DNA of 55,248 nucleotides, from NCBI RefSeq assembly GCF_001261715.1, contig NZ_CVRU01000032.1, forward strand, positions 1 through 55,248. Direction: 5' to 3'. The position numbers and the translations under genes were made by a program. This stretch comes from Dysgonomonas sp. HGC4. Its GTDB lineage: Bacteria > Bacteroidota > Bacteroidia > Bacteroidales > Dysgonomonadaceae. Below, in pieces: positions 1 to 55,248 of this stretch; position 1 is the first letter of the stretch, and every line of letters begins with the position of its first letter. The notes under the pieces were generated by a model, which was given only the letters and a program-made list of their open reading frames with translations, searched no databases and was not told the origin of the DNA.

Positions 1-49
1 AAATAATTATTTGTCCCTAAAATTAAAATCCAATATTTTCAGATAGATA

Positions 50-1513
50 TTATTGATTCTGATTCATTCTAGCCGTATTAAGCATATCATCGCGAATCAT
101 ACGATTAGATACTATATTACAATTAACAATATTCGCTCTAAAGGTCACCACCTTATCTGCCAGCATTGTACTTTCTGTTTTATAGGGCGTTACCGTAATA
201 TTATAAGTACCCGCTGTATCATAAGTATGTTTCTGAGTATAGGTCGTGGTTCCCGCTGCAAAAGCCTGAGTAACTAACGAGCTACCATCTCCAAAATCCC
301 ATGTAAAGTAGGTTGGAACATCTATACCCGCAAAAGAGGTTTCGATACTTAACTTAGCTGCATATCCTGCACAAGTAAATGCCTTAGGTGATACAGGCTT
401 TGCATTAAAAAAGGAAGCTGCAAAAGTTGGAAGCCCATAGCCAGCATTCGCAACCAAGAAATTATCCATTGTTCTAATATCAGTGCCTCCTTCATCAGGA
501 TTCATTATCACATACAGAGTACTAGTATTTATTTTTATACCATAAATTCGTCCATCAGGAGATAACTGAACGTTGGAGATAGGCAAAGTCGTATTTATCC
601 CAAACAAACCATTACGTACGTCGTTGAATGACACTCTATACATAGGACCACTTTCTGAAGTATTGTAGAAAATATATTCTCCCGAAGGTGAAAACTCCAA
701 TGCATACGGTTTAGTTGATATCGATGCCAGATTTGTAGCTTTCACACCAGATACAACGCCTGTTGATGTATCAAAAAAACCAGTTATCATTTGCTTACCG
801 GTATAATTCGGACGAGCAAAGCGTGTATTGTCAGAAGAAAATTTCAGGGTCCCCAATGCAGCACTAGCATCAATTACAGGAGTAAATCCAATATCATATA
901 TCTGAGGTGTTGCCGAAAAACCAGCCTCAGCGGTTATCGCCCAGACATAAAAATACCTTCCCGTATTGTGTACCAGCCAAAAATCTTTGCCATTAGCATT
1001 TAATATACCAGCAATATTTTCATCCAAAGGACTCGGCAACAGTTGTACGTTTTTAGTTGTAATTTTTCCTAATCCCCCGTTTGCACTTAAATCGGCTATC
1101 GAATAATTGATTCCTTTAGCATTTGCGTTTTCACCTATTCTTACAGCCACTGTAACAATATAATATTCGGTAGAAGAACCTGGTTTAGGAATCACAATTC
1201 CTGACTGAGTCGCAGATGAATGCCCCAATAGTCCTGAACCGTTTTCCATTTGCTGATTTTGTTTATTATAAACCGTGATTCCGTCTGAAGACATTAGTAG
1301 ATTTCCTCCCGAATCCGATAATGTAAAACATCCCTCACTAGTATTTAAAGGACCTCTAACAGCCTTTGGCATATTTTCAACACCATTAATAGTACTCAGT
1401 TCGTTAAAATTCAAACCCGAACCAGACCCAAAATACCACCAATTGGTTTCTTTTTGAGCATAGATAGCTATTGTGCAGAAAATACAACAAAGTATTAATA
1501 TTGTTCTTTTCAT
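50..1513 (-). CDS. Secreted beta-propeller-like protein with C-terminal PKD domain
   Basis: A 487-residue exported protein. The first 20 residues form a signal peptide ending in YAQ. A NWWYFG motif follows at about residue 24; I know it from secreted Bacteroidota proteins with propeller-like repeats. The middle (about 40-370) has repeating SPDG/SPSGEY-type strands consistent with a beta-propeller. About residues 395-465 look like a PKD domain, with the WDFGDGSS motif and a later HTYDTAGTYNITVT strand. I see no type IX secretion C-terminal domain. It is probably a surface or periplasmic binding protein; the ligand is unknown. It is transcribed divergently from the peptide transporter. The fold assignment is inference; export is well supported. 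Confidence 0.75.
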   Translation of the reverse strand: MKRTILILCCIFCTIAIYAQKETNWWYFGSGSGLNFNELSTINGVENMPKAVRGPLNTSEGCFTLSDSGGNLLMSSDGITVYNKQNQQMENGSGLLGHSSATQSGIVIPKPGSSTEYYIVTVAVRIGENANAKGINYSIADLSANGGLGKITTKNVQLLPSPLDENIAGILNANGKDFWLVHNTGRYFYVWAITAEAGFSATPQIYDIGFTPVIDASAALGTLKFSSDNTRFARPNYTGKQMITGFFDTSTGVVSGVKATNLASISTKPYALEFSPSGEYIFYNTSESGPMYRVSFNDVRNGLFGINTTLPISNVQLSPDGRIYGIKINTSTLYVIMNPDEGGTDIRTMDNFLVANAGYGLPTFAASFFNAKPVSPKAFTCAGYAAKLSIETSFAGIDVPTYFTWDFGDGSSLVTQAFAAGTTTYTQKHTYDTAGTYNITVTPYKTESTMLADKVVTFRANIVNCNIVSNRMIRDDMLNTARMNQNQ

Positions 1514-1927
1514 TAATATGTTTTTATATAGTTATTTCTTCTATAAAATGATTACACCCCACCTTCGTTATGCTCTTACCTCAAAAAAGTCAAGGAATGG
1601 CATAACGAATAAATAGCGACATTATCTAATTGTTAATTATTTGATTTTAAAGCACACAGCCCAATAGCTCAGAATACTAAGCTGTCCAAATAAGCATAAT
1701 TAGAATTATCACTCAGAATACATTAGTTAAATTTGTCGTCGTCTCAAATGTGAAGAGTTGTCAAATTCTTCACTGGCAAAAATATAAAACATTAAATTGG
1801 AAACAAAACTATTATCCATCTTTCTTTCTAGCTAACAAAAACTAAATTACCATTTTTACAACTATACCTTTTCATTTCCGAGTCAGAACTTTATCTTTGC
1901 ATAAATCTGAAAAAACCTAAATACAAA
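1514..1927. other. Divergent intergenic region with two inverted repeats and a promoter
   Basis: This 414-nt gap separates two divergently transcribed genes and holds no convincing ORF. It has an inverted repeat of TTCGTTATGC (1564-1573) and GCATAACGAA (1600-1609), and another of GTGAAGA (1750-1756) and TCTTCAC (1767-1773). Neither is followed by a T-run, so they look like operator or leader structures rather than terminators. The plus-strand promoter near 1892 is listed separately. Confidence 0.5.
1869..1899 (+). promoter_or_regulatory. Bacteroidota-type promoter for the POT transporter
   Basis: TATCTTTG at 1892-1899 matches the Bacteroides -7 consensus TAnnTTTG. A TTTTC at 1869-1873 could serve as a weak -33 box 18 nt upstream. 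The predicted leader is only about 20 nt long. Confidence 0.6.
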
Positions 1928-3580
1928 ATGACGGAAAATTTATCCACTCCCAAAGAAAGCACATCACACCCGAAAGGACTCAAATACCTATTCCTCACCG
2001 AAATGTGGGAGCGATTCGGATACTATCTTATGCTTGGCATATTTGCTCTTTACCTTATCGACTCAGAAGGCATGGGACTCTTAAAAAAAGATGCCTATGA
2101 TATTGTAGGTACTTATTTAGGATTGGTATATATAACTCCATTTCTTGGAGGGTTAATTGCTGATAAACTTCTGGGATATCGCAAATCCATCATTATAGGA
2201 GCAGTTCTTATGTCTGCCGGATATTGTACACTAGCCATTCCGGGAAGTACAGCCATGTGGATAGCCCTACTTCTTATTATTATAGGTAATGGTTTTTTCA
2301 AACCAAATATCTCTACATTATTAGGTAATTTATATACAGAAGAAAAATATAAAGCTAAGAAAGATGCAGGTTACAGTATTTTCTACATGGGTATCAATGT
2401 AGGAGCTTTTATCTGTAATTTCGTTGCAGCCTATATGCGTAACAATTATGGATGGGGTTATGCATTCATCGCAGCCGGTATAGGTATGCTTATTGGTTTG
2501 ATAGTCTTTCTGATGGGTACACGCCATATAAAAGAAGCCGATATTATCAAAAAGACCAACGACTCCAATTCTGATATCACTAAAGTATTACTTTATGTAT
2601 TTGCACCTGCTATTGCTTTTGGAGCATTAGGATGGTTGATCCCCGGAAATGTATTCGGTTCAGATTCTAATGATGCATTCCTATTCGGATGTATTCCTGT
2701 TATATTCTTCTATGCCTCATTGATATTCAGATCACCCAAAGAAGAACGATCACAAATTAAAGCACTTTTGAGTATCTTCCTTATCATGGTAGTATTCTGG
2801 ACAGTATTTAAACAAAATGCAACAGCCCTTACTACCTTTGCCGAAAGTTATACCGAGCGATCTATAACTCCCGCCACTGCCAAATTGGTAAAACCCGTTG
2901 GAATGGTACAAGAATTGGAGTATAAAAAAGATTCAGTCATAACGATGGATCATACTTTAAAAGCTGTTACAGATACTGATGGTAACACTCTAAAATCGTA
3001 CGATTATCCACATTATTTCATAAACGAATCTCCTGAAAACCTACCTAAGGAGAGCGAAAAGGTTAACTTAATTTCTACTGAAATATTCCAATCTATAAAC
3101 CCATTCTTTATAGTTATACTCACCCCTGTTGTACTCGGATTCTTTTCTAGACTTCGTATAAAAGGAAGAGAACCTTCAACTCCTGCAAAAATGGGATGGG
3201 GATTACTTATAACGGGGCTTTCGTCACTCGTGATGGCTGCATCGGTTATCTATACTGATATTTACAGCGACAAAGCCTCGGCGCTTTGGCTCATTGGTAC
3301 ATACGGAGTAGTCACAGTTGGAGAGCTATTAATAAGCCCCATAGGTTTATCGCTCGTCTCAAAAGTCAGCCCCAAAAGCATTACCTCATTTATGATGGGT
3401 GGATGGTTCTTGTCAACCTCTATCGGAAATAAATTAAGTGGAATGGTTGCCGGAATGTGGGACATGTTTGATAACAAAGAATATTACTTCCTCATGAATT
3501 TCGGGGCATGTGTTATAGCTGCCCTAGCCATTATGATGCTCGTAAAATGGTTAAGAAACATTATCAATCAACATTCGTAA
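1928..3580 (+). CDS. POT/PTR2 family proton-coupled peptide transporter
   Basis: A 550-residue multi-span inner-membrane protein of the proton-dependent oligopeptide transporter family, expected to import di- and tripeptides with protons. The family ExxER motif appears as EMWERFGYY near residue 27. The GGLIADKLLGYR segment near residue 75 matches the family's loop motif. A hydrophilic stretch at about 295-370 interrupts the membrane segments, as in other Bacteroidetes members. Length fits the family. It is a single-gene unit with its own promoter and a strong terminator downstream. Substrate range cannot be read from sequence. Confidence 0.93.
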   Translation: MTENLSTPKESTSHPKGLKYLFLTEMWERFGYYLMLGIFALYLIDSEGMGLLKKDAYDIVGTYLGLVYITPFLGGLIADKLLGYRKSIIIGAVLMSAGYCTLAIPGSTAMWIALLLIIIGNGFFKPNISTLLGNLYTEEKYKAKKDAGYSIFYMGINVGAFICNFVAAYMRNNYGWGYAFIAAGIGMLIGLIVFLMGTRHIKEADIIKKTNDSNSDITKVLLYVFAPAIAFGALGWLIPGNVFGSDSNDAFLFGCIPVIFFYASLIFRSPKEERSQIKALLSIFLIMVVFWTVFKQNATALTTFAESYTERSITPATAKLVKPVGMVQELEYKKDSVITMDHTLKAVTDTDGNTLKSYDYPHYFINESPENLPKESEKVNLISTEIFQSINPFFIVILTPVVLGFFSRLRIKGREPSTPAKMGWGLLITGLSSLVMAASVIYTDIYSDKASALWLIGTYGVVTVGELLISPIGLSLVSKVSPKSITSFMMGGWFLSTSIGNKLSGMVAGMWDMFDNKEYYFLMNFGACVIAALAIMMLVKWLRNIINQHS

Positions 3581-3609
3581 AAAGAAACAAATATTTCAGT
3601 CAGCATACA

Positions 3610-3644
3610 AGAGGTCGGTATTATATAAATGCCGACCTCTTTTT
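3610..3644 (+). terminator. Rho-independent terminator after the POT transporter
   Basis: The arms GAGGTCGG and CCGACCTC form a stem separated by about 13 nt and followed by TTTT. It lies 30 nt after the stop codon. Confidence 0.85.
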
Positions 3645-4025
3645 GTTTTGAAATTCGCCAAACTAAATACGATAAAACACTTACAATTAATTTTTTCTGT
3701 AAGAAATAACTGGAAAATCTCTTTTCTCAAATCCATAAAAAGTTCATAGAGATTAACATGCTAAAGAACATACAATTTTGTATTTCAGATTATAGTCTCA
3801 TCAAAAGAACATTTATTAATTTTGAGAAAAAGCAAAAGAGCATTCATTCCTCGATTATAAAAGTAGTGTAATATTTATTGCCATATTTTCTAGACGTTTG
3901 AATAAACCTTACAGTTATTCAAACAAAGGGTATACTTATCCTTAGTCAAAGCAATAAAGGGTTGAAAACCCAAATCTGGTATTGAAGTTGAATATTTTAT
4001 ATAAATCCTATAAATATTTATTACC
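3645..4025 (+). other. Long leader region upstream of the EF-G paralogue
   Basis: About 380 nt without an ORF precede the EF-G-like gene. The upstream part is featureless AT-rich DNA. The last 130 nt hold two hairpins that look like a copy of the dispersed element, listed separately. No clear TAnnTTTG box is visible near the gene, so the transcription start may lie well upstream. Confidence 0.4.
3896..3971 (+). repeat. Dispersed two-hairpin element, leader orientation
   Basis: The first hairpin is a perfect 10-bp inverted repeat, GTTTGAATAA (3896-3905) and TTATTCAAAC (3915-3924). The flank CTTAGTCAAAGCAATAAA follows, then the dyad GGGTT-GAA-AACCC (3959-3971). The flank matches CTTACCAAAACAATAAA at the copy near 27690. 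The dyad sequence differs from consensus but keeps full pairing. Confidence 0.6.
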
Positions 4026-6185
4026 ATGAGAACTTACCAAACTAACGAAATCAAAAACATTGCAATTCTTGGGAGCTCCGGCTCCGGGAAAACCACTCTT
4101 GCCGAAGCAATGCTTTTCGAGGCAGGTGTTATAAAACGCAGAGGTACTGTGAAAGCCGGAAACACGGTTACCGATTACTTTCCGGTTGAAAAAGAGTATG
4201 GATATTCGGTCTTTTCGAGTATCTTTTCTGTTGAATGGATGAATCGTAAACTCAACTTTATTGACTGCCCCGGAGCTGATGATTTTATAGGCAATGTAGT
4301 AACATCACTCAATGTGATGGATACAGCACTCATGGTATTAAATGCTCAATATGGGATTGAAGTTGGTACAGTAAACCAACTAAGATATATTCAGAAATTT
4401 CAAAAACCGGTAATGTTCATCGTCAATCAGCTCGATCAGGAGAAAGCCGATTTTGACAATGTAGTAGCTCAATTAAAAGGTAATTACGGCGAAAAAGCAG
4501 TACTCATACAATACCCTATCAGTTGCGGACCAAGTTTTAATGCCATAATTGATGTTCTAAAAAAGAAAATGTACAGATGGAAACCCGAAGGAGGCGTTCC
4601 CGAAGTACTCGAAGTTCCCGAAGAAGAAAAAGATAAAGCCGAAGAACTACACCAAAAATTAGTTGAAGCAGCCGCAGAGCACGAAGAATCGTTGATGGAA
4701 AAATTCTTTGAGCAAGGTACACTTACCGAAGAAGAAATGCGTTTCGGAATCCGTAAAGGTCTTGTACAAAGAGATATTTTTCCCATATTCTGCGTTTGTG
4801 CCGAACGAGATATGTGTGTAAGACGAACTATGGAATTCTTAGGGAATGTAGTACCTTATGTTGTAGACATGTCTTTCCCCGAGAATACAGAAGGAGAGGA
4901 AGTAAAACCTGATGTGAATGGCCCGACGAGTTTATTCTTCTTCAAATCGACAGTAGAGCCTCATGTAGGCGACATTTCGTACTTTAAAGTAATGAGCGGA
5001 AAAGTAAAAGAAGGAGATGATCTTATAAATGCAGACAGAGGATCAAAAGAGCGTATTGGACAATTATTCATGGTTGCAGGTCAGCAACGTACCAAAGTAG
5101 AAGAACTTGTTGCCGGAGATATAGGTGCAACAGTAAAACTGAAAGATGTACGCACAGGAAACACACTGAACGGAAAAGGAACCGACAATCAATTCGACTT
5201 CATTAAATACCCCAACCCCAAATACCGCAGAGCAATAAAAGCTGCTAACGAAAGAGACTCTGAAAAACTGAGCGAAGCTTTGCAACGAATGCACGAAGAA
5301 GACCCCACATGGCTTATCGAAAATTCCAAAGAACTAAAACAACTTATAGTATCGGGACAAGGTGAATTCCATTTAAAAACTCTAAAATGGAGAATAGAAA
5401 ATAACGATAAAATATCAATAGTATATTCTGAACCTAAGATTCCCTATCGTGAGACTATCACAAAACCATCGAGAGCCGAATATCGTCACAGAAAACAATC
5501 GGGCGGTGCAGGACAGTTTGGTGAAGTACATATGATTGTAGAACCTTATATTGAAGGCATGCCTGTACCCGACTCCTATAAATTTAACGGGCAGGAATTT
5601 AAAGTACAATCTAGAGACATTCAGACTTATGATCTTGATTGGGGAGGAAAACTTATCTTCGTCAATAGTATTGTAGGTGGAGCTATCGACACACGGTTTG
5701 TTCCCGCTATTATCAAAGGTATTATGGCTCGACTCGAACAAGGACCTCTTACCGGATCATACGCACGTGACGTACGTGTTATCGTATATGATGGGAAAAT
5801 GCACCCCGTAGATTCTAATGAAATATCTTTCATGCTAGCCGGACGTAATGCCTTTAGTGAAGCTTTCAAAAATGCAGGTCCTAAGATTCTCGAACCTATA
5901 TCGGATGTTACCGTTTTTGTTCCTTCCGATAAAATGGGAGATGTAATGAGTGATATTCAAAACAGAAGAGGTATAATTCAGGGGATGGAAAGCGACAAAG
6001 ACATTGAAGTCATAAATGCTAAAGTACCTTTAAAAGAAATGTCTAACTACTCTATAACTCTTAGTTCTCTTACCGGAGGTCGGGCTTCATTCATTATGAA
6101 ATTCTCTAAGTATGAATTAGTACCCGCCGATGTACAAGAAAAGCTATTGAAAGAGTATGAAGAAACCCAAAAAGCCGAAGATTAA
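4026..6185 (+). CDS. Elongation factor G paralogue (EF-G2-like) with altered GTPase motifs
   Basis: A 719-residue protein with the EF-G domain order: G domain (about 1-280), domain II (about 310-400), then III-V, including the domain IV motif HRKQSGGAGQFGEV. The G motifs depart from canonical EF-G. The P-loop is GSSGSGKTT (16-24) instead of AHIDAGKTT. Switch I reads YGYSV where canonical EF-G has RGITI. G3 reads DCPGADDF (80-87), so the catalytic histidine of DTPGH is Ala84. G4 is NQLD (134-137) instead of NKxD. A Bacteroides EF-G paralogue lacking GTPase activity and needed for gut fitness has been described, and this protein fits that class. The housekeeping fusA would then lie outside the window. 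It is a single gene with a long leader, convergent with the HxlR gene. Confidence 0.88.
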   Translation: MRTYQTNEIKNIAILGSSGSGKTTLAEAMLFEAGVIKRRGTVKAGNTVTDYFPVEKEYGYSVFSSIFSVEWMNRKLNFIDCPGADDFIGNVVTSLNVMDTALMVLNAQYGIEVGTVNQLRYIQKFQKPVMFIVNQLDQEKADFDNVVAQLKGNYGEKAVLIQYPISCGPSFNAIIDVLKKKMYRWKPEGGVPEVLEVPEEEKDKAEELHQKLVEAAAEHEESLMEKFFEQGTLTEEEMRFGIRKGLVQRDIFPIFCVCAERDMCVRRTMEFLGNVVPYVVDMSFPENTEGEEVKPDVNGPTSLFFFKSTVEPHVGDISYFKVMSGKVKEGDDLINADRGSKERIGQLFMVAGQQRTKVEELVAGDIGATVKLKDVRTGNTLNGKGTDNQFDFIKYPNPKYRRAIKAANERDSEKLSEALQRMHEEDPTWLIENSKELKQLIVSGQGEFHLKTLKWRIENNDKISIVYSEPKIPYRETITKPSRAEYRHRKQSGGAGQFGEVHMIVEPYIEGMPVPDSYKFNGQEFKVQSRDIQTYDLDWGGKLIFVNSIVGGAIDTRFVPAIIKGIMARLEQGPLTGSYARDVRVIVYDGKMHPVDSNEISFMLAGRNAFSEAFKNAGPKILEPISDVTVFVPSDKMGDVMSDIQNRRGIIQGMESDKDIEVINAKVPLKEMSNYSITLSSLTGGRASFIMKFSKYELVPADVQEKLLKEYEETQKAED

Positions 6186-6199
6186 AGGTCACTTACCTT

Positions 6200-6559
6200 T
6201 TATGCTTTCGATTTTGCCATACATGCACTATTTATTGCTTCCAGATGATCAGTAGACCATTCTACGAGATTTTTAATTAAAGGCAATAAGCTTTTGCCCA
6301 TATCAGTTAGCTGATACTCTACTCGGGGAGGTATTTCCAGAAATGCCTCTCTTGAGATTAGACCACACTCTTCGAGTACTCGCAGAGTAGAAGCTAGCAT
6401 TTTTTGAGATATATCCTCAATACCCCTATCCAAATCATTAAAACGGATGGGGGTTTCTTCTTCACCTAAGGTTTGCAAAACAAGAATAGACCACTTATCG
6501 CCAAACCTATCCATCACGGTTCTCAACGGACAACCTTCTATCACTATTCTTTTTTTCAT
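6200..6559 (-). CDS. HxlR-family winged-helix transcriptional regulator
   Basis: A 119-residue DNA-binding protein of normal HxlR length. The family signature CPLRTVMDRFGDKW is at residues 9-22, and Cys9 is the residue used for redox sensing in some members. It is followed by the wHTH segment with RFNDLDRGIEDISQKMLASTLRVLE and the wing PPRVEYQLTDMGKSL, given here only as landmarks. It is divergent from the double NTF2-like gene, which is therefore its likely target. The signal it senses is unknown. Confidence 0.9.
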   Translation of the reverse strand: MKKRIVIEGCPLRTVMDRFGDKWSILVLQTLGEEETPIRFNDLDRGIEDISQKMLASTLRVLEECGLISREAFLEIPPRVEYQLTDMGKSLLPLIKNLVEWSTDHLEAINSACMAKSKA

Positions 6560-6595
6560 TTTTCTTTTGTTCTAACCCCTACATTATCAACTTTA

Positions 6596-6611
6596 CTAAC
6601 CTTTAGGTTAG
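6596..6611. promoter_or_regulatory. Candidate HxlR operator palindrome
   Basis: CTAACC-TTTA-GGTTAG is a perfect 6+6 dyad in the divergent region, 37 nt upstream of the hxlR-type start and about 87 nt before the NTF2-like gene. Assigning it to this regulator is inference from position and symmetry. Confidence 0.45.
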
Positions 6612-6697
6612 CGGATTACACACATGTAAGTTATTGTTTTACAATATATAAGTGACTACTTTTAATCATTCAAAAGTATAAATTTTAAGTCTTCGAA

Positions 6698-7624
6698 ATG
6701 AAAACAAACATATTTATTTTATTATTGGCTAGTAATTTTTGTATAACACAAAGCGCCTTTAGTCAAGATGTAGATCTGAATTTTAAAAATCAATCACTTA
6801 AAACAATAAAGATGGAAACAATAAATAAATCTACCGAAGAAACACGTAAAATAGTTGAAAGTTTTTATAATAAAACTACTCTGGGAGACGTAGCCGGAAT
6901 TATAGATCTAATGTCAGATGATATAGAATGGGAAATTCCCGGAAATGAAAGTTTAGCTCCTTGGGTAGGATTAAAAAAAGGAAGGTCCTCTGTAAACGAA
7001 TTCTATACTTTATTGAACAAGAACACTAAGAATCTGATATTCAAAGTTGATGAATTATTTATAAACGATCAGCATGCTGTTGCACTAGGGTATGTATCAA
7101 CCATTATATTGAAAACTAATAAAATATTCAATAGTTACTTTATGGCACATTTTACGGTCTCTGATAAACGCATAACAAAATATCTATTTTTGGAGGATAG
7201 CTTTGAACTAGCAAAAGCATTGACTATAGATAACTATGAAGAATATACGAAAGGCAATTCAAGTGAAAATATCGATATTATCAAAAAATACTTTAAGAAT
7301 GTTAGTACCCGAAATATGGATACCATAAATTCTCTTTTTGCACCAGATATAGAAGTTTATTTTCCTCAATCGGGAGTTTTAAAAGGCATCAACAACCTGC
7401 TTAAACTTAACAAGAGCCTAATAGAATCAATAGATAAAATCAGCTACGACTATAACAACTTTGTCTATACTATTTCCGGCAATAGGATAATTGTAGAAGG
7501 AATAGAGAGTGGCATCTATGCAAATAGTAATAATAGCTTTGTGAACAAACGATTTTGCAGTATATTCGAAATCAAAAATGGACTAATTTGTCGTATGTAT
7601 GTGTATGCCAATTTAAACCTATAA
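6698..7624 (+). CDS. Exported protein with two tandem NTF2/SnoaL-like domains
   Basis: A 308-residue protein with a signal peptide (about 1-22, ending SAFSQ). Two copies of a cone-shaped NTF2/SnoaL-like fold follow. The first spans about 46-175 (ETRKIVESFYN, then DLMSDDIEWEIPG). The second spans about 188-305 (NIDIIKKYFKNV, then SLFAPDIEVYFPQSG). Single-domain members act as small isomerases, hydrolases or ligand binders; a tandem exported form is less common. An internal Met at 36 (METINKS) would give a cytosolic form without the signal peptide, so the start is slightly uncertain. It is probably controlled by the divergent HxlR regulator. No catalytic residues can be assigned. Confidence 0.75.
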   Translation: MKTNIFILLLASNFCITQSAFSQDVDLNFKNQSLKTIKMETINKSTEETRKIVESFYNKTTLGDVAGIIDLMSDDIEWEIPGNESLAPWVGLKKGRSSVNEFYTLLNKNTKNLIFKVDELFINDQHAVALGYVSTIILKTNKIFNSYFMAHFTVSDKRITKYLFLEDSFELAKALTIDNYEEYTKGNSSENIDIIKKYFKNVSTRNMDTINSLFAPDIEVYFPQSGVLKGINNLLKLNKSLIESIDKISYDYNNFVYTISGNRIIVEGIESGIYANSNNSFVNKRFCSIFEIKNGLICRMYVYANLNL

Positions 7625-7673
7625 AATTCTAAATAGACACTCTAGTAATTATGATGCAGATATCTCTTATTTA

Positions 7674-8498
7674 TCAGGGAATAAGAGATGCTGCTCCCAA
7701 CAAGCTAATATCCTCCTTGGACGAAAGCAATATTTTCATTCTCTCTAAAGCCAAAGGGTAAGGATAAGTATCCAGATTTTTATTCATACCTCCTTCAAAG
7801 TATTTATATCCCTTGGATATTCCTCCACCAAGAATCACAGCCTCGGGATCATACATATGCATAATCACTTGAATCATATTACCAATATGATGTCCAAACT
7901 CCTCCCACATATCAAGTGCTTCCTGCTCGTTATTCTCAGCTCTCAAATAGGCAATGTGACCGGTAGTATTATATCTTTGAAAAAATTTAGCTGCACAATA
8001 GTGTTCGTAATTACTATCCAGATAAGGTATTAAACCAATCTCACCTGCGCCGGTATTTAGCCCTTCATACAAAACATCGTTAATAACAATACCTGCCCCC
8101 AAACCTGTACCAAGAGTTACGCCTACGATATTGCGATACGGCGTACATTCGCCATAATATCTTTCGCCAAAAGCAAAGCAATTACAATCGTTATTTACAC
8201 GTACCGGTATTTTAAACTCAGACTGAAGAATGTCTTTCAAATGTACCTCTTTCCACGAAGGAACATTACCTGCTTTGTAAACAATTCCCTTTTTAGAATC
8301 AACAACCGAAGGAACTCCTATACCAATTCCTTTGATATTTGAATTCATCAATCTGCCAATAGTAGTAATCAAGAAGTCTATTGTTTCATCAACTGTTTTA
8401 TCATACGGAAAAGGTTCCGATATTTTACGGTAGATCACTCCACCTTCAACTATACCTACTCTTATATTCGTAGCACCTAAGTCAACTCCTATTGTCAT
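7674..8498 (-). CDS. ROK-family sugar kinase (glucokinase-like)
   Basis: A 274-residue cytosolic kinase. The phosphate motif GVDLGATN is at residues 3-10, a second glycine loop reads VTLGTGLGAGI, and the adenosine motif VILGGGISKG lies near the C terminus. The usual ROK zinc motif CxCGxxGCxE is absent; GEIGLIPYLDSNYEHYC replaces it, a pattern I associate with Bacteroidales ROK kinases. Expected activity is ATP-dependent phosphorylation of a hexose such as glucose, but specificity is not readable. It stands alone with a leader of about 140 nt. Confidence 0.85.
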   Translation of the reverse strand: MTIGVDLGATNIRVGIVEGGVIYRKISEPFPYDKTVDETIDFLITTIGRLMNSNIKGIGIGVPSVVDSKKGIVYKAGNVPSWKEVHLKDILQSEFKIPVRVNNDCNCFAFGERYYGECTPYRNIVGVTLGTGLGAGIVINDVLYEGLNTGAGEIGLIPYLDSNYEHYCAAKFFQRYNTTGHIAYLRAENNEQEALDMWEEFGHHIGNMIQVIMHMYDPEAVILGGGISKGYKYFEGGMNKNLDTYPYPLALERMKILLSSKEDISLLGAASLIP

Positions 8499-8642
8499 AT
8501 TTTTTCTGTTAAAGACTTTAGAGAATAGATTCTTCGAAAAAAAAGATATACTCTAAATTAAAGGTTAAAAAAACTTATTCAGTTGAAAACTGATATAATA
8601 TTAAATTTATTTGATTTTCCTTCTTCCTGGTAAAATTCAATA

Positions 8643-8650
8643 CAAATATA
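8643..8650 (-). promoter_or_regulatory. Candidate -7 box for the ROK kinase
   Basis: On the minus strand this reads TATATTTG, a full match to TAnnTTTG. It would give a leader of about 140 nt. No good -33 box is visible at the usual spacing. Confidence 0.4.
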
Positions 8651-8770
8651 AACAAAATATCAAATTGGGTGTAATTACAACAGCCATTTAACATGGTGTA
8701 AAGCCAGCTAAACACACATATTTCAAATCGAAACCAATTAATATATAATCCGATCAAAATAGCACAAAAA

Positions 8771-8800
8771 AAAGGGAAGTATTAATACTTCCCCTTTTTT
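8771..8800 (-). terminator. Terminator after the M3 peptidase
   Basis: GGGAAGTA-TTAA-TACTTCCC is a perfect 8-bp stem flanked by A- and T-runs on both sides. It lies about 35 nt beyond the stop codon of the minus-strand peptidase and could work in both directions. Confidence 0.85.
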
Positions 8801-8828
8801 ATATAGATAGTTGATAAAGTCTACAACC

Positions 8829-10955
8829 TTATTTGATAAAACCTCTATTTTTCAACAAATAAATAGGGTTAGGCTCAGCTCCTCTGAAAATCTTGTACAA
8901 AGTCATCGGATCCTCAGAACCACCTTTAGACAAGATATTATCACGGAACGATTGTCCTGTTGTTCTATCGAAAACACCTTTTTCTACAAAAGCTTCAAAA
9001 GCATCAGCATCCAATACCTCAGACCACAAATAGCTATAATATCCGGCAGAATATCCACCATCAAAGATGTGAGCAAAATAAGTACTCTTATATCTTGGGA
9101 TAATCTCTGAGATAAGACCTATTTTATTCATTTCATTTGATTCGAATGCATCTACATCAAAATCTTGTTTCTCAGTTATTACATGCCATTTCATATCAAG
9201 AAGAGCAGCAGCAACAATTTCAGTAGTTTCGAATCCTGAGTTAAAGTTTGTTGCCTCTTGCATTTTAGCAATCAAAGCATCAGGAATTACTTCACCTGTT
9301 TGATAATGTTTAGCATATAGCTTCAATACCTCAGGATGCAATGCCCAATGTTCGTATATTTGAGAAGGAAGTTCTACAAAGTCACGAGATACAGCTGTAC
9401 CCGACAGTCCATTATAATTTACATTCGATAGTAAGCCATGCAATCCATGTCCAAATTCATGGAAAAGAGTTGTTACTTGCTCCAATGTCAACAAAGAAGG
9501 TTTATCCTCAGTAGGCAAAGCAAAATTACCTACATTATAAATAATAGGATTCACAAACTCACCATTCTTTACACTCTGTTTACGGAAACTACCCATCCAA
9601 GCACCGTTGCGTTTACTTGCACGAGGGAAGTAATCCAGATAAAGCACACCAATAAAAGATCCGTCAGCATCTATTACATCAAAAGCTTGAACATCTTTAT
9701 GATAAATAGAAATCTCCGACGATGGTTTAAATGTAATTCCATATAACTTATTAGCTACAAGAAATGCTCCATCACGCACATTATCAACCATAAAATAAGG
9801 CTTCAATGCCTCTTCATCTAAAGCATATTTCTCCTTACGAAGTTTTTCAGTATAATACCACCAATCCCAAGAAGCTAATTGAAAATTACCCCTTTCACTA
9901 TCAATCATCTTTTGAAGTTCAGCAGCTTCTTTTTTAGCTTGAGGTAAAGCATATTCCCAAATATTATTCAATAATCCGAATACATTATCAGGAGTTTTAG
10001 CCATTGTTTCATCAAGAACATAATCTGCATGAGATTTATATCCTAAAAGATTAGCTTTCTCTAATCTCAGATTCACAATTTTATTGATGTTCTTTTTATT
10101 ATCGAATTCGTTATTATTGTTGCCACGACTATACATAGCCTTGTACAATTTTTCGCGTAAATCTCTGTTATCTGCATATTGAAGAAAAGGCAACCAGCTA
10201 GGTTTACTCAAAGTAAATACCCATTTACCATCCATTCCTTTTTCTTTAGCTGTTTTTGCTGCGATATTAATAACATCAGATGATAATCCTGATAAGTCTT
10301 TAGAATTATCTATGACCAACTCATAGTTATTTGTTTCTGCCAGAAGATTCTTACCAAAAGAAAGAGAAAGTAAACTCAACTCTTTATTTATTTCACGTAA
10401 ACGATCTTTTTGAGCTGCATTTAATGCAATACCCGAACGAACGAATCTCTTATAGTATTTTTCAACTAAACGTTTTTGCTCTGTAGTTCTGGCAGGATTC
10501 AAACTATCAGCATATACTATTTTTATACGTGCAAAAAGAGGCTCGTTCAAATAAATATTATCATCGTGCTCCGACAACAGTGGAGATATTTCCTCAGCTA
10601 TTTTTTGAATATCCGGATCACTTTGAGCTCCACGAATGGCTCCAAATACTGACGATACTCTATCTAATATCTCACCACTTTCGTCTAAAGCCACCACTGT
10701 ATTTTCGAAAGTAGCAACATCTCTTTTTCTAGTGATGGCATTTATTTCAGCAGCTTGTTGTTCGATACCTTTAACAAAAGCAGGCTTGTAATCTTCTTTT
10801 TTAATTAAATCGAAAGGAGGTGTACCGTTAGGTGTTTTAAACGCCTCGAGGAAAGGATTCTTTATATCCATTTGTTTAATATTATTCTGATTATCTTGCG
10901 CATAACTCAATGTCGTTATAGCCAGGCTAAAGAGAAATAAAAACTTTTTGATCAT
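8829..10955 (-). CDS. dcp: M3-family peptidyl-dipeptidase, exported
   Basis: A 708-residue zinc metallopeptidase that removes dipeptides from peptide C termini. The N terminus is a signal peptide ending in YAQ (about residue 20), so it is likely periplasmic; E. coli Dcp has no such peptide. The zinc motif HEFGH is at residues 499-503, and the third ligand is the Glu of the downstream FETTEIV segment. The C-terminal substrate-binding stretch GGYSAGYYSYLWSEVLDADAF is typical of the family. It is monocistronic with its own terminator. It could cooperate with peptide uptake, but no operon link is visible. Confidence 0.92.
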   Translation of the reverse strand: MIKKFLFLFSLAITTLSYAQDNQNNIKQMDIKNPFLEAFKTPNGTPPFDLIKKEDYKPAFVKGIEQQAAEINAITRKRDVATFENTVVALDESGEILDRVSSVFGAIRGAQSDPDIQKIAEEISPLLSEHDDNIYLNEPLFARIKIVYADSLNPARTTEQKRLVEKYYKRFVRSGIALNAAQKDRLREINKELSLLSLSFGKNLLAETNNYELVIDNSKDLSGLSSDVINIAAKTAKEKGMDGKWVFTLSKPSWLPFLQYADNRDLREKLYKAMYSRGNNNNEFDNKKNINKIVNLRLEKANLLGYKSHADYVLDETMAKTPDNVFGLLNNIWEYALPQAKKEAAELQKMIDSERGNFQLASWDWWYYTEKLRKEKYALDEEALKPYFMVDNVRDGAFLVANKLYGITFKPSSEISIYHKDVQAFDVIDADGSFIGVLYLDYFPRASKRNGAWMGSFRKQSVKNGEFVNPIIYNVGNFALPTEDKPSLLTLEQVTTLFHEFGHGLHGLLSNVNYNGLSGTAVSRDFVELPSQIYEHWALHPEVLKLYAKHYQTGEVIPDALIAKMQEATNFNSGFETTEIVAAALLDMKWHVITEKQDFDVDAFESNEMNKIGLISEIIPRYKSTYFAHIFDGGYSAGYYSYLWSEVLDADAFEAFVEKGVFDRTTGQSFRDNILSKGGSEDPMTLYKIFRGAEPNPIYLLKNRGFIK

Positions 10956-11056
10956 AAACTTGCGTAATTTATATTTAGATTAGTAAATACCTTCAATTAA
11001 TTATACCTATTAACATAGTAAATAGATATATCACTTTATTGTGAGATCACAGATAA

Positions 11057-11566
11057 TCAGGGAGTCATTTCATCTACCTGAATAACTCCAGCTTCATTCA
11101 AATCATCTATCTCACTATCAGGCAACCAGCCTTCCTTTGTTGAAAAATAAGTATATAAAGAACAAGAAGTTCCATTCTCTATATCTCCGCAATTTCTTAA
11201 TACTAACTTAGTATTATCTATTTCCAGAATTTCAACAATTTGCGATGCTCCATCAGTAGGACTAACCATTACAAAATGAGTATCATCTACCAACTTCCAT
11301 CGGTCTTCATATACATCGGAACTATATTTTGAGAAAACGGAGTATAATTTATTTTCCTCATCAAAAAAGATACTTGAGATATCATCTCTCTTGTAAAACT
11401 CAACCTGAGTCAGCACCTCGTCACCCACTTTTTCCTCAGTTCTCACAGAAAACAAAAACCAAGCACCTTGAGAAGTTAACTGTTGACTCATATCAATATC
11501 TTGTCCTTTCATATATATGATACAACACAACATAAATGATACTATAACACCAATCTTTTTAATCAT
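11057..11566 (-). CDS. Small exported protein, lipocalin-like, function unknown
   Basis: A 169-residue protein I do not recognise by family. Residues 1-21 form a signal peptide ending KGQ. The rest is strand-rich (GAWFLFSV, DRWKLVDDTHFVMV, TKLVLRNC), similar to lipocalin-like domains of Bacteroidetes, and it has an acidic C terminus. Two cysteines near the end (NCGDIENGTSC) could form a disulphide. It follows era at about 110 nt, and that gap holds a copy of the dispersed element. Confidence 0.6.
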   Translation of the reverse strand: MIKKIGVIVSFMLCCIIYMKGQDIDMSQQLTSQGAWFLFSVRTEEKVGDEVLTQVEFYKRDDISSIFFDEENKLYSVFSKYSSDVYEDRWKLVDDTHFVMVSPTDGASQIVEILEIDNTKLVLRNCGDIENGTSCSLYTYFSTKEGWLPDSEIDDLNEAGVIQVDEMTP

Positions 11567-11580
11567 AATATTAAGTAAAT

Positions 11581-11662
11581 GAAAGTATTCAATAATATAC
11601 TTTCTAATTTTAACAAACTATTGTTATTATGCTTTTCAAAGTATATATAGGTCTGAGATCTT
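11581..11662 (-). repeat. Dispersed two-hairpin element after era
   Basis: On the minus strand it begins with the dyad AAGATCTCAGACCTA (11662-11648), continues ATATATACTTTG, and ends in a second hairpin with 8-bp arms GAAAGTAT and ATACTTTC (11581-11604). It lies between the era stop codon and the next minus-strand gene. Confidence 0.7.
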
Positions 11663-11676
11663 ACACTTTTCTTTTT

Positions 11677-12558
11677 TTAATCGAGACGATACCCGAATGT
11701 TCTTAGTATATTATCTCTGCTTCTCCAATCTTTTTCGACCTTTACAAACATTTGAAGGAATATCTTCTTCTCGAAAAAGCGTTCCATATCATGACGTGCC
11801 ATTGCACCTACTTTCTTCAAAGCTGCACCTTTATGCCCGATAATAATTCCCTTTTGAGAATCGCGTTCTACAATAATAAGAATACGTATATTAATAATAT
11901 CTTTTTCTTCTTTAAACTCCTCAACTACCACTTCTACCGAATAAGGCACTTCTTTCTGATAATAAAGCAAGATCTTCTCTCTTACTATTTCCGTAACAAA
12001 AAATCGTGCAGGACGATCAGTTAAAGCATCTTTCTCAAAATATGGAGGTGATTCAGGTATTAAATCAATAATACGACGTTTTACAAAATCGATATTAAAC
12101 TTATTCAAAGCCGAGATAGGATATATCTCAGCCTTTGGTAACAACTCTTTCCAAGCCTCTACCAAAGTTACCAAATCATCCTGATTCGTTTGATCTATCT
12201 TATTAATTAACAGCAATACAGGAGCTTCTACTTTCTGTACTTTTTGCAAGAAATCCTCATTTTTAGAAGTTTTTTCCACAACATCAGTTACATACAGCAA
12301 TACATCAGCATCGCCTAAAGCCGATTCCGAAAAGTTACGCATCGATTCCTGCAACTTATAATTGGGGCGAAGTACTCCGGGGGTATCCGAATATACAATT
12401 TGATATTCTTCTGTATTTACAATTCCCAAAATACGATGACGGGTAGTTTGAGCCTTCGACGTGATAATTGATATCTTTTCGCCAACTAACTCATTCATCA
12501 ACGTTGATTTTCCAACATTGGGATTTCCTACAATATTTACAAAGCCTGATTTATGCAT
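11677..12558 (-). CDS. era: GTPase Era
   Basis: About 293 residues from the start MHKSGFVNIVG. I chose this Met because the P-loop GNPNVGKST follows directly, as in other Era proteins. The frame stays open 37 codons further upstream but that part is not Era-like. Other G motifs are DTPGV and NKID. The C-terminal KH domain carries IIGHKGAALKKVG and the usual ending WRSRDNILRTFGY. Era binds 16S rRNA and helps mature the 30S subunit. It follows fabH on the same strand. Der often follows in Bacteroides-type clusters but is not next to it here. Confidence 0.93.
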   Translation of the reverse strand: MHKSGFVNIVGNPNVGKSTLMNELVGEKISIITSKAQTTRHRILGIVNTEEYQIVYSDTPGVLRPNYKLQESMRNFSESALGDADVLLYVTDVVEKTSKNEDFLQKVQKVEAPVLLLINKIDQTNQDDLVTLVEAWKELLPKAEIYPISALNKFNIDFVKRRIIDLIPESPPYFEKDALTDRPARFFVTEIVREKILLYYQKEVPYSVEVVVEEFKEEKDIINIRILIIVERDSQKGIIIGHKGAALKKVGAMARHDMERFFEKKIFLQMFVKVEKDWRSRDNILRTFGYRLD

Positions 12559-12723
12559 TCTTTTTTCTTCTCTCAAAAATTTAGTTTTAAAGTCTAAGAC
12601 TTGCTCATTATTTCTGTATCGGGAATATATACTGATAAGAATAGGCTCTATTCTTTCAAAACAGAGCAATTAAATACTTCCCAATACTTAAACACCTCAT
12701 TAGACAACAAATATAGAATAAAA

Positions 12724-12748
12724 AAACGCACCTGACAAAGATGCGCTT
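12724..12748 (-). terminator. Weak terminator between fabH and era
   Basis: On the minus strand GCGCA and TGCG pair across about 11 nt and are followed by a run of seven T, about 30 nt after the fabH stop codon. The stem is short, so it may only partly reduce read-through into era. Confidence 0.5.
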
Positions 12749-12779
12749 TTCTATCTATATAAGATTTATATTTTTTCTA

Positions 12780-13772
12780 TTATTTTCCGTCGTACGCCCA
12801 CTTCAAATACACAGAACCCCATGTAAATCCGGCACCAAAGGCTGCAAGAATAATATTATCACCTTTTTTCAACTGGCTCTCCCATTCCCATAAACAAATA
12901 GGAATTGTTCCTGCACTAGTATTACCATATCTTTCGATATTCACCATTACCTTATCGCGAGACAATCCCATACGATTAGCTGCTGCATCTATAATTCTTA
13001 GATTAGCCTGATGTGGTACAAACCAGCTTACATCATCTTTAGTCAGTTGATTACGCTCCATTATCTCTGCTGAAACATCAGCCATACGAGATACTGCATG
13101 CTTAAATACAACCTGACCCTCTTGATATACATAATGCATACCTTTCTCAATAGTCTCTGCTGATGCTGGGAAAGCTGATCCACCACCACATAAATGAAGG
13201 TGTGGTGCACCAAACCCGTCGGTATGCAAGATAGTATCTTTAATACCATAATCTTCTGTAGTAGGCTCTAACATTACAGCACCTACTGCATCACCAAACA
13301 AAGGACAAGTAGTTCTATCTTTATAGTTTGTAATTGCAGTCATTTTATCTCCCGCAACTACTATTACTTTCTTGTATCTTCCTGATTTTATATAATTCGA
13401 TCCGGTTTCCAATCCAAAAAGGAAACCTGAACAAGCTGCTTGCAAATCAAAAGCTAAAGAATTTTTTATTCCGCAACCATCAGCTACTAAAGCTGCTGTT
13501 GAAGGAAACTGAAAATCGGGTGTTGTTGTTGCAAAAATAATTACTTCAACATCTTCAGGTTTTGTATTTGTCTTATCCAACAACTCTTGTACAGCACGTA
13601 TACCCATTACGGATGTGCCTTTACCTTCACCTCTAAGTACATGACGTTCCTTGATTCCAACGCGACTCATGATCCATTCATCATTAGTATCTACGAGTTT
13701 CTCAAGATCTTCATTAGTGATGACATCTTCGGGAACATAAGCTCCGATGCCTGTTATCGCTGCTTGAATCAT
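12780..13772 (-). CDS. fabH: 3-oxoacyl-ACP synthase III (KAS III)
   Basis: A 330-residue FabH, which condenses acetyl-CoA (or a branched acyl-CoA) with malonyl-ACP to start fatty-acid synthesis. The nucleophile is Cys114 in QAACSGF. The catalytic His lies in PHQANLRI and the Asn in [10 protein letters not shown]. Length and end are normal. It follows rpmF at 63 nt in the common DUF177-rpmF-fabH order. The gap contains a terminator-like hairpin, so expression could be partly uncoupled from rpmF. Confidence 0.95.
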
Positions 13773-13792
13773 ATTTTCAAAGTAAAATTATA

Positions 13793-13820
13793 AAAAAAAT
13801 GCCCTATTTGATTAGGGCTT
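13793..13820 (-). terminator. Terminator-like hairpin between rpmF and fabH
   Basis: On the minus strand AGCCCTA-ATCAAA-TAGGGC is followed by ATTTTTTTT. It sits inside an otherwise colinear gene set, 15 nt after the rpmF stop codon. It is preceded by ACAATAAA, the flank seen in the dispersed element. Confidence 0.6.
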
Positions 13821-13835
13821 TTATTGTTTAGACAA

Positions 13836-14021
13836 TTAAAGAGCGACTTCTTTCTCAATTGCTAATTTTCCTCTGTAATAACCGCAATCACCACATACTG
13901 TGTGATAAACGTGCCATGTTCCGCAATTAGGGCATACAGCTAATGTTGGAGTTAGAGCTTTATCATGAGTTCTTCTTTTCGCTGATCTAGACTTTGATTG
14001 TCTATGCTTTGGATGTGCCAT
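13836..14021 (-). CDS. rpmF: 50S ribosomal protein bL32
   Basis: A 61-residue ribosomal protein. The start MAHPKHRQSKSRSAKRRTHD is typical. A four-cysteine zinc-ribbon pattern is visible (CPNC near 31-34, CGDCGYY near 48). It follows DUF177 in the usual order and is 43 nt from it. Confidence 0.96.
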   Translation of the reverse strand: MAHPKHRQSKSRSAKRRTHDKALTPTLAVCPNCGTWHVYHTVCGDCGYYRGKLAIEKEVAL

Positions 14022-14064
14022 TTTATCTGTTTATTTAATTTAAATTTTTACTTTATTTATTATC

Positions 14065-14649
14065 TCACTCTTCAACAAGTCCCTTTAAGGTATCCCATCG
14101 GGGATCCGTAGCCTCATTAGATTCTTCTTCAACCGAATCATCAAAACCAGCATCGTCATCTGCTTCAAAAGCATCATCTGGATCTGCTGCAACAGCTTTG
14201 TGCTTATTAAGTTTCGAAGACATCATTTTATTGCATTTACCCGGTGCATGAACATGCTTCATCGGAAGGCTCAACATTACAAATTCATATAAGAACCATG
14301 CAATATTAATTTCACCTTCTTCTTCCGGTATAATTACAATCTCATCGCTTTCTTCCGAATATTCATGACCAAATTTCACAACCAGACGGTTGGTAGAGTT
14401 CGTTTCAATCTGAATATCATCCAAACAACGATCACAAGGAACCGAGACTTCACCACCCAGAGTAAAACTAAACTCGAATGTTGAAGATACACTTTTCACT
14501 GTGACATCTACATTAACTTTACCTCTTCTAATATCAGAATCGGCGTCGCCAATAGCTTTGAAGTATTGATCATCCAAAACGTACTCGAACTTATGAAGAC
14601 CATCTGCCAGATTCCTTAACGGAATATTATAGAGACTAAATTTTCCCAC
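14065..14649 (-). CDS. DUF177/YceD family protein, 23S rRNA accumulation
   Basis: About 194 residues from a GTG start (VGKFSLYNIPLRNL). The frame is open to an ATG 19 codons upstream, but that extension reads through a TATCTTTG promoter box (14676-14683), so the mature mRNA should begin after it. The FSLYNIP start is what this family normally shows. A CDRCLDD motif lies in the middle and the C-terminal third is very acidic. YceD proteins pair genetically with rpmF and affect 23S rRNA levels. It is the first gene of the rpmF-fabH group. Confidence 0.82.
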   Translation of the reverse strand: MGKFSLYNIPLRNLADGLHKFEYVLDDQYFKAIGDADSDIRRGKVNVDVTVKSVSSTFEFSFTLGGEVSVPCDRCLDDIQIETNSTNRLVVKFGHEYSEESDEIVIIPEEEGEINIAWFLYEFVMLSLPMKHVHAPGKCNKMMSSKLNKHKAVAADPDDAFEADDDAGFDDSVEEESNEATDPRWDTLKGLVEE

Positions 14650-14675
14650 TTTTTCAATTAATAAAAGAATGGTCG

Positions 14676-14683
14676 CAAAGATA
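14676..14683 (-). promoter_or_regulatory. -7 box for DUF177-rpmF-fabH
   Basis: The minus strand reads TATCTTTGCGACC, a full -7 match. Transcription would start near 14669, about 20 nt before the GTG start at 14649. Confidence 0.65.
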
Positions 14684-14803
14684 AAAAACTTTTTCCTAAT
14701 TACCATATTTCTTTCTAACTAAAAAAAGACACACAGATATATAGTTAATATTTGAGCATTGTATTCAGATCTTATTTTTATATATTTATTTTGTTGTAAT
14801 TAT

Positions 14804-14811
14804 TATCTTTG
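14804..14811 (+). promoter_or_regulatory. -7 box for the DUF4294 gene
   Basis: TATCTTTG in the plus direction. The implied leader is about 110 nt. The -33 position is unclear. Confidence 0.5.
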
Positions 14812-14930
14812 ACTGTCTTATTAAAATTAGCAAGAAATAAAACAACATCAAATTTTCAGATCAAAATATAATAATTTCAACTCACTAATAAGAAACAATA
14901 AATAGGTTTACGACCAGAACTGTTTACTCA

Positions 14931-15515
14931 ATGCAAAAACTCGCATCTATAATACTACTCTATATCCTATGTATATTTTATACACAGGCACAAGAACATC
15001 GAATCATTCGCTATACGTTCGAAGTAGTAAAAGGCGACACTCTATTTAATGCATATCTCCCCGAAGCTATCATATTTCCCCCACTCTATTTCAAAAGCGA
15101 AAAGGAAAGATTAGAGTACACCAAACTTGTACGTGACGTAAAGATAACCCTACCCTATGCCAAACAGGTAGCGCAAAATATCATTGAGACTTACGAATTT
15201 ATGGAGACTTTACCCGATAAGAAAACAAAACAAAAGCATCTAGAACAGACTCAAAAATTCATAATGGACTCCTATAAGCCCAGAATGAAGAAGTTAACTA
15301 AAAATCAAGGGAAGATTCTAGTGAAACTTATTGACAGGCAAACAAACTCCTCAGCATATGACATTGTAAAATCTCTTACGGGAGGCTTCAAAGCAACCGT
15401 ATACAACACCTTCGCTGGAGTTTTTGGCAACAACCTTAAAACTCAATACGAACCTAATGGTAAAGACAAGATGATAGAACGTATTGTGATAGAAATAGAA
15501 CAAGGCACACTATAA
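14931..15515 (+). CDS. DUF4294 family exported protein
   Basis: A 194-residue protein with a signal peptide (about 1-20, ending TQAQ). The family is restricted to Bacteroidetes, and no function is known to me. The core AYLPEAIIFPPLYFKSEKE and the basic stretch around 95-125 are recognisable. It ends with EIEQGTL. It lies 81 nt before uridine kinase on the same strand and may be cotranscribed with it. Confidence 0.78.
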   Translation: MQKLASIILLYILCIFYTQAQEHRIIRYTFEVVKGDTLFNAYLPEAIIFPPLYFKSEKERLEYTKLVRDVKITLPYAKQVAQNIIETYEFMETLPDKKTKQKHLEQTQKFIMDSYKPRMKKLTKNQGKILVKLIDRQTNSSAYDIVKSLTGGFKATVYNTFAGVFGNNLKTQYEPNGKDKMIERIVIEIEQGTL

Positions 15516-15596
15516 ATTTTCTCTCCAAGAGTTTCACAATCCAAAGAATACAAATACTTTTGTAACGATTACAGTATTTACAAATAAAAACAACTC

Positions 15597-16205
15597 ATGT
15601 ATATAATAGGTATTGCGGGAGGATCGGGTTCAGGAAAGACAACTTTAGTAGATGGCATATTAAGCCGCATCCCTCGAGAGGAAATTGCTATTTTACCACA
15701 AGATGCCTATTATAAAGACAATAGCGACATACCATTAGAAGATCGATTCAAATTAAACTATGACCATCCGGATTCTATCGAATGGGAATTGATGAGTAAA
15801 GATATTGAGTTGCTAAAATCGGGACAAACGATTAACTGCCCTACCTATTCGTATCTGACATGTGCACGTTTGGAAGAAACAATACCAATCACTCCAAAAA
15901 ACATATTATTAGTAGAAGGCATATTAATATATACATCTCAAATGATTTGTGACCAATTGGACATGAAGATATTCCTTGAAGTCCCTGCAGATCAACGCTT
16001 AACTCGTATTATCCAACGAGATATGGATTCACGCGGACGTACTGCATTAGAAGTTATAGATCGTTACTACAAAACAGTTCGTCCTATGCACGAAGAATTC
16101 ATAGAACCTTCCCGCCAACAAGCTGACATGCTTGTAATGGGTGGAGGATTAAACGAAAAAGCTGCTGAATTTATAGCAGCAGCAATCCTTGAAAAACTGA
16201 AATAA
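15597..16205 (+). CDS. udk: Uridine kinase
   Basis: A 202-residue P-loop kinase that phosphorylates uridine and cytidine in pyrimidine salvage. The Walker A motif GGSGSGKTT is at residues 7-15, the DAYYKD and YDHPDS motifs follow, and the RIIQRDMDSRGRT lid segment is near 140-152. Length is normal. It is followed directly by a strong terminator. Confidence 0.94.
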   Translation: MYIIGIAGGSGSGKTTLVDGILSRIPREEIAILPQDAYYKDNSDIPLEDRFKLNYDHPDSIEWELMSKDIELLKSGQTINCPTYSYLTCARLEETIPITPKNILLVEGILIYTSQMICDQLDMKIFLEVPADQRLTRIIQRDMDSRGRTALEVIDRYYKTVRPMHEEFIEPSRQQADMLVMGGGLNEKAAEFIAAAILEKLK

Positions 16206-16233
16206 AAAACCCTTCAACATACATGTAATAAAA

Positions 16234-16259
16234 AAGGACGATTAAATCGTCCTTTTTTA
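16234..16259. terminator. Bidirectional terminator between convergent genes
   Basis: AAGGACGA-TTAAA-TCGTCCTT with A-runs before and T-runs after serves uridine kinase (plus) and the unknown protein (minus). Confidence 0.88.
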
Positions 16260-16270
16260 TTACCCTTTAT

Positions 16271-17353
16271 TCAATCTCTAAAAAACATAGGTGTATCTCC
16301 AAATATGAAATTAGAGAATCCCGCCTCTTTAAATTTATATTTAGCTAAAACTTCTTTTGCAATAGCCAAGAAAGCTTCAATATCATAAATTATAAAATCC
16401 ATATACGAAAAATAGAAACCCGTTGCACCACCTATCGAATCGGCAACCCCTTCGGATTTTGCCTGCGTCAGTATCTGATCTTCAATTTCAGTTCTGAAAG
16501 GAACCATACGATCTTTAGGTACATTTATATTTTCATAAAACAAGAATCCGAAAACAACACCATCAGCATAAAAATTACCGAACAATTCGGTTGATTTATT
16601 ATAAAAGGCATTCAATACCGGAAAACAAGACGAATAAGCTATATATATATCCTCTCTCAACTGCCAATCTTTAGCCTTTGATGGAACCATTTCATAACCA
16701 GCACACCTTTCGCAAATATTCTCGATTTTAAACCAGTTTTGCGCTACAATAGTATCATCCATCAACTTCTTAAGATCGCCGGCAGCTATTTCTCTGAAAC
16801 CTTTCCCTGAAGACGCCACAAAATCAATAGAACCGATATACTCCATTGTATAAGCTTCTCCAATGAGCTGATCTAGATAAATAAAAAACATGCTGTATTT
16901 TTTATTCTCTTCCAACTTCATCAACTGAGGGCATTCAACCTGCAAATTTACTTTCTGATGCTTTTCGTCCACATTATAATATAATACAATACTATCTGCA
17001 GAAAGAGATGTATCATACATATTTATAGTAAAATCGCCTTTAGCCTTAGCTGGCTTAGTAGAGTAAAAATTCCATTTTTCTAACAATGCCTCCGGAACTT
17101 GTTTCAACCAATACTCCAATTGAAACAATCTTGAACGATCTCCCTCAGGAGTCAAAATCAGTTCATTTTTTCCATCCTCATTAACCCCCAATTCGAAAAA
17201 TGCTTTACTGAAAGCAACAGACAATAGATCGTCAACATATTTTATCAATGTATCAGTTTCGACTTTGTCATCTATCATTTTTCTGACTTCGGATTCTTTT
17301 TCACTAAAGAGATCCCAAAATTTCGCTACTCTTTCCTTAAATGATACATTCAT
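16271..17353 (-). CDS. Unrecognised 360-residue cytosolic protein
   Basis: I do not recognise a family. There is no signal peptide or membrane segment. The N terminus (1-40) is charged and helical. Near 215-222 there is an ICERC motif, two cysteines that could bind a metal or form a disulphide. The C-terminal third is aromatic-rich (GGATGFYFSYMDFIIYD), suggesting a compact alpha/beta domain. It is preceded at 38 nt by the TonB-C gene on the same strand, and the gap holds one dyad of the dispersed element, so the two are probably cotranscribed. Confidence 0.6.
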   Translation of the reverse strand: MNVSFKERVAKFWDLFSEKESEVRKMIDDKVETDTLIKYVDDLLSVAFSKAFFELGVNEDGKNELILTPEGDRSRLFQLEYWLKQVPEALLEKWNFYSTKPAKAKGDFTINMYDTSLSADSIVLYYNVDEKHQKVNLQVECPQLMKLEENKKYSMFFIYLDQLIGEAYTMEYIGSIDFVASSGKGFREIAAGDLKKLMDDTIVAQNWFKIENICERCAGYEMVPSKAKDWQLREDIYIAYSSCFPVLNAFYNKSTELFGNFYADGVVFGFLFYENINVPKDRMVPFRTEIEDQILTQAKSEGVADSIGGATGFYFSYMDFIIYDIEAFLAIAKEVLAKYKFKEAGFSNFIFGDTPMFFRD

Positions 17354-17378
17354 AAAATTATCTCTTTATTTTTTATAA

Positions 17379-17393
17379 AAGGTCTATAACCTC
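17379..17393 (-). repeat. Dispersed dyad overlapping a stop codon
   Basis: On the minus strand GAGGTTATAGACCTTTTAT overlaps the TGA stop of the TonB-C gene and precedes the next start by 25 nt. No second hairpin is visible. Confidence 0.55.
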
Positions 17394-18111
17394 AAAGTTT
17401 AAAAATCAACTGCAACACAACAAACACCGATACTGGCGCACCCGCCTGTTTGCCCACTTGCCATTTAGGCATAGACTTCACTAATCTAAAAGCCTCTTCA
17501 TCCAACACCTCATCACATCCCTCTATTACCTTTAAATCTTTTATTGAGCCGTCTTTTCCTACAACAAAACCCACCATTACCGCACCACATGATTCTGGCA
17601 AATCAATATCTTCCGCTAAATTCACTTTTTCGTTAAGATATTTCATCATCGCATTATAACCTCCATTAAAGGATGGCATAAACTCGGCATTGATCAATGG
17701 ACGAAACTTAGTATTCAAAGTTATATATCGCACTTCACCTAAGACATCAAAGAGAGTTTCTTCTCCTTGAAAAGATATAGCTGCAACAGTTCGGGTTTCG
17801 CTCGGTTCAAAATTAGGATCATTAAAAAGAAACATGAAACGCCCTTCGTCCCCTTTTTGAAAACGAGACAGTTTCTTTACCGACACAAGATGCTTTACAA
17901 CACCATCCTCAACAACCCTATCCAAATAACGAGCTTCATTATAATGAGGTATTACTTTTTTGATCTCTAAAGAATCCCTTAACGAAGAGTCAGCATTCCA
18001 GACCAAATACATTTCTTTTCTTTTCAAAGAATCAGACAAAACCTCTTGTCTCGCTCTCCCTTGAAGCACGAAAAAAAATAGAAAACATAGCAAAGATAAA
18101 ATTCGTCCCAT
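17392..18111 (-). CDS. TonB C-terminal domain protein, exported
   Basis: About 239 residues from MGRILSLLCFLFFF, which gives a proper signal peptide. The frame is open 19 codons further upstream, but that would bury the signal. Residues from about 140 to the end resemble the TonB_C fold (GFVVGKDGSIKDLKVIEGCD, then KSMPKWQVGKQAGAPV). There is no long proline-rich linker, so it is more likely a periplasmic TonB-like accessory protein than a true energy transducer. It pairs with the downstream unknown protein. Confidence 0.75.
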   Translation of the reverse strand: MGRILSLLCFLFFFVLQGRARQEVLSDSLKRKEMYLVWNADSSLRDSLEIKKVIPHYNEARYLDRVVEDGVVKHLVSVKKLSRFQKGDEGRFMFLFNDPNFEPSETRTVAAISFQGEETLFDVLGEVRYITLNTKFRPLINAEFMPSFNGGYNAMMKYLNEKVNLAEDIDLPESCGAVMVGFVVGKDGSIKDLKVIEGCDEVLDEEAFRLVKSMPKWQVGKQAGAPVSVFVVLQLIFKL

Positions 18112-18200
18112 AGCCTTATCAATTACAAATAAAAACTCCCAACTGTTTATTTTATTGCTGCTTATCATCGAAGCTAAACCTACGAATCATCCCGACTATA

Positions 18201-18232
18201 CTTATCAAAACAATAAAAAGGTCTAAAACTTT
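18201..18232 (+). repeat. Dispersed element copy
   Basis: CTTATCAAAACAATAAAAAGGTCTAAAACTTT in plus orientation, between two minus-strand genes. The flank is an almost exact match to the copy at 27682. The dyad is imperfect (AAGGTC against AACTTT). Confidence 0.6.
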
Positions 18233-18344
18233 AGATACAATAAAAATAACATTTATTGCTCTACTTTGCAAACATTCCTCATCATTAGATCAAAAAGGAT
18301 CTATTTCTAACGATATATAATTCTCACAACCTAAGAGTTACGAA

Positions 18345-18974
18345 TCAATCAACCTCCACTTTAAATACAACTTTACGCACTTTAGTCTTTTCTCCATATT
18401 GAATATTCGTCATATGAATATCATCAGGAAAAAAAACAGTAAATTGATTGGGGCGTACTACATGATAATTTATCACCGGAACTTTAAAATGAGCAATATC
18501 TCTTTTTACATCATACGGGTTTACAATCTCCGTTGCGGTAAACAACTTTGCGTAACCTTGTAATTCACAACCATCAACCACATATTGCAAGTCGATATAC
18601 TTTTGATGACCTTCCAACTGCTCATTTCCCGGCTCACGGGTAATATATTCTTGCACGTTAACTGTAACATCATCTCCCAAAGATTGTTTTCCGAGAGGAA
18701 GAGTTTCCAAATCATTTTCTTTTATAAACTTAAACACTTTCGCCCATCTTTCGGGATGTTTTTCATAATGATTTACAAATGTCATCACATCCAAACCAGC
18801 ATCAGGGGATGCATCAACACCTTGCATCCATACTTTAGAATCATACCACTCTTGCTGCTGTTTAGATAATCGCTTTGTCTTCACCCCATCTTTCGCAATC
18901 AAATTCACAAAAGGAAATAATAGAATAAATGAAGCAATGAGTACAAAACGAAAGAAACACACTTTCTTTTTCAT
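18345..18974 (-). CDS. YhcH/YjgK/YiaL (DUF386) family protein, exported
   Basis: A 209-residue protein with a signal peptide (about 1-27), then a beta-rich cupin-like domain. Family landmarks include HQKYIDLQYVVDG near 120 and FFPDDIHMTN near 185, where His and Asp residues could bind a metal. Family members are linked to sialic-acid or hexuronate catabolism and to biofilm phenotypes. An exported form suggests action on extracytoplasmic sugar, which is inference. No sugar genes lie beside it. Confidence 0.8.
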   Translation of the reverse strand: MKKKVCFFRFVLIASFILLFPFVNLIAKDGVKTKRLSKQQQEWYDSKVWMQGVDASPDAGLDVMTFVNHYEKHPERWAKVFKFIKENDLETLPLGKQSLGDDVTVNVQEYITREPGNEQLEGHQKYIDLQYVVDGCELQGYAKLFTATEIVNPYDVKRDIAHFKVPVINYHVVRPNQFTVFFPDDIHMTNIQYGEKTKVRKVVFKVEVD

Positions 18975-19393
18975 TGATTTACTATTTAAGTAACGTTAAT
19001 AATTTTCACTGACAAACCGACTTACAGTGGCAGACCGATATACTCGTTTTCTGCAAAAAGAAAAGAAACTCCCACATACGTATCAACAAGAGATACACAT
19101 CCATACCAACCATAAGCACAGCAAATGTAAGATATGTGCTCTAAAAAAGAAGATAAATTCTCAATAAAGTAACGTTAAATATCCAAAGGGTAACATTCCA
19201 ATTATAGCTACATTTGATTATTAGACGCGTCGAAGAGACAAAGAGGTTTGCTCTCTTAAAAAGAAATCATTTTCGATTTAATAAAATCTTACAAAACATA
19301 TCTTTCAATAGTACAATTCTTTCCGTATATTTGCATCCCGTAAATTGGGGTTGTAATCTCCATGCGATAAACTAGTCACACCATTGTTTAAGA
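18975..19393. other. Divergent region between the YhcH-like gene and lepA
   Basis: A 419-nt gap with no convincing ORF. It holds a direct repeat of AAGTAACGTTAA (18988-18999 and 19168-19179), whose core TAACGTTA is a palindrome. It also holds a hairpin AGCACA (19115-19120)/TGTGCT (19135-19140), a minus-strand TACATTTG box at 19122-19129 that could drive the YhcH-like gene, and the lepA promoter. Confidence 0.45.
19303..19333 (+). promoter_or_regulatory. lepA promoter
   Basis: TATATTTG at 19326-19333 is a full -7 match. TTTC at 19303-19306 is a one-off -33 match 19 nt upstream. The leader would be about 54 nt. Confidence 0.65.
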
Positions 19394-21181
19394 ATGAATA
19401 AAATAAGAAACTTTTGCATTATTGCGCATATAGATCATGGTAAGAGCACATTAGCTGACCGCCTACTCGAATATACTAAAACAGTAGAAGGCAAAGATAT
19501 GCAAGCTCAAGTCCTTGATAATATGGATTTGGAACGTGAACGTGGTATCACAATTAAAAGTCACGCCATCCAGATGCAATACCTGTACAATGGCGAAACA
19601 TATATACTGAATCTCATTGATACTCCGGGACACGTTGACTTCTCTTACGAAGTTTCGCGTTCTATTGCTGCATGCGAAGGGGCACTACTTATAGTTGATG
19701 CAGCTCAAGGAATACAAGCTCAAACGATTTCCAACCTTTATATGGCAATCGATAATGACTTGGAAATTATTCCAATCCTCAATAAGATAGATCTTCCAAG
19801 TGCTATGCCTGACGAAGTAGAAGATCAGATCATCGAACTTTTAGGATGTAAACGCGAAGAAATTATCCGTGCCAGTGGAAAAATGGGGCAAGGAGTATAT
19901 GATATTTTAGCCGCTATTATAGAACGTGTTCCTGCTCCAAAAGGAGATCCAGAAGCACCTTTGCAAGCTTTGATTTTTGACTCTGTATTTAATTCCTTCC
20001 GAGGAATTATAGCCTATTTCAAAATTCTAAACGGTTCTATAAGAAAAGGCGACCTTGTAAAATTCTTTGCTACTGAAAAAGAATATAACGCTGATGAAGT
20101 TGGTGTTTTAAAACTAACCATGTCACCCCGCGATGTAGTTACTTGTGGAGATGTAGGTTATATTATATCAGGCATCAAGACCTCTAAAGAGGTAAAAGTA
20201 GGTGATACAATTACTCATGTAAAAAATCCTTGTGAGAAAGCGATAGATGGTTTCGAAGAAGTAAAACCAATGGTTTTCGCAGGGGTATACCCTATCGAAA
20301 GTGAAGACTTTGAAGACCTGAGAGCTTCTTTGGAAAAGCTTCAATTGAACGATGCTTCACTAACCTTCCAACCCGAATCGTCTATTGCCTTAGGTTTTGG
20401 TTTCCGATGCGGATTCTTGGGACTTTTACATATGGAGATCATACAAGAACGTTTGGAACGTGAGTTCAACATGGACGTTATAACAACAGTACCCAACGTT
20501 TCATATTTAGTATACGACAAAAAAGGAGGAGTAAAAGAAGTACATAACCCTTCGGGGCTACCCGACCCTACCCTTATCGATTATATAGAAGAACCATATA
20601 TACGTGCATCGGTTATTACCAGTACAGCATACATCGGACCTATCATGTCGCTATGTTTAGGTAAACGTGGTATACTTCTAAAACAAGAATATATTTCAGG
20701 AGATCGTGTAGAAATCACTTATGATTTACCTCTTGGTGAAATTGTAATCGACTTTTACGATAAATTGAAAAGTATATCAAAAGGATATGCTTCATTCGAC
20801 TATCAAATGCACGACTATCGTGAAGCTAAGTTGGCTAAAATGGATATTCTCTTAAACGGAGAACCTGTGGATGCTCTTTCAACACTTACTCACGTAGACA
20901 ATGCAGTAAACTTTGGTCGTAGAATGTGCGAGAAATTAAAAGAACTTATTCCACGTCAACAGTTTGACATTGCGATACAAGCAGCTATCGGCGCTAAAAT
21001 CATAGCTCGCGAAACAATAAAGGCTGTTCGTAAAGATGTTACGGCAAAATGCTACGGAGGTGATATTTCTCGTAAACGTAAACTTCTTGAAAAACAAAAA
21101 GAAGGTAAAAAAAGAATGAAACAAGTAGGTAACGTAGAAGTGCCTCAAAAAGCATTCTTAGCAGTACTAAAACTAGATTAA
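19394..21181 (+). CDS. lepA: Elongation factor 4 (LepA)
   Basis: A 595-residue translational GTPase of standard length. G motifs are AHIDHGKST (11-19), [14 protein letters not shown] and NKID, all canonical, in contrast to the EF-G paralogue at 4 kb. The LepA-specific C-terminal domain is complete ([26 protein letters not shown]). EF4 acts on stalled ribosomes and in 30S biogenesis. Its stop codon overlaps a dyad of the dispersed element. Confidence 0.97.
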
Positions 21182-21194
21182 GGTTTTAGACCTA
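21180..21194 (+). repeat. Dispersed dyad overlapping the lepA stop codon
   Basis: AAGGTTTTAGACCTATTAAT, in which the first A belongs to the TAA stop. The following flank is AT-rich, with a possible weak second stem near GCAATATTGC. Confidence 0.6.
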
Positions 21195-21249
21195 TTAATT
21201 TCAATTCATAATCAAGCAATATTGCGATAAGCATTTACAGTTACTTAAT

Positions 21250-21912
21250 TTGACAAAAAACATTCTCATCGTATTTTTCTTTTTGACAGCATTGTTTACT
21301 CAAGCGCAAGAGAGAAAGGAATATGACACCGATCATTACAGGGAACGTATGGCTTATTTTGAGCAAAACCCGATTGGTGAGAACAAAATTGTCTTTTTAG
21401 GAAACAGCTTGACCGAAGGTGGACAATGGGATAAATATTTTCCCGAAGCTGCACCTGTCAACAGAGGTATATCAGGAGATAACACTGAAGGGATGCTTAA
21501 CAGAATAGATGAGATTGCAGAATCACATCCAAGATTTCTATTTATACTCGCAGGTATCAATGATATCTCCCAAGATTCACCTAACAAAAAAATTATAAAA
21601 CAGTATCGTTCTATAATAAAACAAGTAAAAAAAGAATCTCCCAATACAGTTATTTATATACAAAGCTTGCTTCCAATAAATAACGACTTCGAACGGTATA
21701 AAAGATTGCTAGGAAAAGAGAAGCAAATTGGAAAGCTCAATAAAGAGCTAAAAAAATTAGCATCAAAGGAACGCGTCAGTTTTCTAAATATTAATCCATT
21801 ATACATGGATGCGCAAGGAAAATTAGATACAAAATATACAAACGACGGTTTACATCTTACCGAAACTTCTTATAATATATGGGTGAATGAACTTCATAAA
21901 TATATTAACTAA
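21250..21912 (+). CDS. SGNH/GDSL-family lipase or esterase, exported
   Basis: A 220-residue hydrolase with a TTG start; no upstream ATG is available in frame. Residues 1-19 form a signal peptide ending TQAQ. Block I is FLGNSLTEGG with the nucleophile Ser, block II has NRGISGD, block III has LAGINDI, and block V is NDGLHL with the catalytic Asp/His pair. It resembles platelet-activating-factor acetylhydrolase-like SGNH esterases. It lies 68 nt after lepA and 20 nt before the flavin reductase. Confidence 0.85.
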   Translation: MTKNILIVFFFLTALFTQAQERKEYDTDHYRERMAYFEQNPIGENKIVFLGNSLTEGGQWDKYFPEAAPVNRGISGDNTEGMLNRIDEIAESHPRFLFILAGINDISQDSPNKKIIKQYRSIIKQVKKESPNTVIYIQSLLPINNDFERYKRLLGKEKQIGKLNKELKKLASKERVSFLNINPLYMDAQGKLDTKYTNDGLHLTETSYNIWVNELHKYIN

Positions 21913-21932
21913 GTAAAAGAGGTATAACAGAT

Positions 21933-22439
21933 ATGAATAACTTCAAGGAAATATCGGCTAAAGAACTTACATTCGATCCTTTTGACATAAAGGACGAATG
22001 GATGTTAGTTACTGCCGAAAAAGAAGGAAAAGTAAATACTATGACTGCCAGCTGGGGAGGCTTCGGAATTATGTGGAACAAACAAGTAGCCTTTATTGTT
22101 ATACGTCCGCAACGTTACACTAAAGAATTTGTTGATAATGCAGACTCTTTTTCACTTACCTTCTTTGATAAAAGCTATCTGAAAAAGCTTAGTTATCTGG
22201 GTAAAGTATCGGGCAGAGATGAAAATAAAATAGAAAAAGCTGAACTGACAATTACTCACGAAGGAGAGATTCCTTACTTTGAGGAAGCTCACACAGCCAT
22301 TTTTATTAAAAAATTATATGCTCAACCAATGGGAGGTGAATATTTTCTGGATAAGGAAATAATTGCAAAGTGGTTCCCTCAAAACGATTTCCATATTTTA
22401 TATATAGGAGAGATCACAAAGGTTCTAACAACAAATTAA
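21933..22439 (+). CDS. Flavin reductase-like domain protein
   Basis: A 168-residue FMN-binding split-barrel protein. Landmarks are TASWGGFGIMWNKQVAFIV, RPQRYTKEFV and FSLTFFD, the usual flavin reductase-like core. The likely role is FMN-dependent reduction of an unknown substrate. It is cotranscribed with the SGNH gene (20 nt apart). Its stop codon overlaps a dyad. Confidence 0.82.
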   Translation: MNNFKEISAKELTFDPFDIKDEWMLVTAEKEGKVNTMTASWGGFGIMWNKQVAFIVIRPQRYTKEFVDNADSFSLTFFDKSYLKKLSYLGKVSGRDENKIEKAELTITHEGEIPYFEEAHTAIFIKKLYAQPMGGEYFLDKEIIAKWFPQNDFHILYIGEITKVLTTN

Positions 22440-22481
22440 GGTCGAAGACCTATTTATATCTACCTAAGTATAGGTATACTT
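22438..22481 (+). repeat. Dispersed two-hairpin element
   Basis: AAGGTCGAAGACCTATTTATATC overlaps the stop codon and is followed by a perfect second dyad AAGTATA-GG-TATACTT at 22466-22481. Confidence 0.75.
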
Positions 22482-22563
22482 GCAAGTTATGATTTTACAA
22501 ATCTAACTTTCACTTAAGATCACTCTATTTACAAACAATTTTAAAACAGGCGTATTTGCAATA

Positions 22564-24456
22564 ATGAGAAAATGGCGCATTGAAGATTCGGAAGAATTGT
22601 ACAACATCTCCAGTTGGGGTGTTAATTATTTTTCAATCAATGAAAAGGGGAACGTAATAGTTACTCCCCGAAAAGACGGTGTAGCTGTGGACATGAAAGA
22701 GCTGATAGATGAACTACAGCTTCGCGATGTAGCAGCACCTGTATTGGTTCGTTTTCCGGATATTCTGGATAACCGCATCGAAAAGATTTCTACCTGCTTT
22801 AAAAAAGCAGCCAAAGAGTATGGTTACGAAGCACAGAATCACATTATATATCCTATAAAGGTGAATCAAATGCGACCCGTAGTAGAGGAGCTTGTGAGTC
22901 ATGGTAAAAAGTTTAACATCGGTCTTGAGGCTGGTTCTAAACCCGAATTACATGCAGTTATAGCCATCAATACAGACCCTAACTCTTTAATTATCTGTAA
23001 TGGATACAAAGACGAAAGTTATGTAGAATTGGCTCTTCTTGCTCAAAAAATGGGAAAAAGAGTATTCATTGTAGTTGAAAAACTGAATGAATTACCACTT
23101 ATTACAAAAACAGCAAAACGTTTAAAGATAGTTCCTAATATTGGTATACGTATCAAATTAGCGAGTAGCGGTAGCGGAAAATGGGAAGAATCGGGAGGCG
23201 ATGTTAGTAAATTCGGATTAAATTCGAGTGAACTATTAGAGGCTCTATCTTTTCTTGAAAAGAATAACATGCAGGGTTCTCTGCGTCTTATCCACTTCCA
23301 TATCGGTAGCCAGGTAACAAAAATCAGACGTATTAAAACAGCATTACGTGAAGCTTCGCAGTTTTATGTGCAACTTCATAGCATGGGTTTCAATATCGAA
23401 TTTGTTGATATTGGCGGAGGTCTTGGTATTGATTACGATGGTACACGCTCGTCACACAGCGAAAGTAGCGTTAATTACACTATTCAAGAATATGTAAACG
23501 ACTCTATTTCGACGATGGTAGATGCTGCCAACAAGAATGGTTTGCCACATCCTCATATCATTACTGAATCAGGAAGATCATTAACAGCCCATCACTCTAT
23601 ACTTGTATTTGAAGTTCTCGAAACAGCAACTCTACCCGAATGGGAAGAAAGTGATGCGATTACAGAACAAGATCACGAACTAGTTCGCGAGCTATATCAA
23701 ATATGGGACGATCTTAATCAACGCCGCATGCTTGAAGCATGGCACGATTCGCAACAGATCAGAGAAGAAGCACTCGATTTATTCAGCTTAGGAATGCTTA
23801 ATCTGAAAACGAGAGCACAAGTAGAGCGTCTTTATTTCTCTATCGCACGTGAAATATATCAGATGGCAGGACGTATGAAACATTCTCCTGACGAATTGAA
23901 ACAATTGGCAAAATTGCTTCCTGATAAATATTTCTGTAACTTCTCTCTTTTCCAGTCTCTGCCTGACTCTTGGGCTATTGATCAGATATTTCCGATCATA
24001 CCTTTACACCGTTTGTCAGAAAGACCTGATAGAACTGCTACATTACAGGATATCACTTGCGATTCGGACGGAAAGATTGACAACTTCATACCAACAGGCA
24101 ATCAAACAGGATATTTACCTGTACACAGCCTGAAAAAGAATGAACCTTATTATTTAGGAGTATTTTTGGTTGGAGCATATCAGGAAATTCTGGGCGATCT
24201 TCATAACCTCTTTGGTGATACCAATGCCGTTCACGTAGCAGTTGACGAAAACGGATATAAGATAGAACAGATATTAGATGGAGAAACTGTAGCTGAAGTA
24301 TTGGAATATGCACAATACAATGCTAAAAAACTGGTTCGCACAGTAGAAACTTGGGTAACAACTTGCGTTAAACAAGGATCTATTACTGTTGAAGAAGGTA
24401 AAGAATTCTTATCGAATTATCGTTCGGGACTATACGGATATACGTATTTGGAGTAA
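22564..24456 (+). CDS. speA: Biosynthetic arginine decarboxylase
   Basis: A 630-residue PLP enzyme that makes agmatine from arginine for polyamine synthesis. The PLP lysine lies in YPIKVNQ (about residue 100), the glycine-rich phosphate site in DIGGGLGIDYDG (about 282-293), and the C-terminal PLP/TIM-barrel closure near GAYQEILGDLHNLF. Length is typical of SpeA. It ends at a very strong terminator. A TATTTG sequence just before the start could be a promoter but is off consensus. Confidence 0.96.
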   Translation: MRKWRIEDSEELYNISSWGVNYFSINEKGNVIVTPRKDGVAVDMKELIDELQLRDVAAPVLVRFPDILDNRIEKISTCFKKAAKEYGYEAQNHIIYPIKVNQMRPVVEELVSHGKKFNIGLEAGSKPELHAVIAINTDPNSLIICNGYKDESYVELALLAQKMGKRVFIVVEKLNELPLITKTAKRLKIVPNIGIRIKLASSGSGKWEESGGDVSKFGLNSSELLEALSFLEKNNMQGSLRLIHFHIGSQVTKIRRIKTALREASQFYVQLHSMGFNIEFVDIGGGLGIDYDGTRSSHSESSVNYTIQEYVNDSISTMVDAANKNGLPHPHIITESGRSLTAHHSILVFEVLETATLPEWEESDAITEQDHELVRELYQIWDDLNQRRMLEAWHDSQQIREEALDLFSLGMLNLKTRAQVERLYFSIAREIYQMAGRMKHSPDELKQLAKLLPDKYFCNFSLFQSLPDSWAIDQIFPIIPLHRLSERPDRTATLQDITCDSDGKIDNFIPTGNQTGYLPVHSLKKNEPYYLGVFLVGAYQEILGDLHNLFGDTNAVHVAVDENGYKIEQILDGETVAEVLEYAQYNAKKLVRTVETWVTTCVKQGSITVEEGKEFLSNYRSGLYGYTYLE

Positions 24457-24480
24457 AAGACTTCAATCTATAAACTATAT

Positions 24481-24517
24481 AAATAGGCTGAGAAAGATAA
24501 TCTTTCTCAGCCTATTT
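24481..24517 (+). terminator. Strong terminator after speA
   Basis: A near-perfect hairpin with arms of about 16 bp (AAATAGGCTGAGAAAGA paired with TCTTTCTCAGCCTATTT), 24 nt after the stop codon. Confidence 0.9.
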
Positions 24518-24629
24518 TGTCTCATACTAGCTAATCCCCTCTTACAAAGCTCAACATTTTTTTTAGAGTCTACAAACAGACTATTCTTTTCGTAAACATT
24601 TACTATTTTAGAAAACAATCTTTATATTT

Positions 24630-24682
24630 AAGGTTTCAGACCTTTTTAATATTTTGACAAGTACAACAACTATAACCTGAAA
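24630..24682 (+). repeat. Dispersed element copy
   Basis: AAGGTTTCAGACCTTTTTAA, then TATTTTGACAAGTACAACAAC. It is isolated between the speA terminator and the VOC gene. The dyad differs from consensus only by a G-U-type pair, and the flank matches the reverse complement of the copy at 27690. Confidence 0.7.
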
Positions 24683-24723
24683 GCATATTGCTTATAGCTT
24701 TCTTTACTAAAAAATAAACAAAC

Positions 24724-25113
24724 ATGGTTTTAAAAGATTCGACACCTAACCTTATGGTTAAAGATGTAAACAAGACAGTAGATTTTTATACTAATATCTT
24801 AGGATTTACTAAAATAGATAGCGTACCCGAAACCGGACAATGGGTATTCGCAATAGTAAAATCGGGAGACGTTATGTTTATGTTTCAGGAAGAAAACAGT
24901 ATTAGAGAAGAGTATCCTCAACTATCTAGATTTCCTCAGGGAGGAGGACTTACATTCTACATACATGTATCTGACATACATGCTCTTTATGAAAAATTGA
25001 AAAACAAAGTAACCTTAGCAAAAGATCTACATGACACATTTTACGGATCAACAGACTTTGCAATAGAAGATTGCAACGGATATATACTTACATTTTCGCA
25101 AAGCAACACGTAA
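24724..25113 (+). CDS. VOC-fold (glyoxalase/bleomycin-resistance-like) protein
   Basis: A 129-residue single-domain protein with two beta-alpha-beta-beta-beta modules: PNLMVKDVNKTVDFYTNILGF, and later FYIHVSDIHALYEKL. The end is CNGYILTFSQ. Members are metal-dependent lyases, isomerases, dioxygenases or drug-binding proteins; the role here cannot be set. It is followed at 46 nt by the GH28 gene. Confidence 0.83.
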   Translation: MVLKDSTPNLMVKDVNKTVDFYTNILGFTKIDSVPETGQWVFAIVKSGDVMFMFQEENSIREEYPQLSRFPQGGGLTFYIHVSDIHALYEKLKNKVTLAKDLHDTFYGSTDFAIEDCNGYILTFSQSNT

Positions 25114-25159
25114 TCCGCTCCCGAATATACCTTAAATACGAGAAACCAAACACAATATT

Positions 25160-26521
25160 ATGATAAAACAGATTACACCCATACTCTTGATGGCTGCTCT
25201 ATTCTTATCGTGCAGCCGTCCGATAACTACAGTTACAGATAACGGATGGGGAATGGTTCCTGAAATTATGAAAAATATTTCCGAACCTAAATTTCAAGAC
25301 AAGACGTTCAATATCGTAGACTTTGGAGCAAAGAACGATTCCACATTCAATAGCCTTCCTGCAATAATTGCCGCAATAAATGAATGTAATCAGCAAGGTG
25401 GAGGCAAAGTATTAGTTCCCGCAGGCACATACTACCTTAAAGGTTCTATTATCTTAAAAAGCCACATAAATCTTCATTTAGCAGAAGGAGCTCGGCTCGA
25501 ATTTTCGACAGAACCTACCGATTATCTCCCGATGGTACTAACTAAATGGGAAGGTACAGAATGCTTCAACTACACACCGTTTATTTACAGCTATCAATGT
25601 GTAAACGTTGCTATCACTGGTAAAGGTGAAATTGATGGTAATGGAGCAGTAACATTCAACACTTGGAAACCTAAAGAAAAACCTGCAATGGATAGACTTC
25701 GCCAAATGGGTAACGATTCTATTCCCGTCTACGAACGTGTTTTTGGAGAAGGTTGGTATTTGCGTCCATGTATGATACAATTTTTTGGATGTAAAAATGT
25801 ATTGATCGAAGGCGTAAAGATATACGATTCGCCTTTCTGGATTATTCATCCCGTTTATTGCGACAATGTAATTGTACGTGATGTATATATCGACAGTAAC
25901 AATTACAACAATGACGGATGCGACCCCGAATCGTCAACCAATGTACTCATCGAGAATGTAAAATTCAATGTTGGCGATGATGGTATTGCGATCAAATCAG
26001 GACGCGACCAAGACGGATGGCGTGTAGGACAAGCAACAGAGAATGTAATTATCCGAAACTGTTATTTTGCTCGCTGGGCTATTACCATCGGTAGCGAAAT
26101 GTCGGGAGGAGTACGCAATATTTTCATTGAAGACTGTAAAATAGACAGTTGTAGAAATGGCATTTACTTCAAATCGAATCTTGATCGTGGAGGATTCTTC
26201 GAAAATCTTCATATGCGAAATATCGAAGCTGATGTTTGTTTATGGGGAGTAATCAACTTCCGCACAGACTATCACGGCTATCGCGGAGGAAATTACCCTA
26301 CACAATTTCGAAACATTACCATAGAGAATGTCACATGTAACCGTGTAGACAGCGTAGCCATTATGGCGAATGGTGTTCCCGAAGCTAAACTTTACGACAT
26401 CACATTACGTAATATTGATGTAAAGCAAGCACCTAAAGCAACCCAAATGCAGAACGTAGTTAACCTAGTTCTCGACAATGTAAAAGTAAACGGAAAACTC
26501 GTCACCAAAGAAAACGAATAA
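25160..26521 (+). CDS. Glycoside hydrolase family 28 (polygalacturonase-like) lipoprotein
   Basis: A 453-residue right-handed beta-helix enzyme with a lipoprotein signal (lipobox LFLSC, lipidated Cys near 19). Catalytic regions visible are NNDGCDPESS and VGDDGIAIKSG, which carry the GH28 aspartates. The usual GHG motif is changed to ITIGSEMSGG, and a FKSN segment follows. It probably cleaves a pectic or related galacturonide at the outer membrane or in the periplasm. No SusC/SusD pair or other glycosidase is adjacent, so it is not in a typical utilisation locus. Confidence 0.88.
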   Translation: MIKQITPILLMAALFLSCSRPITTVTDNGWGMVPEIMKNISEPKFQDKTFNIVDFGAKNDSTFNSLPAIIAAINECNQQGGGKVLVPAGTYYLKGSIILKSHINLHLAEGARLEFSTEPTDYLPMVLTKWEGTECFNYTPFIYSYQCVNVAITGKGEIDGNGAVTFNTWKPKEKPAMDRLRQMGNDSIPVYERVFGEGWYLRPCMIQFFGCKNVLIEGVKIYDSPFWIIHPVYCDNVIVRDVYIDSNNYNNDGCDPESSTNVLIENVKFNVGDDGIAIKSGRDQDGWRVGQATENVIIRNCYFARWAITIGSEMSGGVRNIFIEDCKIDSCRNGIYFKSNLDRGGFFENLHMRNIEADVCLWGVINFRTDYHGYRGGNYPTQFRNITIENVTCNRVDSVAIMANGVPEAKLYDITLRNIDVKQAPKATQMQNVVNLVLDNVKVNGKLVTKENE

Positions 26522-26545
26522 GCTACATGTTCATCACAATAATAA

Positions 26546-26578
26546 AACCCGAGACCTTAAGAAATAAAGTTTCGGGTT
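26546..26578 (+). terminator. Terminator after the GH28 gene
   Basis: AACCCGAGACCTT pairs with AAAGTTTCGGGTT using two wobble pairs. The U-run is poor, so strength is uncertain. Confidence 0.6.
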
Positions 26579-26754
26579 AAATAGTATTAACAAAAACCAC
26601 TATAATCTATTTTAAGGAGTATATTGCGAGGTTTAATTTATAGATATATCTATTTACAATAATAGATATTATAAACAAAGCTTATTAGGAGTTTGTTATA
26701 AAACCCAGATATTATAAATAATCAAGTTACGGTAAGTAGCAAATACAATATAAA

Positions 26755-26811
26755 GACACATACTAGATAGTGTATCTATACTTACCAAAGCTATAAATAG
26801 GTCAAAGACCT
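26755..26811 (+). repeat. Dispersed two-hairpin element, leader orientation
   Basis: An imperfect hairpin around CATACTAGATAGTGTATC, then CTTACCAAAGCTATAAAT, then the dyad AGGTCAAAGACCT (26799-26811), 13 nt before the start codon of the EcsC-like gene. Confidence 0.7.
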
Positions 26812-26824
26812 CAATATACTTAAC

Positions 26825-27514
26825 ATGAGTAAAATAATAACAACAGCCAAAAGCGGCATCGTCTCAAAAGTTCTAGAATGGACATACGCCAGAGCCATAA
26901 ATGGTTTTGGAGGGGTAGACTCAGCATATCAATTAGGAAACGATTATCTAAAATCGAAAGGAAGCATCGATCAACAAGTCGATCAACTTATCAAATGGCA
27001 AGTAACAAAGGCTGCATCCAGCGGATTCTTTGCAGGATTGGGAGGATGGGCTATAATGCCTTTTGCCTTGCCTGCCAACATCGCCAGTGTAATGTATATT
27101 CAAGTTAGAATGATCTCTGCGATTGCCTATATGGGTGGTCACGACATACAAAGCGATCAGGTAAAATCGGTCATCTATGTCTGTATGCTAGGTAATGGTA
27201 CAAAAGAGATATTTAAGGAGATGGGAATCAAAGCAGGTGAAAAATTCGTAAGAAGCTTTATTGAACAATCTTCGAAAAAAATGCTCCTTTCCGTAAATGA
27301 AAAAGTGAGTGTAAACATTGCCTCAAAATTAGGCAACAAGGGCTTATCAGGTTTAGGAAAAGCAGTACCTCTAGTGGGAGGACTTATTGGTGGAGGTTTT
27401 GACGCCGCATCAACACAAATCATAGGAAAGGTAGCCAAGAAAATATTTATTGATAATGATAAATCATTTTCAATTCTTGAGAGAGAGGAAAGCGGAATCC
27501 CTTCACTTCTCTAA
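26825..27514 (+). CDS. EcsC-like family protein
   Basis: A 229-residue protein related to the EcsC domain family, whose biochemical role is unknown. A glycine-rich hydrophobic stretch (SGFFAGLGGWAIMPFALPANIASVMY, about 63-88) and a second one (LGKAVPLVGGLIGGGFDAAS, about 180) suggest membrane association. It is separated from the MlaE/MlaF pair by a complete fold-back repeat. Confidence 0.75.
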   Translation: MSKIITTAKSGIVSKVLEWTYARAINGFGGVDSAYQLGNDYLKSKGSIDQQVDQLIKWQVTKAASSGFFAGLGGWAIMPFALPANIASVMYIQVRMISAIAYMGGHDIQSDQVKSVIYVCMLGNGTKEIFKEMGIKAGEKFVRSFIEQSSKKMLLSVNEKVSVNIASKLGNKGLSGLGKAVPLVGGLIGGGFDAASTQIIGKVAKKIFIDNDKSFSILEREESGIPSLL

Positions 27515-27547
27515 TTTTTTTGTACATTTGTTATCTAGAAAAGGCAG

Positions 27548-27603
27548 ATAAGGTTGTAAACTTATTTATTGCTTTTCGAGGTATAACACAACAGACTGTT
27601 ATA
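27548..27603 (+). repeat. Left half of a fold-back dispersed element
   Basis: TAAGGTTGTAAACTTATTTATTGCTTTT, then a perfect hairpin TATAACA (27582-27588) and TGTTATA (27597-27603). It is inverted relative to the copy ending at 27713. Confidence 0.65.
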
Positions 27604-27664
27604 TTTGAATGATACAGGCATTAAACTGCTTTAACTATTTATTGCTATGTTTTATCATTATAAC

Positions 27665-27672
27665 TATCTTTG
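27665..27672 (+). promoter_or_regulatory. -7 box for the MlaE/MlaF pair
   Basis: TATCTTTG lies inside the right-hand repeat copy. The dyad AAGGTCTGAGACCTT starts 26 nt after it, so the dyad would be in the 5' leader of the mRNA. Confidence 0.6.
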
Positions 27673-27713
27673 ATTATTGTACTTACCAAAACAATAAAAA
27701 GGTCTGAGACCTT
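27665..27713 (+). repeat. Right half of a fold-back dispersed element, best dyad
   Basis: CTTACCAAAACAATAAA followed by the perfect dyad AAGGTCTGAGACCTT (27699-27713), 36 nt before the start of the permease gene. I used this copy as the reference. Confidence 0.8.
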
Positions 27714-27749
27714 AGATATTTCACCGTACTTAAAAGTTAATTTAAAGGT

Positions 27750-28499
27750 ATGCTATTAATAAGTTCGTTAGAAAAATTAGGACAATATGCGATGTTAATG
27801 CGCAAGGTCTTAACAAAACCTCAGAAGTGGAGAGTATTTCTTCAACAGCTTTCAAAAGAGATAAGTAAACTTGGAGTTGACTCGATAAGTATCGTTATCA
27901 TCATTTCGTTTTTTATCGGTGCAGTAATAGTTATACAGATTGCACTTAATATCAACAATCCGCTATTACCCAGATATACCGTAGGATATACCTCGCGTGA
28001 AATCATTTTGCTCGAGTTCTCATCATCCATTATGTGTCTTATTCTGGCCGGTAAAGTAGGATCTAACATATCTTCCGAGATTGGGACCATGCGTGTTACC
28101 GAGCAGATAGATGCCCTCGAAATAATGGGAGTAAACTCTGCAAATTACCTCATCTTACCTAAAGTTGTGGGTCTGATGACTTTCGTACCAGTATTAGTTA
28201 TACTAAGTATGTTTTTTGGTATTGTAGGAGGATTTGGTGTCTGCTATTTTACGAATGCCGTACCTGTCGCCGATTTCGAATTTGGGTTACAATCCTTTTT
28301 CAAAACATATTATATATGGTACGCCATAATAAAAACAATATTTTTCGCCTTTCTGATTTCCTCGATAGCAGCCTATTATGGATATTTTGCCAAAGGAGGT
28401 TCGCTTGATGTAGGGAAAGCAAGTACAAATGCCGTTGTAGTGAGCAGTATTTTGATCTTGATTTCCGATTTATTAATTACTGATTTGATGATGGGATGA
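27750..28499 (+). CDS. mlaE: MlaE-type ABC transporter permease
   Basis: A 249-residue inner-membrane permease of the MlaE/YrbE family. It has about five hydrophobic spans and the family segment LAGKVGSNISSEIGTMRVTEQIDALEIMG near 105. With the ATPase it forms the core of a phospholipid-type transporter that maintains outer-membrane lipid asymmetry. The next gene overlaps it by 4 nt, so they are translationally coupled. An MCE-domain partner (MlaD) is not in the window. Confidence 0.92.
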   Translation: MLLISSLEKLGQYAMLMRKVLTKPQKWRVFLQQLSKEISKLGVDSISIVIIISFFIGAVIVIQIALNINNPLLPRYTVGYTSREIILLEFSSSIMCLILAGKVGSNISSEIGTMRVTEQIDALEIMGVNSANYLILPKVVGLMTFVPVLVILSMFFGIVGGFGVCYFTNAVPVADFEFGLQSFFKTYYIWYAIIKTIFFAFLISSIAAYYGYFAKGGSLDVGKASTNAVVVSSILILISDLLITDLMMG

Positions 28500-29269
28500 T
28501 AGAAGTTAAAGATTTAGTAAAATCATTCGACGGTCGCGAAGTGCTTAAAGGAATAAGCATGACTTTTGAGGAAGGTAAGACCAATCTTATCATAGGACGA
28601 AGCGGATCGGGTAAAACAGTATTACTCAAAAACCTAATCGGGTTGATGAGACCCACTAAAGGTAGCATCTTATACGACAACAGGGACTTAACAAAATTAT
28701 CTTCGGATCAGATGAAAGCCTTGCGTCAGGAGATGGGTATGATCTTTCAAGGATCAGCTTTATTTGATGCAATGACTGTATTCGAAAATGTGTATTTTCC
28801 ATTAGATATGTTTTCATCACTGTCTAAGAGTGAAAAAATAAAACGTGCAGCATCCTGTCTCGATCGTGTAAACTTATCGGATGCAGGTCACTTATACCCC
28901 TCTGAAATAAGTGGAGGTATGATGAAACGTGCAGCTATCGCTAGAGCCATCTCTTTAAATCCAAAATACTTATTTTGTGATGAACCCAACTCAGGACTTG
29001 ATCCTCAAACATCTCTGGTTATCGATGAATTGATAAGCGATATTACCAAAGAATATAAAATTACCACGATCATCAATACACATGATATGAACTCTGTGAT
29101 GAATATTGGAGATAAGATATTCTTTATCCAAGAAGGTAATCTTGAATGGGAAGGCACCAATAAGCAAATATTAACAACTAAAAATGAAGCTCTTAACGAT
29201 TTTGTGTTTGCTTCTGATCTATTCAAAAAGGTCAAAGCAATTGAAATGGACGAAATAAATAATAAATGA
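28496..29269 (+). CDS. mlaF: MlaF-type ABC transporter ATPase
   Basis: A 257-residue ATPase. Walker A is GRSGSGKT (about 34-41), the Q-loop is GMIFQGSALF, the signature is ISGGMMKRAAIARA, Walker B is YLFCDEPNSGLDP, and the H-loop is NTHDM. It overlaps the permease gene (ATGA). A lysine- and acid-rich tail ends the protein. Substrate by analogy is phospholipid. Confidence 0.93.
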   Translation: MIEVKDLVKSFDGREVLKGISMTFEEGKTNLIIGRSGSGKTVLLKNLIGLMRPTKGSILYDNRDLTKLSSDQMKALRQEMGMIFQGSALFDAMTVFENVYFPLDMFSSLSKSEKIKRAASCLDRVNLSDAGHLYPSEISGGMMKRAAIARAISLNPKYLFCDEPNSGLDPQTSLVIDELISDITKEYKITTIINTHDMNSVMNIGDKIFFIQEGNLEWEGTNKQILTTKNEALNDFVFASDLFKKVKAIEMDEINNK

Positions 29270-29317
29270 CGAATGGTGGATAACTAAAACATTCATCGCC
29301 TTTTTAATTTCCTAATA

Positions 29318-30085
29318 ATGAAAATTGTCTCATATAACGTTAATGGTATACGTGCTGCATTCAATAAAGGACTAGCTGAATGGCTAAACAAAGAGAACCC
29401 AGATGTAGTATGTTTTCAGGAACTCAAAGCACAAGAAGATCAAATAGATCTCATAACCTTAAAATCTCTAGGATACGAATACTGTTATTTTCACCCGGCA
29501 GAAAAGAAAGGTTACAGTGGGGTCGGAATCATAACTAAAATCCAACCCGATTTTGTAAAAATTGGAATGGGTATTGAAAAATACGATAAAGAAGGTCGCG
29601 TAATACGTGTCGACTATGGCAATGTTACAATAATATGTGTATATATTCCGTCGGGAACTACTGGAGGACTTCGTCAAGTCTTCAAAATGGAGTTTCTAGC
29701 AGACTTCTCAGAATACATCCAAGAATTAAGAAAAGAACGTAAAGAAATATTGATTTGTGGCGATTATAATATCTGTCATAAGCCTATTGATATAAATCAT
29801 CCCGAAAAACACTTAACTTCGTCTGGGTTTTTACCAGAAGAAAGAGAGTGGTTCGACCAATTTGTTGGAACGGGCATGATAGATACTTTCCGAGAATATG
29901 ATCAAAGCGGTGAGAAATATACGTGGTGGAGCTACCGAGCTGGCGCCAAACCTAAGAATTTGGGGTGGAGAATAGACTATCATATGATTTCGAGCGAAGC
30001 TAGAGAAAGAGTAAAAAGTGCAACCATTCACAACGAAGTATGTTATTCCGATCACTGTCCGATATCTATTGAGGCAGATATATAA
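29318..30085 (+). CDS. xth: Exodeoxyribonuclease III / AP endonuclease
   Basis: A 255-residue EEP-fold enzyme for base-excision repair. Motifs: NVNGIRAAF at the start, CFQELKAQ with the metal-binding Glu, GDYNICH with the catalytic Asp/Asn, and YSDHCPI with the C-terminal Asp-His. Length fits ExoA/Xth. It starts 48 nt after mlaF, so read-through is possible. Confidence 0.94.
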   Translation: MKIVSYNVNGIRAAFNKGLAEWLNKENPDVVCFQELKAQEDQIDLITLKSLGYEYCYFHPAEKKGYSGVGIITKIQPDFVKIGMGIEKYDKEGRVIRVDYGNVTIICVYIPSGTTGGLRQVFKMEFLADFSEYIQELRKERKEILICGDYNICHKPIDINHPEKHLTSSGFLPEEREWFDQFVGTGMIDTFREYDQSGEKYTWWSYRAGAKPKNLGWRIDYHMISSEARERVKSATIHNEVCYSDHCPISIEADI

Positions 30086-30299
30086 TCTTTATAGATTTTT
30101 TAGATCAGATATAGCCGAAAAGAAATAAACAATTTCTCTCAACTATTGTTCATTGTATTGAAATATATAGCCTCGGCTATGTTTAGTAGATAACTAATAA
30201 TTTAAAAAACAACGAGTAATAAAGTTATTAATAAGCTGAATAAGCGATTATTAAAAGACTTACACTATATTATTTAATTATTTTATTTTAAACAAAATA

Positions 30300-31061
30300 A
30301 TGGCGAATTTATTAAGTATAAAAAACTTGCATGCCAACATTGATGGCAAAGAAATATTAAGAGGACTAGATCTTGAAGTAAATAACGGAGAGATACATGC
30401 AATTATGGGTCCTAATGGAGCCGGTAAAAGCACATTAGCATCGGTACTTGTAGGTAATCCCAATTTTGAGGTAACCGAAGGTGAAGTTACTTTCGAAGGT
30501 AAAGATTTATTGGAACTTGCTCCAGAAGAAAGAGCATGCGAAGGTTTATTCCTTAGTTTCCAATATCCAGTAGAAATACCGGGAGTAAGCATGGTCAACT
30601 TTATGCGTGCAGCAGTAAATGAGACTCGCAAGCACAAAGGATTAGAGCCTATTGCAGCATCGGACTTCTTGAAATTGATGAAAGAAAAACGTGAATTAGT
30701 TGATCTTGACAGCACCCTTGCAAGCCGTTCGGTAAACGAAGGTTTCTCTGGTGGAGAGAAAAAACGCAACGAGATTTTCCAAATGGCAATGCTTGATCCT
30801 AAATTAGCTATTTTGGACGAAACTGATTCAGGTTTGGATATTGATGCTCTTCGTATTGTTGCAGCAGGCGTTAACAAGTTGAGACGTAAAGACAATGCTA
30901 CTATTGTAATTACTCACTACCAACGTCTTTTAGAGTACATCAAACCAGACTTTGTACATGTATTATACAAAGGAAAAATAGTAAAAAGTGCAGGACCTGA
31001 ATTGGCTCTTGAACTTGAAGAAAAAGGATACGATTGGATTATTAAAGATTTCCAAGATTAA
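30300..31061 (+). CDS. sufC: SufC, Fe-S cluster assembly ATPase
   Basis: A 253-residue ABC-type ATPase of the SUF machinery. Walker A is GPNGAGKST (about 37-45), the signature FSGGEKKRNEI is present, and Walker B is LAILDETDSGLDIDAL, as in all SufC proteins. It works in a complex with SufB and SufD. In this window sufD and sufS follow, but sufB is not upstream; the preceding gene is xth. Its stop codon overlaps a dyad. Confidence 0.96.
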   Translation: MANLLSIKNLHANIDGKEILRGLDLEVNNGEIHAIMGPNGAGKSTLASVLVGNPNFEVTEGEVTFEGKDLLELAPEERACEGLFLSFQYPVEIPGVSMVNFMRAAVNETRKHKGLEPIAASDFLKLMKEKRELVDLDSTLASRSVNEGFSGGEKKRNEIFQMAMLDPKLAILDETDSGLDIDALRIVAAGVNKLRRKDNATIVITHYQRLLEYIKPDFVHVLYKGKIVKSAGPELALELEEKGYDWIIKDFQD

Positions 31062-31113
31062 GGTCATAAACCTATCTGTTGTTTTGGTGCAGGAATGAGG
31101 TTTATCTCCTGCA
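31060..31113 (+). repeat. Dispersed two-hairpin element between sufC and sufD
   Basis: AAGGTCATAAACCTATCTGT, then TGTTTTGG, then a second hairpin with 7-bp arms TGCAGGA (31088-31094) and TCCTGCA (31107-31113). The arm sequences are unrelated to other copies, but the position is the same. Confidence 0.75.
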
Positions 31114-31162
31114 ATACCAAGAATACAGAAACAATGTTTTACAGTAAAATATACAGAATTCA

Positions 31163-32503
31163 ATGATAGAAACTCAATATATAGACTTATTCACCGAACA
31201 CAGAAGCCTTATCGACAGCAAATCGACAAAGGTTCTGAACGATGAAAGGAATAAGGCTTTTGAAATTTTCAAGACGCTGGGTTTTCCCGATCGTAGTCTT
31301 GAAGATTATCAATATTCGGATGTTGTAAAGGAATTTATTCCTGATTATGGATTTAATCTAAGCCGATTATCTACTCAAACAAATCCATACAACGCATATA
31401 AATGCAATGTACCCGAACTTTCGACTAATTTATTCTTTTTAATGAATGATACATTCCACAAAGAGCATCAGCCAAAAACTGATTTTCCAAAGGGTGTATT
31501 TATCGGAAGCTTAAATGACTTTGCGGAACAACATGCTGATATAGCTTCAAAATATTATGGCAAAGTAGCTCAATTAGAAAACAATGCTATAGCTGCTTTC
31601 AACACGATGTTTGTACAAGATGGATTTGTAATATACATTCCTGATAACATTGTAATTGAACAGCCTCTGCAATTAATAAACATACTTACTGCAAATGTAG
31701 ATTTTCTGGTAAACAGACGTCTACTTATTATTGCAGGAAAAAACTCTCAGGTAAAATTGTTGGCTTGCGACCATACTGTTGACAGCCATAAGTTTCTGGC
31801 AACTCAGGTTACTGAAATATTTGCTGAAGAGAATGCCCATATCGAATTTTACGAATTAGAGGAAAACTCTAATCAAGTAACCCGATTAGCTTCGACCTAC
31901 GTTCAACAAGAGAAATCATCGACCGTCTTGGTTAACAATATTACTCTGAACTGTGGTTTTACACGCAATAATTATCATGTAAAACTTAACGGAGAAAACG
32001 CCGAAGCAACTATTGCAGGTGTTGTTATTGCCGATAAGGTGCAACATGTTGACAACTTTGCATTCTTAGATCACGCAAAACCTCATTGCCAAAGCACTCA
32101 GCTATTTAAATATGTATTGCAGGAGCAAGCCGTAGGCTCTTTCTGTGGACGTATTCTTGTAGAGCAGGATGCACAAAAAACAATAGCGTATCAAACAAAT
32201 AACAATCTTTGTGCTTCGCCCGACGCTCGTATGTACTCTAAACCTCAACTTGAGATTTATGCAGATGACGTAAAATGTTCGCACGGTTTAACTACCGGAC
32301 AATTGGACGAAGATGCTCTTTTCTACTTACGAGCAAGAGGTATAGCCAAAGAGGATGCTAAATTGCTACTAATGCAAGCATTTACTGCGGATGTGCTTAA
32401 ACTAATTCATATTGACGTACTAAGAGACCGTCTTGAAGAATTGGTAGAAAAACGCTTCCGTGGAGAAGAAGCCAGATGTGGAGATTGCGCTATATGTAAA
32501 TAA
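31163..32503 (+). CDS. sufD: SufD, Fe-S cluster scaffold subunit
   Basis: A 446-residue SufBD-family protein with the characteristic beta-helix. The C-terminal segment KCSHGLTTGQLDEDALFYLRARG is diagnostic. The protein ends in CGDCAICK, a cysteine-rich tail. It is about 100 nt after sufC and 62 nt before sufS. Confidence 0.94.
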   Translation: MIETQYIDLFTEHRSLIDSKSTKVLNDERNKAFEIFKTLGFPDRSLEDYQYSDVVKEFIPDYGFNLSRLSTQTNPYNAYKCNVPELSTNLFFLMNDTFHKEHQPKTDFPKGVFIGSLNDFAEQHADIASKYYGKVAQLENNAIAAFNTMFVQDGFVIYIPDNIVIEQPLQLINILTANVDFLVNRRLLIIAGKNSQVKLLACDHTVDSHKFLATQVTEIFAEENAHIEFYELEENSNQVTRLASTYVQQEKSSTVLVNNITLNCGFTRNNYHVKLNGENAEATIAGVVIADKVQHVDNFAFLDHAKPHCQSTQLFKYVLQEQAVGSFCGRILVEQDAQKTIAYQTNNNLCASPDARMYSKPQLEIYADDVKCSHGLTTGQLDEDALFYLRARGIAKEDAKLLLMQAFTADVLKLIHIDVLRDRLEELVEKRFRGEEARCGDCAICK

Positions 32504-32565
32504 GCCCTCTTTTGTTTGGGTAATTTCAATTATTCATAACAATATCAGGTAATAATAAATTTGTT

Positions 32566-33816
32566 ATGACAAGTACAAAAGCGACAGGGACATCTACCCC
32601 TTTAGATATAAATAAAATACGAGCTAATTTCCCTATACTTGAAACTCAAGTATATGGGAAACCTCTCATTTATCTGGATAATGGAGCTACTACACAAAAA
32701 CCTAAATGTGTAATAGATAAGATAAGTGAAGTATACGGTTCTGTTAATGCAAATATTCACAGAGGAGTACACCATCTTAGTCAAGAAGCTACCGAACTGA
32801 CTGAAAACGCCCGCAAAAAAGTTCAGCAGTTTATCAATGCAAAACATGCTCACGAAATAATATTCACAAAGGGAACAACTGAAAGTATAAATTTGGTTGC
32901 CTCTAGTTTTTGCCGTGAGTTTTGCAAAGAAGGTGATGAGATTATTGTTTCTGCCATGGAGCACCATTCCAATATTGTACCTTGGCAAATACAGGAAAGC
33001 ATTACGGGTGTAAAGCTCAAAGTAATTCCTATCAACGAAAAGGGAGAACTTATTCTTGAAGAACTAGAGAAACTGATTACACCTAAGACTCGCTTGATCT
33101 CAGTAATGCACGTATCGAATGTTCTGGGAACCATAAATCCGATTGAAAAAATCATAGAGATAGCACACAAGCAAAATATTCCTGTTTTGGTAGATGCAGC
33201 TCAATCTATACAGCATATCAATATAGATGTGCAAAAGTTGGATTGTGATCTATTGGTTTTCTCGGGACATAAAATATATGGTCCTACGGGAACAGGTATT
33301 TTATATGGAAAAGAAGACCTACTTAACAAGATGCCACCATATCAGGGAGGAGGGGAAATGATAGGTTCGGTTTCGTTTAAGAAAACGACTTTTAACGAAC
33401 TTCCTTTCAAGTTTGAAGCAGGTACTCCCAATTATGTAGATTTTATTGCTTTGGGAACTGCCTTAGACTACGTCAGTTCAATAGAACTATCCAATATTCG
33501 TGCCTATGAAGATGAACTTTTGGAGTATTGCACTTCGGAATTGATGAAGATAGACGGTATGCGTATTTTCGGAACATCTGACCACAAAAGTAGTGCCGTA
33601 TCATTTCTTGTAAAGAATATCCATCATTACGATATGGGTATGTTACTAGACAGAATGGGTATTGCTGTACGTACAGGACACCATTGCGCTCAACCATTGA
33701 TGGAAGAACTAGGTATTGAAGGAACAGTTAGAGCATCTTTTGCATTTTATAATACAAAGGATGAAATAGATCAACTTATTGCAGGAATAAAACGAATTAT
33801 TCCTATGTTTGGATGA
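32566..33816 (+). CDS. sufS: SufS cysteine desulfurase
   Basis: A 416-residue class V PLP enzyme that supplies sulfur to the SUF scaffold. The PLP lysine is in FSGHKIYGP and the catalytic Cys in RTGHHCAQPL. Length fits group II desulfurases. It is the last gene of the suf group and is followed by a strong terminator. No sufE is next to it. Confidence 0.95.
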   Translation: MTSTKATGTSTPLDINKIRANFPILETQVYGKPLIYLDNGATTQKPKCVIDKISEVYGSVNANIHRGVHHLSQEATELTENARKKVQQFINAKHAHEIIFTKGTTESINLVASSFCREFCKEGDEIIVSAMEHHSNIVPWQIQESITGVKLKVIPINEKGELILEELEKLITPKTRLISVMHVSNVLGTINPIEKIIEIAHKQNIPVLVDAAQSIQHINIDVQKLDCDLLVFSGHKIYGPTGTGILYGKEDLLNKMPPYQGGGEMIGSVSFKKTTFNELPFKFEAGTPNYVDFIALGTALDYVSSIELSNIRAYEDELLEYCTSELMKIDGMRIFGTSDHKSSAVSFLVKNIHHYDMGMLLDRMGIAVRTGHHCAQPLMEELGIEGTVRASFAFYNTKDEIDQLIAGIKRIIPMFG

Positions 33817-33837
33817 CATTAAGCACCCTATATACAG

Positions 33838-33878
33838 AAAGACTATTTATGAATCAATTTCATAAGTAGTCTTTTTTT
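33838..33878 (+). terminator. Terminator after sufS
   Basis: AAAGACTA plus TTATGAA pairs with TTCATAA plus TAGTCTTT with one small bulge, followed by T7. Confidence 0.88.
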
Positions 33879-33897
33879 ATTGCTAAATTTACACTTT

Positions 33898-33958
33898 ATA
33901 AGGTAGTAAGTCGTAGCCCTTATCAATATTGTAACATGTAAAACAATTATAGATTGTT
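33898..33958 (+). repeat. Degenerate dispersed element
   Basis: TAAGG (33899-33903) pairs with CCTTA (33918-33922), then AACAAT (33942-33947) pairs with ATTGTT (33953-33958). The spacing is longer than in other copies, so membership is tentative. Confidence 0.35.
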
Positions 33959-34014
33959 ATAACTCGAAAGTATATCATCAAATGCTTTCATTCACCTATA
34001 TTATAATATCATTT

Positions 34015-35034
34015 ATGAAGAAATATTTATTGATCTGTTTTGCCTTATTGGCAGTAGCTGGCTTTGCTCAAAACAAAAAGGAAATATATCCTATTGCATT
34101 TTATAATGTAGAAAATTTATTTGACACACAAAGAGATACCAATATTCAGGATGAAGATTTTACACCTTCGGGACGTAATAATTGGACAGACGATAAATAT
34201 AAAAAGAAACTCAAAAACTTAGCATACGTAATCAATTTACTCGGAAAAGAAACAAATCCTGCGGGTGCGGCTATAATAGGTGTAGCTGAAGTTGAAAATA
34301 AAAAGGTAATAGAAGACCTTATCAATACCGGAGATTTAGCCAGTCGAAAATATCAGATTGTACACCAAGATTCACCCGATGCACGTGGTATTGATGTCGG
34401 ACTTATTTACAATCCATTGTTATTCAAAGTAACCTCATACAAAGTGTATCCTTTTACACTTCCAGGAGCAAATGATATAAAAACCCGAGACATTCTTGTC
34501 GTTAGCGGATTACTTGCAGGACAACCTCTTAATGTATTAGTTAATCACTGGCCTTCGCGCCGAGGAGATAACTCCTCGCCTCTTAGAGAATGTGCCGCTG
34601 CCATCTGTAAATATATCAGCGATTCTATTTACCTAGCTAATCCTAAAGCTGGCATCATCATTATGGGAGATATGAATGATGATCCTAAAGATAAAAGTAC
34701 ACGAATAGTACTTAATGCTAAAAAGAATAAGGAAGAGGTACAGAAAGGCGGACTATATAATACTATGTGGAAAATACACGAAAGTGGTACAGGTACTTTA
34801 TGCTATAAAGACCAATGGAATTTGTTCGATCAAATTATAATTTCGCAGAACCTATTAAGTACAGGAAAAAGCAAATTAAATTTTGAAAAAGCGGAAGTAT
34901 TCAATAAAGATTTTCTCTTCCAAAAATCGGGAAAATATAAAGGATATCCACTGCGTACTTTCTCCGGAAATACTTTCTTAAATGGGTATAGCGACCACTT
35001 CCCTACCCTAATCTACCTATCATTAGACAAATAA
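34015..35034 (+). CDS. Exported endonuclease/exonuclease/phosphatase-fold protein
   Basis: About 339 residues from MKKYLLICFALLAVAGFAQ, a good signal peptide. The frame is open 11 codons upstream, but that would weaken the signal. EEP motifs are FYNVENLF, VAEVENK, VNHWPSR, MGDMNDDP and YSDHFP. The NVENLFD start is typical of secreted Bacteroidetes EEP proteins that may act as nucleases or phosphodiesterases. The substrate is unknown. It is monocistronic. Confidence 0.85.
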   Translation: MKKYLLICFALLAVAGFAQNKKEIYPIAFYNVENLFDTQRDTNIQDEDFTPSGRNNWTDDKYKKKLKNLAYVINLLGKETNPAGAAIIGVAEVENKKVIEDLINTGDLASRKYQIVHQDSPDARGIDVGLIYNPLLFKVTSYKVYPFTLPGANDIKTRDILVVSGLLAGQPLNVLVNHWPSRRGDNSSPLRECAAAICKYISDSIYLANPKAGIIIMGDMNDDPKDKSTRIVLNAKKNKEEVQKGGLYNTMWKIHESGTGTLCYKDQWNLFDQIIISQNLLSTGKSKLNFEKAEVFNKDFLFQKSGKYKGYPLRTFSGNTFLNGYSDHFPTLIYLSLDK

Positions 35035-35122
35035 TGTTCTTTTCTTTAGAAATTATAGAGAAATAGGTAATCTATAACACTTAAACTCCTTCTTTTTTAC
35101 AAAAGAAAAAACATATTTATAT

Positions 35123-35130
35123 TATCTTTG
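35123..35130 (+). promoter_or_regulatory. -7 box for the NupG-type transporter
   Basis: TATCTTTG lies 31 nt before the start codon, giving a leader of about 25 nt. Confidence 0.55.
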
Positions 35131-35161
35131 GCTAATAAATCATATAAATAACTAATTACAG

Positions 35162-36412
35162 ATGAGTAGTTCTTTAAACCTCAAGTATCGCCTTATAATA
35201 ATGAATTTCCTACAATTCTTTTTATGGGGTACATGGCTTACTTCTCTAGGGGTATATCTTTCCGTAACACTTCATTTCAATGCCGTAGAAATCGGAGGTA
35301 TTTTTGCAACCATGGGTATCTCTGCACTTATAATGCCAGCTTTGCTTGGTATTATTGCCGACAGATTCCTCAATGCCGAACGTGTATATGCAATGTGCCA
35401 TCTTTTGGGAGCTGCACTGCTGTTTTATCTACCGCATGTTACAGAATATAGTCAGGTTTACTTTATTATGCTACTCGTTACTATGTGCTATATGCCTACA
35501 CTAGGTTTGACTAATACTATTGCTTACAATGCAATGGAACGATCAAACTTCGATATAGTAAAGCATTACCCACCCGTTAGGGTTTGGGGTACAGTAGGAT
35601 TTATTGTTGCCATGTGGATGGTTGATATAATGAAATGGACTGCCAGCGCCAATCAATTATATTTAGGAGCTGCTGCTGCGCTTATATTAGGTTTATATGC
35701 ATTTACATTACCTAAATGTCCTCCGACTCATGCAACTAAAAATTCTTCATGGGTTTCAACTTTTGGACTAGATGCTTTCGTTCTTTTCAAAGAAAAGAAG
35801 ATGGCTATATTTTTTATCTTTTCCATGTTACTAGGTGCTGCACTGCAAATCACCAACCTTTTCGGACAACAATTCTTAAATGACTTTGCTCTTACTGAAG
35901 AATACAAAGACTCTTTTGCTGTTCAGCATCCGGGTATTTTGACTTCATTATCACAAATATCAGAAGCTTTGTTTATTCTGGCAATACCATTCTTCATGAA
36001 ACGTTATGGTATCAAGAATGTAATGCTCATCAGTATGCTAGCTTGGGTATTGCGCTTTGCCTTGTTTGGTATCGGAAACCCTGATAGCGGCATCATATTC
36101 ATCATGCTATCTATGGTAGTATACGGAATGGCTTTCGATTTCTTCAATGTATCGGGATCTCTTTTTGTGGAGACAGAAACAAATCCATCGTTCAGAGCAA
36201 GTGCTCAAGGTTTATTCATACTTATGACTAACGGAATTGGTACTATTGTAGGAACAATGGGTAGCGGATACGTTGTAGATTTATTCACGTCAAGCGATGG
36301 TATAAAAGACTGGCCAAGCATTTGGTTTAGTTTTGCAGCCTACGCTTTAGTTCTAGCCATTGTATTTAGCATTGTCTTTAAGTATAAGAAAACTGAACAA
36401 AAAACAGTCTAA
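35162..36412 (+). CDS. NupG-family nucleoside:proton symporter
   Basis: A 416-residue MFS protein with about 12 membrane spans. The start FLQFFLWGTWLTSLGVYL and the segment VRVWGTVGFIVAMW are typical of the nucleoside:H+ symporter family. It would import nucleosides, which could feed salvage enzymes such as uridine kinase elsewhere in the window. The next gene, rsmI, begins 5 nt after its stop codon, so the two share a transcript. Confidence 0.9.
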   Translation: MSSSLNLKYRLIIMNFLQFFLWGTWLTSLGVYLSVTLHFNAVEIGGIFATMGISALIMPALLGIIADRFLNAERVYAMCHLLGAALLFYLPHVTEYSQVYFIMLLVTMCYMPTLGLTNTIAYNAMERSNFDIVKHYPPVRVWGTVGFIVAMWMVDIMKWTASANQLYLGAAAALILGLYAFTLPKCPPTHATKNSSWVSTFGLDAFVLFKEKKMAIFFIFSMLLGAALQITNLFGQQFLNDFALTEEYKDSFAVQHPGILTSLSQISEALFILAIPFFMKRYGIKNVMLISMLAWVLRFALFGIGNPDSGIIFIMLSMVVYGMAFDFFNVSGSLFVETETNPSFRASAQGLFILMTNGIGTIVGTMGSGYVVDLFTSSDGIKDWPSIWFSFAAYALVLAIVFSIVFKYKKTEQKTV

Positions 36413-36417
36413 AAAAG

Positions 36418-37098
36418 ATGTCACTAGGTAAACTATATATTATACCGACCCCCGTCGGAAATCTGGAAGATATGACTATCAGAGCAATAAGACTGCTCAA
36501 AGAGGTAGATCTTATTCTTGCAGAAGATACTCGCACAACAGGTTTTCTGCTGAAGCACTTTGAGATTCAAAATAAGATGCAGTCGTACCATAAATTCAAC
36601 GAGCATAAAACTATATCTCATATCATAGACCGACTCAGTGCAGGAGAAAATATAGGTCTTGTTTCAGATGCCGGAACTCCCGGTATTTCTGATCCTGGTT
36701 TTCTTATTGGTAGAGAGTGTATAAAAGCGGGTATCGAAATAGAATGTCTTCCGGGAGCAACAGCATTAATTCCGGCGTTAGTTTCATCAGGTATTCCTTG
36801 TGATAAATTTTATTTCGAAGGTTTTCTGCCTCAAAAGAAAGGGCGAATGACCCGATTTAAAGAACTTGCAGAAATACCGACTACCATTGTTTTATACGAA
36901 TCACCTCATCGTGTATTAAAGACGCTAACTCAATTAGCAGAATATATGGGAGAGGACAGACAAGCTGCTACTTGTAGAGAAATATCAAAAATGCATGAAG
37001 AAACTCTACGCGGTACTCTTGCAGAACTTATTTTGCATTTTACGACAAAGGCTCCAAGAGGTGAATTTGTTATAATTATTGCTGCGAAAAACGAATAA
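36418..37098 (+). CDS. rsmI: 16S rRNA (cytidine1402-2'-O)-methyltransferase
   Basis: A 226-residue SAM-dependent tetrapyrrole-methylase-fold enzyme. Family motifs are PTPVGNLEDMT near the start, LAEDTRTTGFLL, SDAGTPGISDPG and LPGATALIPAL. It methylates C1402 in the ribosomal P site. It is 5 nt from the transporter gene. The C-terminal extension found in some RsmI is absent, as in other Bacteroidetes. Confidence 0.95.
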   Translation: MSLGKLYIIPTPVGNLEDMTIRAIRLLKEVDLILAEDTRTTGFLLKHFEIQNKMQSYHKFNEHKTISHIIDRLSAGENIGLVSDAGTPGISDPGFLIGRECIKAGIEIECLPGATALIPALVSSGIPCDKFYFEGFLPQKKGRMTRFKELAEIPTTIVLYESPHRVLKTLTQLAEYMGEDRQAATCREISKMHEETLRGTLAELILHFTTKAPRGEFVIIIAAKNE

Positions 37099-37207
37099 AC
37101 TCTAAAAATAAGCTATTTATTTAGGAAAAGAATTAAATTTGATGAATTGAACCAAAACTAAACAAGAGGGTTTAGTGTTAAATAGGAAAAAGTAAAAGTA
37201 GATAATT

Positions 37208-38080
37208 ATGAAAAAAGTAATTTTAGGATGTCTATGCCTTGGCATGTTAGCATCATGTAATGTAAAGAACTCTGACGAATATAAAGCATTGCAAGCTGAG
37301 AGAGATTCTTTATTACAAGTCTCGACTAAGGGGCAATCAGATGTATCCGATTTAATGGCAATGATAAACCAAGTGGAGGAAAACTTCGCTCAAATTAAAG
37401 AGGCTGAGAAATTCTTAACCATAGAGTCAAGATCTAAAGGCGAAATGTCTTCTGACACCAAATCTCGTATCACTAGTGATTTCAATATGATTAATGAGAT
37501 TCTTAAGAAAAATAAAGCAGACATAGAAACTCTGAACAAAAAACTAAAGAGTTCAGGAGGACAATCTGCACAGCTTAAACAAACAGTCGAAAGACTTACT
37601 GCCGAACTTGAACAAAGAAGTGCTGCAATTACCGAGCTTAGAGAAGCTCTTACAGTAAGAGATGCTCAAATTGCATCATTAACAGGTGAAGTTGAAAAAT
37701 TGAATACTAATGTTGAAGATCTTTCTAACAAAAATGTAGAACAGTCTAACAAAATAAAAGAACAAGAGAAAGCATTGAATACCGGTTATTATATCTTCGG
37801 TACATCAAAAGAGCTTAAAGAAGCCAAAGTTGTTACAGGCGGTTTTATCTCTTCTCCTAAAATTTTGAAAGAGTCTATCGACAAATCAACTTTCATCAAG
37901 ATTGACATTCGTGATGTAAAAGAAATTCCTGTATATGCTAAGAAAGCAAAAGTACTATCTGATCAACCTAAAGACAGCTACACTATTGCTAAAGATGCAA
38001 ACAGTCAGGTAGTAATTAAAATTAATGATTACAAAAGATTCTGGAGCCTAGGTCAATTCCTTATTATACAGGTTGATTAA
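37208..38080 (+). CDS. Coiled-coil lipoprotein, function unknown
   Basis: A 290-residue lipoprotein (lipobox MLASC, Cys at about 16). Residues about 90-190 form a strong heptad coiled coil (LKQTVERLTAELEQRS and similar). The C-terminal part (about 195-290) is a compact beta-rich domain with TGYYIFGTSKELKE and ends RFWSLGQFLIIQVD. Similar proteins are common in Bacteroidales; I know of no function. It may bridge the outer membrane and periplasm. It ends at a strong terminator. Confidence 0.78.
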   Translation: MKKVILGCLCLGMLASCNVKNSDEYKALQAERDSLLQVSTKGQSDVSDLMAMINQVEENFAQIKEAEKFLTIESRSKGEMSSDTKSRITSDFNMINEILKKNKADIETLNKKLKSSGGQSAQLKQTVERLTAELEQRSAAITELREALTVRDAQIASLTGEVEKLNTNVEDLSNKNVEQSNKIKEQEKALNTGYYIFGTSKELKEAKVVTGGFISSPKILKESIDKSTFIKIDIRDVKEIPVYAKKAKVLSDQPKDSYTIAKDANSQVVIKINDYKRFWSLGQFLIIQVD

Positions 38081-38105
38081 GCTTTAATAATTCTTACATA
38101 AGATA

Positions 38106-38140
38106 AAAACAGTGGTAAAGATTTCTCTTTGCCACTGTTT
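38106..38140 (+). terminator. Terminator after the coiled-coil lipoprotein
   Basis: AAACAGTGG-T-AAAGA pairs with TCTTT-G-CCACTGTTT, 25 nt after the stop codon. Confidence 0.85.
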
Positions 38141-38143
38141 ATT

Positions 38144-38264
38144 AAAGGGTCTACGACCTTTTTATTATTTTAATACATACCTATCGGTAATAAAAGAAGA
38201 ACTAACAAACAGTTTATAGCCATAGTAAATTATAGCTATTACACTCAAAGCCTCCCAAAGGCTT
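38144..38264 (+). repeat. Dispersed element, possible fold-back pair
   Basis: AAAGGGTCTACGACCTTTTTATTATTTTAA starts at 38144. A second dyad AAGCCT-CCCAA-AGGCTT closes the region at 38248-38264, 15 nt before the next start. Ends of this kind resemble the 27548-27713 pair, but the right dyad is diverged. Confidence 0.5.
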
Positions 38265-38279
38265 ATTTAATTAAAACAG

Positions 38280-38975
38280 ATGAAATATACAACTATATTT
38301 TTCGATCTAGATGATACGCTTATCGACACAGCTCTTAACAGTAAACAAGTACTGGAAGAAGTTTACACAGACTACACGATCGATAAGTATTATCCTAGTT
38401 TCAACGATTTCTACCAAAAATATCAAAGCATCAATCTTCACTTATGGGATCAATATGAGCAAAATCTAATAAGTAAAGAAGAACTAAAGACGGGAAGATT
38501 CAAACAAGCATTGAATGACTTCACTTCTATCTCTACTGAGCAGTCTTTAGAAATGAACAATGATTTTATGGGTAGAGTATCCAATAAAAAGAATATTATT
38601 GAGGGAGTAGAAGACATACTTGAATATCTGCAACCTAAATATCACCTATATATAATATCAAACGGATTTCTGGAAGTACAAGACAAGAAGATTAAAAATG
38701 CAGGACTAGATTCATACTTTAAAGATGTATTTCTCTCAGATCATGTAGGGAAGAATAAACCTCATCCTATGATCTTCAATTATGCACTGAAAGAATCTAG
38801 TACCAGCAGTACCGATTGTATTATGATTGGAGATAACATCAATACAGATATTATAGGAGCTAAAAACATTGGTATAGATCAGATTTGGTTTAACCCTAAA
38901 AGTATGGTTGACTCAAGCAATGTAGCACCAACATATACAGTAAAAACTTTAAATGATATAAAGACTATTCTTTAA
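38280..38975 (+). CDS. yjjG: YjjG-family HAD nucleotidase
   Basis: A 231-residue HAD phosphatase. Motif I is FFDLDDTLIDT (8-18), motif II is IISNGF, motif III is the Lys in VGKNKPHP, and motif IV is MIGDNINTDI. The cap domain and length match YjjG, which dephosphorylates non-canonical pyrimidine nucleotides. It is monocistronic with a palindromic terminator. Confidence 0.85.
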   Translation: MKYTTIFFDLDDTLIDTALNSKQVLEEVYTDYTIDKYYPSFNDFYQKYQSINLHLWDQYEQNLISKEELKTGRFKQALNDFTSISTEQSLEMNNDFMGRVSNKKNIIEGVEDILEYLQPKYHLYIISNGFLEVQDKKIKNAGLDSYFKDVFLSDHVGKNKPHPMIFNYALKESSTSSTDCIMIGDNINTDIIGAKNIGIDQIWFNPKSMVDSSNVAPTYTVKTLNDIKTIL

Positions 38976-39015
38976 AAAGAAAAAGTGGTATTATATAATA
39001 CCACTTTTTCTTTTT
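38974..39015. terminator. Perfect 42-nt palindromic terminator
   Basis: The two 21-nt halves are exact reverse complements, with an A-run on the left and a T-run on the right. It overlaps the last codon and stop of the HAD gene and can serve both converging genes. Confidence 0.85.
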
Positions 39016-39078
39016 ACTATCTAGAACGATGTACAAACCCCTTTTTGGCTATGGTTATAACATATGCTTAATCTATTA

Positions 39079-39867
39079 TTAGAATACAATAGGTGAAACA
39101 ATATTAATCAAAGTACTCACCACAGACCATCCTGCAATTTCGGGTGTGGCACTATATACATCTACCACTGCGTGTACCTGATCATTCTTAATTTCAACTC
39201 TTTGAGTATCTCCTATGAAACCGGGAGTGGATTGCATAGTTACATGCATATCTTCGGGACCAACCGAAGCCAGCGAAGCAGCGACCGAAACATTAAGTCC
39301 CGTAGGAAAAACACCTATTGCCTCTCTAGCTGTTCCAGAAAAGACTACTCGCTTCTCTGTTTCTAAAGATGGATCATATACTACTGACCGTCTCAATGCA
39401 GCTTGTCCTTTCTCGTTAAAGAATCTGGCTGAAGCATTACCCATTAAAGCAGCAGTCCTTAAAACATCGAAACCACCCGTAGCACCCGACGCAATATATA
39501 CACGTGTACCATGTGCTTTTGCAGTTTCCCTTACTTCCTGATAAAATGCAGTGTCAGCAAAAGCTCCAATAGATAAGGTGACGATAGAAGTTCCATTCTT
39601 CAATGTAGGCAGAGCAAGAGCCTTCATAGCTGTAGGAGAAGCAGACTCTACTAAATAATCAGGCTTCAAAGCCAATAAGTCTTCTAAAGTTTCACATGCT
39701 ACACAAGGTTTTCCATGTTGTTGCATCTTTGTTACAATACGATCAGCCTTCGAAGCTGTACGCGAGTAAACGCCAACCAAATCATATTCAGCTAACAAAC
39801 CACTAACAACTGCATCCGCAACTATTTCGGCAAGATGTCCACATCCAACAATTACTAACTTTTTCAT
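39079..39867 (-). CDS. nadX: L-aspartate dehydrogenase
   Basis: A 262-residue NAD(P)-dependent dehydrogenase. The Rossmann motif is VIVGCGHLAEIVADA near the start, and the catalytic domain contains IASGATGGFDVLRTA and VFPTGLNVSVAASLA. Family members oxidise aspartate to iminoaspartate, often for NAD synthesis. No nadA or nadC is adjacent, so the pathway link is inferred from family only. A dispersed element lies in its leader. Confidence 0.85.
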   Translation of the reverse strand: MKKLVIVGCGHLAEIVADAVVSGLLAEYDLVGVYSRTASKADRIVTKMQQHGKPCVACETLEDLLALKPDYLVESASPTAMKALALPTLKNGTSIVTLSIGAFADTAFYQEVRETAKAHGTRVYIASGATGGFDVLRTAALMGNASARFFNEKGQAALRRSVVYDPSLETEKRVVFSGTAREAIGVFPTGLNVSVAASLASVGPEDMHVTMQSTPGFIGDTQRVEIKNDQVHAVVDVYSATPEIAGWSVVSTLINIVSPIVF

Positions 39868-39889
39868 ATAAACAAAGGTATCTTTATTC

Positions 39890-39945
39890 AGGTCTCAGAC
39901 CTATTTATTACTTAGACAAGCGTTAATACAACAGATCGTATTACG
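39890..39945 (-). repeat. Dispersed two-hairpin element, leader orientation
   Basis: On the minus strand a hairpin TAATAC/GTATTA (39943-39924) is followed by AAGTAATAAATAGGTCTGAGACCT (dyad 39902-39890), 22 nt before the aspartate dehydrogenase start. Confidence 0.75.
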
Positions 39946-39990
39946 ACTCAAAATACTTGTACAGTATAATTACTATTACTTATATAGACT

Positions 39991-40752
39991 TTATAGTATA
40001 TCTAACTCTAATCCATCGAAAGACACGAATACATTTTCGGGTAATATCTTCTCCATCTCAGCATGTAATCCGAAATGATGATTCATATGCGTAAGGTAAG
40101 TTCTCTTTGGAGCTATCCGTTTTATCTTTTCCAAAGCCTGCTCCAGATTTTGGTGAGAGATATGTTCCCTTATGCGAAGAGCATTTATTACCAAAACGTC
40201 CAAACCCTCAAGTTTATGATATTCTTCTTCTGGAATAGTTTTAAGGTCGGTAAGATAAGCAAAATTCCCGATCCTATAACCAACGATAGGGAGTGTACCA
40301 TGCATCAATCTGATAGGAATAATCTCTATTTTTCCTGCAACCTTAAAAGGCTCTAAACTAATTTCATTTAAAGCAATAATAGGTATTCCCGGATATTTGT
40401 ATTCTGTAAAACAATAAGGGATTCTTGACTTTAATGCTTCTGAAACATATTCTTCTAAATAGATCTCAATATCTCCAAATTTGCAAAAAGGGCGTAAATC
40501 GTCAATACCTCCTACATGATCATAGTGCTCATGGGTTATTAAAAGCGCATCAATCGGCAGGAAAGCAATCCCCAACATCTGCTCTCTAAAGTCGGGACCA
40601 CAATCTATCAATATAGACTTTCCCTCAATATAAACAATAACCGACGCTCTTAATCTATTGTCTCGTTTATCTGTTGATCTACATACATCGCACTCGCAGC
40701 CAATCTCGGGTACCCCCGTTGAAGTTCCTGTGCCTAAAAATCTTACACGCAT
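39991..40752 (-). CDS. PhnP-like metallo-beta-lactamase-fold hydrolase
   Basis: A 253-residue MBL-fold phosphodiesterase-type hydrolase. The start RFLGTGTSTGVPEIGC is followed by a CECDVC motif typical of PhnP-like proteins. The metal motif THEHYDHVGG lies near 75-84 and a later DH-type ligand in LTHMNHHFGLH. PhnP acts on cyclic phosphates, but no phn genes are here, so the substrate is open. The leader carries a promoter and a dispersed element. Confidence 0.88.
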   Translation of the reverse strand: MRVRFLGTGTSTGVPEIGCECDVCRSTDKRDNRLRASVIVYIEGKSILIDCGPDFREQMLGIAFLPIDALLITHEHYDHVGGIDDLRPFCKFGDIEIYLEEYVSEALKSRIPYCFTEYKYPGIPIIALNEISLEPFKVAGKIEIIPIRLMHGTLPIVGYRIGNFAYLTDLKTIPEEEYHKLEGLDVLVINALRIREHISHQNLEQALEKIKRIAPKRTYLTHMNHHFGLHAEMEKILPENVFVSFDGLELDIL

Positions 40753-40762
40753 AATTTACATT

Positions 40763-40816
40763 AAGGCATCAGGCCTTTTATTATTTTAGTAAACATATCT
40801 ATCAAAGATAGCTATG
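40763..40816 (-). repeat. Dispersed two-hairpin element, leader orientation
   Basis: On the minus strand CATAGCTATC-TTT-GATAGATATG forms the second hairpin and contains the TATCTTTG box. It is followed by TTTACTAAAATAATAA and the dyad AAGGCCTGATGCCTT. The T-to-C and A-to-G changes in the dyad compensate each other. The spacing from the -7 box (25 nt) is nearly that of the 27665 copy. Confidence 0.75.
40803..40810 (-). promoter_or_regulatory. -7 box for the MBL hydrolase
   Basis: The minus strand reads TATCTTTG inside the second hairpin of the dispersed element. The leader would be about 45 nt. Confidence 0.55.
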
Positions 40817-40945
40817 ATTGAAAGATAGAGCAATAAATTCATTAAATATTTTACGGTATTTAGGGGTCTCAAATATTTTAATGCTCAGCCAAACATTATA
40901 GCTACCATCTGTTTCAACAAAAAACAAAAAAAACGACCTACAAAG

Positions 40946-40987
40946 AAAAATGGCTATTTCATATTCTGAAATAGCCATTTTTAGGTC
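40946..40987 (-). terminator. Terminator after the SPOR lipoprotein
   Basis: AAAAATGGCTATTTC pairs perfectly with GAAATAGCCATTTTT across a 7-nt loop, 20 nt beyond the minus-strand stop. Confidence 0.88.
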
Positions 40988-41004
40988 TTTACATTTTGAC
41001 TTTA

Positions 41005-41526
41005 TTAGTATTGTCTTTGCAATATCCAAAGATCGTCAAACGGTATACCGTATGTTCTTCTAAGAACATCGCTAGAACCGCTAGCCAAATATTTGTCGCG
41101 AATACTATTTCTTTCGTTTACAGCAGCCGCTTTATCATCGTAGCTTGCAATAATTACACGATACATACCTTGTTCGTTTTGAGCTAAGATAATTCTGTAA
41201 CCTTCTTGTTCCATTCTGGCTTTCAAGGCTTCAGCATTAGGTTTCACACTCAAAGAGGCAATAACCACACTATATGCTCTAAGTCCCGAAGCGTCAGCAT
41301 CATATACTGGTGTAATTTTTTCTGTTCTTACTTTTTCGTTTGATGCATCTGTGTAAGCAGGATAAGCTGGTTTAGTAACCGGAGTTGCTGGTTGAGCTTT
41401 ATTTTCCTCAAGTTCTCTTTCCTTCGCTGCTTCATATACAGATTTATAAGCACTTTGTTTTGGTTTACAAGAACCAAAAGCCACCAATAATGACAGTGCT
41501 AATCCAAATCCCAGTAGTTTATTCAT
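41005..41526 (-). CDS. SPOR-domain lipoprotein
   Basis: A 173-residue lipoprotein (lipobox AFGSC, Cys at 20). A flexible, proline/lysine-rich stretch (about 40-70) is followed by a SPOR domain (about 82-160; YSVVIASLSVKPNAEALKARM, then YRVIIASYDDKAAA). SPOR domains bind denuded peptidoglycan at division sites. It is probably an outer-membrane lipoprotein reaching the cell wall. It has its own promoter. Confidence 0.88.
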   Translation of the reverse strand: MNKLLGFGLALSLLVAFGSCKPKQSAYKSVYEAAKERELEENKAQPATPVTKPAYPAYTDASNEKVRTEKITPVYDADASGLRAYSVVIASLSVKPNAEALKARMEQEGYRIILAQNEQGMYRVIIASYDDKAAAVNERNSIRDKYLASGSSDVLRRTYGIPFDDLWILQRQY

Positions 41527-41552
41527 AATCTCATTGTTAAAAGTTATTTTTA

Positions 41553-41560
41553 CAAAGATA
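41553..41560 (-). promoter_or_regulatory. -7 box for the SPOR lipoprotein
   Basis: The minus strand reads TATCTTTG about 27 nt before the start codon. Confidence 0.55.
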
Positions 41561-41634
41561 ATAATTTCTCCTATATCAAATAACAGATGAATACTAAAAA
41601 TAGTTTAACCTATTAAGGTATACATAACTGTTTT

Positions 41635-42045
41635 TTAGTATTTTTTGAAATATAAAATCTCTCCATCTGATTCTAATTGGAGCGATGATGACGTATTTCT
41701 TTTTATTATAAAATTTCGAGACAGACTATTCCATCCTAAGCAGCTATCGCACTCATAAGGACGGAAACTCTCCCAAATCAGATCGACTTTAATTTCACCG
41801 TTTGATACAGTATAATTACCAAATCCCATAAAGGTTTCAGTATCTGAAGTTAATTTCAAATATTGAAAGACCTTTCTGTCGAAAGAATAAAAGATGGTAT
41901 CTACATCCTGCTTCTTTCCATCCGAAGTCTCTATTTGGTTTAGCTGCCATCTACCTTCCAGATTTGAATTCTCGTCATCACTACAAGAATAAAACCCAAA
42001 TAAAGAGAAGATCAGAATTAGCAGACTTAATTTTCGAAAATTCAT
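41635..42045 (-). CDS. Lipocalin-like lipoprotein
   Basis: A 136-residue lipoprotein (lipobox FYSC, Cys about 21, followed by SDDE). The core LEGRWQLNQIETSDG, then FQYLKLTSDT and GNYTVSNGEIKVDL, resembles the small lipocalin-like domains common in Bacteroidales. Two extra cysteines (CDSC) could pair. It follows serS at 54 nt with a dispersed element between. Function unknown. Confidence 0.72.
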   Translation of the reverse strand: MNFRKLSLLILIFSLFGFYSCSDDENSNLEGRWQLNQIETSDGKKQDVDTIFYSFDRKVFQYLKLTSDTETFMGFGNYTVSNGEIKVDLIWESFRPYECDSCLGWNSLSRNFIIKRNTSSSLQLESDGEILYFKKY

Positions 42046-42067
42046 TAGCCAATTTATATTTTGTAAA

Positions 42068-42101
42068 ATGGCAGTATAGCCATAAAAAGATCTCAGATCT
42101 T
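42068..42101 (-). repeat. Dispersed two-hairpin element at the serS stop codon
   Basis: On the minus strand the TAA stop runs into AAGATCTGAGATCTTTTT, a perfect dyad with a G-C to A-T compensatory change against consensus. A second hairpin ATGGC-TATACT-GCCAT (42083-42068) follows. Confidence 0.7.
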
Positions 42102-43371
42102 AATCTATTATATCAAATCCTGTATAAGGAATCAACACCTTAGGAATATGTATTCCATCTGATTTCTGATTATTCTCAAGCAAAGCAGCCACTATTCGAG
42201 GAAGAGCCAAAGCACTACCATTTAAAGTATGCACCAATTGAGTTTTCTTATCTGTGTTTCGATATCTGCATTTTAGACGGTTAGCCTGAAAGCTTTCGAA
42301 ATTAGAAACGGAGCTTACCTCTAGCCATCGTTTTTGCGCAGCAGAGAACACTTCGAAATCGAATGTCAATGCCGATGTGAAACTCATGTCACCACCACAA
42401 AGACGAAGTATACGCCAAGGCAGTCCAAGTTCGGTCACCAACGACTCCACATGGCTTACCATCTCTTTCAGCGATTCGTATGAATGCTCAGGAGTATCTA
42501 TACGTACAATCTCTACTTTATCGAATTGATGCAAGCGGTTCAATCCGCGAACATCTTTTCCGTAAGAACCAGCTTCACGTCTGAAACATGCTGAATAAGC
42601 TGTATTTTTGATCGGAAGATCTTTTTCTTCCAGAATTACATCGCGATATATATTTGTTACAGGTATTTCAGCTGTTGGTATCAAATACAAATCATCCAAA
42701 GTCGCATGGTACATTTGACCTTCTTTATCGGGAAGATTACCTGTACCATAACCCGATGCTGCATTTACCACATAAGGCGGTTGAATCTCTAAATAACCCG
42801 CATCGCGTGCTTTATCTAAGAAATAGTTGATTAATGCTCGTTGCAAACGGGCTCCTTTTCCTTTATAAACGGGAAAACCTGCTCCTGAAATTTTAACACC
42901 CAATTCAAAATCGATGAGGTCATACTTTTTCGCTAAATCCCAGTGAGGAAGAGCTTCGTCTCCTAAATCAGGAATAGTACCTCCTGTTTTAATCTCAACA
43001 TTATCTTCTGCAACCCTACCCTCCGGTACTTCATCCGCAGGCAGATTAGGTATAAGTACAAGCATTTCCTGCACCTGCACCTCAGCATCTTTAAGATCTG
43101 CTTCCAATACTTGAATACGACCTTTAACCTCTTGTACAAAAGAACGCAGGTTTTCGGCTTCGTCTTTCTTTCCTTCTTTCATCAAAGCGCCTATGCTCTT
43201 CGACTTGGCATTAACATCCGCAAGAAGTCCATCTAACTCAGTTTGTATATCTCTACGTCTTTTATCTTCGCCCAACACTTTATAGATGATTTCTTTTCCA
43301 TCAAAGTGTTTTTTAGCCAATTTTTTTATAACTGCCTCAGGGTTATCATTAATAGTCTTGATCGTTAACAT
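42100..43371 (-). CDS. serS: Seryl-tRNA synthetase
   Basis: A 423-residue class II synthetase. An N-terminal tRNA-binding coiled coil spans about 30-100, motif 2 is FRREAGSYGKDVRGL, and motif 3 lies in LNGSALALPRIVAALLENNQ. Length is standard. Confidence 0.97.
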   Translation of the reverse strand: MLTIKTINDNPEAVIKKLAKKHFDGKEIIYKVLGEDKRRRDIQTELDGLLADVNAKSKSIGALMKEGKKDEAENLRSFVQEVKGRIQVLEADLKDAEVQVQEMLVLIPNLPADEVPEGRVAEDNVEIKTGGTIPDLGDEALPHWDLAKKYDLIDFELGVKISGAGFPVYKGKGARLQRALINYFLDKARDAGYLEIQPPYVVNAASGYGTGNLPDKEGQMYHATLDDLYLIPTAEIPVTNIYRDVILEEKDLPIKNTAYSACFRREAGSYGKDVRGLNRLHQFDKVEIVRIDTPEHSYESLKEMVSHVESLVTELGLPWRILRLCGGDMSFTSALTFDFEVFSAAQKRWLEVSSVSNFESFQANRLKCRYRNTDKKTQLVHTLNGSALALPRIVAALLENNQKSDGIHIPKVLIPYTGFDIID

Positions 43372-43472
43372 CTTATTCTTTAATATTTAGATATTGGAAA
43401 TATTTATCAAAACTGGCAATACTACAAGAAATTTTAGAACCTTAACTTGCGTGTTATTATCAATTTGACGAA

Positions 43473-43480
43473 CAAAGGTA
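43473..43480 (-). promoter_or_regulatory. -7 box for serS
   Basis: The minus strand reads TACCTTTG, matching TAnnTTTG. The leader would be about 95 nt. Confidence 0.5.
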
Positions 43481-43639
43481 TAAATATTTTAAGTCACTTC
43501 TAAGAGGTTAGTATATATAAATAAGAAAAAAGTAAAATCGGTGAATATTCCGAAAAATTCATAAACTCCTACAAGTAATATAGAGCGCTATGGAGTTTTT
43601 TAGTACTTTTACTTCTCCAAAATATAATTTTTATTTAGA

Positions 43640-44677
43640 ATGCGGTTATTAGTCATTACAATTATCCTCTTATTTTCTTGTTCAACTATATCATACACAC
43701 AGCCTACATCTGACAAATTAATCAGAAAAGGAGTTAGCCTCCACGACAAAGGACGCTATCAGGATGCTATCAGTTACTATCAGCAAGCACTAAAGGCTAA
43801 TCCGTCTTCGATGTCAGCAACCTATGAGATGGCCCTATCTTATCTTCATCTTAAAGATTATGATAATGCTCTAAAATATAGCACTAAGGTTATTAATGCC
43901 AACTTCAAACCCCTTCTTGTAGATGCATACTGTGTAAAGAGTTCTGCTCTTGCCGATATGAACAAAATAGATCAGTCGGTAAAGCTACTAAATGAGGCAT
44001 TGGAAAGATGCGGAGATGAATACCTCCTCCATTACAATCTTGGATTGAGTTATTTTAAAGCTAAAAACCTAAAGCTATCTATTTTCCATTTGCAAAAAGC
44101 TATTGAAATAGATACCACTCACCCCAGCGCATTTTTACTATACGCCTATGTGTTAAGTGATTCGGACAGATGGATACAAAGCTTTCTATCATTTCACTTC
44201 TTCTTATTACTTGAACCGAATACAGATCGATCTAAAGACGCATTCGGTGAAATGTATGATATTATCACACAAAAAATTCCGGCAAATTCTCCTCTGTTAA
44301 CTCCCGAAGATGGTATTGACAGACAAAAAATATACGATCAACTTCGTACAATGCAACCCAAGGTTGAAGATCAGCGCTTTCAATATGCTTATTTTGAACA
44401 AGCATCACGAACCATCTTTTTCACTTTGAGCCAAATGCAGAACGATACTCGTAAAGGTATGTTATGGGATTTTTATGTCCCTATCTATACGGAGATACTA
44501 GAATCAGGATATTTTGAGACATATTGCAGATATGTAAGTGTTTCTTATTTCCCCGTATCTCTCGAATGGTGGAATAACAATACAACCAAAGTAGATGGCT
44601 TTATCTCTTGGTTTGAGGATGGACAAGGTTCTACAGTTGATAATGAAGATGACTTCGGAGACGATTCGGAGATGTAA
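43640..44677 (+). CDS. Exported TPR-repeat protein
   Basis: A 345-residue protein with an N-terminal signal peptide; an FSC sequence near 14 could be a lipobox. Tetratricopeptide repeats run from about 25 to 190 (GVSLHDKGRYQDAISYYQQALKANP, then others, ending GLSYFKAKNLKLSIFHLQKAIEID). The C-terminal half is non-repeat and ends in an acidic tail. TPRs imply a protein-binding role. It lies 112 nt before the ECF sigma gene and may belong with that cassette. Confidence 0.75.
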   Translation: MRLLVITIILLFSCSTISYTQPTSDKLIRKGVSLHDKGRYQDAISYYQQALKANPSSMSATYEMALSYLHLKDYDNALKYSTKVINANFKPLLVDAYCVKSSALADMNKIDQSVKLLNEALERCGDEYLLHYNLGLSYFKAKNLKLSIFHLQKAIEIDTTHPSAFLLYAYVLSDSDRWIQSFLSFHFFLLLEPNTDRSKDAFGEMYDIITQKIPANSPLLTPEDGIDRQKIYDQLRTMQPKVEDQRFQYAYFEQASRTIFFTLSQMQNDTRKGMLWDFYVPIYTEILESGYFETYCRYVSVSYFPVSLEWWNNNTTKVDGFISWFEDGQGSTVDNEDDFGDDSEM

Positions 44678-44789
44678 TAATTACAAACTGATTTTACAAT
44701 TAAACTGAAAACTGTTTATATCTTTATCATTAGGGTAAACTTAGATATGTTCCCCATATGTATATAAATATATTAGCACTTAATATAAA

Positions 44790-45341
44790 ATGACAGAAAC
44801 GGAAGAAGCTCTATTAGTTAAAAGACTATTGGATGAGAAAACCCAAAGGGATGCTTTCTCTGTTTTGGTGAAGTCGTTCAGCGAGCGGCTCTACTGGCAG
44901 ATCAGAAAGATTGTTATCTCTCACGAAGATGCTAATGATGTTTTACAGAATACATTTATCAAAATCTGGACAAATATCGACAGCTTTAGGGGTGACTCTA
45001 AATTGACTACATGGCTATATAAAATAGCTATCAACGAAAGTATATCTTTTATAAACAAACAACGACAACAGCAAAATGTACCGTTGGATGATAGCGACAA
45101 CTTTCTGGAAGCAAAACTCGAAAGCGATTCTTATTTCGATGGTGATGAAGCCCAACTGAAACTTCAAAAAGCTATTTTGACTTTACCCGAAAAACAAAGG
45201 ATAGTATTCAATCTGAAATATTTCGAAGAAATGAAATATGAGGAAATGTCTGAAGTGCTCGACACCTCGGTAGGAGCTCTCAAAGCCTCTTATCATCATG
45301 CAGTGAAAAAAATAGAAGATTTTTTATCACAATCCAATTAA
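44790..45341 (+). CDS. ECF-type RNA polymerase sigma factor
   Basis: A 183-residue sigma factor with region 2 (DVLQNTFIKIWTNIDSFRGDSKLTTWLYKIA, about 53-83) and region 4 (LPEKQRIVFNLKYFEEMKYEEMSE, then GALKASYHHAVKKI). The next gene, 48 nt on, codes for a short membrane protein that probably acts as its anti-sigma factor. The inducing signal is likely from the envelope. Confidence 0.92.
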   Translation: MTETEEALLVKRLLDEKTQRDAFSVLVKSFSERLYWQIRKIVISHEDANDVLQNTFIKIWTNIDSFRGDSKLTTWLYKIAINESISFINKQRQQQNVPLDDSDNFLEAKLESDSYFDGDEAQLKLQKAILTLPEKQRIVFNLKYFEEMKYEEMSEVLDTSVGALKASYHHAVKKIEDFLSQSN

Positions 45342-45389
45342 ACCTTTTTCATTTTAAAGAGTCTATATTATACTCAAAAGATTAGTAGT

Positions 45390-45740
45390 ATGTTGAACAA
45401 TATCGAAAAAAATAGCCCATTCAGAGTTCCGGAAAATTACTTTCAGAATTTCAATGAAGAAATAATGAATAATTTACCGGAAAAGAAGAAACAAAAGAAA
45501 ATTGTTCCTCTATGGAGGTCTGTTGGCAAATGGGTAGCTGCGGCAGCTGTGGTTACAGGCATTGCTATATTGGGAACTAATTACATGGAGAACCATTCTC
45601 CTGATATTAGTAATTTTGCAAAAGAGAATTATATATCAGGTGACGACAATTTGGCTTCTTTTGAGAATGATTATTACCAATTTCTTGAAGACGATGCAAC
45701 TCAATTAGTTTATAAAGACGCAATTTATAGTGTAGAATAA
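45390..45740 (+). CDS. Short single-span membrane protein, probable anti-sigma factor
   Basis: A 116-residue protein. The N-terminal 45 residues (FRVPENYFQNFNEEIMNNLPE) are cytosolic and could bind the sigma factor. One membrane span lies at about 50-65 (WVAAAAVVTGIAILG), followed by an acidic outside segment. There is no zinc-binding HxxxCxxC motif, so it is not a ZAS-type anti-sigma. The role is inferred from position and topology. Confidence 0.68.
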   Translation: MLNNIEKNSPFRVPENYFQNFNEEIMNNLPEKKKQKKIVPLWRSVGKWVAAAAVVTGIAILGTNYMENHSPDISNFAKENYISGDDNLASFENDYYQFLEDDATQLVYKDAIYSVE

Positions 45741-45755
45741 TTCAAAAACAAGATT

Positions 45756-46223
45756 ATGCAATATAAAAATATCTTACTTCTTGCCCTGCTTTCTATATTT
45801 TCATATTTTCCATTATCGGCGCAAGAACATTCGCACCGAGGAGATTTTGACATAGAAGCTTTTAAACAGAAAAGAGCCGAATTTATCATAGAGAAGGTAA
45901 ATTTGACTGATGCTGAAGCCAAAGCTTTTATTCCCCTAACCAACGAGTTAATGGATAAACGTTTTGAGTTGAATAGAGCAATCAGAAAAGAATCAAGAGA
46001 ACTTCGCAAAAAGAGCAATAAAACAAATGCCGATTACGAACGATTACTGGAGGCTAGCAGCTCTGTTAAAATAAAAGAAGCACAATTAGAACAAGAATAC
46101 CTTCAGAAGTTCAAAAAAGTATTATCTGCCGAGAAAATCTATAGATACAAGCAAGCAGAGACCCAATACATGAAAGAATTGGTAGGCAATAGGTCGGACA
46201 AAGAAAGATCAAAAAGAAAATAA
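45756..46223 (+). CDS. Spy/CpxP-like periplasmic helical protein
   Basis: A 155-residue protein with a signal peptide (ending LSAQ, about 22) and a His-rich start (EHSHRGD). The mature part is all helical and highly charged (KQKRAEFIIEKVNLTDAEAKAF, later YLQKFKKVLSAEKIYRYKQAE), as in Spy/CpxP-type chaperones or metal-sensing periplasmic proteins. It lies 15 nt after the membrane protein, completing a sigma/anti-sigma/periplasmic-sensor set. Exact role is inference. Confidence 0.7.
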   Translation: MQYKNILLLALLSIFSYFPLSAQEHSHRGDFDIEAFKQKRAEFIIEKVNLTDAEAKAFIPLTNELMDKRFELNRAIRKESRELRKKSNKTNADYERLLEASSSVKIKEAQLEQEYLQKFKKVLSAEKIYRYKQAETQYMKELVGNRSDKERSKRK

Positions 46224-46236
46224 TTAGGAAATCTCT

Positions 46237-46265
46237 TTGTGTTTTATTTTTTCTTACTATATTTG
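46237..46265 (+). promoter_or_regulatory. His operon promoter
   Basis: TTTG at 46237-46240 and TATATTTG ending about 46265, spaced 17 nt, match the Bacteroidota -33/-7 consensus well. Transcription would start near 46272, just before the leader peptide. Confidence 0.65.
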
Positions 46266-46287
46266 CCTTTGTATAAAAATATTAATA

Positions 46288-46341
46288 ATGACAAGACAAT
46301 TACATCATCATCACCTCTATTTCTCTTCATTTGGTAAGTGA
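46288..46341 (+). CDS. His operon leader peptide
   Basis: An ATG-started 17-codon ORF ending in TGA: M-T-R-Q-L-H-H-H-H-L-Y-F-S-S-F-G-K. Four histidine codons in a row (CAT CAT CAT CAC, 46303-46314) lie just upstream of an intrinsic terminator and hisG. This is the classic layout of ribosome-mediated attenuation: when charged tRNA-His is scarce, the ribosome stalls at these codons. It is too short for normal gene calling. Confidence 0.85.
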   Translation: MTRQLHHHHLYFSSFGK

Positions 46342-46415
46342 GGTCTTATTATGATGTATTTTCAAAATAACACAAGAAGTAAAGACTTACCTACATATAG
46401 GTGAGTCTTTTTTTT
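46333..46415 (+). promoter_or_regulatory. His attenuator: antiterminator and terminator
   Basis: The terminator hairpin pairs AAAGACTTACCTA (46381-46393) with TAGGTGAGTCTTT (46398-46410), with one wobble pair, followed by TTTTT. The segment GGTAAGT (46333-46339), which overlaps the end of the leader ORF, is perfectly complementary to ACTTACC (46385-46391) inside the terminator arm and can form an antiterminator. ATGATG (46351-46356) can pair with the His codons, giving a third option. A ribosome stalled on His codons leaves 46333-46339 free; one at the stop codon covers it. Confidence 0.8.
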
Positions 46416-46438
46416 AACCTAATTACTTTAATAAATAT

Positions 46439-47290
46439 ATGCTACGCATTGCTATCCAATCAAAAGGTCGTCTATTTGAAGAAACAATGGAACTTCTACA
46501 AGAGGCTGGTATCAAACTTAATAATAAGAAGAGAACATTACTTGTTCCCGTAAAAGGTTTTGATGTAGAAATTCTATTTCTCCGAGACGACGATATTCCT
46601 CAGGCTGTTGCTACAGGCGTAGCCGATGTTGGTATTGTTGGAGAAAATGAATTCGTAGAGAAAAAAGAAGGATCGCTCATAACCAAACGCCTAGGTTTCA
46701 GCAAATGTCGCCTATCGTTAGCCATTCCAAAAGACATAGACTACATTGACGTTAATTGGTTCCACAACAAAACTATTGCTACCTCCTACCCTCATATCTT
46801 AAAAAAATTCCTAGCAGATAATTCTATTGAATCAGAAATACACGTTATTTCCGGTTCTGTTGAGATAGCTCCAAGTATAGGACTTGCTGATGCTATATTC
46901 GATATTGTCAGCTCTGGTAGCACATTAGTTAGTAACCGACTGAAAGAAGTAGCAGTTGTGATGCAATCAGAAGCATTGCTTATCGCAAATAACGACTTAT
47001 CACAAGATAAAAAACAGATATTACACGAATTAATATTCAGAATAGAATCTGTACAATTTGCAGAAGGTAAAAAATACATTTTGCTTAATGCACCTAACGA
47101 AAAAGTAGAAGATATTATATCTCTTCTACCAGGAATGAAAAGCCCAACAGTAATGCCTCTGGCAGAATCGGGATGGAGTTCTATACATTCTGTAATCTCA
47201 GAAAAACAATTTTGGGATATAATAGGAAAATTAAAAGCCTTAGGAGCGGAAGGAATACTAGTGATTCCTATTGAGAAAATGATCTTATAA
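46439..47290 (+). CDS. hisG: ATP phosphoribosyltransferase, long form
   Basis: A 283-residue HisG, first enzyme of histidine synthesis. The catalytic domain starts LRIAIQSKGRLFEETM, and the phosphate-binding segment is near DAIFDIVSSGSTL. The C-terminal HisG_C domain (about 212-283) is present, so this is the long form with its own allosteric domain and needs no HisZ. It is first in the operon after the attenuator. Confidence 0.95.
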   Translation: MLRIAIQSKGRLFEETMELLQEAGIKLNNKKRTLLVPVKGFDVEILFLRDDDIPQAVATGVADVGIVGENEFVEKKEGSLITKRLGFSKCRLSLAIPKDIDYIDVNWFHNKTIATSYPHILKKFLADNSIESEIHVISGSVEIAPSIGLADAIFDIVSSGSTLVSNRLKEVAVVMQSEALLIANNDLSQDKKQILHELIFRIESVQFAEGKKYILLNAPNEKVEDIISLLPGMKSPTVMPLAESGWSSIHSVISEKQFWDIIGKLKALGAEGILVIPIEKMIL

Positions 47291-47301
47291 AAAGCAGTCT
47301 G

Positions 47302-47772
47302 ATGAGTACAGTAAAAAAGTATTTCACAATACTATATACAGTATATATAATTATGCTTTTGCTCCCTTGTATATTTCTATTTTTTGCATTGATGTACAAG
47401 AAACATAATAATTTCACAAAACATGATATACCTTATATCATAGCTGATGGAATTATTGTTATTATTGGCTTTACGCTGGCTTATTTTTACGCTCAGAAAA
47501 GTATTAAAGAAGCAAAACAGAAAAGAGGATTGCATGAAAAGCTATCTAAATATAGAAAAGGACTACTTATCCCTTGGACGATCTTAGATACTGTTGCACT
47601 ATTTTCTATCGGTTGTTATATAATAACAGGAGAACTTTTTTTTGTATGCATAACACTGTTTTCTCTTGCTGTTTTATTTCTTAATAAGCCCAATGTATCA
47701 AATGCCATAATAAGGCTAGATTTGCAAGAAGATGAACAACGAGTTTTAGAAAATCCAAAATCGGCTATATGA
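47302..47772 (+). CDS. Four-span membrane protein of unknown function
   Basis: A 156-residue protein I do not recognise. Hydrophobic spans lie at about 11-31, 46-66, 90-110 and 113-130, with a basic loop at about 67-90 (KSIKEAKQKRGLHEKLSKYRK). It starts 11 nt after hisG and its stop overlaps the next start, so it is cotranscribed with the his genes. It has no obvious link to histidine. Confidence 0.7.
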   Translation: MSTVKKYFTILYTVYIIMLLLPCIFLFFALMYKKHNNFTKHDIPYIIADGIIVIIGFTLAYFYAQKSIKEAKQKRGLHEKLSKYRKGLLIPWTILDTVALFSIGCYIITGELFFVCITLFSLAVLFLNKPNVSNAIIRLDLQEDEQRVLENPKSAI

Positions 47773-48296
47773 TAAAGATCACAGAAACATTAGTCCTACG
47801 CCCAACAACATTAGAATCTACTTCTGATATTTATGAGGCAATAACCAGAGAACGAGATTACCTGAGAACATGGCTACCGTTTGTTGACTGGACTCAGGAT
47901 GAAAGCAATACACTTGAATACGTTCAAGGTGTAATTGATAATGAAGAAGTTCAATATAGTATTTATGATTCAGATAGGTTTATCGGTCGCATAGGATTTA
48001 ACCATATGGATGCTCTCAATCATAAAGCTGAGATAGGTTATTGGATTATAGAAGAAGCACAAGGAAAAGGCATTGTAACGAGATCAGTAAAAGAATTGCT
48101 GATATTAGGCTTTACCGATCTCAATTTAAATAAGATTGTAATAAAAGCTGGAGTAGAAAATGCTAAAAGTCGCAGTATTCCTGAGAAGCTTGGATTTACA
48201 CTCGAAGGCATTGAACGTGATGGCGAATTACTTGTTGATAATAAGTATACCGATTTAGCTGTTTACGGATTATTAAAAAAAGAATTTAAGGTCTAA
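47769..48296 (+). CDS. GNAT acetyltransferase, RimJ/RimL type
   Basis: A 175-residue GNAT enzyme. The start TETLVLRPTT, the middle AEIGYWIIEEAQGKGIVTRSVKEL (acetyl-CoA loop QGKGI) and the end SIPEKLGFTLEGIERDGEL match ribosomal-protein-serine acetyltransferases. It overlaps the previous gene by 4 nt and precedes hisD by 32 nt. Its stop codon lies within a dyad. Confidence 0.85.
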   Translation: MIKITETLVLRPTTLESTSDIYEAITRERDYLRTWLPFVDWTQDESNTLEYVQGVIDNEEVQYSIYDSDRFIGRIGFNHMDALNHKAEIGYWIIEEAQGKGIVTRSVKELLILGFTDLNLNKIVIKAGVENAKSRSIPEKLGFTLEGIERDGELLVDNKYTDLAVYGLLKKEFKV

Positions 48297-48302
48297 GATC
48301 TT
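48288..48302 (+). repeat. Dispersed dyad across the GNAT stop codon
   Basis: AAGGTCTAAGATCTT covers the last two codons and the stop of the GNAT gene, with one G-U pair. The spacer then ends TATACTTACAAA before hisD. Confidence 0.6.
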
Positions 48303-48328
48303 ATAAGATATACTTTATACTTACAAAA

Positions 48329-49606
48329 ATGAAAGTCATAAAATATCCACAAAAGAACGATTGGGACAAGATTTTGGCTCGTCCAACATTCGACACATCT
48401 TCACTGAATGCAACCGTTAGCTCTATTTTGGCTGAAGTAAAGTCAGGCGGCGATAAAGCTGTTATCAGCTATGAGGAAAAATTTGATAAAGTACAATTAT
48501 CTTCTCTTGCAGTATCTAGCAAAGAAATTGAAGATTCAGAAAAGTATCTTTCCGAAGAGCTTAAGTCTGCAATAAGAACTGCTAAAAGCAATATTGAAAA
48601 ATTCCATTCAGCTCAAAAAATAGAAACCAAGAAAATAGAAACTACTAAAGGCGTTATTTGCTGGCAAAAGGCAGTAGCCATCCAAAAAGTAGGACTATAC
48701 ATACCTGGAGGTACAGCACCATTATTCTCTACCGTATTAATGCTTGCTATACCTGCAACTATTGCTGGATGTAAAGAAATAGTACTATGCACTCCTCCCG
48801 ACAAAGACGGAAATGTGAATGCTGCCATACTATATGCTGCTAAAGTAGCAGGAGTTAGCAAAATTTTCAAGATTGGTGGAGTACAGGCTATTGGAGCAAT
48901 GGCATATGGAACCGAAAGCGTTCCTAAAGTTTATAAAATATTTGGACCAGGTAATCAGTATGTAATGGCTGCAAAACAATTGGTCAGTCTTAAAGACGTC
49001 GCCATAGATATGCCGGCAGGTCCATCGGAAGTACAAGTAATTGCCGATGAAACATCAAATCCCGCTTTTATAGCTTCTGACTTATTATCTCAAGCAGAGC
49101 ATGGGATTGATAGTCAAGTTATACTAACTACAACTAATGAGGCTATTATAGAATCTGTTATATCTGAAATAAAGGAACAGTTAGCAGAATTACCGCGGAA
49201 AGAAATCGCAGAAAAAGCCCTTCAACATAGTATAGCTATCTTAGTAAATAATGATGACGAACTAATTGAGCTAACTAACGAGTATGCTCCCGAACACCTC
49301 ATCATCGAGACTAAAAATTACAACGACTTAGCAGATAGAATAGTAAATGCTGGATCGGTATTCTTAGGTCATAACACACCCGAAAGTGCCGGAGATTATG
49401 CTTCTGGAACCAATCACACTTTGCCCACAAATGGTCATGCCAAAGCATATAGTGGAGTAAATTTGGACAGTTTCATTAAGAAAATTACATTCCAAGAAAT
49501 CAGTAGAGAAGGAATACAAAATCTAGGAGCTACTATTGAAATTATGGCAGAAAACGAATTGCTTTTTGCTCATAAAAATGCAATAACACTTCGCTTGAAG
49601 AAATAA
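48329..49606 (+). CDS. hisD: Histidinol dehydrogenase
   Basis: A 425-residue zinc enzyme that makes the last two oxidations in histidine synthesis. Landmarks are VGLYIPGGTAPLFSTVLML, FGPGNQYVMAAKQ and DMPAGPSEV, the zinc region SQAEHGIDSQ, and HTLPTNGHAKAYSG near the end. The next start overlaps its stop (TAATG). Confidence 0.96.
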   Translation: MKVIKYPQKNDWDKILARPTFDTSSLNATVSSILAEVKSGGDKAVISYEEKFDKVQLSSLAVSSKEIEDSEKYLSEELKSAIRTAKSNIEKFHSAQKIETKKIETTKGVICWQKAVAIQKVGLYIPGGTAPLFSTVLMLAIPATIAGCKEIVLCTPPDKDGNVNAAILYAAKVAGVSKIFKIGGVQAIGAMAYGTESVPKVYKIFGPGNQYVMAAKQLVSLKDVAIDMPAGPSEVQVIADETSNPAFIASDLLSQAEHGIDSQVILTTTNEAIIESVISEIKEQLAELPRKEIAEKALQHSIAILVNNDDELIELTNEYAPEHLIIETKNYNDLADRIVNAGSVFLGHNTPESAGDYASGTNHTLPTNGHAKAYSGVNLDSFIKKITFQEISREGIQNLGATIEIMAENELLFAHKNAITLRLKK

Positions 49607-50043
49607 TGGAACTAAAACTCATTACATATCAGTCGCCGGAATATGACGAAATGGTTGCTCTTCGATATAGTGTATTGAGAGAACCACTAGGTTTGGTCTT
49701 TACCAAAGAGGATCTGCAAAAAGATGAAAATGATTTGTTATTAGTTGCATGTTTGCCTAAAAGCGAAAAGATAGTAGGCTGTTGTATATTGACCCCCCTT
49801 AATGAGCATACTGTTCAATTACGTCAAATGGCGATAGCCCTTTTTATGCAGGGTAAAGGTTTAGGAGCTCAACTCCTTCAATTTGCTGAAAATACAGCAA
49901 AAGATCTTCAGCATAGATACATCTATCTCCATGCTCGAAAAATAGCTGTCGATTTTTATAAGAAACACAATTATACAATAGAAGGCGATCAATTTACAGA
50001 AGTGGGTATTCCACACTTTGAAATGTTGAAACAATTAAACTAA
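49606..50043 (+). CDS. GNAT acetyltransferase, ElaA/YitI-like
   Basis: A 145-residue GNAT protein. The acetyl-CoA loop is QMAIALFMQGKGLGAQLL (about 71-88), and YLHARKIAVDFYKKHNY is a typical GNAT C-terminal strand-helix. It starts on the hisD stop codon and ends 5 nt before the cupin gene. The substrate is unknown. Confidence 0.82.
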   Translation: MELKLITYQSPEYDEMVALRYSVLREPLGLVFTKEDLQKDENDLLLVACLPKSEKIVGCCILTPLNEHTVQLRQMAIALFMQGKGLGAQLLQFAENTAKDLQHRYIYLHARKIAVDFYKKHNYTIEGDQFTEVGIPHFEMLKQLN

Positions 50044-50048
50044 GAAAT

Positions 50049-50498
50049 ATGGATAGCGAGAAAAAACATGTATTAGATACTGTCTCTAAATATATAGATA
50101 TTACACTTACCCCTTTTGGTAAACCACAAAGAACGGTAATTGACGTAGAAAAGAGAGACCCTATGTATGGCGGAAATGGTGTAGTATATATGCTTTCTCT
50201 TTTCGAAAAAGACGAATTAGTCAACAACCGCATCGGCGTCTACATGGTACTGATGAATAATGGTGATCAAGCAGGTTTCCATGAGCATGGAAGCAAAAAA
50301 GAGCAAGAAATATATGTATTAGTACACGGTCAAGGCGAATACATTGAGCGTATTGGTGAAGACAATATAACACGCAAATTCGATCTTAAAAAAGGAAATG
50401 TAACCTGTATTCAGGGAGATAATAATTATCACTCGATTATAAATACAAGTGACGAGCCCTTAATCATATTTGTAGTCACTACATACGAAGCAAAGTAA
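50049..50498 (+). CDS. Cupin-domain protein
   Basis: A 149-residue single-domain cupin. Motif 1 is GFHEHGSKKEQEIYVLVHGQGEY (about 76-98), which has two metal-binding His and a Glu, and motif 2 has NNYHSIIN with a third His. Role unknown; such proteins may act as isomerases or dioxygenases. It is inside the his operon and is followed by a 153-nt gap. Confidence 0.78.
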   Translation: MDSEKKHVLDTVSKYIDITLTPFGKPQRTVIDVEKRDPMYGGNGVVYMLSLFEKDELVNNRIGVYMVLMNNGDQAGFHEHGSKKEQEIYVLVHGQGEYIERIGEDNITRKFDLKKGNVTCIQGDNNYHSIINTSDEPLIIFVVTTYEAK

Positions 50499-50580
50499 GA
50501 CGTTTTTTTAATCCTATCAGAACTCTTATCTTTAGACAGTAAGCAATCGCAGATATTGGACAAGTCATTTTCAATTCATT

Positions 50581-50630
50581 ACAATCAATTGTTCTTACAC
50601 TTACAAAACAATAAAAAGGTCTGAGACCCT
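50581..50630 (+). repeat. Dispersed two-hairpin element, leader orientation
   Basis: ACAAT-CA-ATTGT (50581-50592), then CTTACACTTACAAAACAATAAA, then AAGGTCTGAGACCC (dyad 50616-50630). The flank matches the 27690 copy almost exactly. It is 21 nt before the start of the DJ-1-like gene. Confidence 0.78.
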
Positions 50631-50651
50631 AACTTTTAAAACATTACAGGT

Positions 50652-51230
50652 ATGAAAAAGAAAATTTTAATGTTAGCTGGAGATTTCGTTGAAGATTATG
50701 AATTAATGGTTCCATATCAGGCATTAGAATCATTGGGTTTTCATGTAGACGTAGTTTGCCCCGATAAAAAGGCAGGAGATAAGATTGCTACAGCAATACA
50801 TGATTTTACTGAATTTCAAACATATATCGAATTGAGAGGACATAATTTTGTTATCACAAAAAACTTCGATGATGTGAGACTCGATGAATACAGCGGATTA
50901 TATATTACAGGAGGAAGAGCTCCCGAATATATTCGACTGAATAAAAAAGTACTGGAATACACACGTTACTTTTTCGAAAAGAACTTACCCGTTGCAGCGA
51001 TCTGTCATGGTATACAAATATTAACTGCAGCAAAAGTAGTTGCTGGCAAAACTTTGACTTGTTATGCTGCCGTCGCTCCCGAAGTAGAATTAGCCGGAGG
51101 CAACTATAAAAACATTGCTCCCGCAGAAGCAATTACCGATGGTAATCTAACAACATCACCAGCCTGGCCAGGACATCAGGCAATATTGGCTGAGTTTTAC
51201 AAATTGTTAGGCGTTAAAATATCAATATAA
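50652..51230 (+). CDS. DJ-1/PfpI-family protein
   Basis: A 192-residue DJ-1/PfpI fold protein. The nucleophile elbow is AICHG (about 117), with the upstream acidic partner in LMVPYQALESLGF, and the C-terminal region SPAWPGHQAIL. Members are glyoxalase III-like, deglycase-like or chaperone proteins; the class cannot be fixed. It sits in the his operon ahead of hisC. Confidence 0.85.
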   Translation: MKKKILMLAGDFVEDYELMVPYQALESLGFHVDVVCPDKKAGDKIATAIHDFTEFQTYIELRGHNFVITKNFDDVRLDEYSGLYITGGRAPEYIRLNKKVLEYTRYFFEKNLPVAAICHGIQILTAAKVVAGKTLTCYAAVAPEVELAGGNYKNIAPAEAITDGNLTTSPAWPGHQAILAEFYKLLGVKISI

Positions 51231-51243
51231 GACCTTTAGACTT
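51229..51243 (+). repeat. Degenerate dispersed dyad before hisC
   Basis: AAGACCTTTAGACTTTATTTAA just after the stop of the DJ-1-like gene. Pairing is weaker than in other copies, so membership is tentative. Confidence 0.35.
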
Positions 51244-51268
51244 TATTTAATTTTTATTCTTAAATATA

Positions 51269-52300
51269 ATGAATCTACAACAGCTAGTTCGTACAAACAT
51301 ATGGAATCTCAAAGCATATTCTTCGGCAAGAGATGAATTTAAAGGAGAAGCCTCTGTTTATTTAGATGCTAATGAAAATCCATTAAATGGTCCTTACAAT
51401 CGCTATCCCGACCCCTTACAATGGAAACTCAAAGAAAAGGTATCTGAGATAAAACATGTGGATATAAAAAACATATTCTTTGGCAATGGAAGTGATGAAC
51501 CCATAGATCTTGTTATTCGTATTTTTTGCGAACCAGCTGTTGACAATGTTGTTGCCATTGACCCTACTTATGGGATGTACAAGGTTTGTGCAGATATCAA
51601 CAATATCGAATATAGACAAGTACTGCTCAATGATAACTTTTCGCTAGATGCCGATAGTGTTTTAAAAGCAACAGATAATAATACCAAAATAATATTTCTT
51701 TGCTCACCAAACAATCCATCAGGTAATCTCTTAGACAGAAATGAGATCTTGAAAGTAATCCAAAACTTCTCAGGAATTGTAGTTTTAGACGAAGCTTACA
51801 TTGATTTTGCTCCCGCAGCAAGCTGGGTACCTCAATTAGACAAATACCCAAATCTCATAATCTTACAAACATTCTCTAAAGCATGGGGAATAGCTGCTGT
51901 AAGATTGGGAATGGCATTTGCGTCTCCTGAGATCATCAACCTATTCAACAAAGTAAAATATCCTTATAACATCAATATCTTAACTCAGAATTTCGTACAA
52001 TCAGAGTTAGACAAATTAGAGTTAAAAGAAGAGTGGGTTAAAACGATCTTAACGCAAAAAACTCACCTTGAGAAAGAATTAAGCAAAATAGCTCTTGTTA
52101 AAAAAATATACCCTTCCGATGCTAACTTTATATTAGTCAAAGTTGATGATGCAAATATGATATATAATAAGTTAGTAGATCGTGGTATCATCATACGCAA
52201 CAGAAATACAATATCATTATGTAACGGCTGCCTCCGTATAACTATTGGCACAGAATCCGAAAACAATACACTAATAGAAGCATTATCACATATAGTATAA
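51269..52300 (+). CDS. hisC: Histidinol-phosphate aminotransferase
   Basis: A 343-residue fold-type I PLP enzyme. The start is [19 protein letters not shown], the ATP-independent phosphate site is [10 protein letters not shown], and the PLP lysine lies in [15 protein letters not shown] (about 210). Length is normal for HisC. It ends 1 nt before the next gene. Confidence 0.96.
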
Positions 52301-52301
52301 C

Positions 52302-53144
52302 ATGCCAGTAGAAGAAGAGAAAAAAGTAAAGAAAGGTGGCAAAAAATGGAAATTCCTACTCATTTTACTATTAATAATAGTTATAGGTGGAGTATTCAGT
52401 AAGTTTTTTATGCAAATAAAACATATACCTTCGGGATATATTGGTGTAAAATCGAGCATAGGAAATCCCCTTGACAATAGCGTAGATTACGAGGTAAAGT
52501 TAGTAAAAGGGTACGTTATATTTATGCCTCTTTATACAGAAATAATCGTTTATCCTACTACGATACAAACCGCAGCATACGATTCTATTAAAGTAAATGC
52601 TCTGGATGGAACCGAATTTATAGTAAAACCTAGAGTATCGTATTTACTCGACGAATCTAAAGCTGAACTTCTTTATAAAAACGAAAAGAAGAGTTTAGGA
52701 GAAATAAACAACAGCTATCTCAAAGAAGTTGTAGCACACTCCTATTCAACTGCCGCCGGCACTTTCAGCTCTGACTCTCTTGTGAGTAATAAAAATGCCT
52801 TTGAAATCGAAGTGAATAGAATATTAGCTTCGAAAATGGGAGAAATCGGTTTGATCCTAAAAAATACAAACTCGAACTTGGAAATTCCTCAAAAAATAAA
52901 AGACATAATTGCCCTTCGTAGCCAATCTCTACAAAATGCGATATTGGCAGAAGATAAGATGAAGCAAGCCGAAGCTGAAGCAGAAATACAATTACTGGAG
53001 GCTAGAACAAAAAGCAAAGAAGATTCCTTAAAGAATTCGGCAATGACTAATCTTGCAATTCAAAAAATGTTTATTGAGAAATGGGATGGCAAATTACCCC
53101 TGTATGGTGACACCCCTAAAATCTACAAAAACATAACTGAATAA
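52302..53144 (+). CDS. Membrane-anchored SPFH/prohibitin-like protein
   Basis: A 280-residue protein with one membrane anchor (about 18-38, KFLLILLLIIVIGGVFSKFF) and a SPFH/prohibitin-like domain from about 45 to 195. A coiled-coil segment rich in Ala and Glu runs from about 215 to 240 (EDKMKQAEAEAEIQLLEAR), which family members use to oligomerise. SPFH proteins organise membrane microdomains. It starts 1 nt after hisC, an unexpected place for such a gene. Confidence 0.8.
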   Translation: MPVEEEKKVKKGGKKWKFLLILLLIIVIGGVFSKFFMQIKHIPSGYIGVKSSIGNPLDNSVDYEVKLVKGYVIFMPLYTEIIVYPTTIQTAAYDSIKVNALDGTEFIVKPRVSYLLDESKAELLYKNEKKSLGEINNSYLKEVVAHSYSTAAGTFSSDSLVSNKNAFEIEVNRILASKMGEIGLILKNTNSNLEIPQKIKDIIALRSQSLQNAILAEDKMKQAEAEAEIQLLEARTKSKEDSLKNSAMTNLAIQKMFIEKWDGKLPLYGDTPKIYKNITE

Positions 53145-53145
53145 T

Positions 53146-53200
53146 AAGGTCTTAGAGCTATTTAAAACCTTAGCAAGTATAACATCAATAGACTGTTATA
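53146..53200 (+). repeat. Dispersed two-hairpin element between the SPFH gene and hisB
   Basis: AAGGTCTTAGAGCTATTTAA, then a perfect second hairpin TATAACA (53178-53184) and TGTTATA (53194-53200), whose arms equal those of the 27582-27603 copy. The region ends TATACTTACTA at the hisB start. Confidence 0.78.
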
Positions 53201-53240
53201 AATCCTAAATAGATCATTAAATACTTTTATATACTTACTA

Positions 53241-54356
53241 ATGAAAAAAAAAGCCTTATTCATAGATAGAGATGGTACAATTGTAGTAGAACCCCCTATT
53301 GACTATCAATTGGATAGCCTCGAAAAATTAGAATTCTATCCCAAAGTCCTTAGAAATTTATTTTTCATACAGAAAAATCTGGATTTTGAATTTGTTATGG
53401 TTACCAATCAAGATGGATTAGGAACTTCATCCTTTCCCGAAGAGTCATTCTGGCCTGCACATAACAAAATGATGAAAACATTAGAAGGCGAGAATATTAC
53501 TTTTAGTGACATTCTAATAGACAGAAGCTTTCCTGAAGACAATGCGCCTACACGAAAACCTCGCATAGGTATGCTTACAAAATATCTTTCGGGAGACTAT
53601 GATTTGCAGAATTCATTTGTAATAGGTGATAGACTTACAGATATTGAACTCGCTAAAAATTTAGGTTGCAAAGGTATTTTTCTGAAAAAAGACATAGAGC
53701 TTCCTTCCGAATTAAAAGAATATTGTGTATTACAAACTGAAAACTGGGACACCATAAGTGAGTTTCTTTTTGCAGGTGAACGTAAAGCTGAAATAAAACG
53801 TACAACCAAAGAAACTGATATATACGTATCTCTTGATTTGGATGGAAAAGGTGCATGCGATATTCACACCGGATTGTCTTTCTTTGATCATATGCTGGAA
53901 CAAATAGGAAAACACGCCAACATAGACCTTACAATAAAAGTAAATGGTGACTTGAACGTAGATGAACACCACACTATAGAAGATACAGCTATCGCCCTCG
54001 GAGAAGCCATTGCTAAAGCCTTAGGAGACAAAAGAGGTATAGAGCGCTACGGTTATTGCCTACCAATGGATGATTGCCTGTGTACAGTGGCTATTGACTT
54101 TGGAGGAAGACCTTGGTTAGTATGGGATGCCGATTTTAAACGTGAGAAGGTTGGAGATATGCCAACTGAGATGTTTTTGCACTTTTTCAAATCATTAAGT
54201 GATGCTGCAAAAATGAATCTGAATATAAAAGCGGAAGGTGCAAATGAGCATCATAAAATAGAAGGAATCTTCAAAGCTTTGGCTAGATCAATGAAAATGG
54301 CAAAACAACGAGATATCTTTAATTACGAACTACCTAGTACAAAGGGTATTATTTAA
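53241..54356 (+). CDS. hisB: Bifunctional histidinol-phosphatase / imidazoleglycerol-phosphate dehydratase
   Basis: A 371-residue fused HisB. The N-terminal HAD phosphatase has DRDGT (9-13), MVTNQDGLG and [12 protein letters not shown]. The C-terminal IGPD starts about 185 and carries the metal-binding motifs [16 protein letters not shown] and NEHHKIEG. Fusion of the two is typical of Bacteroidetes and Enterobacteria. It is the last his gene of the set here; hisHAFI are not in the window. Confidence 0.95.
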
Positions 54357-54392
54357 CATTCTGAAAAGTTTGGGCTAAATTCTATCAATTGT

Positions 54393-54424
54393 TTTGGCTA
54401 AATCAAGATATTGACTTATATTTG
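54393..54424 (+). promoter_or_regulatory. tRNA-Cys promoter
   Basis: TTTG at 54393-54396 and TATATTTG at 54417-54424, spaced 20 nt, match the -33/-7 consensus. The tRNA begins about 20 nt downstream. Confidence 0.65.
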
Positions 54425-54444
54425 CACTCGCTAAGCCCAAAATT

Positions 54445-54518
54445 GGTTCCTTGGCCGAGTGGCTAGGCACCGGTCTGCAAAACCGTCTACGGCGGTTCGA
54501 ATCCGCCAGGAACCTCCA
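54445..54518 (+). tRNA. tRNA-Cys (anticodon GCA)
   Basis: The acceptor arms GGTTCCT (54445-54451) and AGGAACC (54508-54514) pair fully. The anticodon loop CTGCAAA gives GCA, the T-arm GGCGGTTCGAATCCGCC is intact, and the discriminator base is U, as expected for tRNA-Cys. CCA is encoded. Confidence 0.96.
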
Positions 54519-55248
54519 TGTTAAAGCTGATAGATCAAAAGTCTATCAGTTTTTTTATATCCAATTCAAAGACAGCATTTTACAAGATATTCATTTTGGC
54601 ATTTTAACAAAAAGCTGTAGACCCTATGTAGACTGACGGTTTTAATTAGACCGTTTTGCAACATAAAATGAAATGATCAAATTAAAAATTTATTAAAAAA
54701 TAAACTACAGTAATATTGCGGCATATTAAGTAAAAAAACTTAGATAGAGTACAATGTAGCTATCTAAGTTCACTTTATATTGAACATGCAAAATTACAAT
54801 ACCTGCCAGAACTATCGATAGTAATCTAAAATTTCGATTTAGTTGTGTGAAAATCAGAGCTAAAGAAAAAGGGTTTAAAACTAAAGAGATTATTACTGAG
54901 ATAGTTTAGATCCCAATTAATAATATTCAAGTTAAATATCGCCTATTAAAAAGAAGGCTAAACAAATGGATAATACCGTCTTAATATTATTTCAGAATAA
55001 TAATCCGAAATTAGGAAAACCGACTTATTCGCTACCCAATTTCGACTTAAACTTTCGTAGCTACTAGCCATGCAAATAATATATTAATTTAAAGAAAGAT
55101 TAATATTTAACTAGCTGATAAATAACTATTATTAACACAATTACATTTTATTTTTTGATAGTAATCCTTTGTTTTGGCATAAACCCTCAAACAATATATA
55201 GGGAGTTAGCTATTTCGTAATATTCTTTCTACTAATAACATCCGATAG
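54519..55248. other. AT-rich end region without a convincing gene
   Basis: About 730 nt after tRNA-Cys. It contains the tRNA terminator and a weak hairpin ACGGT (54636-54640)/ACCGT (54650-54654) followed by T4. I find no ORF above about 40 codons with a good start, and no tRNA 3'-end direct repeat that would mark an integrated element. Confidence 0.4.
54527..54556 (+). terminator. Terminator after tRNA-Cys
   Basis: CTGATAGA and TCTATCAG form a perfect 8-bp stem with a 7-nt loop, followed by T7. Confidence 0.85.

Follow-up and report, generated by a model that had tools for sequence, protein, structure and literature searches.

A TA-bounded, hairpin-bearing repeat with the marks of a non-autonomous mobile element, multiplied within the genus Dysgonomonas

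Short dyads recur between the genes of a 55,248-nucleotide stretch of DNA from Dysgonomonas sp. HGC4 (hereafter, the window), raising the question of what kind of element they belong to. A first-pass annotation, made by eye, had described them as a dense family of intergenic hairpins. This description was borne out, as the core AAGGTCTNAGACCTT matched 21 times in the window when up to 3 mismatches were allowed, compared with a mean of 2.67 and a maximum of 8 in 100 dinucleotide shuffles. With up to 2 mismatches, it matched 378 times in the whole genome, compared with 32 matches for a reversed-pattern control. The counts that the annotation had proposed as a check came out above the respective controls. 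In an 833-kb sample consisting of the window and loci L016-L055, of which 87.6% is covered by ORFs, the core centre was intergenic in 10/10 exact matches, 32/35 matches with one mismatch, 37/44 with two, and 39/75 with three. The earlier statement that all dyads lie in spacers was roughly correct, except that several dyads start within the stop codon of the preceding gene. The dyad proved to be real but only the left end of an approximately 90-bp element, which the annotation had missed; the side sequence TTTATTGTTTTG-nTAAGTA reported with it is present, but forms the interior of this element. The annotators knew of no matching family, in agreement with an Rfam search of the window, which returned nothing at gathering score, and with a search using one copy and its flanks, which returned only a sub-threshold rimP match (E 0.82, 19.3 bits against 47 needed).

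E-values of our first model within the window were circular, and a model trained on copies of the sister species D. alginatilytica only was therefore used for the window calls; its column frame was still that of the first model, for which the window had been part of the input. At E<=3.3e-4, it placed 13 copies in the window, while the top match in the reversed window reached only E=0.022. Among the 18 dyads listed by eye, 11 fell in these 13 copies (11648, 18218, 22438, 24630, 26799, 27549, 27699, 39890, 40763, 50616, and 53146), four were weak, one or both models giving them an E of 0.008-0.2 (21180, 31060, 38145, and 42087), and three had no match by the full-length models (3959, 17379, and 48288). 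Two further copies, at about 19168-19251 and 33910-33995, were absent from the list, and a weak match at 12587-12688 overlapped a predicted gene end. The features are as follows, the ends of model-placed copies being extrapolated from model positions.

27622..27719, minus strand, best window copy (63-66 bits), with hairpin I at 27699-27713
53140..53237, plus strand, full copy, its left end abutting the stop codon of the preceding ORF 52302-53144; the ortholog in D. alginatilytica has a second copy nested inside
11572..11668, minus strand, full copy, common to D. alginatilytica
50540..50636, minus strand, full copy
39883..39982, plus strand, full copy, common to D. alginatilytica
40757..40853, plus strand, copy with stem variant AAGGCATCAGGCCTT, common to D. 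alginatilytica, which has AAGGCATCATGCCTC
33901..33998, plus strand, copy absent from the by-eye list
24624..24721, plus strand, copy, match covering the left half, common to D. alginatilytica
27544..27641, plus strand, copy, locus rearranged between the two species
26723..26818, minus strand, copy, common to D. alginatilytica
22432..22529, plus strand, copy with its left-end TAA serving as the stop codon of ORF 21933-22439, common to D. alginatilytica
19166..19263, minus strand, decayed copy absent from the by-eye list
18141..18238, minus strand, copy, match covering the left half
12583..12690, plus strand, weak copy overlapping a predicted gene end (E 0.0063, D. alginatilytica-trained model)
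31058..31088, plus strand, remnant of a left end at the stop of ORF 30300-31061 (E 0.013)
21178..21264, plus strand, weak copy, located at the stop of ORF 19394-21181 (E 0.074-0.18)
38148..38178, plus strand, left-end remnant (first model only, E 0.0079)
42077..42103, minus strand, remnant of a left end with dyad AAGATCTGAGATCTT, located at the stop of ORF 42100-43371 (E 0.037, first model only)
35073..35074, no strand, empty TA site at which D. alginatilytica carries an approximately 90-bp insertion (L081:19849-19939)

The 226 copies in which TA could be recognised at both ends (52 from the window's genome, 174 from D. alginatilytica) were compared between the two species. At 20 sites, one species had a copy that the other lacked, the flanks of the empty site being joined over one TA; the filled side was D. 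alginatilytica at 15 sites and the window's genome at 5. The empty-site junction was exactly TA in 17/20 cases (18/20 if a movable one-base gap is shifted), and filled copies had TA at both sides, as in GGTAATC-TA-TAACAC (empty) and GGTAATC-TA-AGGTCT...CACT-TA-TAACAC (filled). The flank alignments for some of the 20 sites were only 71-76% identical, and each single site may represent either a gain or a clean loss. One insertion was nested within an older copy. In the boundary profile, TA was conserved on both sides, and outside it only a weak T before and a weak A after were seen. From these sites with their TA junctions, we therefore conclude that the repeat is a non-autonomous mobile element of approximately 88-90 bp, bounded by TA. 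The annotation had offered an RNA hairpin, a dyad-binding protein, or the ends of a mobile element; the last is the one that the comparison upheld, with the dyad marking one end only.

By extrapolation, the window's genome has 440-580 copies of the repeat and D. alginatilytica approximately 890, and a third Dysgonomonas genome, G005, gave 364 core matches. An extended pattern was present in 5/6 Dysgonomonas genomes, G003 (62% complete) giving no match, and in 2/394 genomes of other Bacteroidota, with one match each. In relatives that do not belong to the genus, the core at up to 1 mismatch gave 0-2 matches per genome, a count equal or close to that of the reversed control. No copy was found in a 10-kb locus of Dysgonomonas sp. 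UBA10850 (L091), in viral contigs searched with the exact pattern (0 matches), or in plasmids searched with one copy as the query. The maximum pairwise identity between full copies was 95% in D. alginatilytica, 86% in G005, and 78% in the window's genome. We read the family as having multiplied within the genus Dysgonomonas.

Four hairpins were predicted on one strand, of which hairpin I touches the left TA and hairpin IV stops about 8 bases short of the right TA, so that I and IV provide the subterminal hairpins at both ends, with no terminal inverted repeats, that are typical of the IS200/IS605 type. Column tests were performed on 162 copies with both ends (45 from the window's genome and 117 from D. 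alginatilytica, out of 103 + 237 hits). The pair counts, which tally copies rather than events and are inflated by subfamily relatedness, amounted for the best pair of each hairpin to 15 compensatory cells against 1.7 in shuffles for I, 16 against 5.9 for II, 19 against 11.9 for III, and 33 against 20 for IV. The excess of Watson-Crick pairs in register, compared with the best of six registers slid by 1-3 columns, was 39.5 against 3.3, 37.8 against 4.1, 16.4 against 10.0, and 42.4 against 16.0, respectively. Compensatory changes in register were thus clear in I, II, and IV and weaker in III, for which a motif test matching 120/352 copies also gave a weak result (52 Watson-Crick outer pairs against 40.4 expected). 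The excess was limited to some pairs in each hairpin (in IV, to 62-85 and 66-81 of ten printed). The claim of preserved pairing in the dyad stem stood, since pair 6-14, with the 15 cells cited for hairpin I, ranked top for compensation among all column pairs, and the covariation check came out above shuffles, subject to the same inflation. In an alignment of 54 copies alone, 8 compensatory cells were seen against 4.1, a value reached by 21/500 shuffles, and RNAalifold returned no consensus pair, a result later overtaken by the column tests on 162 copies. One young copy folded better than shuffles (z -3.5 as DNA and -2.4 as RNA), while two others folded little or no better (z -0.15 and -0.67 as RNA; -0.97 and -1.57 as DNA). 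Subject to the relatedness of the copies, these alignments place hairpins I, II, and IV in the repeat, and III less surely.

The left end lay exactly at a stop codon in 76/290 copies (TAAG, TAAA, or TGAG accepted), compared with 9/162 for the right end (TAAG or TAAA accepted; p=1.5e-8). In D. alginatilytica, with age taken as the model-score quartile of copies having a gene on both sides, the left-end TAA was the stop codon of a gene in 9/33 of the youngest copies compared with 65/106 of the older ones, and the youngest copies had no left/right bias (9/33 vs 5/26, p=0.55). The placement of model hits took in 106/107 of them. In the window's genome, 75/82 copies lay in same-direction spacers, with depletion in convergent (1/82, p=3e-4) and divergent spacers (6/82, p=3e-4). 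In D. alginatilytica, convergent spacers held the expected number (20/223), divergent ones slightly few (39/223, p=0.007), and the density per kb was similar across spacer types. Within same-direction spacers, the orientation was the same as or opposite to the genes in 43 and 32 copies of the window's genome and in 94 and 70 of D. alginatilytica. Sequence windows with a skew of at least 0.02 revealed an orientation bias against the G-rich strand in these two genomes (150 vs 105, p=0.006, in one and 51 vs 28, p=0.013, in the second), which was absent in G005 (23 vs 25) and, among the young copies of D. alginatilytica, no more than suggestive (54 vs 35, p=0.056).

Taken together, we consider it probable that each dyad is the left end of a member of one TA-bounded mobile family whose folded ends are recognised in trans, most likely as single-stranded DNA. 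While the movement of the repeat is read from the compared sites, we infer the enzyme and the form of DNA on which it would act. An enzyme supplied in trans would recognise the ends folded, most likely single-stranded, because they have no inverted repeats, are unlike each other, and form hairpins with compensating changes; it would in this respect resemble the Y1/HUH transposases (IS200/IS605 and REP type), which act on folded ends as single-stranded DNA. Insertions would fall widely in spacers at TA, and a copy that provides the preceding gene with its TAA stop through the left end would survive longest, so that such copies would come to dominate among old ones. More tentatively, the repeat might represent a class of mobile DNA in bacteria that lacks terminal inverted repeats, in which a chain of hairpins is recognised folded, joined at a bare TA, and moved by an enzyme outside the searched transposase families, possibly a resident host enzyme, and in which the TAAG ends rebuild an interrupted stop codon, after which selection keeps the copies as permanent gene-end pieces.

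A possible though doubtful alternative is an ordinary cut-and-paste MITE, that is, a deletion derivative mobilised in double-stranded form, through very short repeats, TA-AG...CT-TA, by a DDE transposase specific for TA (of the IS630/Tc1-mariner type or of the part of the IS5 family that also uses TA), with the hairpins as protein-binding dyads. The repeat is short, non-coding, AT-rich, and multi-copy, with TA at both sides of filled sites, as expected of a MITE and of the target duplication of IS630/Tc1-mariner elements. Flanking TA after insertion is likewise described for RUP (tied to IS630-Spn1), ERIC, and NEMIS (PMC2229807), and the even density across D. alginatilytica spacer types also fits. 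However, the ends have in common only TAAG, the TA of which is the target, compared with the terminal inverted repeats of about 4-30 bp described for MITEs (PMC10969869), and several covarying hairpins are unexpected for such an element. Moreover, the partner transposase was absent from the Dysgonomonas genomes searched: PF13358 (DDE_3) gave 0/6, PF13340 (DUF4096) 0/5, and PF01609 (DDE_Tnp_1) 1/5, a fragment at a contig end; an IS630-type partner may have since vanished. Nor was a parent element found, as no well-scoring left-end and right-end pair enclosed a gene-sized insert in 833 kb + 1.57 Mb. Low-scoring end pairs 0.9-3.8 kb apart were noted in that search. Three clusters of repeated genes (85% identity) emerged from the sample, and inspection by eye identified no transposase among them.

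The other models were no closer to a mover, none of the six being found convincingly in all five carriers. PF01797 was found in 3/6 genomes (G001, G002, and G004), with none in the window's genome or G005, and PF01548 in 3/5. NF047646 (RAYT) matched at E<=0.1 in 4/5 genomes, above the cut-off solely in D. alginatilytica (110.7 bits), marginally in the window's genome (E 0.076), and not in G005. According to a published description, Y1 enzymes require a target of four nucleotides and a guide beside the hairpin foot (PMC6006769); here, only TA was conserved at the flanks, and hairpin I has no room for a guide.

It is very unlikely that the repeat is a genetic-control element next to genes, such as an intrinsic terminator, an mRNA 3'-end hairpin, or a protein-bound operator, with mobility incidental or absent. 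A T-run follows hairpin I, and the stop-codon left ends, enriched among old copies, and the prevalence of same-direction spacers in the window's genome agree with such a role, but the presence or absence of copies at TA sites, the occurrence of both orientations, the near-absence from convergent spacers of the window's genome, where terminators should abound, and the lack of a left/right bias at stops in the youngest D. alginatilytica copies do not. Among old copies, those at stop codons kept hairpin I no better than the rest (p=0.49), which leaves terminator domestication of hairpin I unsupported; the annotation's step from pairing to selection on structure is thus borne out for the pairing but left unsupported for a cellular RNA or protein role. 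That these are REPs (repetitive extragenic palindromes) moved by RAYT is hardly credible, for although there is a hairpin at one end, the hundreds of copies are mostly intergenic, and D. alginatilytica, in which the youngest of the observed copies lie, has the only RAYT above the curated cut-off while the window's genome, with older copies, has a marginal one, no GTAG/CGTC or other tag was found outside the hairpin in the boundary profile, the element is approximately 90 bp with several hairpins, the approximately 3.4-kb locus around the D. alginatilytica RAYT holds no copy, and G005 carries its many core matches with no RAYT match.

We read the repeat as a previously unknown variant of the small TA-flanked mobile repeats, such as ERIC, RUP, and NEMIS. 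It resembles ERIC/IRU in being non-coding, approximately 100 bp, intergenic, and TA-ended, in its tens to hundreds of copies, and in that it may sit at gene 3' ends. ERIC, with 711 copies in Photorhabdus (PMC10969869), is described as a 127-bp element with 7-bp terminal inverted repeats (PMC2229807), and by that description is set apart from the Dysgonomonas repeat, which has no such repeats, asymmetric ends, separate hairpins, and a host of another phylum. RUP of Streptococcus pneumoniae and other IS630-type MITEs are likewise intergenic, approximately 107 bp, and targeted to TA, but RUP has 9-bp terminal inverted repeats resembling IS630-Spn1 (PMC2229807), and neither such repeats nor, in the six genomes searched, a DDE_3 gene accompany the present element. 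CIR of Caulobacter has TA termini without terminal inverted repeats, but differs, as described, in its GANTC sites and a stem between the 5' and 3' ends (PMC2229807). The ends of IS200/IS605 and REP/REPIN have hairpins at or near both ends, asymmetry, and a replication-strand bias (seen here in 2/3 genomes), but the Dysgonomonas repeat has TA only, no tetranucleotide target or guide, and no PF01797 gene in two carriers. The MITEs described in Porphyromonas gingivalis and Cardinium (PMC4596501, PMC9769881) are likewise non-autonomous and belong to the same phylum, Bacteroidota. When the small mobile repeats of bacteria were reviewed, most of them had no demonstrated mover (PMC2229807). The present repeat offers a tractable case, as a single genus holds younger, intermediate, and older copies at insertion sites datable by comparison and few genes of the searched common transposase families, and as the compensating changes say which parts of the element are recognised as structure. 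It also follows the filtering of insertions over time, young copies being unbiased at stops and old ones lying mostly at stops where the left end faces one, and it accounts for hundreds of spacers in Dysgonomonas genome annotation. A promoter reading of the interior motif was rejected, as its spacing and key A misfit the Bacteroidota consensus in a by-eye comparison and its orientation relative to genes was mixed. Size variants of approximately 115-195 bp, with left and right ends spaced wider than normal, were also observed.

The first-pass annotation had described a family of intergenic hairpin cores, and this family was borne out by its abundance: with three or fewer mismatches allowed, the window contained 21 occurrences of the core AAGGTCTNAGACCTT, compared with 2.67 in shuffled sequence, and a genome-wide search at up to two mismatches returned 378 matches versus 32 with the reversed pattern. 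In an 833-kb sample of the window's genome (the window and loci L016–L055), 10 of 10 exact, 32 of 35 one-mismatch, and 37 of 44 two-mismatch cores were intergenic; ORFs occupied 87.6% of the same sample. A longer element extends from the core dyad, which forms one of its ends. An element model, built by iterated profile searches seeded with the dyads having the best right flank, was ~94–98 bp in length and gave 107 matches at E < 0.05 in the 833 kb and zero matches at this threshold in the reversed sequence. The element consensus was ATTAAGGTCTCAGACCTTTTTATTGCTTTGGTAAGTATAATAACAATAGATTGTTATAATTATAAAATATATCATTAAATACTTTCAATTACTT, with an A after it. Training on copies from the sister species D. 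alginatilytica gave a model that matched the window 13 times at E ≤ 3.3e-4, the best reversed match being at 0.022. By extrapolation, the window's genome contains ~440–580 copies (82–107 matches per 833 kb) and D. alginatilytica ~890 (227 + 47 matches per 1.57 Mb).

The nearest named record to a protein adjoining the elements was from D. alginatilytica DSM 100214 (locus L081; 96% identity), which assigns the window to Dysgonomonas; genome G002 represents this record too, with matches at identical positions. DNA of the window aligned with that of this species at ~80–94% identity. The pattern TAAGGTCTNAGACCTTTTTATT, at up to two mismatches, was present in five of six Dysgonomonas genomes, with forward-strand matches numbering 62 in the window's genome (G000), 94 in G001, 218 in D. 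alginatilytica (G002), 29 in G004, and 137 in G005, and none in G003, a 62%-complete genome. A D. capnocytophagoides locus (L078) also carried a copy of the element. Outside the genus, two of 394 other Bacteroidota genomes had one match apiece to this pattern, and the core at one mismatch was found 0–2 times per genome in 25 relatives (up to 4 with the reversed control). Viral contigs searched with the exact pattern and plasmids searched with one copy as query gave no match.

Comparison of the two species' genomes indicates that the element moves. Element-sized gaps were observed in both directions between the aligned genomes, and the cleanest empty site, GGTAATC-TA-TAACAC at window 35073–35074, was filled in D. 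alginatilytica as GGTAATC-TA-[element]-TA-TAACAC. In D. alginatilytica, the copy orthologous to that at window 53140 had a second copy nested within it. In a systematic test, in which the flanks of each element were joined over a single TA and the joined sequence was aligned to the other species so as to span the junction, 20 filled/empty sites were obtained, with TA exactly at the empty junction in 17, or in 18 after shifting a one-base gap. Two of the 20, g2C12:106128 and window 27624, correspond to a single rearranged locus, and three sites filled in G000 had a flank identity of just 71–74%. At window 27514–27750, the rearranged spacer holds two copies in opposite orientation, and D. alginatilytica has one copy plus remnants. 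Beyond the TA, the flanks showed just weak preferences, for T preceding and A following the element. With no outgroup, any single site may represent a gain or a clean loss; gain is favoured because the junctions follow the TA rule, one copy is nested in another, and many copies are young. The top pairwise identity was 95% among 117 full copies in D. alginatilytica, 78% among 45 in the window's genome, and 86% among 21 in the G005 sample. The family was thus active recently in D. alginatilytica, and the copies sampled from the window's genome are older. Twelve of 82 queried copies of the window's genome fell within an aligned spanning region of the D. alginatilytica sample, and 10 of these 12 were judged by eye to be common to both species.

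The two ends of the element, each read inward, have only TAAG in common, and the usual inverted repeats are therefore missing. Four hairpins were predicted on the strand starting with the dyad, as follows.

Hairpin I, left end of the element, dyad strand: AAGGTC-TCA-GACCTT
Hairpin II, dyad strand: GCTT-TGGT-AAGC
Hairpin III, dyad strand: around ATAAC...GTTAT
Hairpin IV, ending ~eight bases short of the right TA, dyad strand: about AAAATAT...ATATTTT

Across 162 full copies, the in-register Watson-Crick excess over shuffles was 39.5, 37.8, 16.4, and 42.4 for hairpins I to IV, versus at most 3.3, 4.1, 10.0, and 16.0, respectively, when one side was slid by 1–3 columns. Support is thus good for hairpins I, II, and IV and weak for III. 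In each stem, some pairs (e.g., 6-14, 25-34, 62-85, and 66-81) carried this excess and others contributed none, and pair 6-14 topped all column pairs after average-product correction. Part of this excess is accounted for by subfamily history; an AAGCTC/GAGCTT stem type recurred in both species. The hairpin I excess was smaller in a separate test on 54 copies, and single-copy folding was clearly better than shuffles for one of three copies.

The element belongs to the broad kind of small TA-ended repeats, of which NEMIS, ERIC, RUP, and CIR are already known (PMC2229807 and PMC10969869); CIR is likewise TA-ended without TIRs (PMC2229807). It differs from MITEs in lacking TIRs and from REPs, as characterized in PMC3733652, in lacking their tag. 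No earlier mention of the element was found in the open-licence papers searched or in the part of the broader results consulted.

Among transposase families, PF13358 was found in none of six Dysgonomonas genomes, PF13340 in none of five, PF01609 in one of five as a fragment, PF01797 (Y1 type) in three of six, and PF01548 in three of five. The first three, all common transposase models, have almost no matches in these genomes, yet the mobile repeat has hundreds of copies. The RAYT model NF047646 exceeded its cut-off in D. alginatilytica only. The RAYT-like matches were as follows.

D. alginatilytica C1:535949–536413 (locus L164): RAYT-like Y1 gene above the curated cut-off
D. alginatilytica C24 (loci L168/L169): second, weaker RAYT-like match

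The species with the youngest copies has these two matches, the window's genome one marginal match, and G005 none. Element copies were absent from the transposase-gene loci retrieved, except for one weak copy in a G001 locus (L142/L165). Ends that are asymmetric and carry hairpins suggest that the element is recognised as a folded single strand. In IS200/IS605, subterminal hairpins are bound by the enzyme, whose substrate is the lagging-strand template (PMC6006769). Copy orientation relative to the replication strand was biased in two genomes (150 versus 105 and 51 versus 28) and evenly split in G005 (23 versus 25), with a pooled count of 226 versus 156 (p = 4e-4). Targeting of TA alone is better suited to movement by a DDE enzyme, an explanation that stands behind, though not far behind, recognition of the element as a folded single strand.

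The density of copies per kb of spacer was 1.77, 1.14, and 1.57 between same-direction, divergent, and convergent genes in D. alginatilytica, and 1.26, 0.30, and 0.09, respectively, in the window's genome. Of 290 copies tested, 76 had a left-end TAA that coincided exactly with the stop codon of the gene before it; for the right-end TAA, the figure was nine of 162 (p = 1.5e-8). In D. alginatilytica, the best-scoring quartile showed no such asymmetry (left 9/33 versus right 5/26; p = 0.55), and the other three quartiles did show it (65/106 versus 11/83; p = 7e-12). The simplest reading of this bias is unequal survival of copies: insertion into a stop codon would restore that codon and spare the upstream region of the next gene, and the copy would be difficult to delete without damage to a gene. 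Better hairpin retention at left-end stop codons was sought as a reason for the left preference and was not found.

D. alginatilytica C2 also carried a further polymorphic repeat in its spacers, with AACTGATAACTGATAACT as its basis (L112, ~11591–11659, and L114, ~10968–11087); at up to two mismatches, AACTGATAACTGATAACT occurred 20 times in 1.57 Mb of D. alginatilytica and was absent from 833 kb of the window's genome, the reversed controls also giving 0. Another palindromic spacer motif, GTAGGGGC...GCCCCTAC, adjoins several dyads at the following loci.

L022, ~7370–7470: GTAGGGGC...GCCCCTAC motif
L042, ~16570–16680: GTAGGGGC...GCCCCTAC motif
L024, ~9470–9560: GTAGGGGC...GCCCCTAC motif

When searched for with one tight pattern, this motif was absent from the D. 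alginatilytica sample and yielded just two strand-matches across the 833 kb sampled from the window's genome. Window 21181–21923 and L081 4984–6752 have the same neighbours in both species and differing sequence between them; the former encodes a 220-aa ORF, and the latter is longer, without a blastn match to the window. Of the Rfam families, only tRNA matched the window at gathering score, with one gene at 54445–54515.
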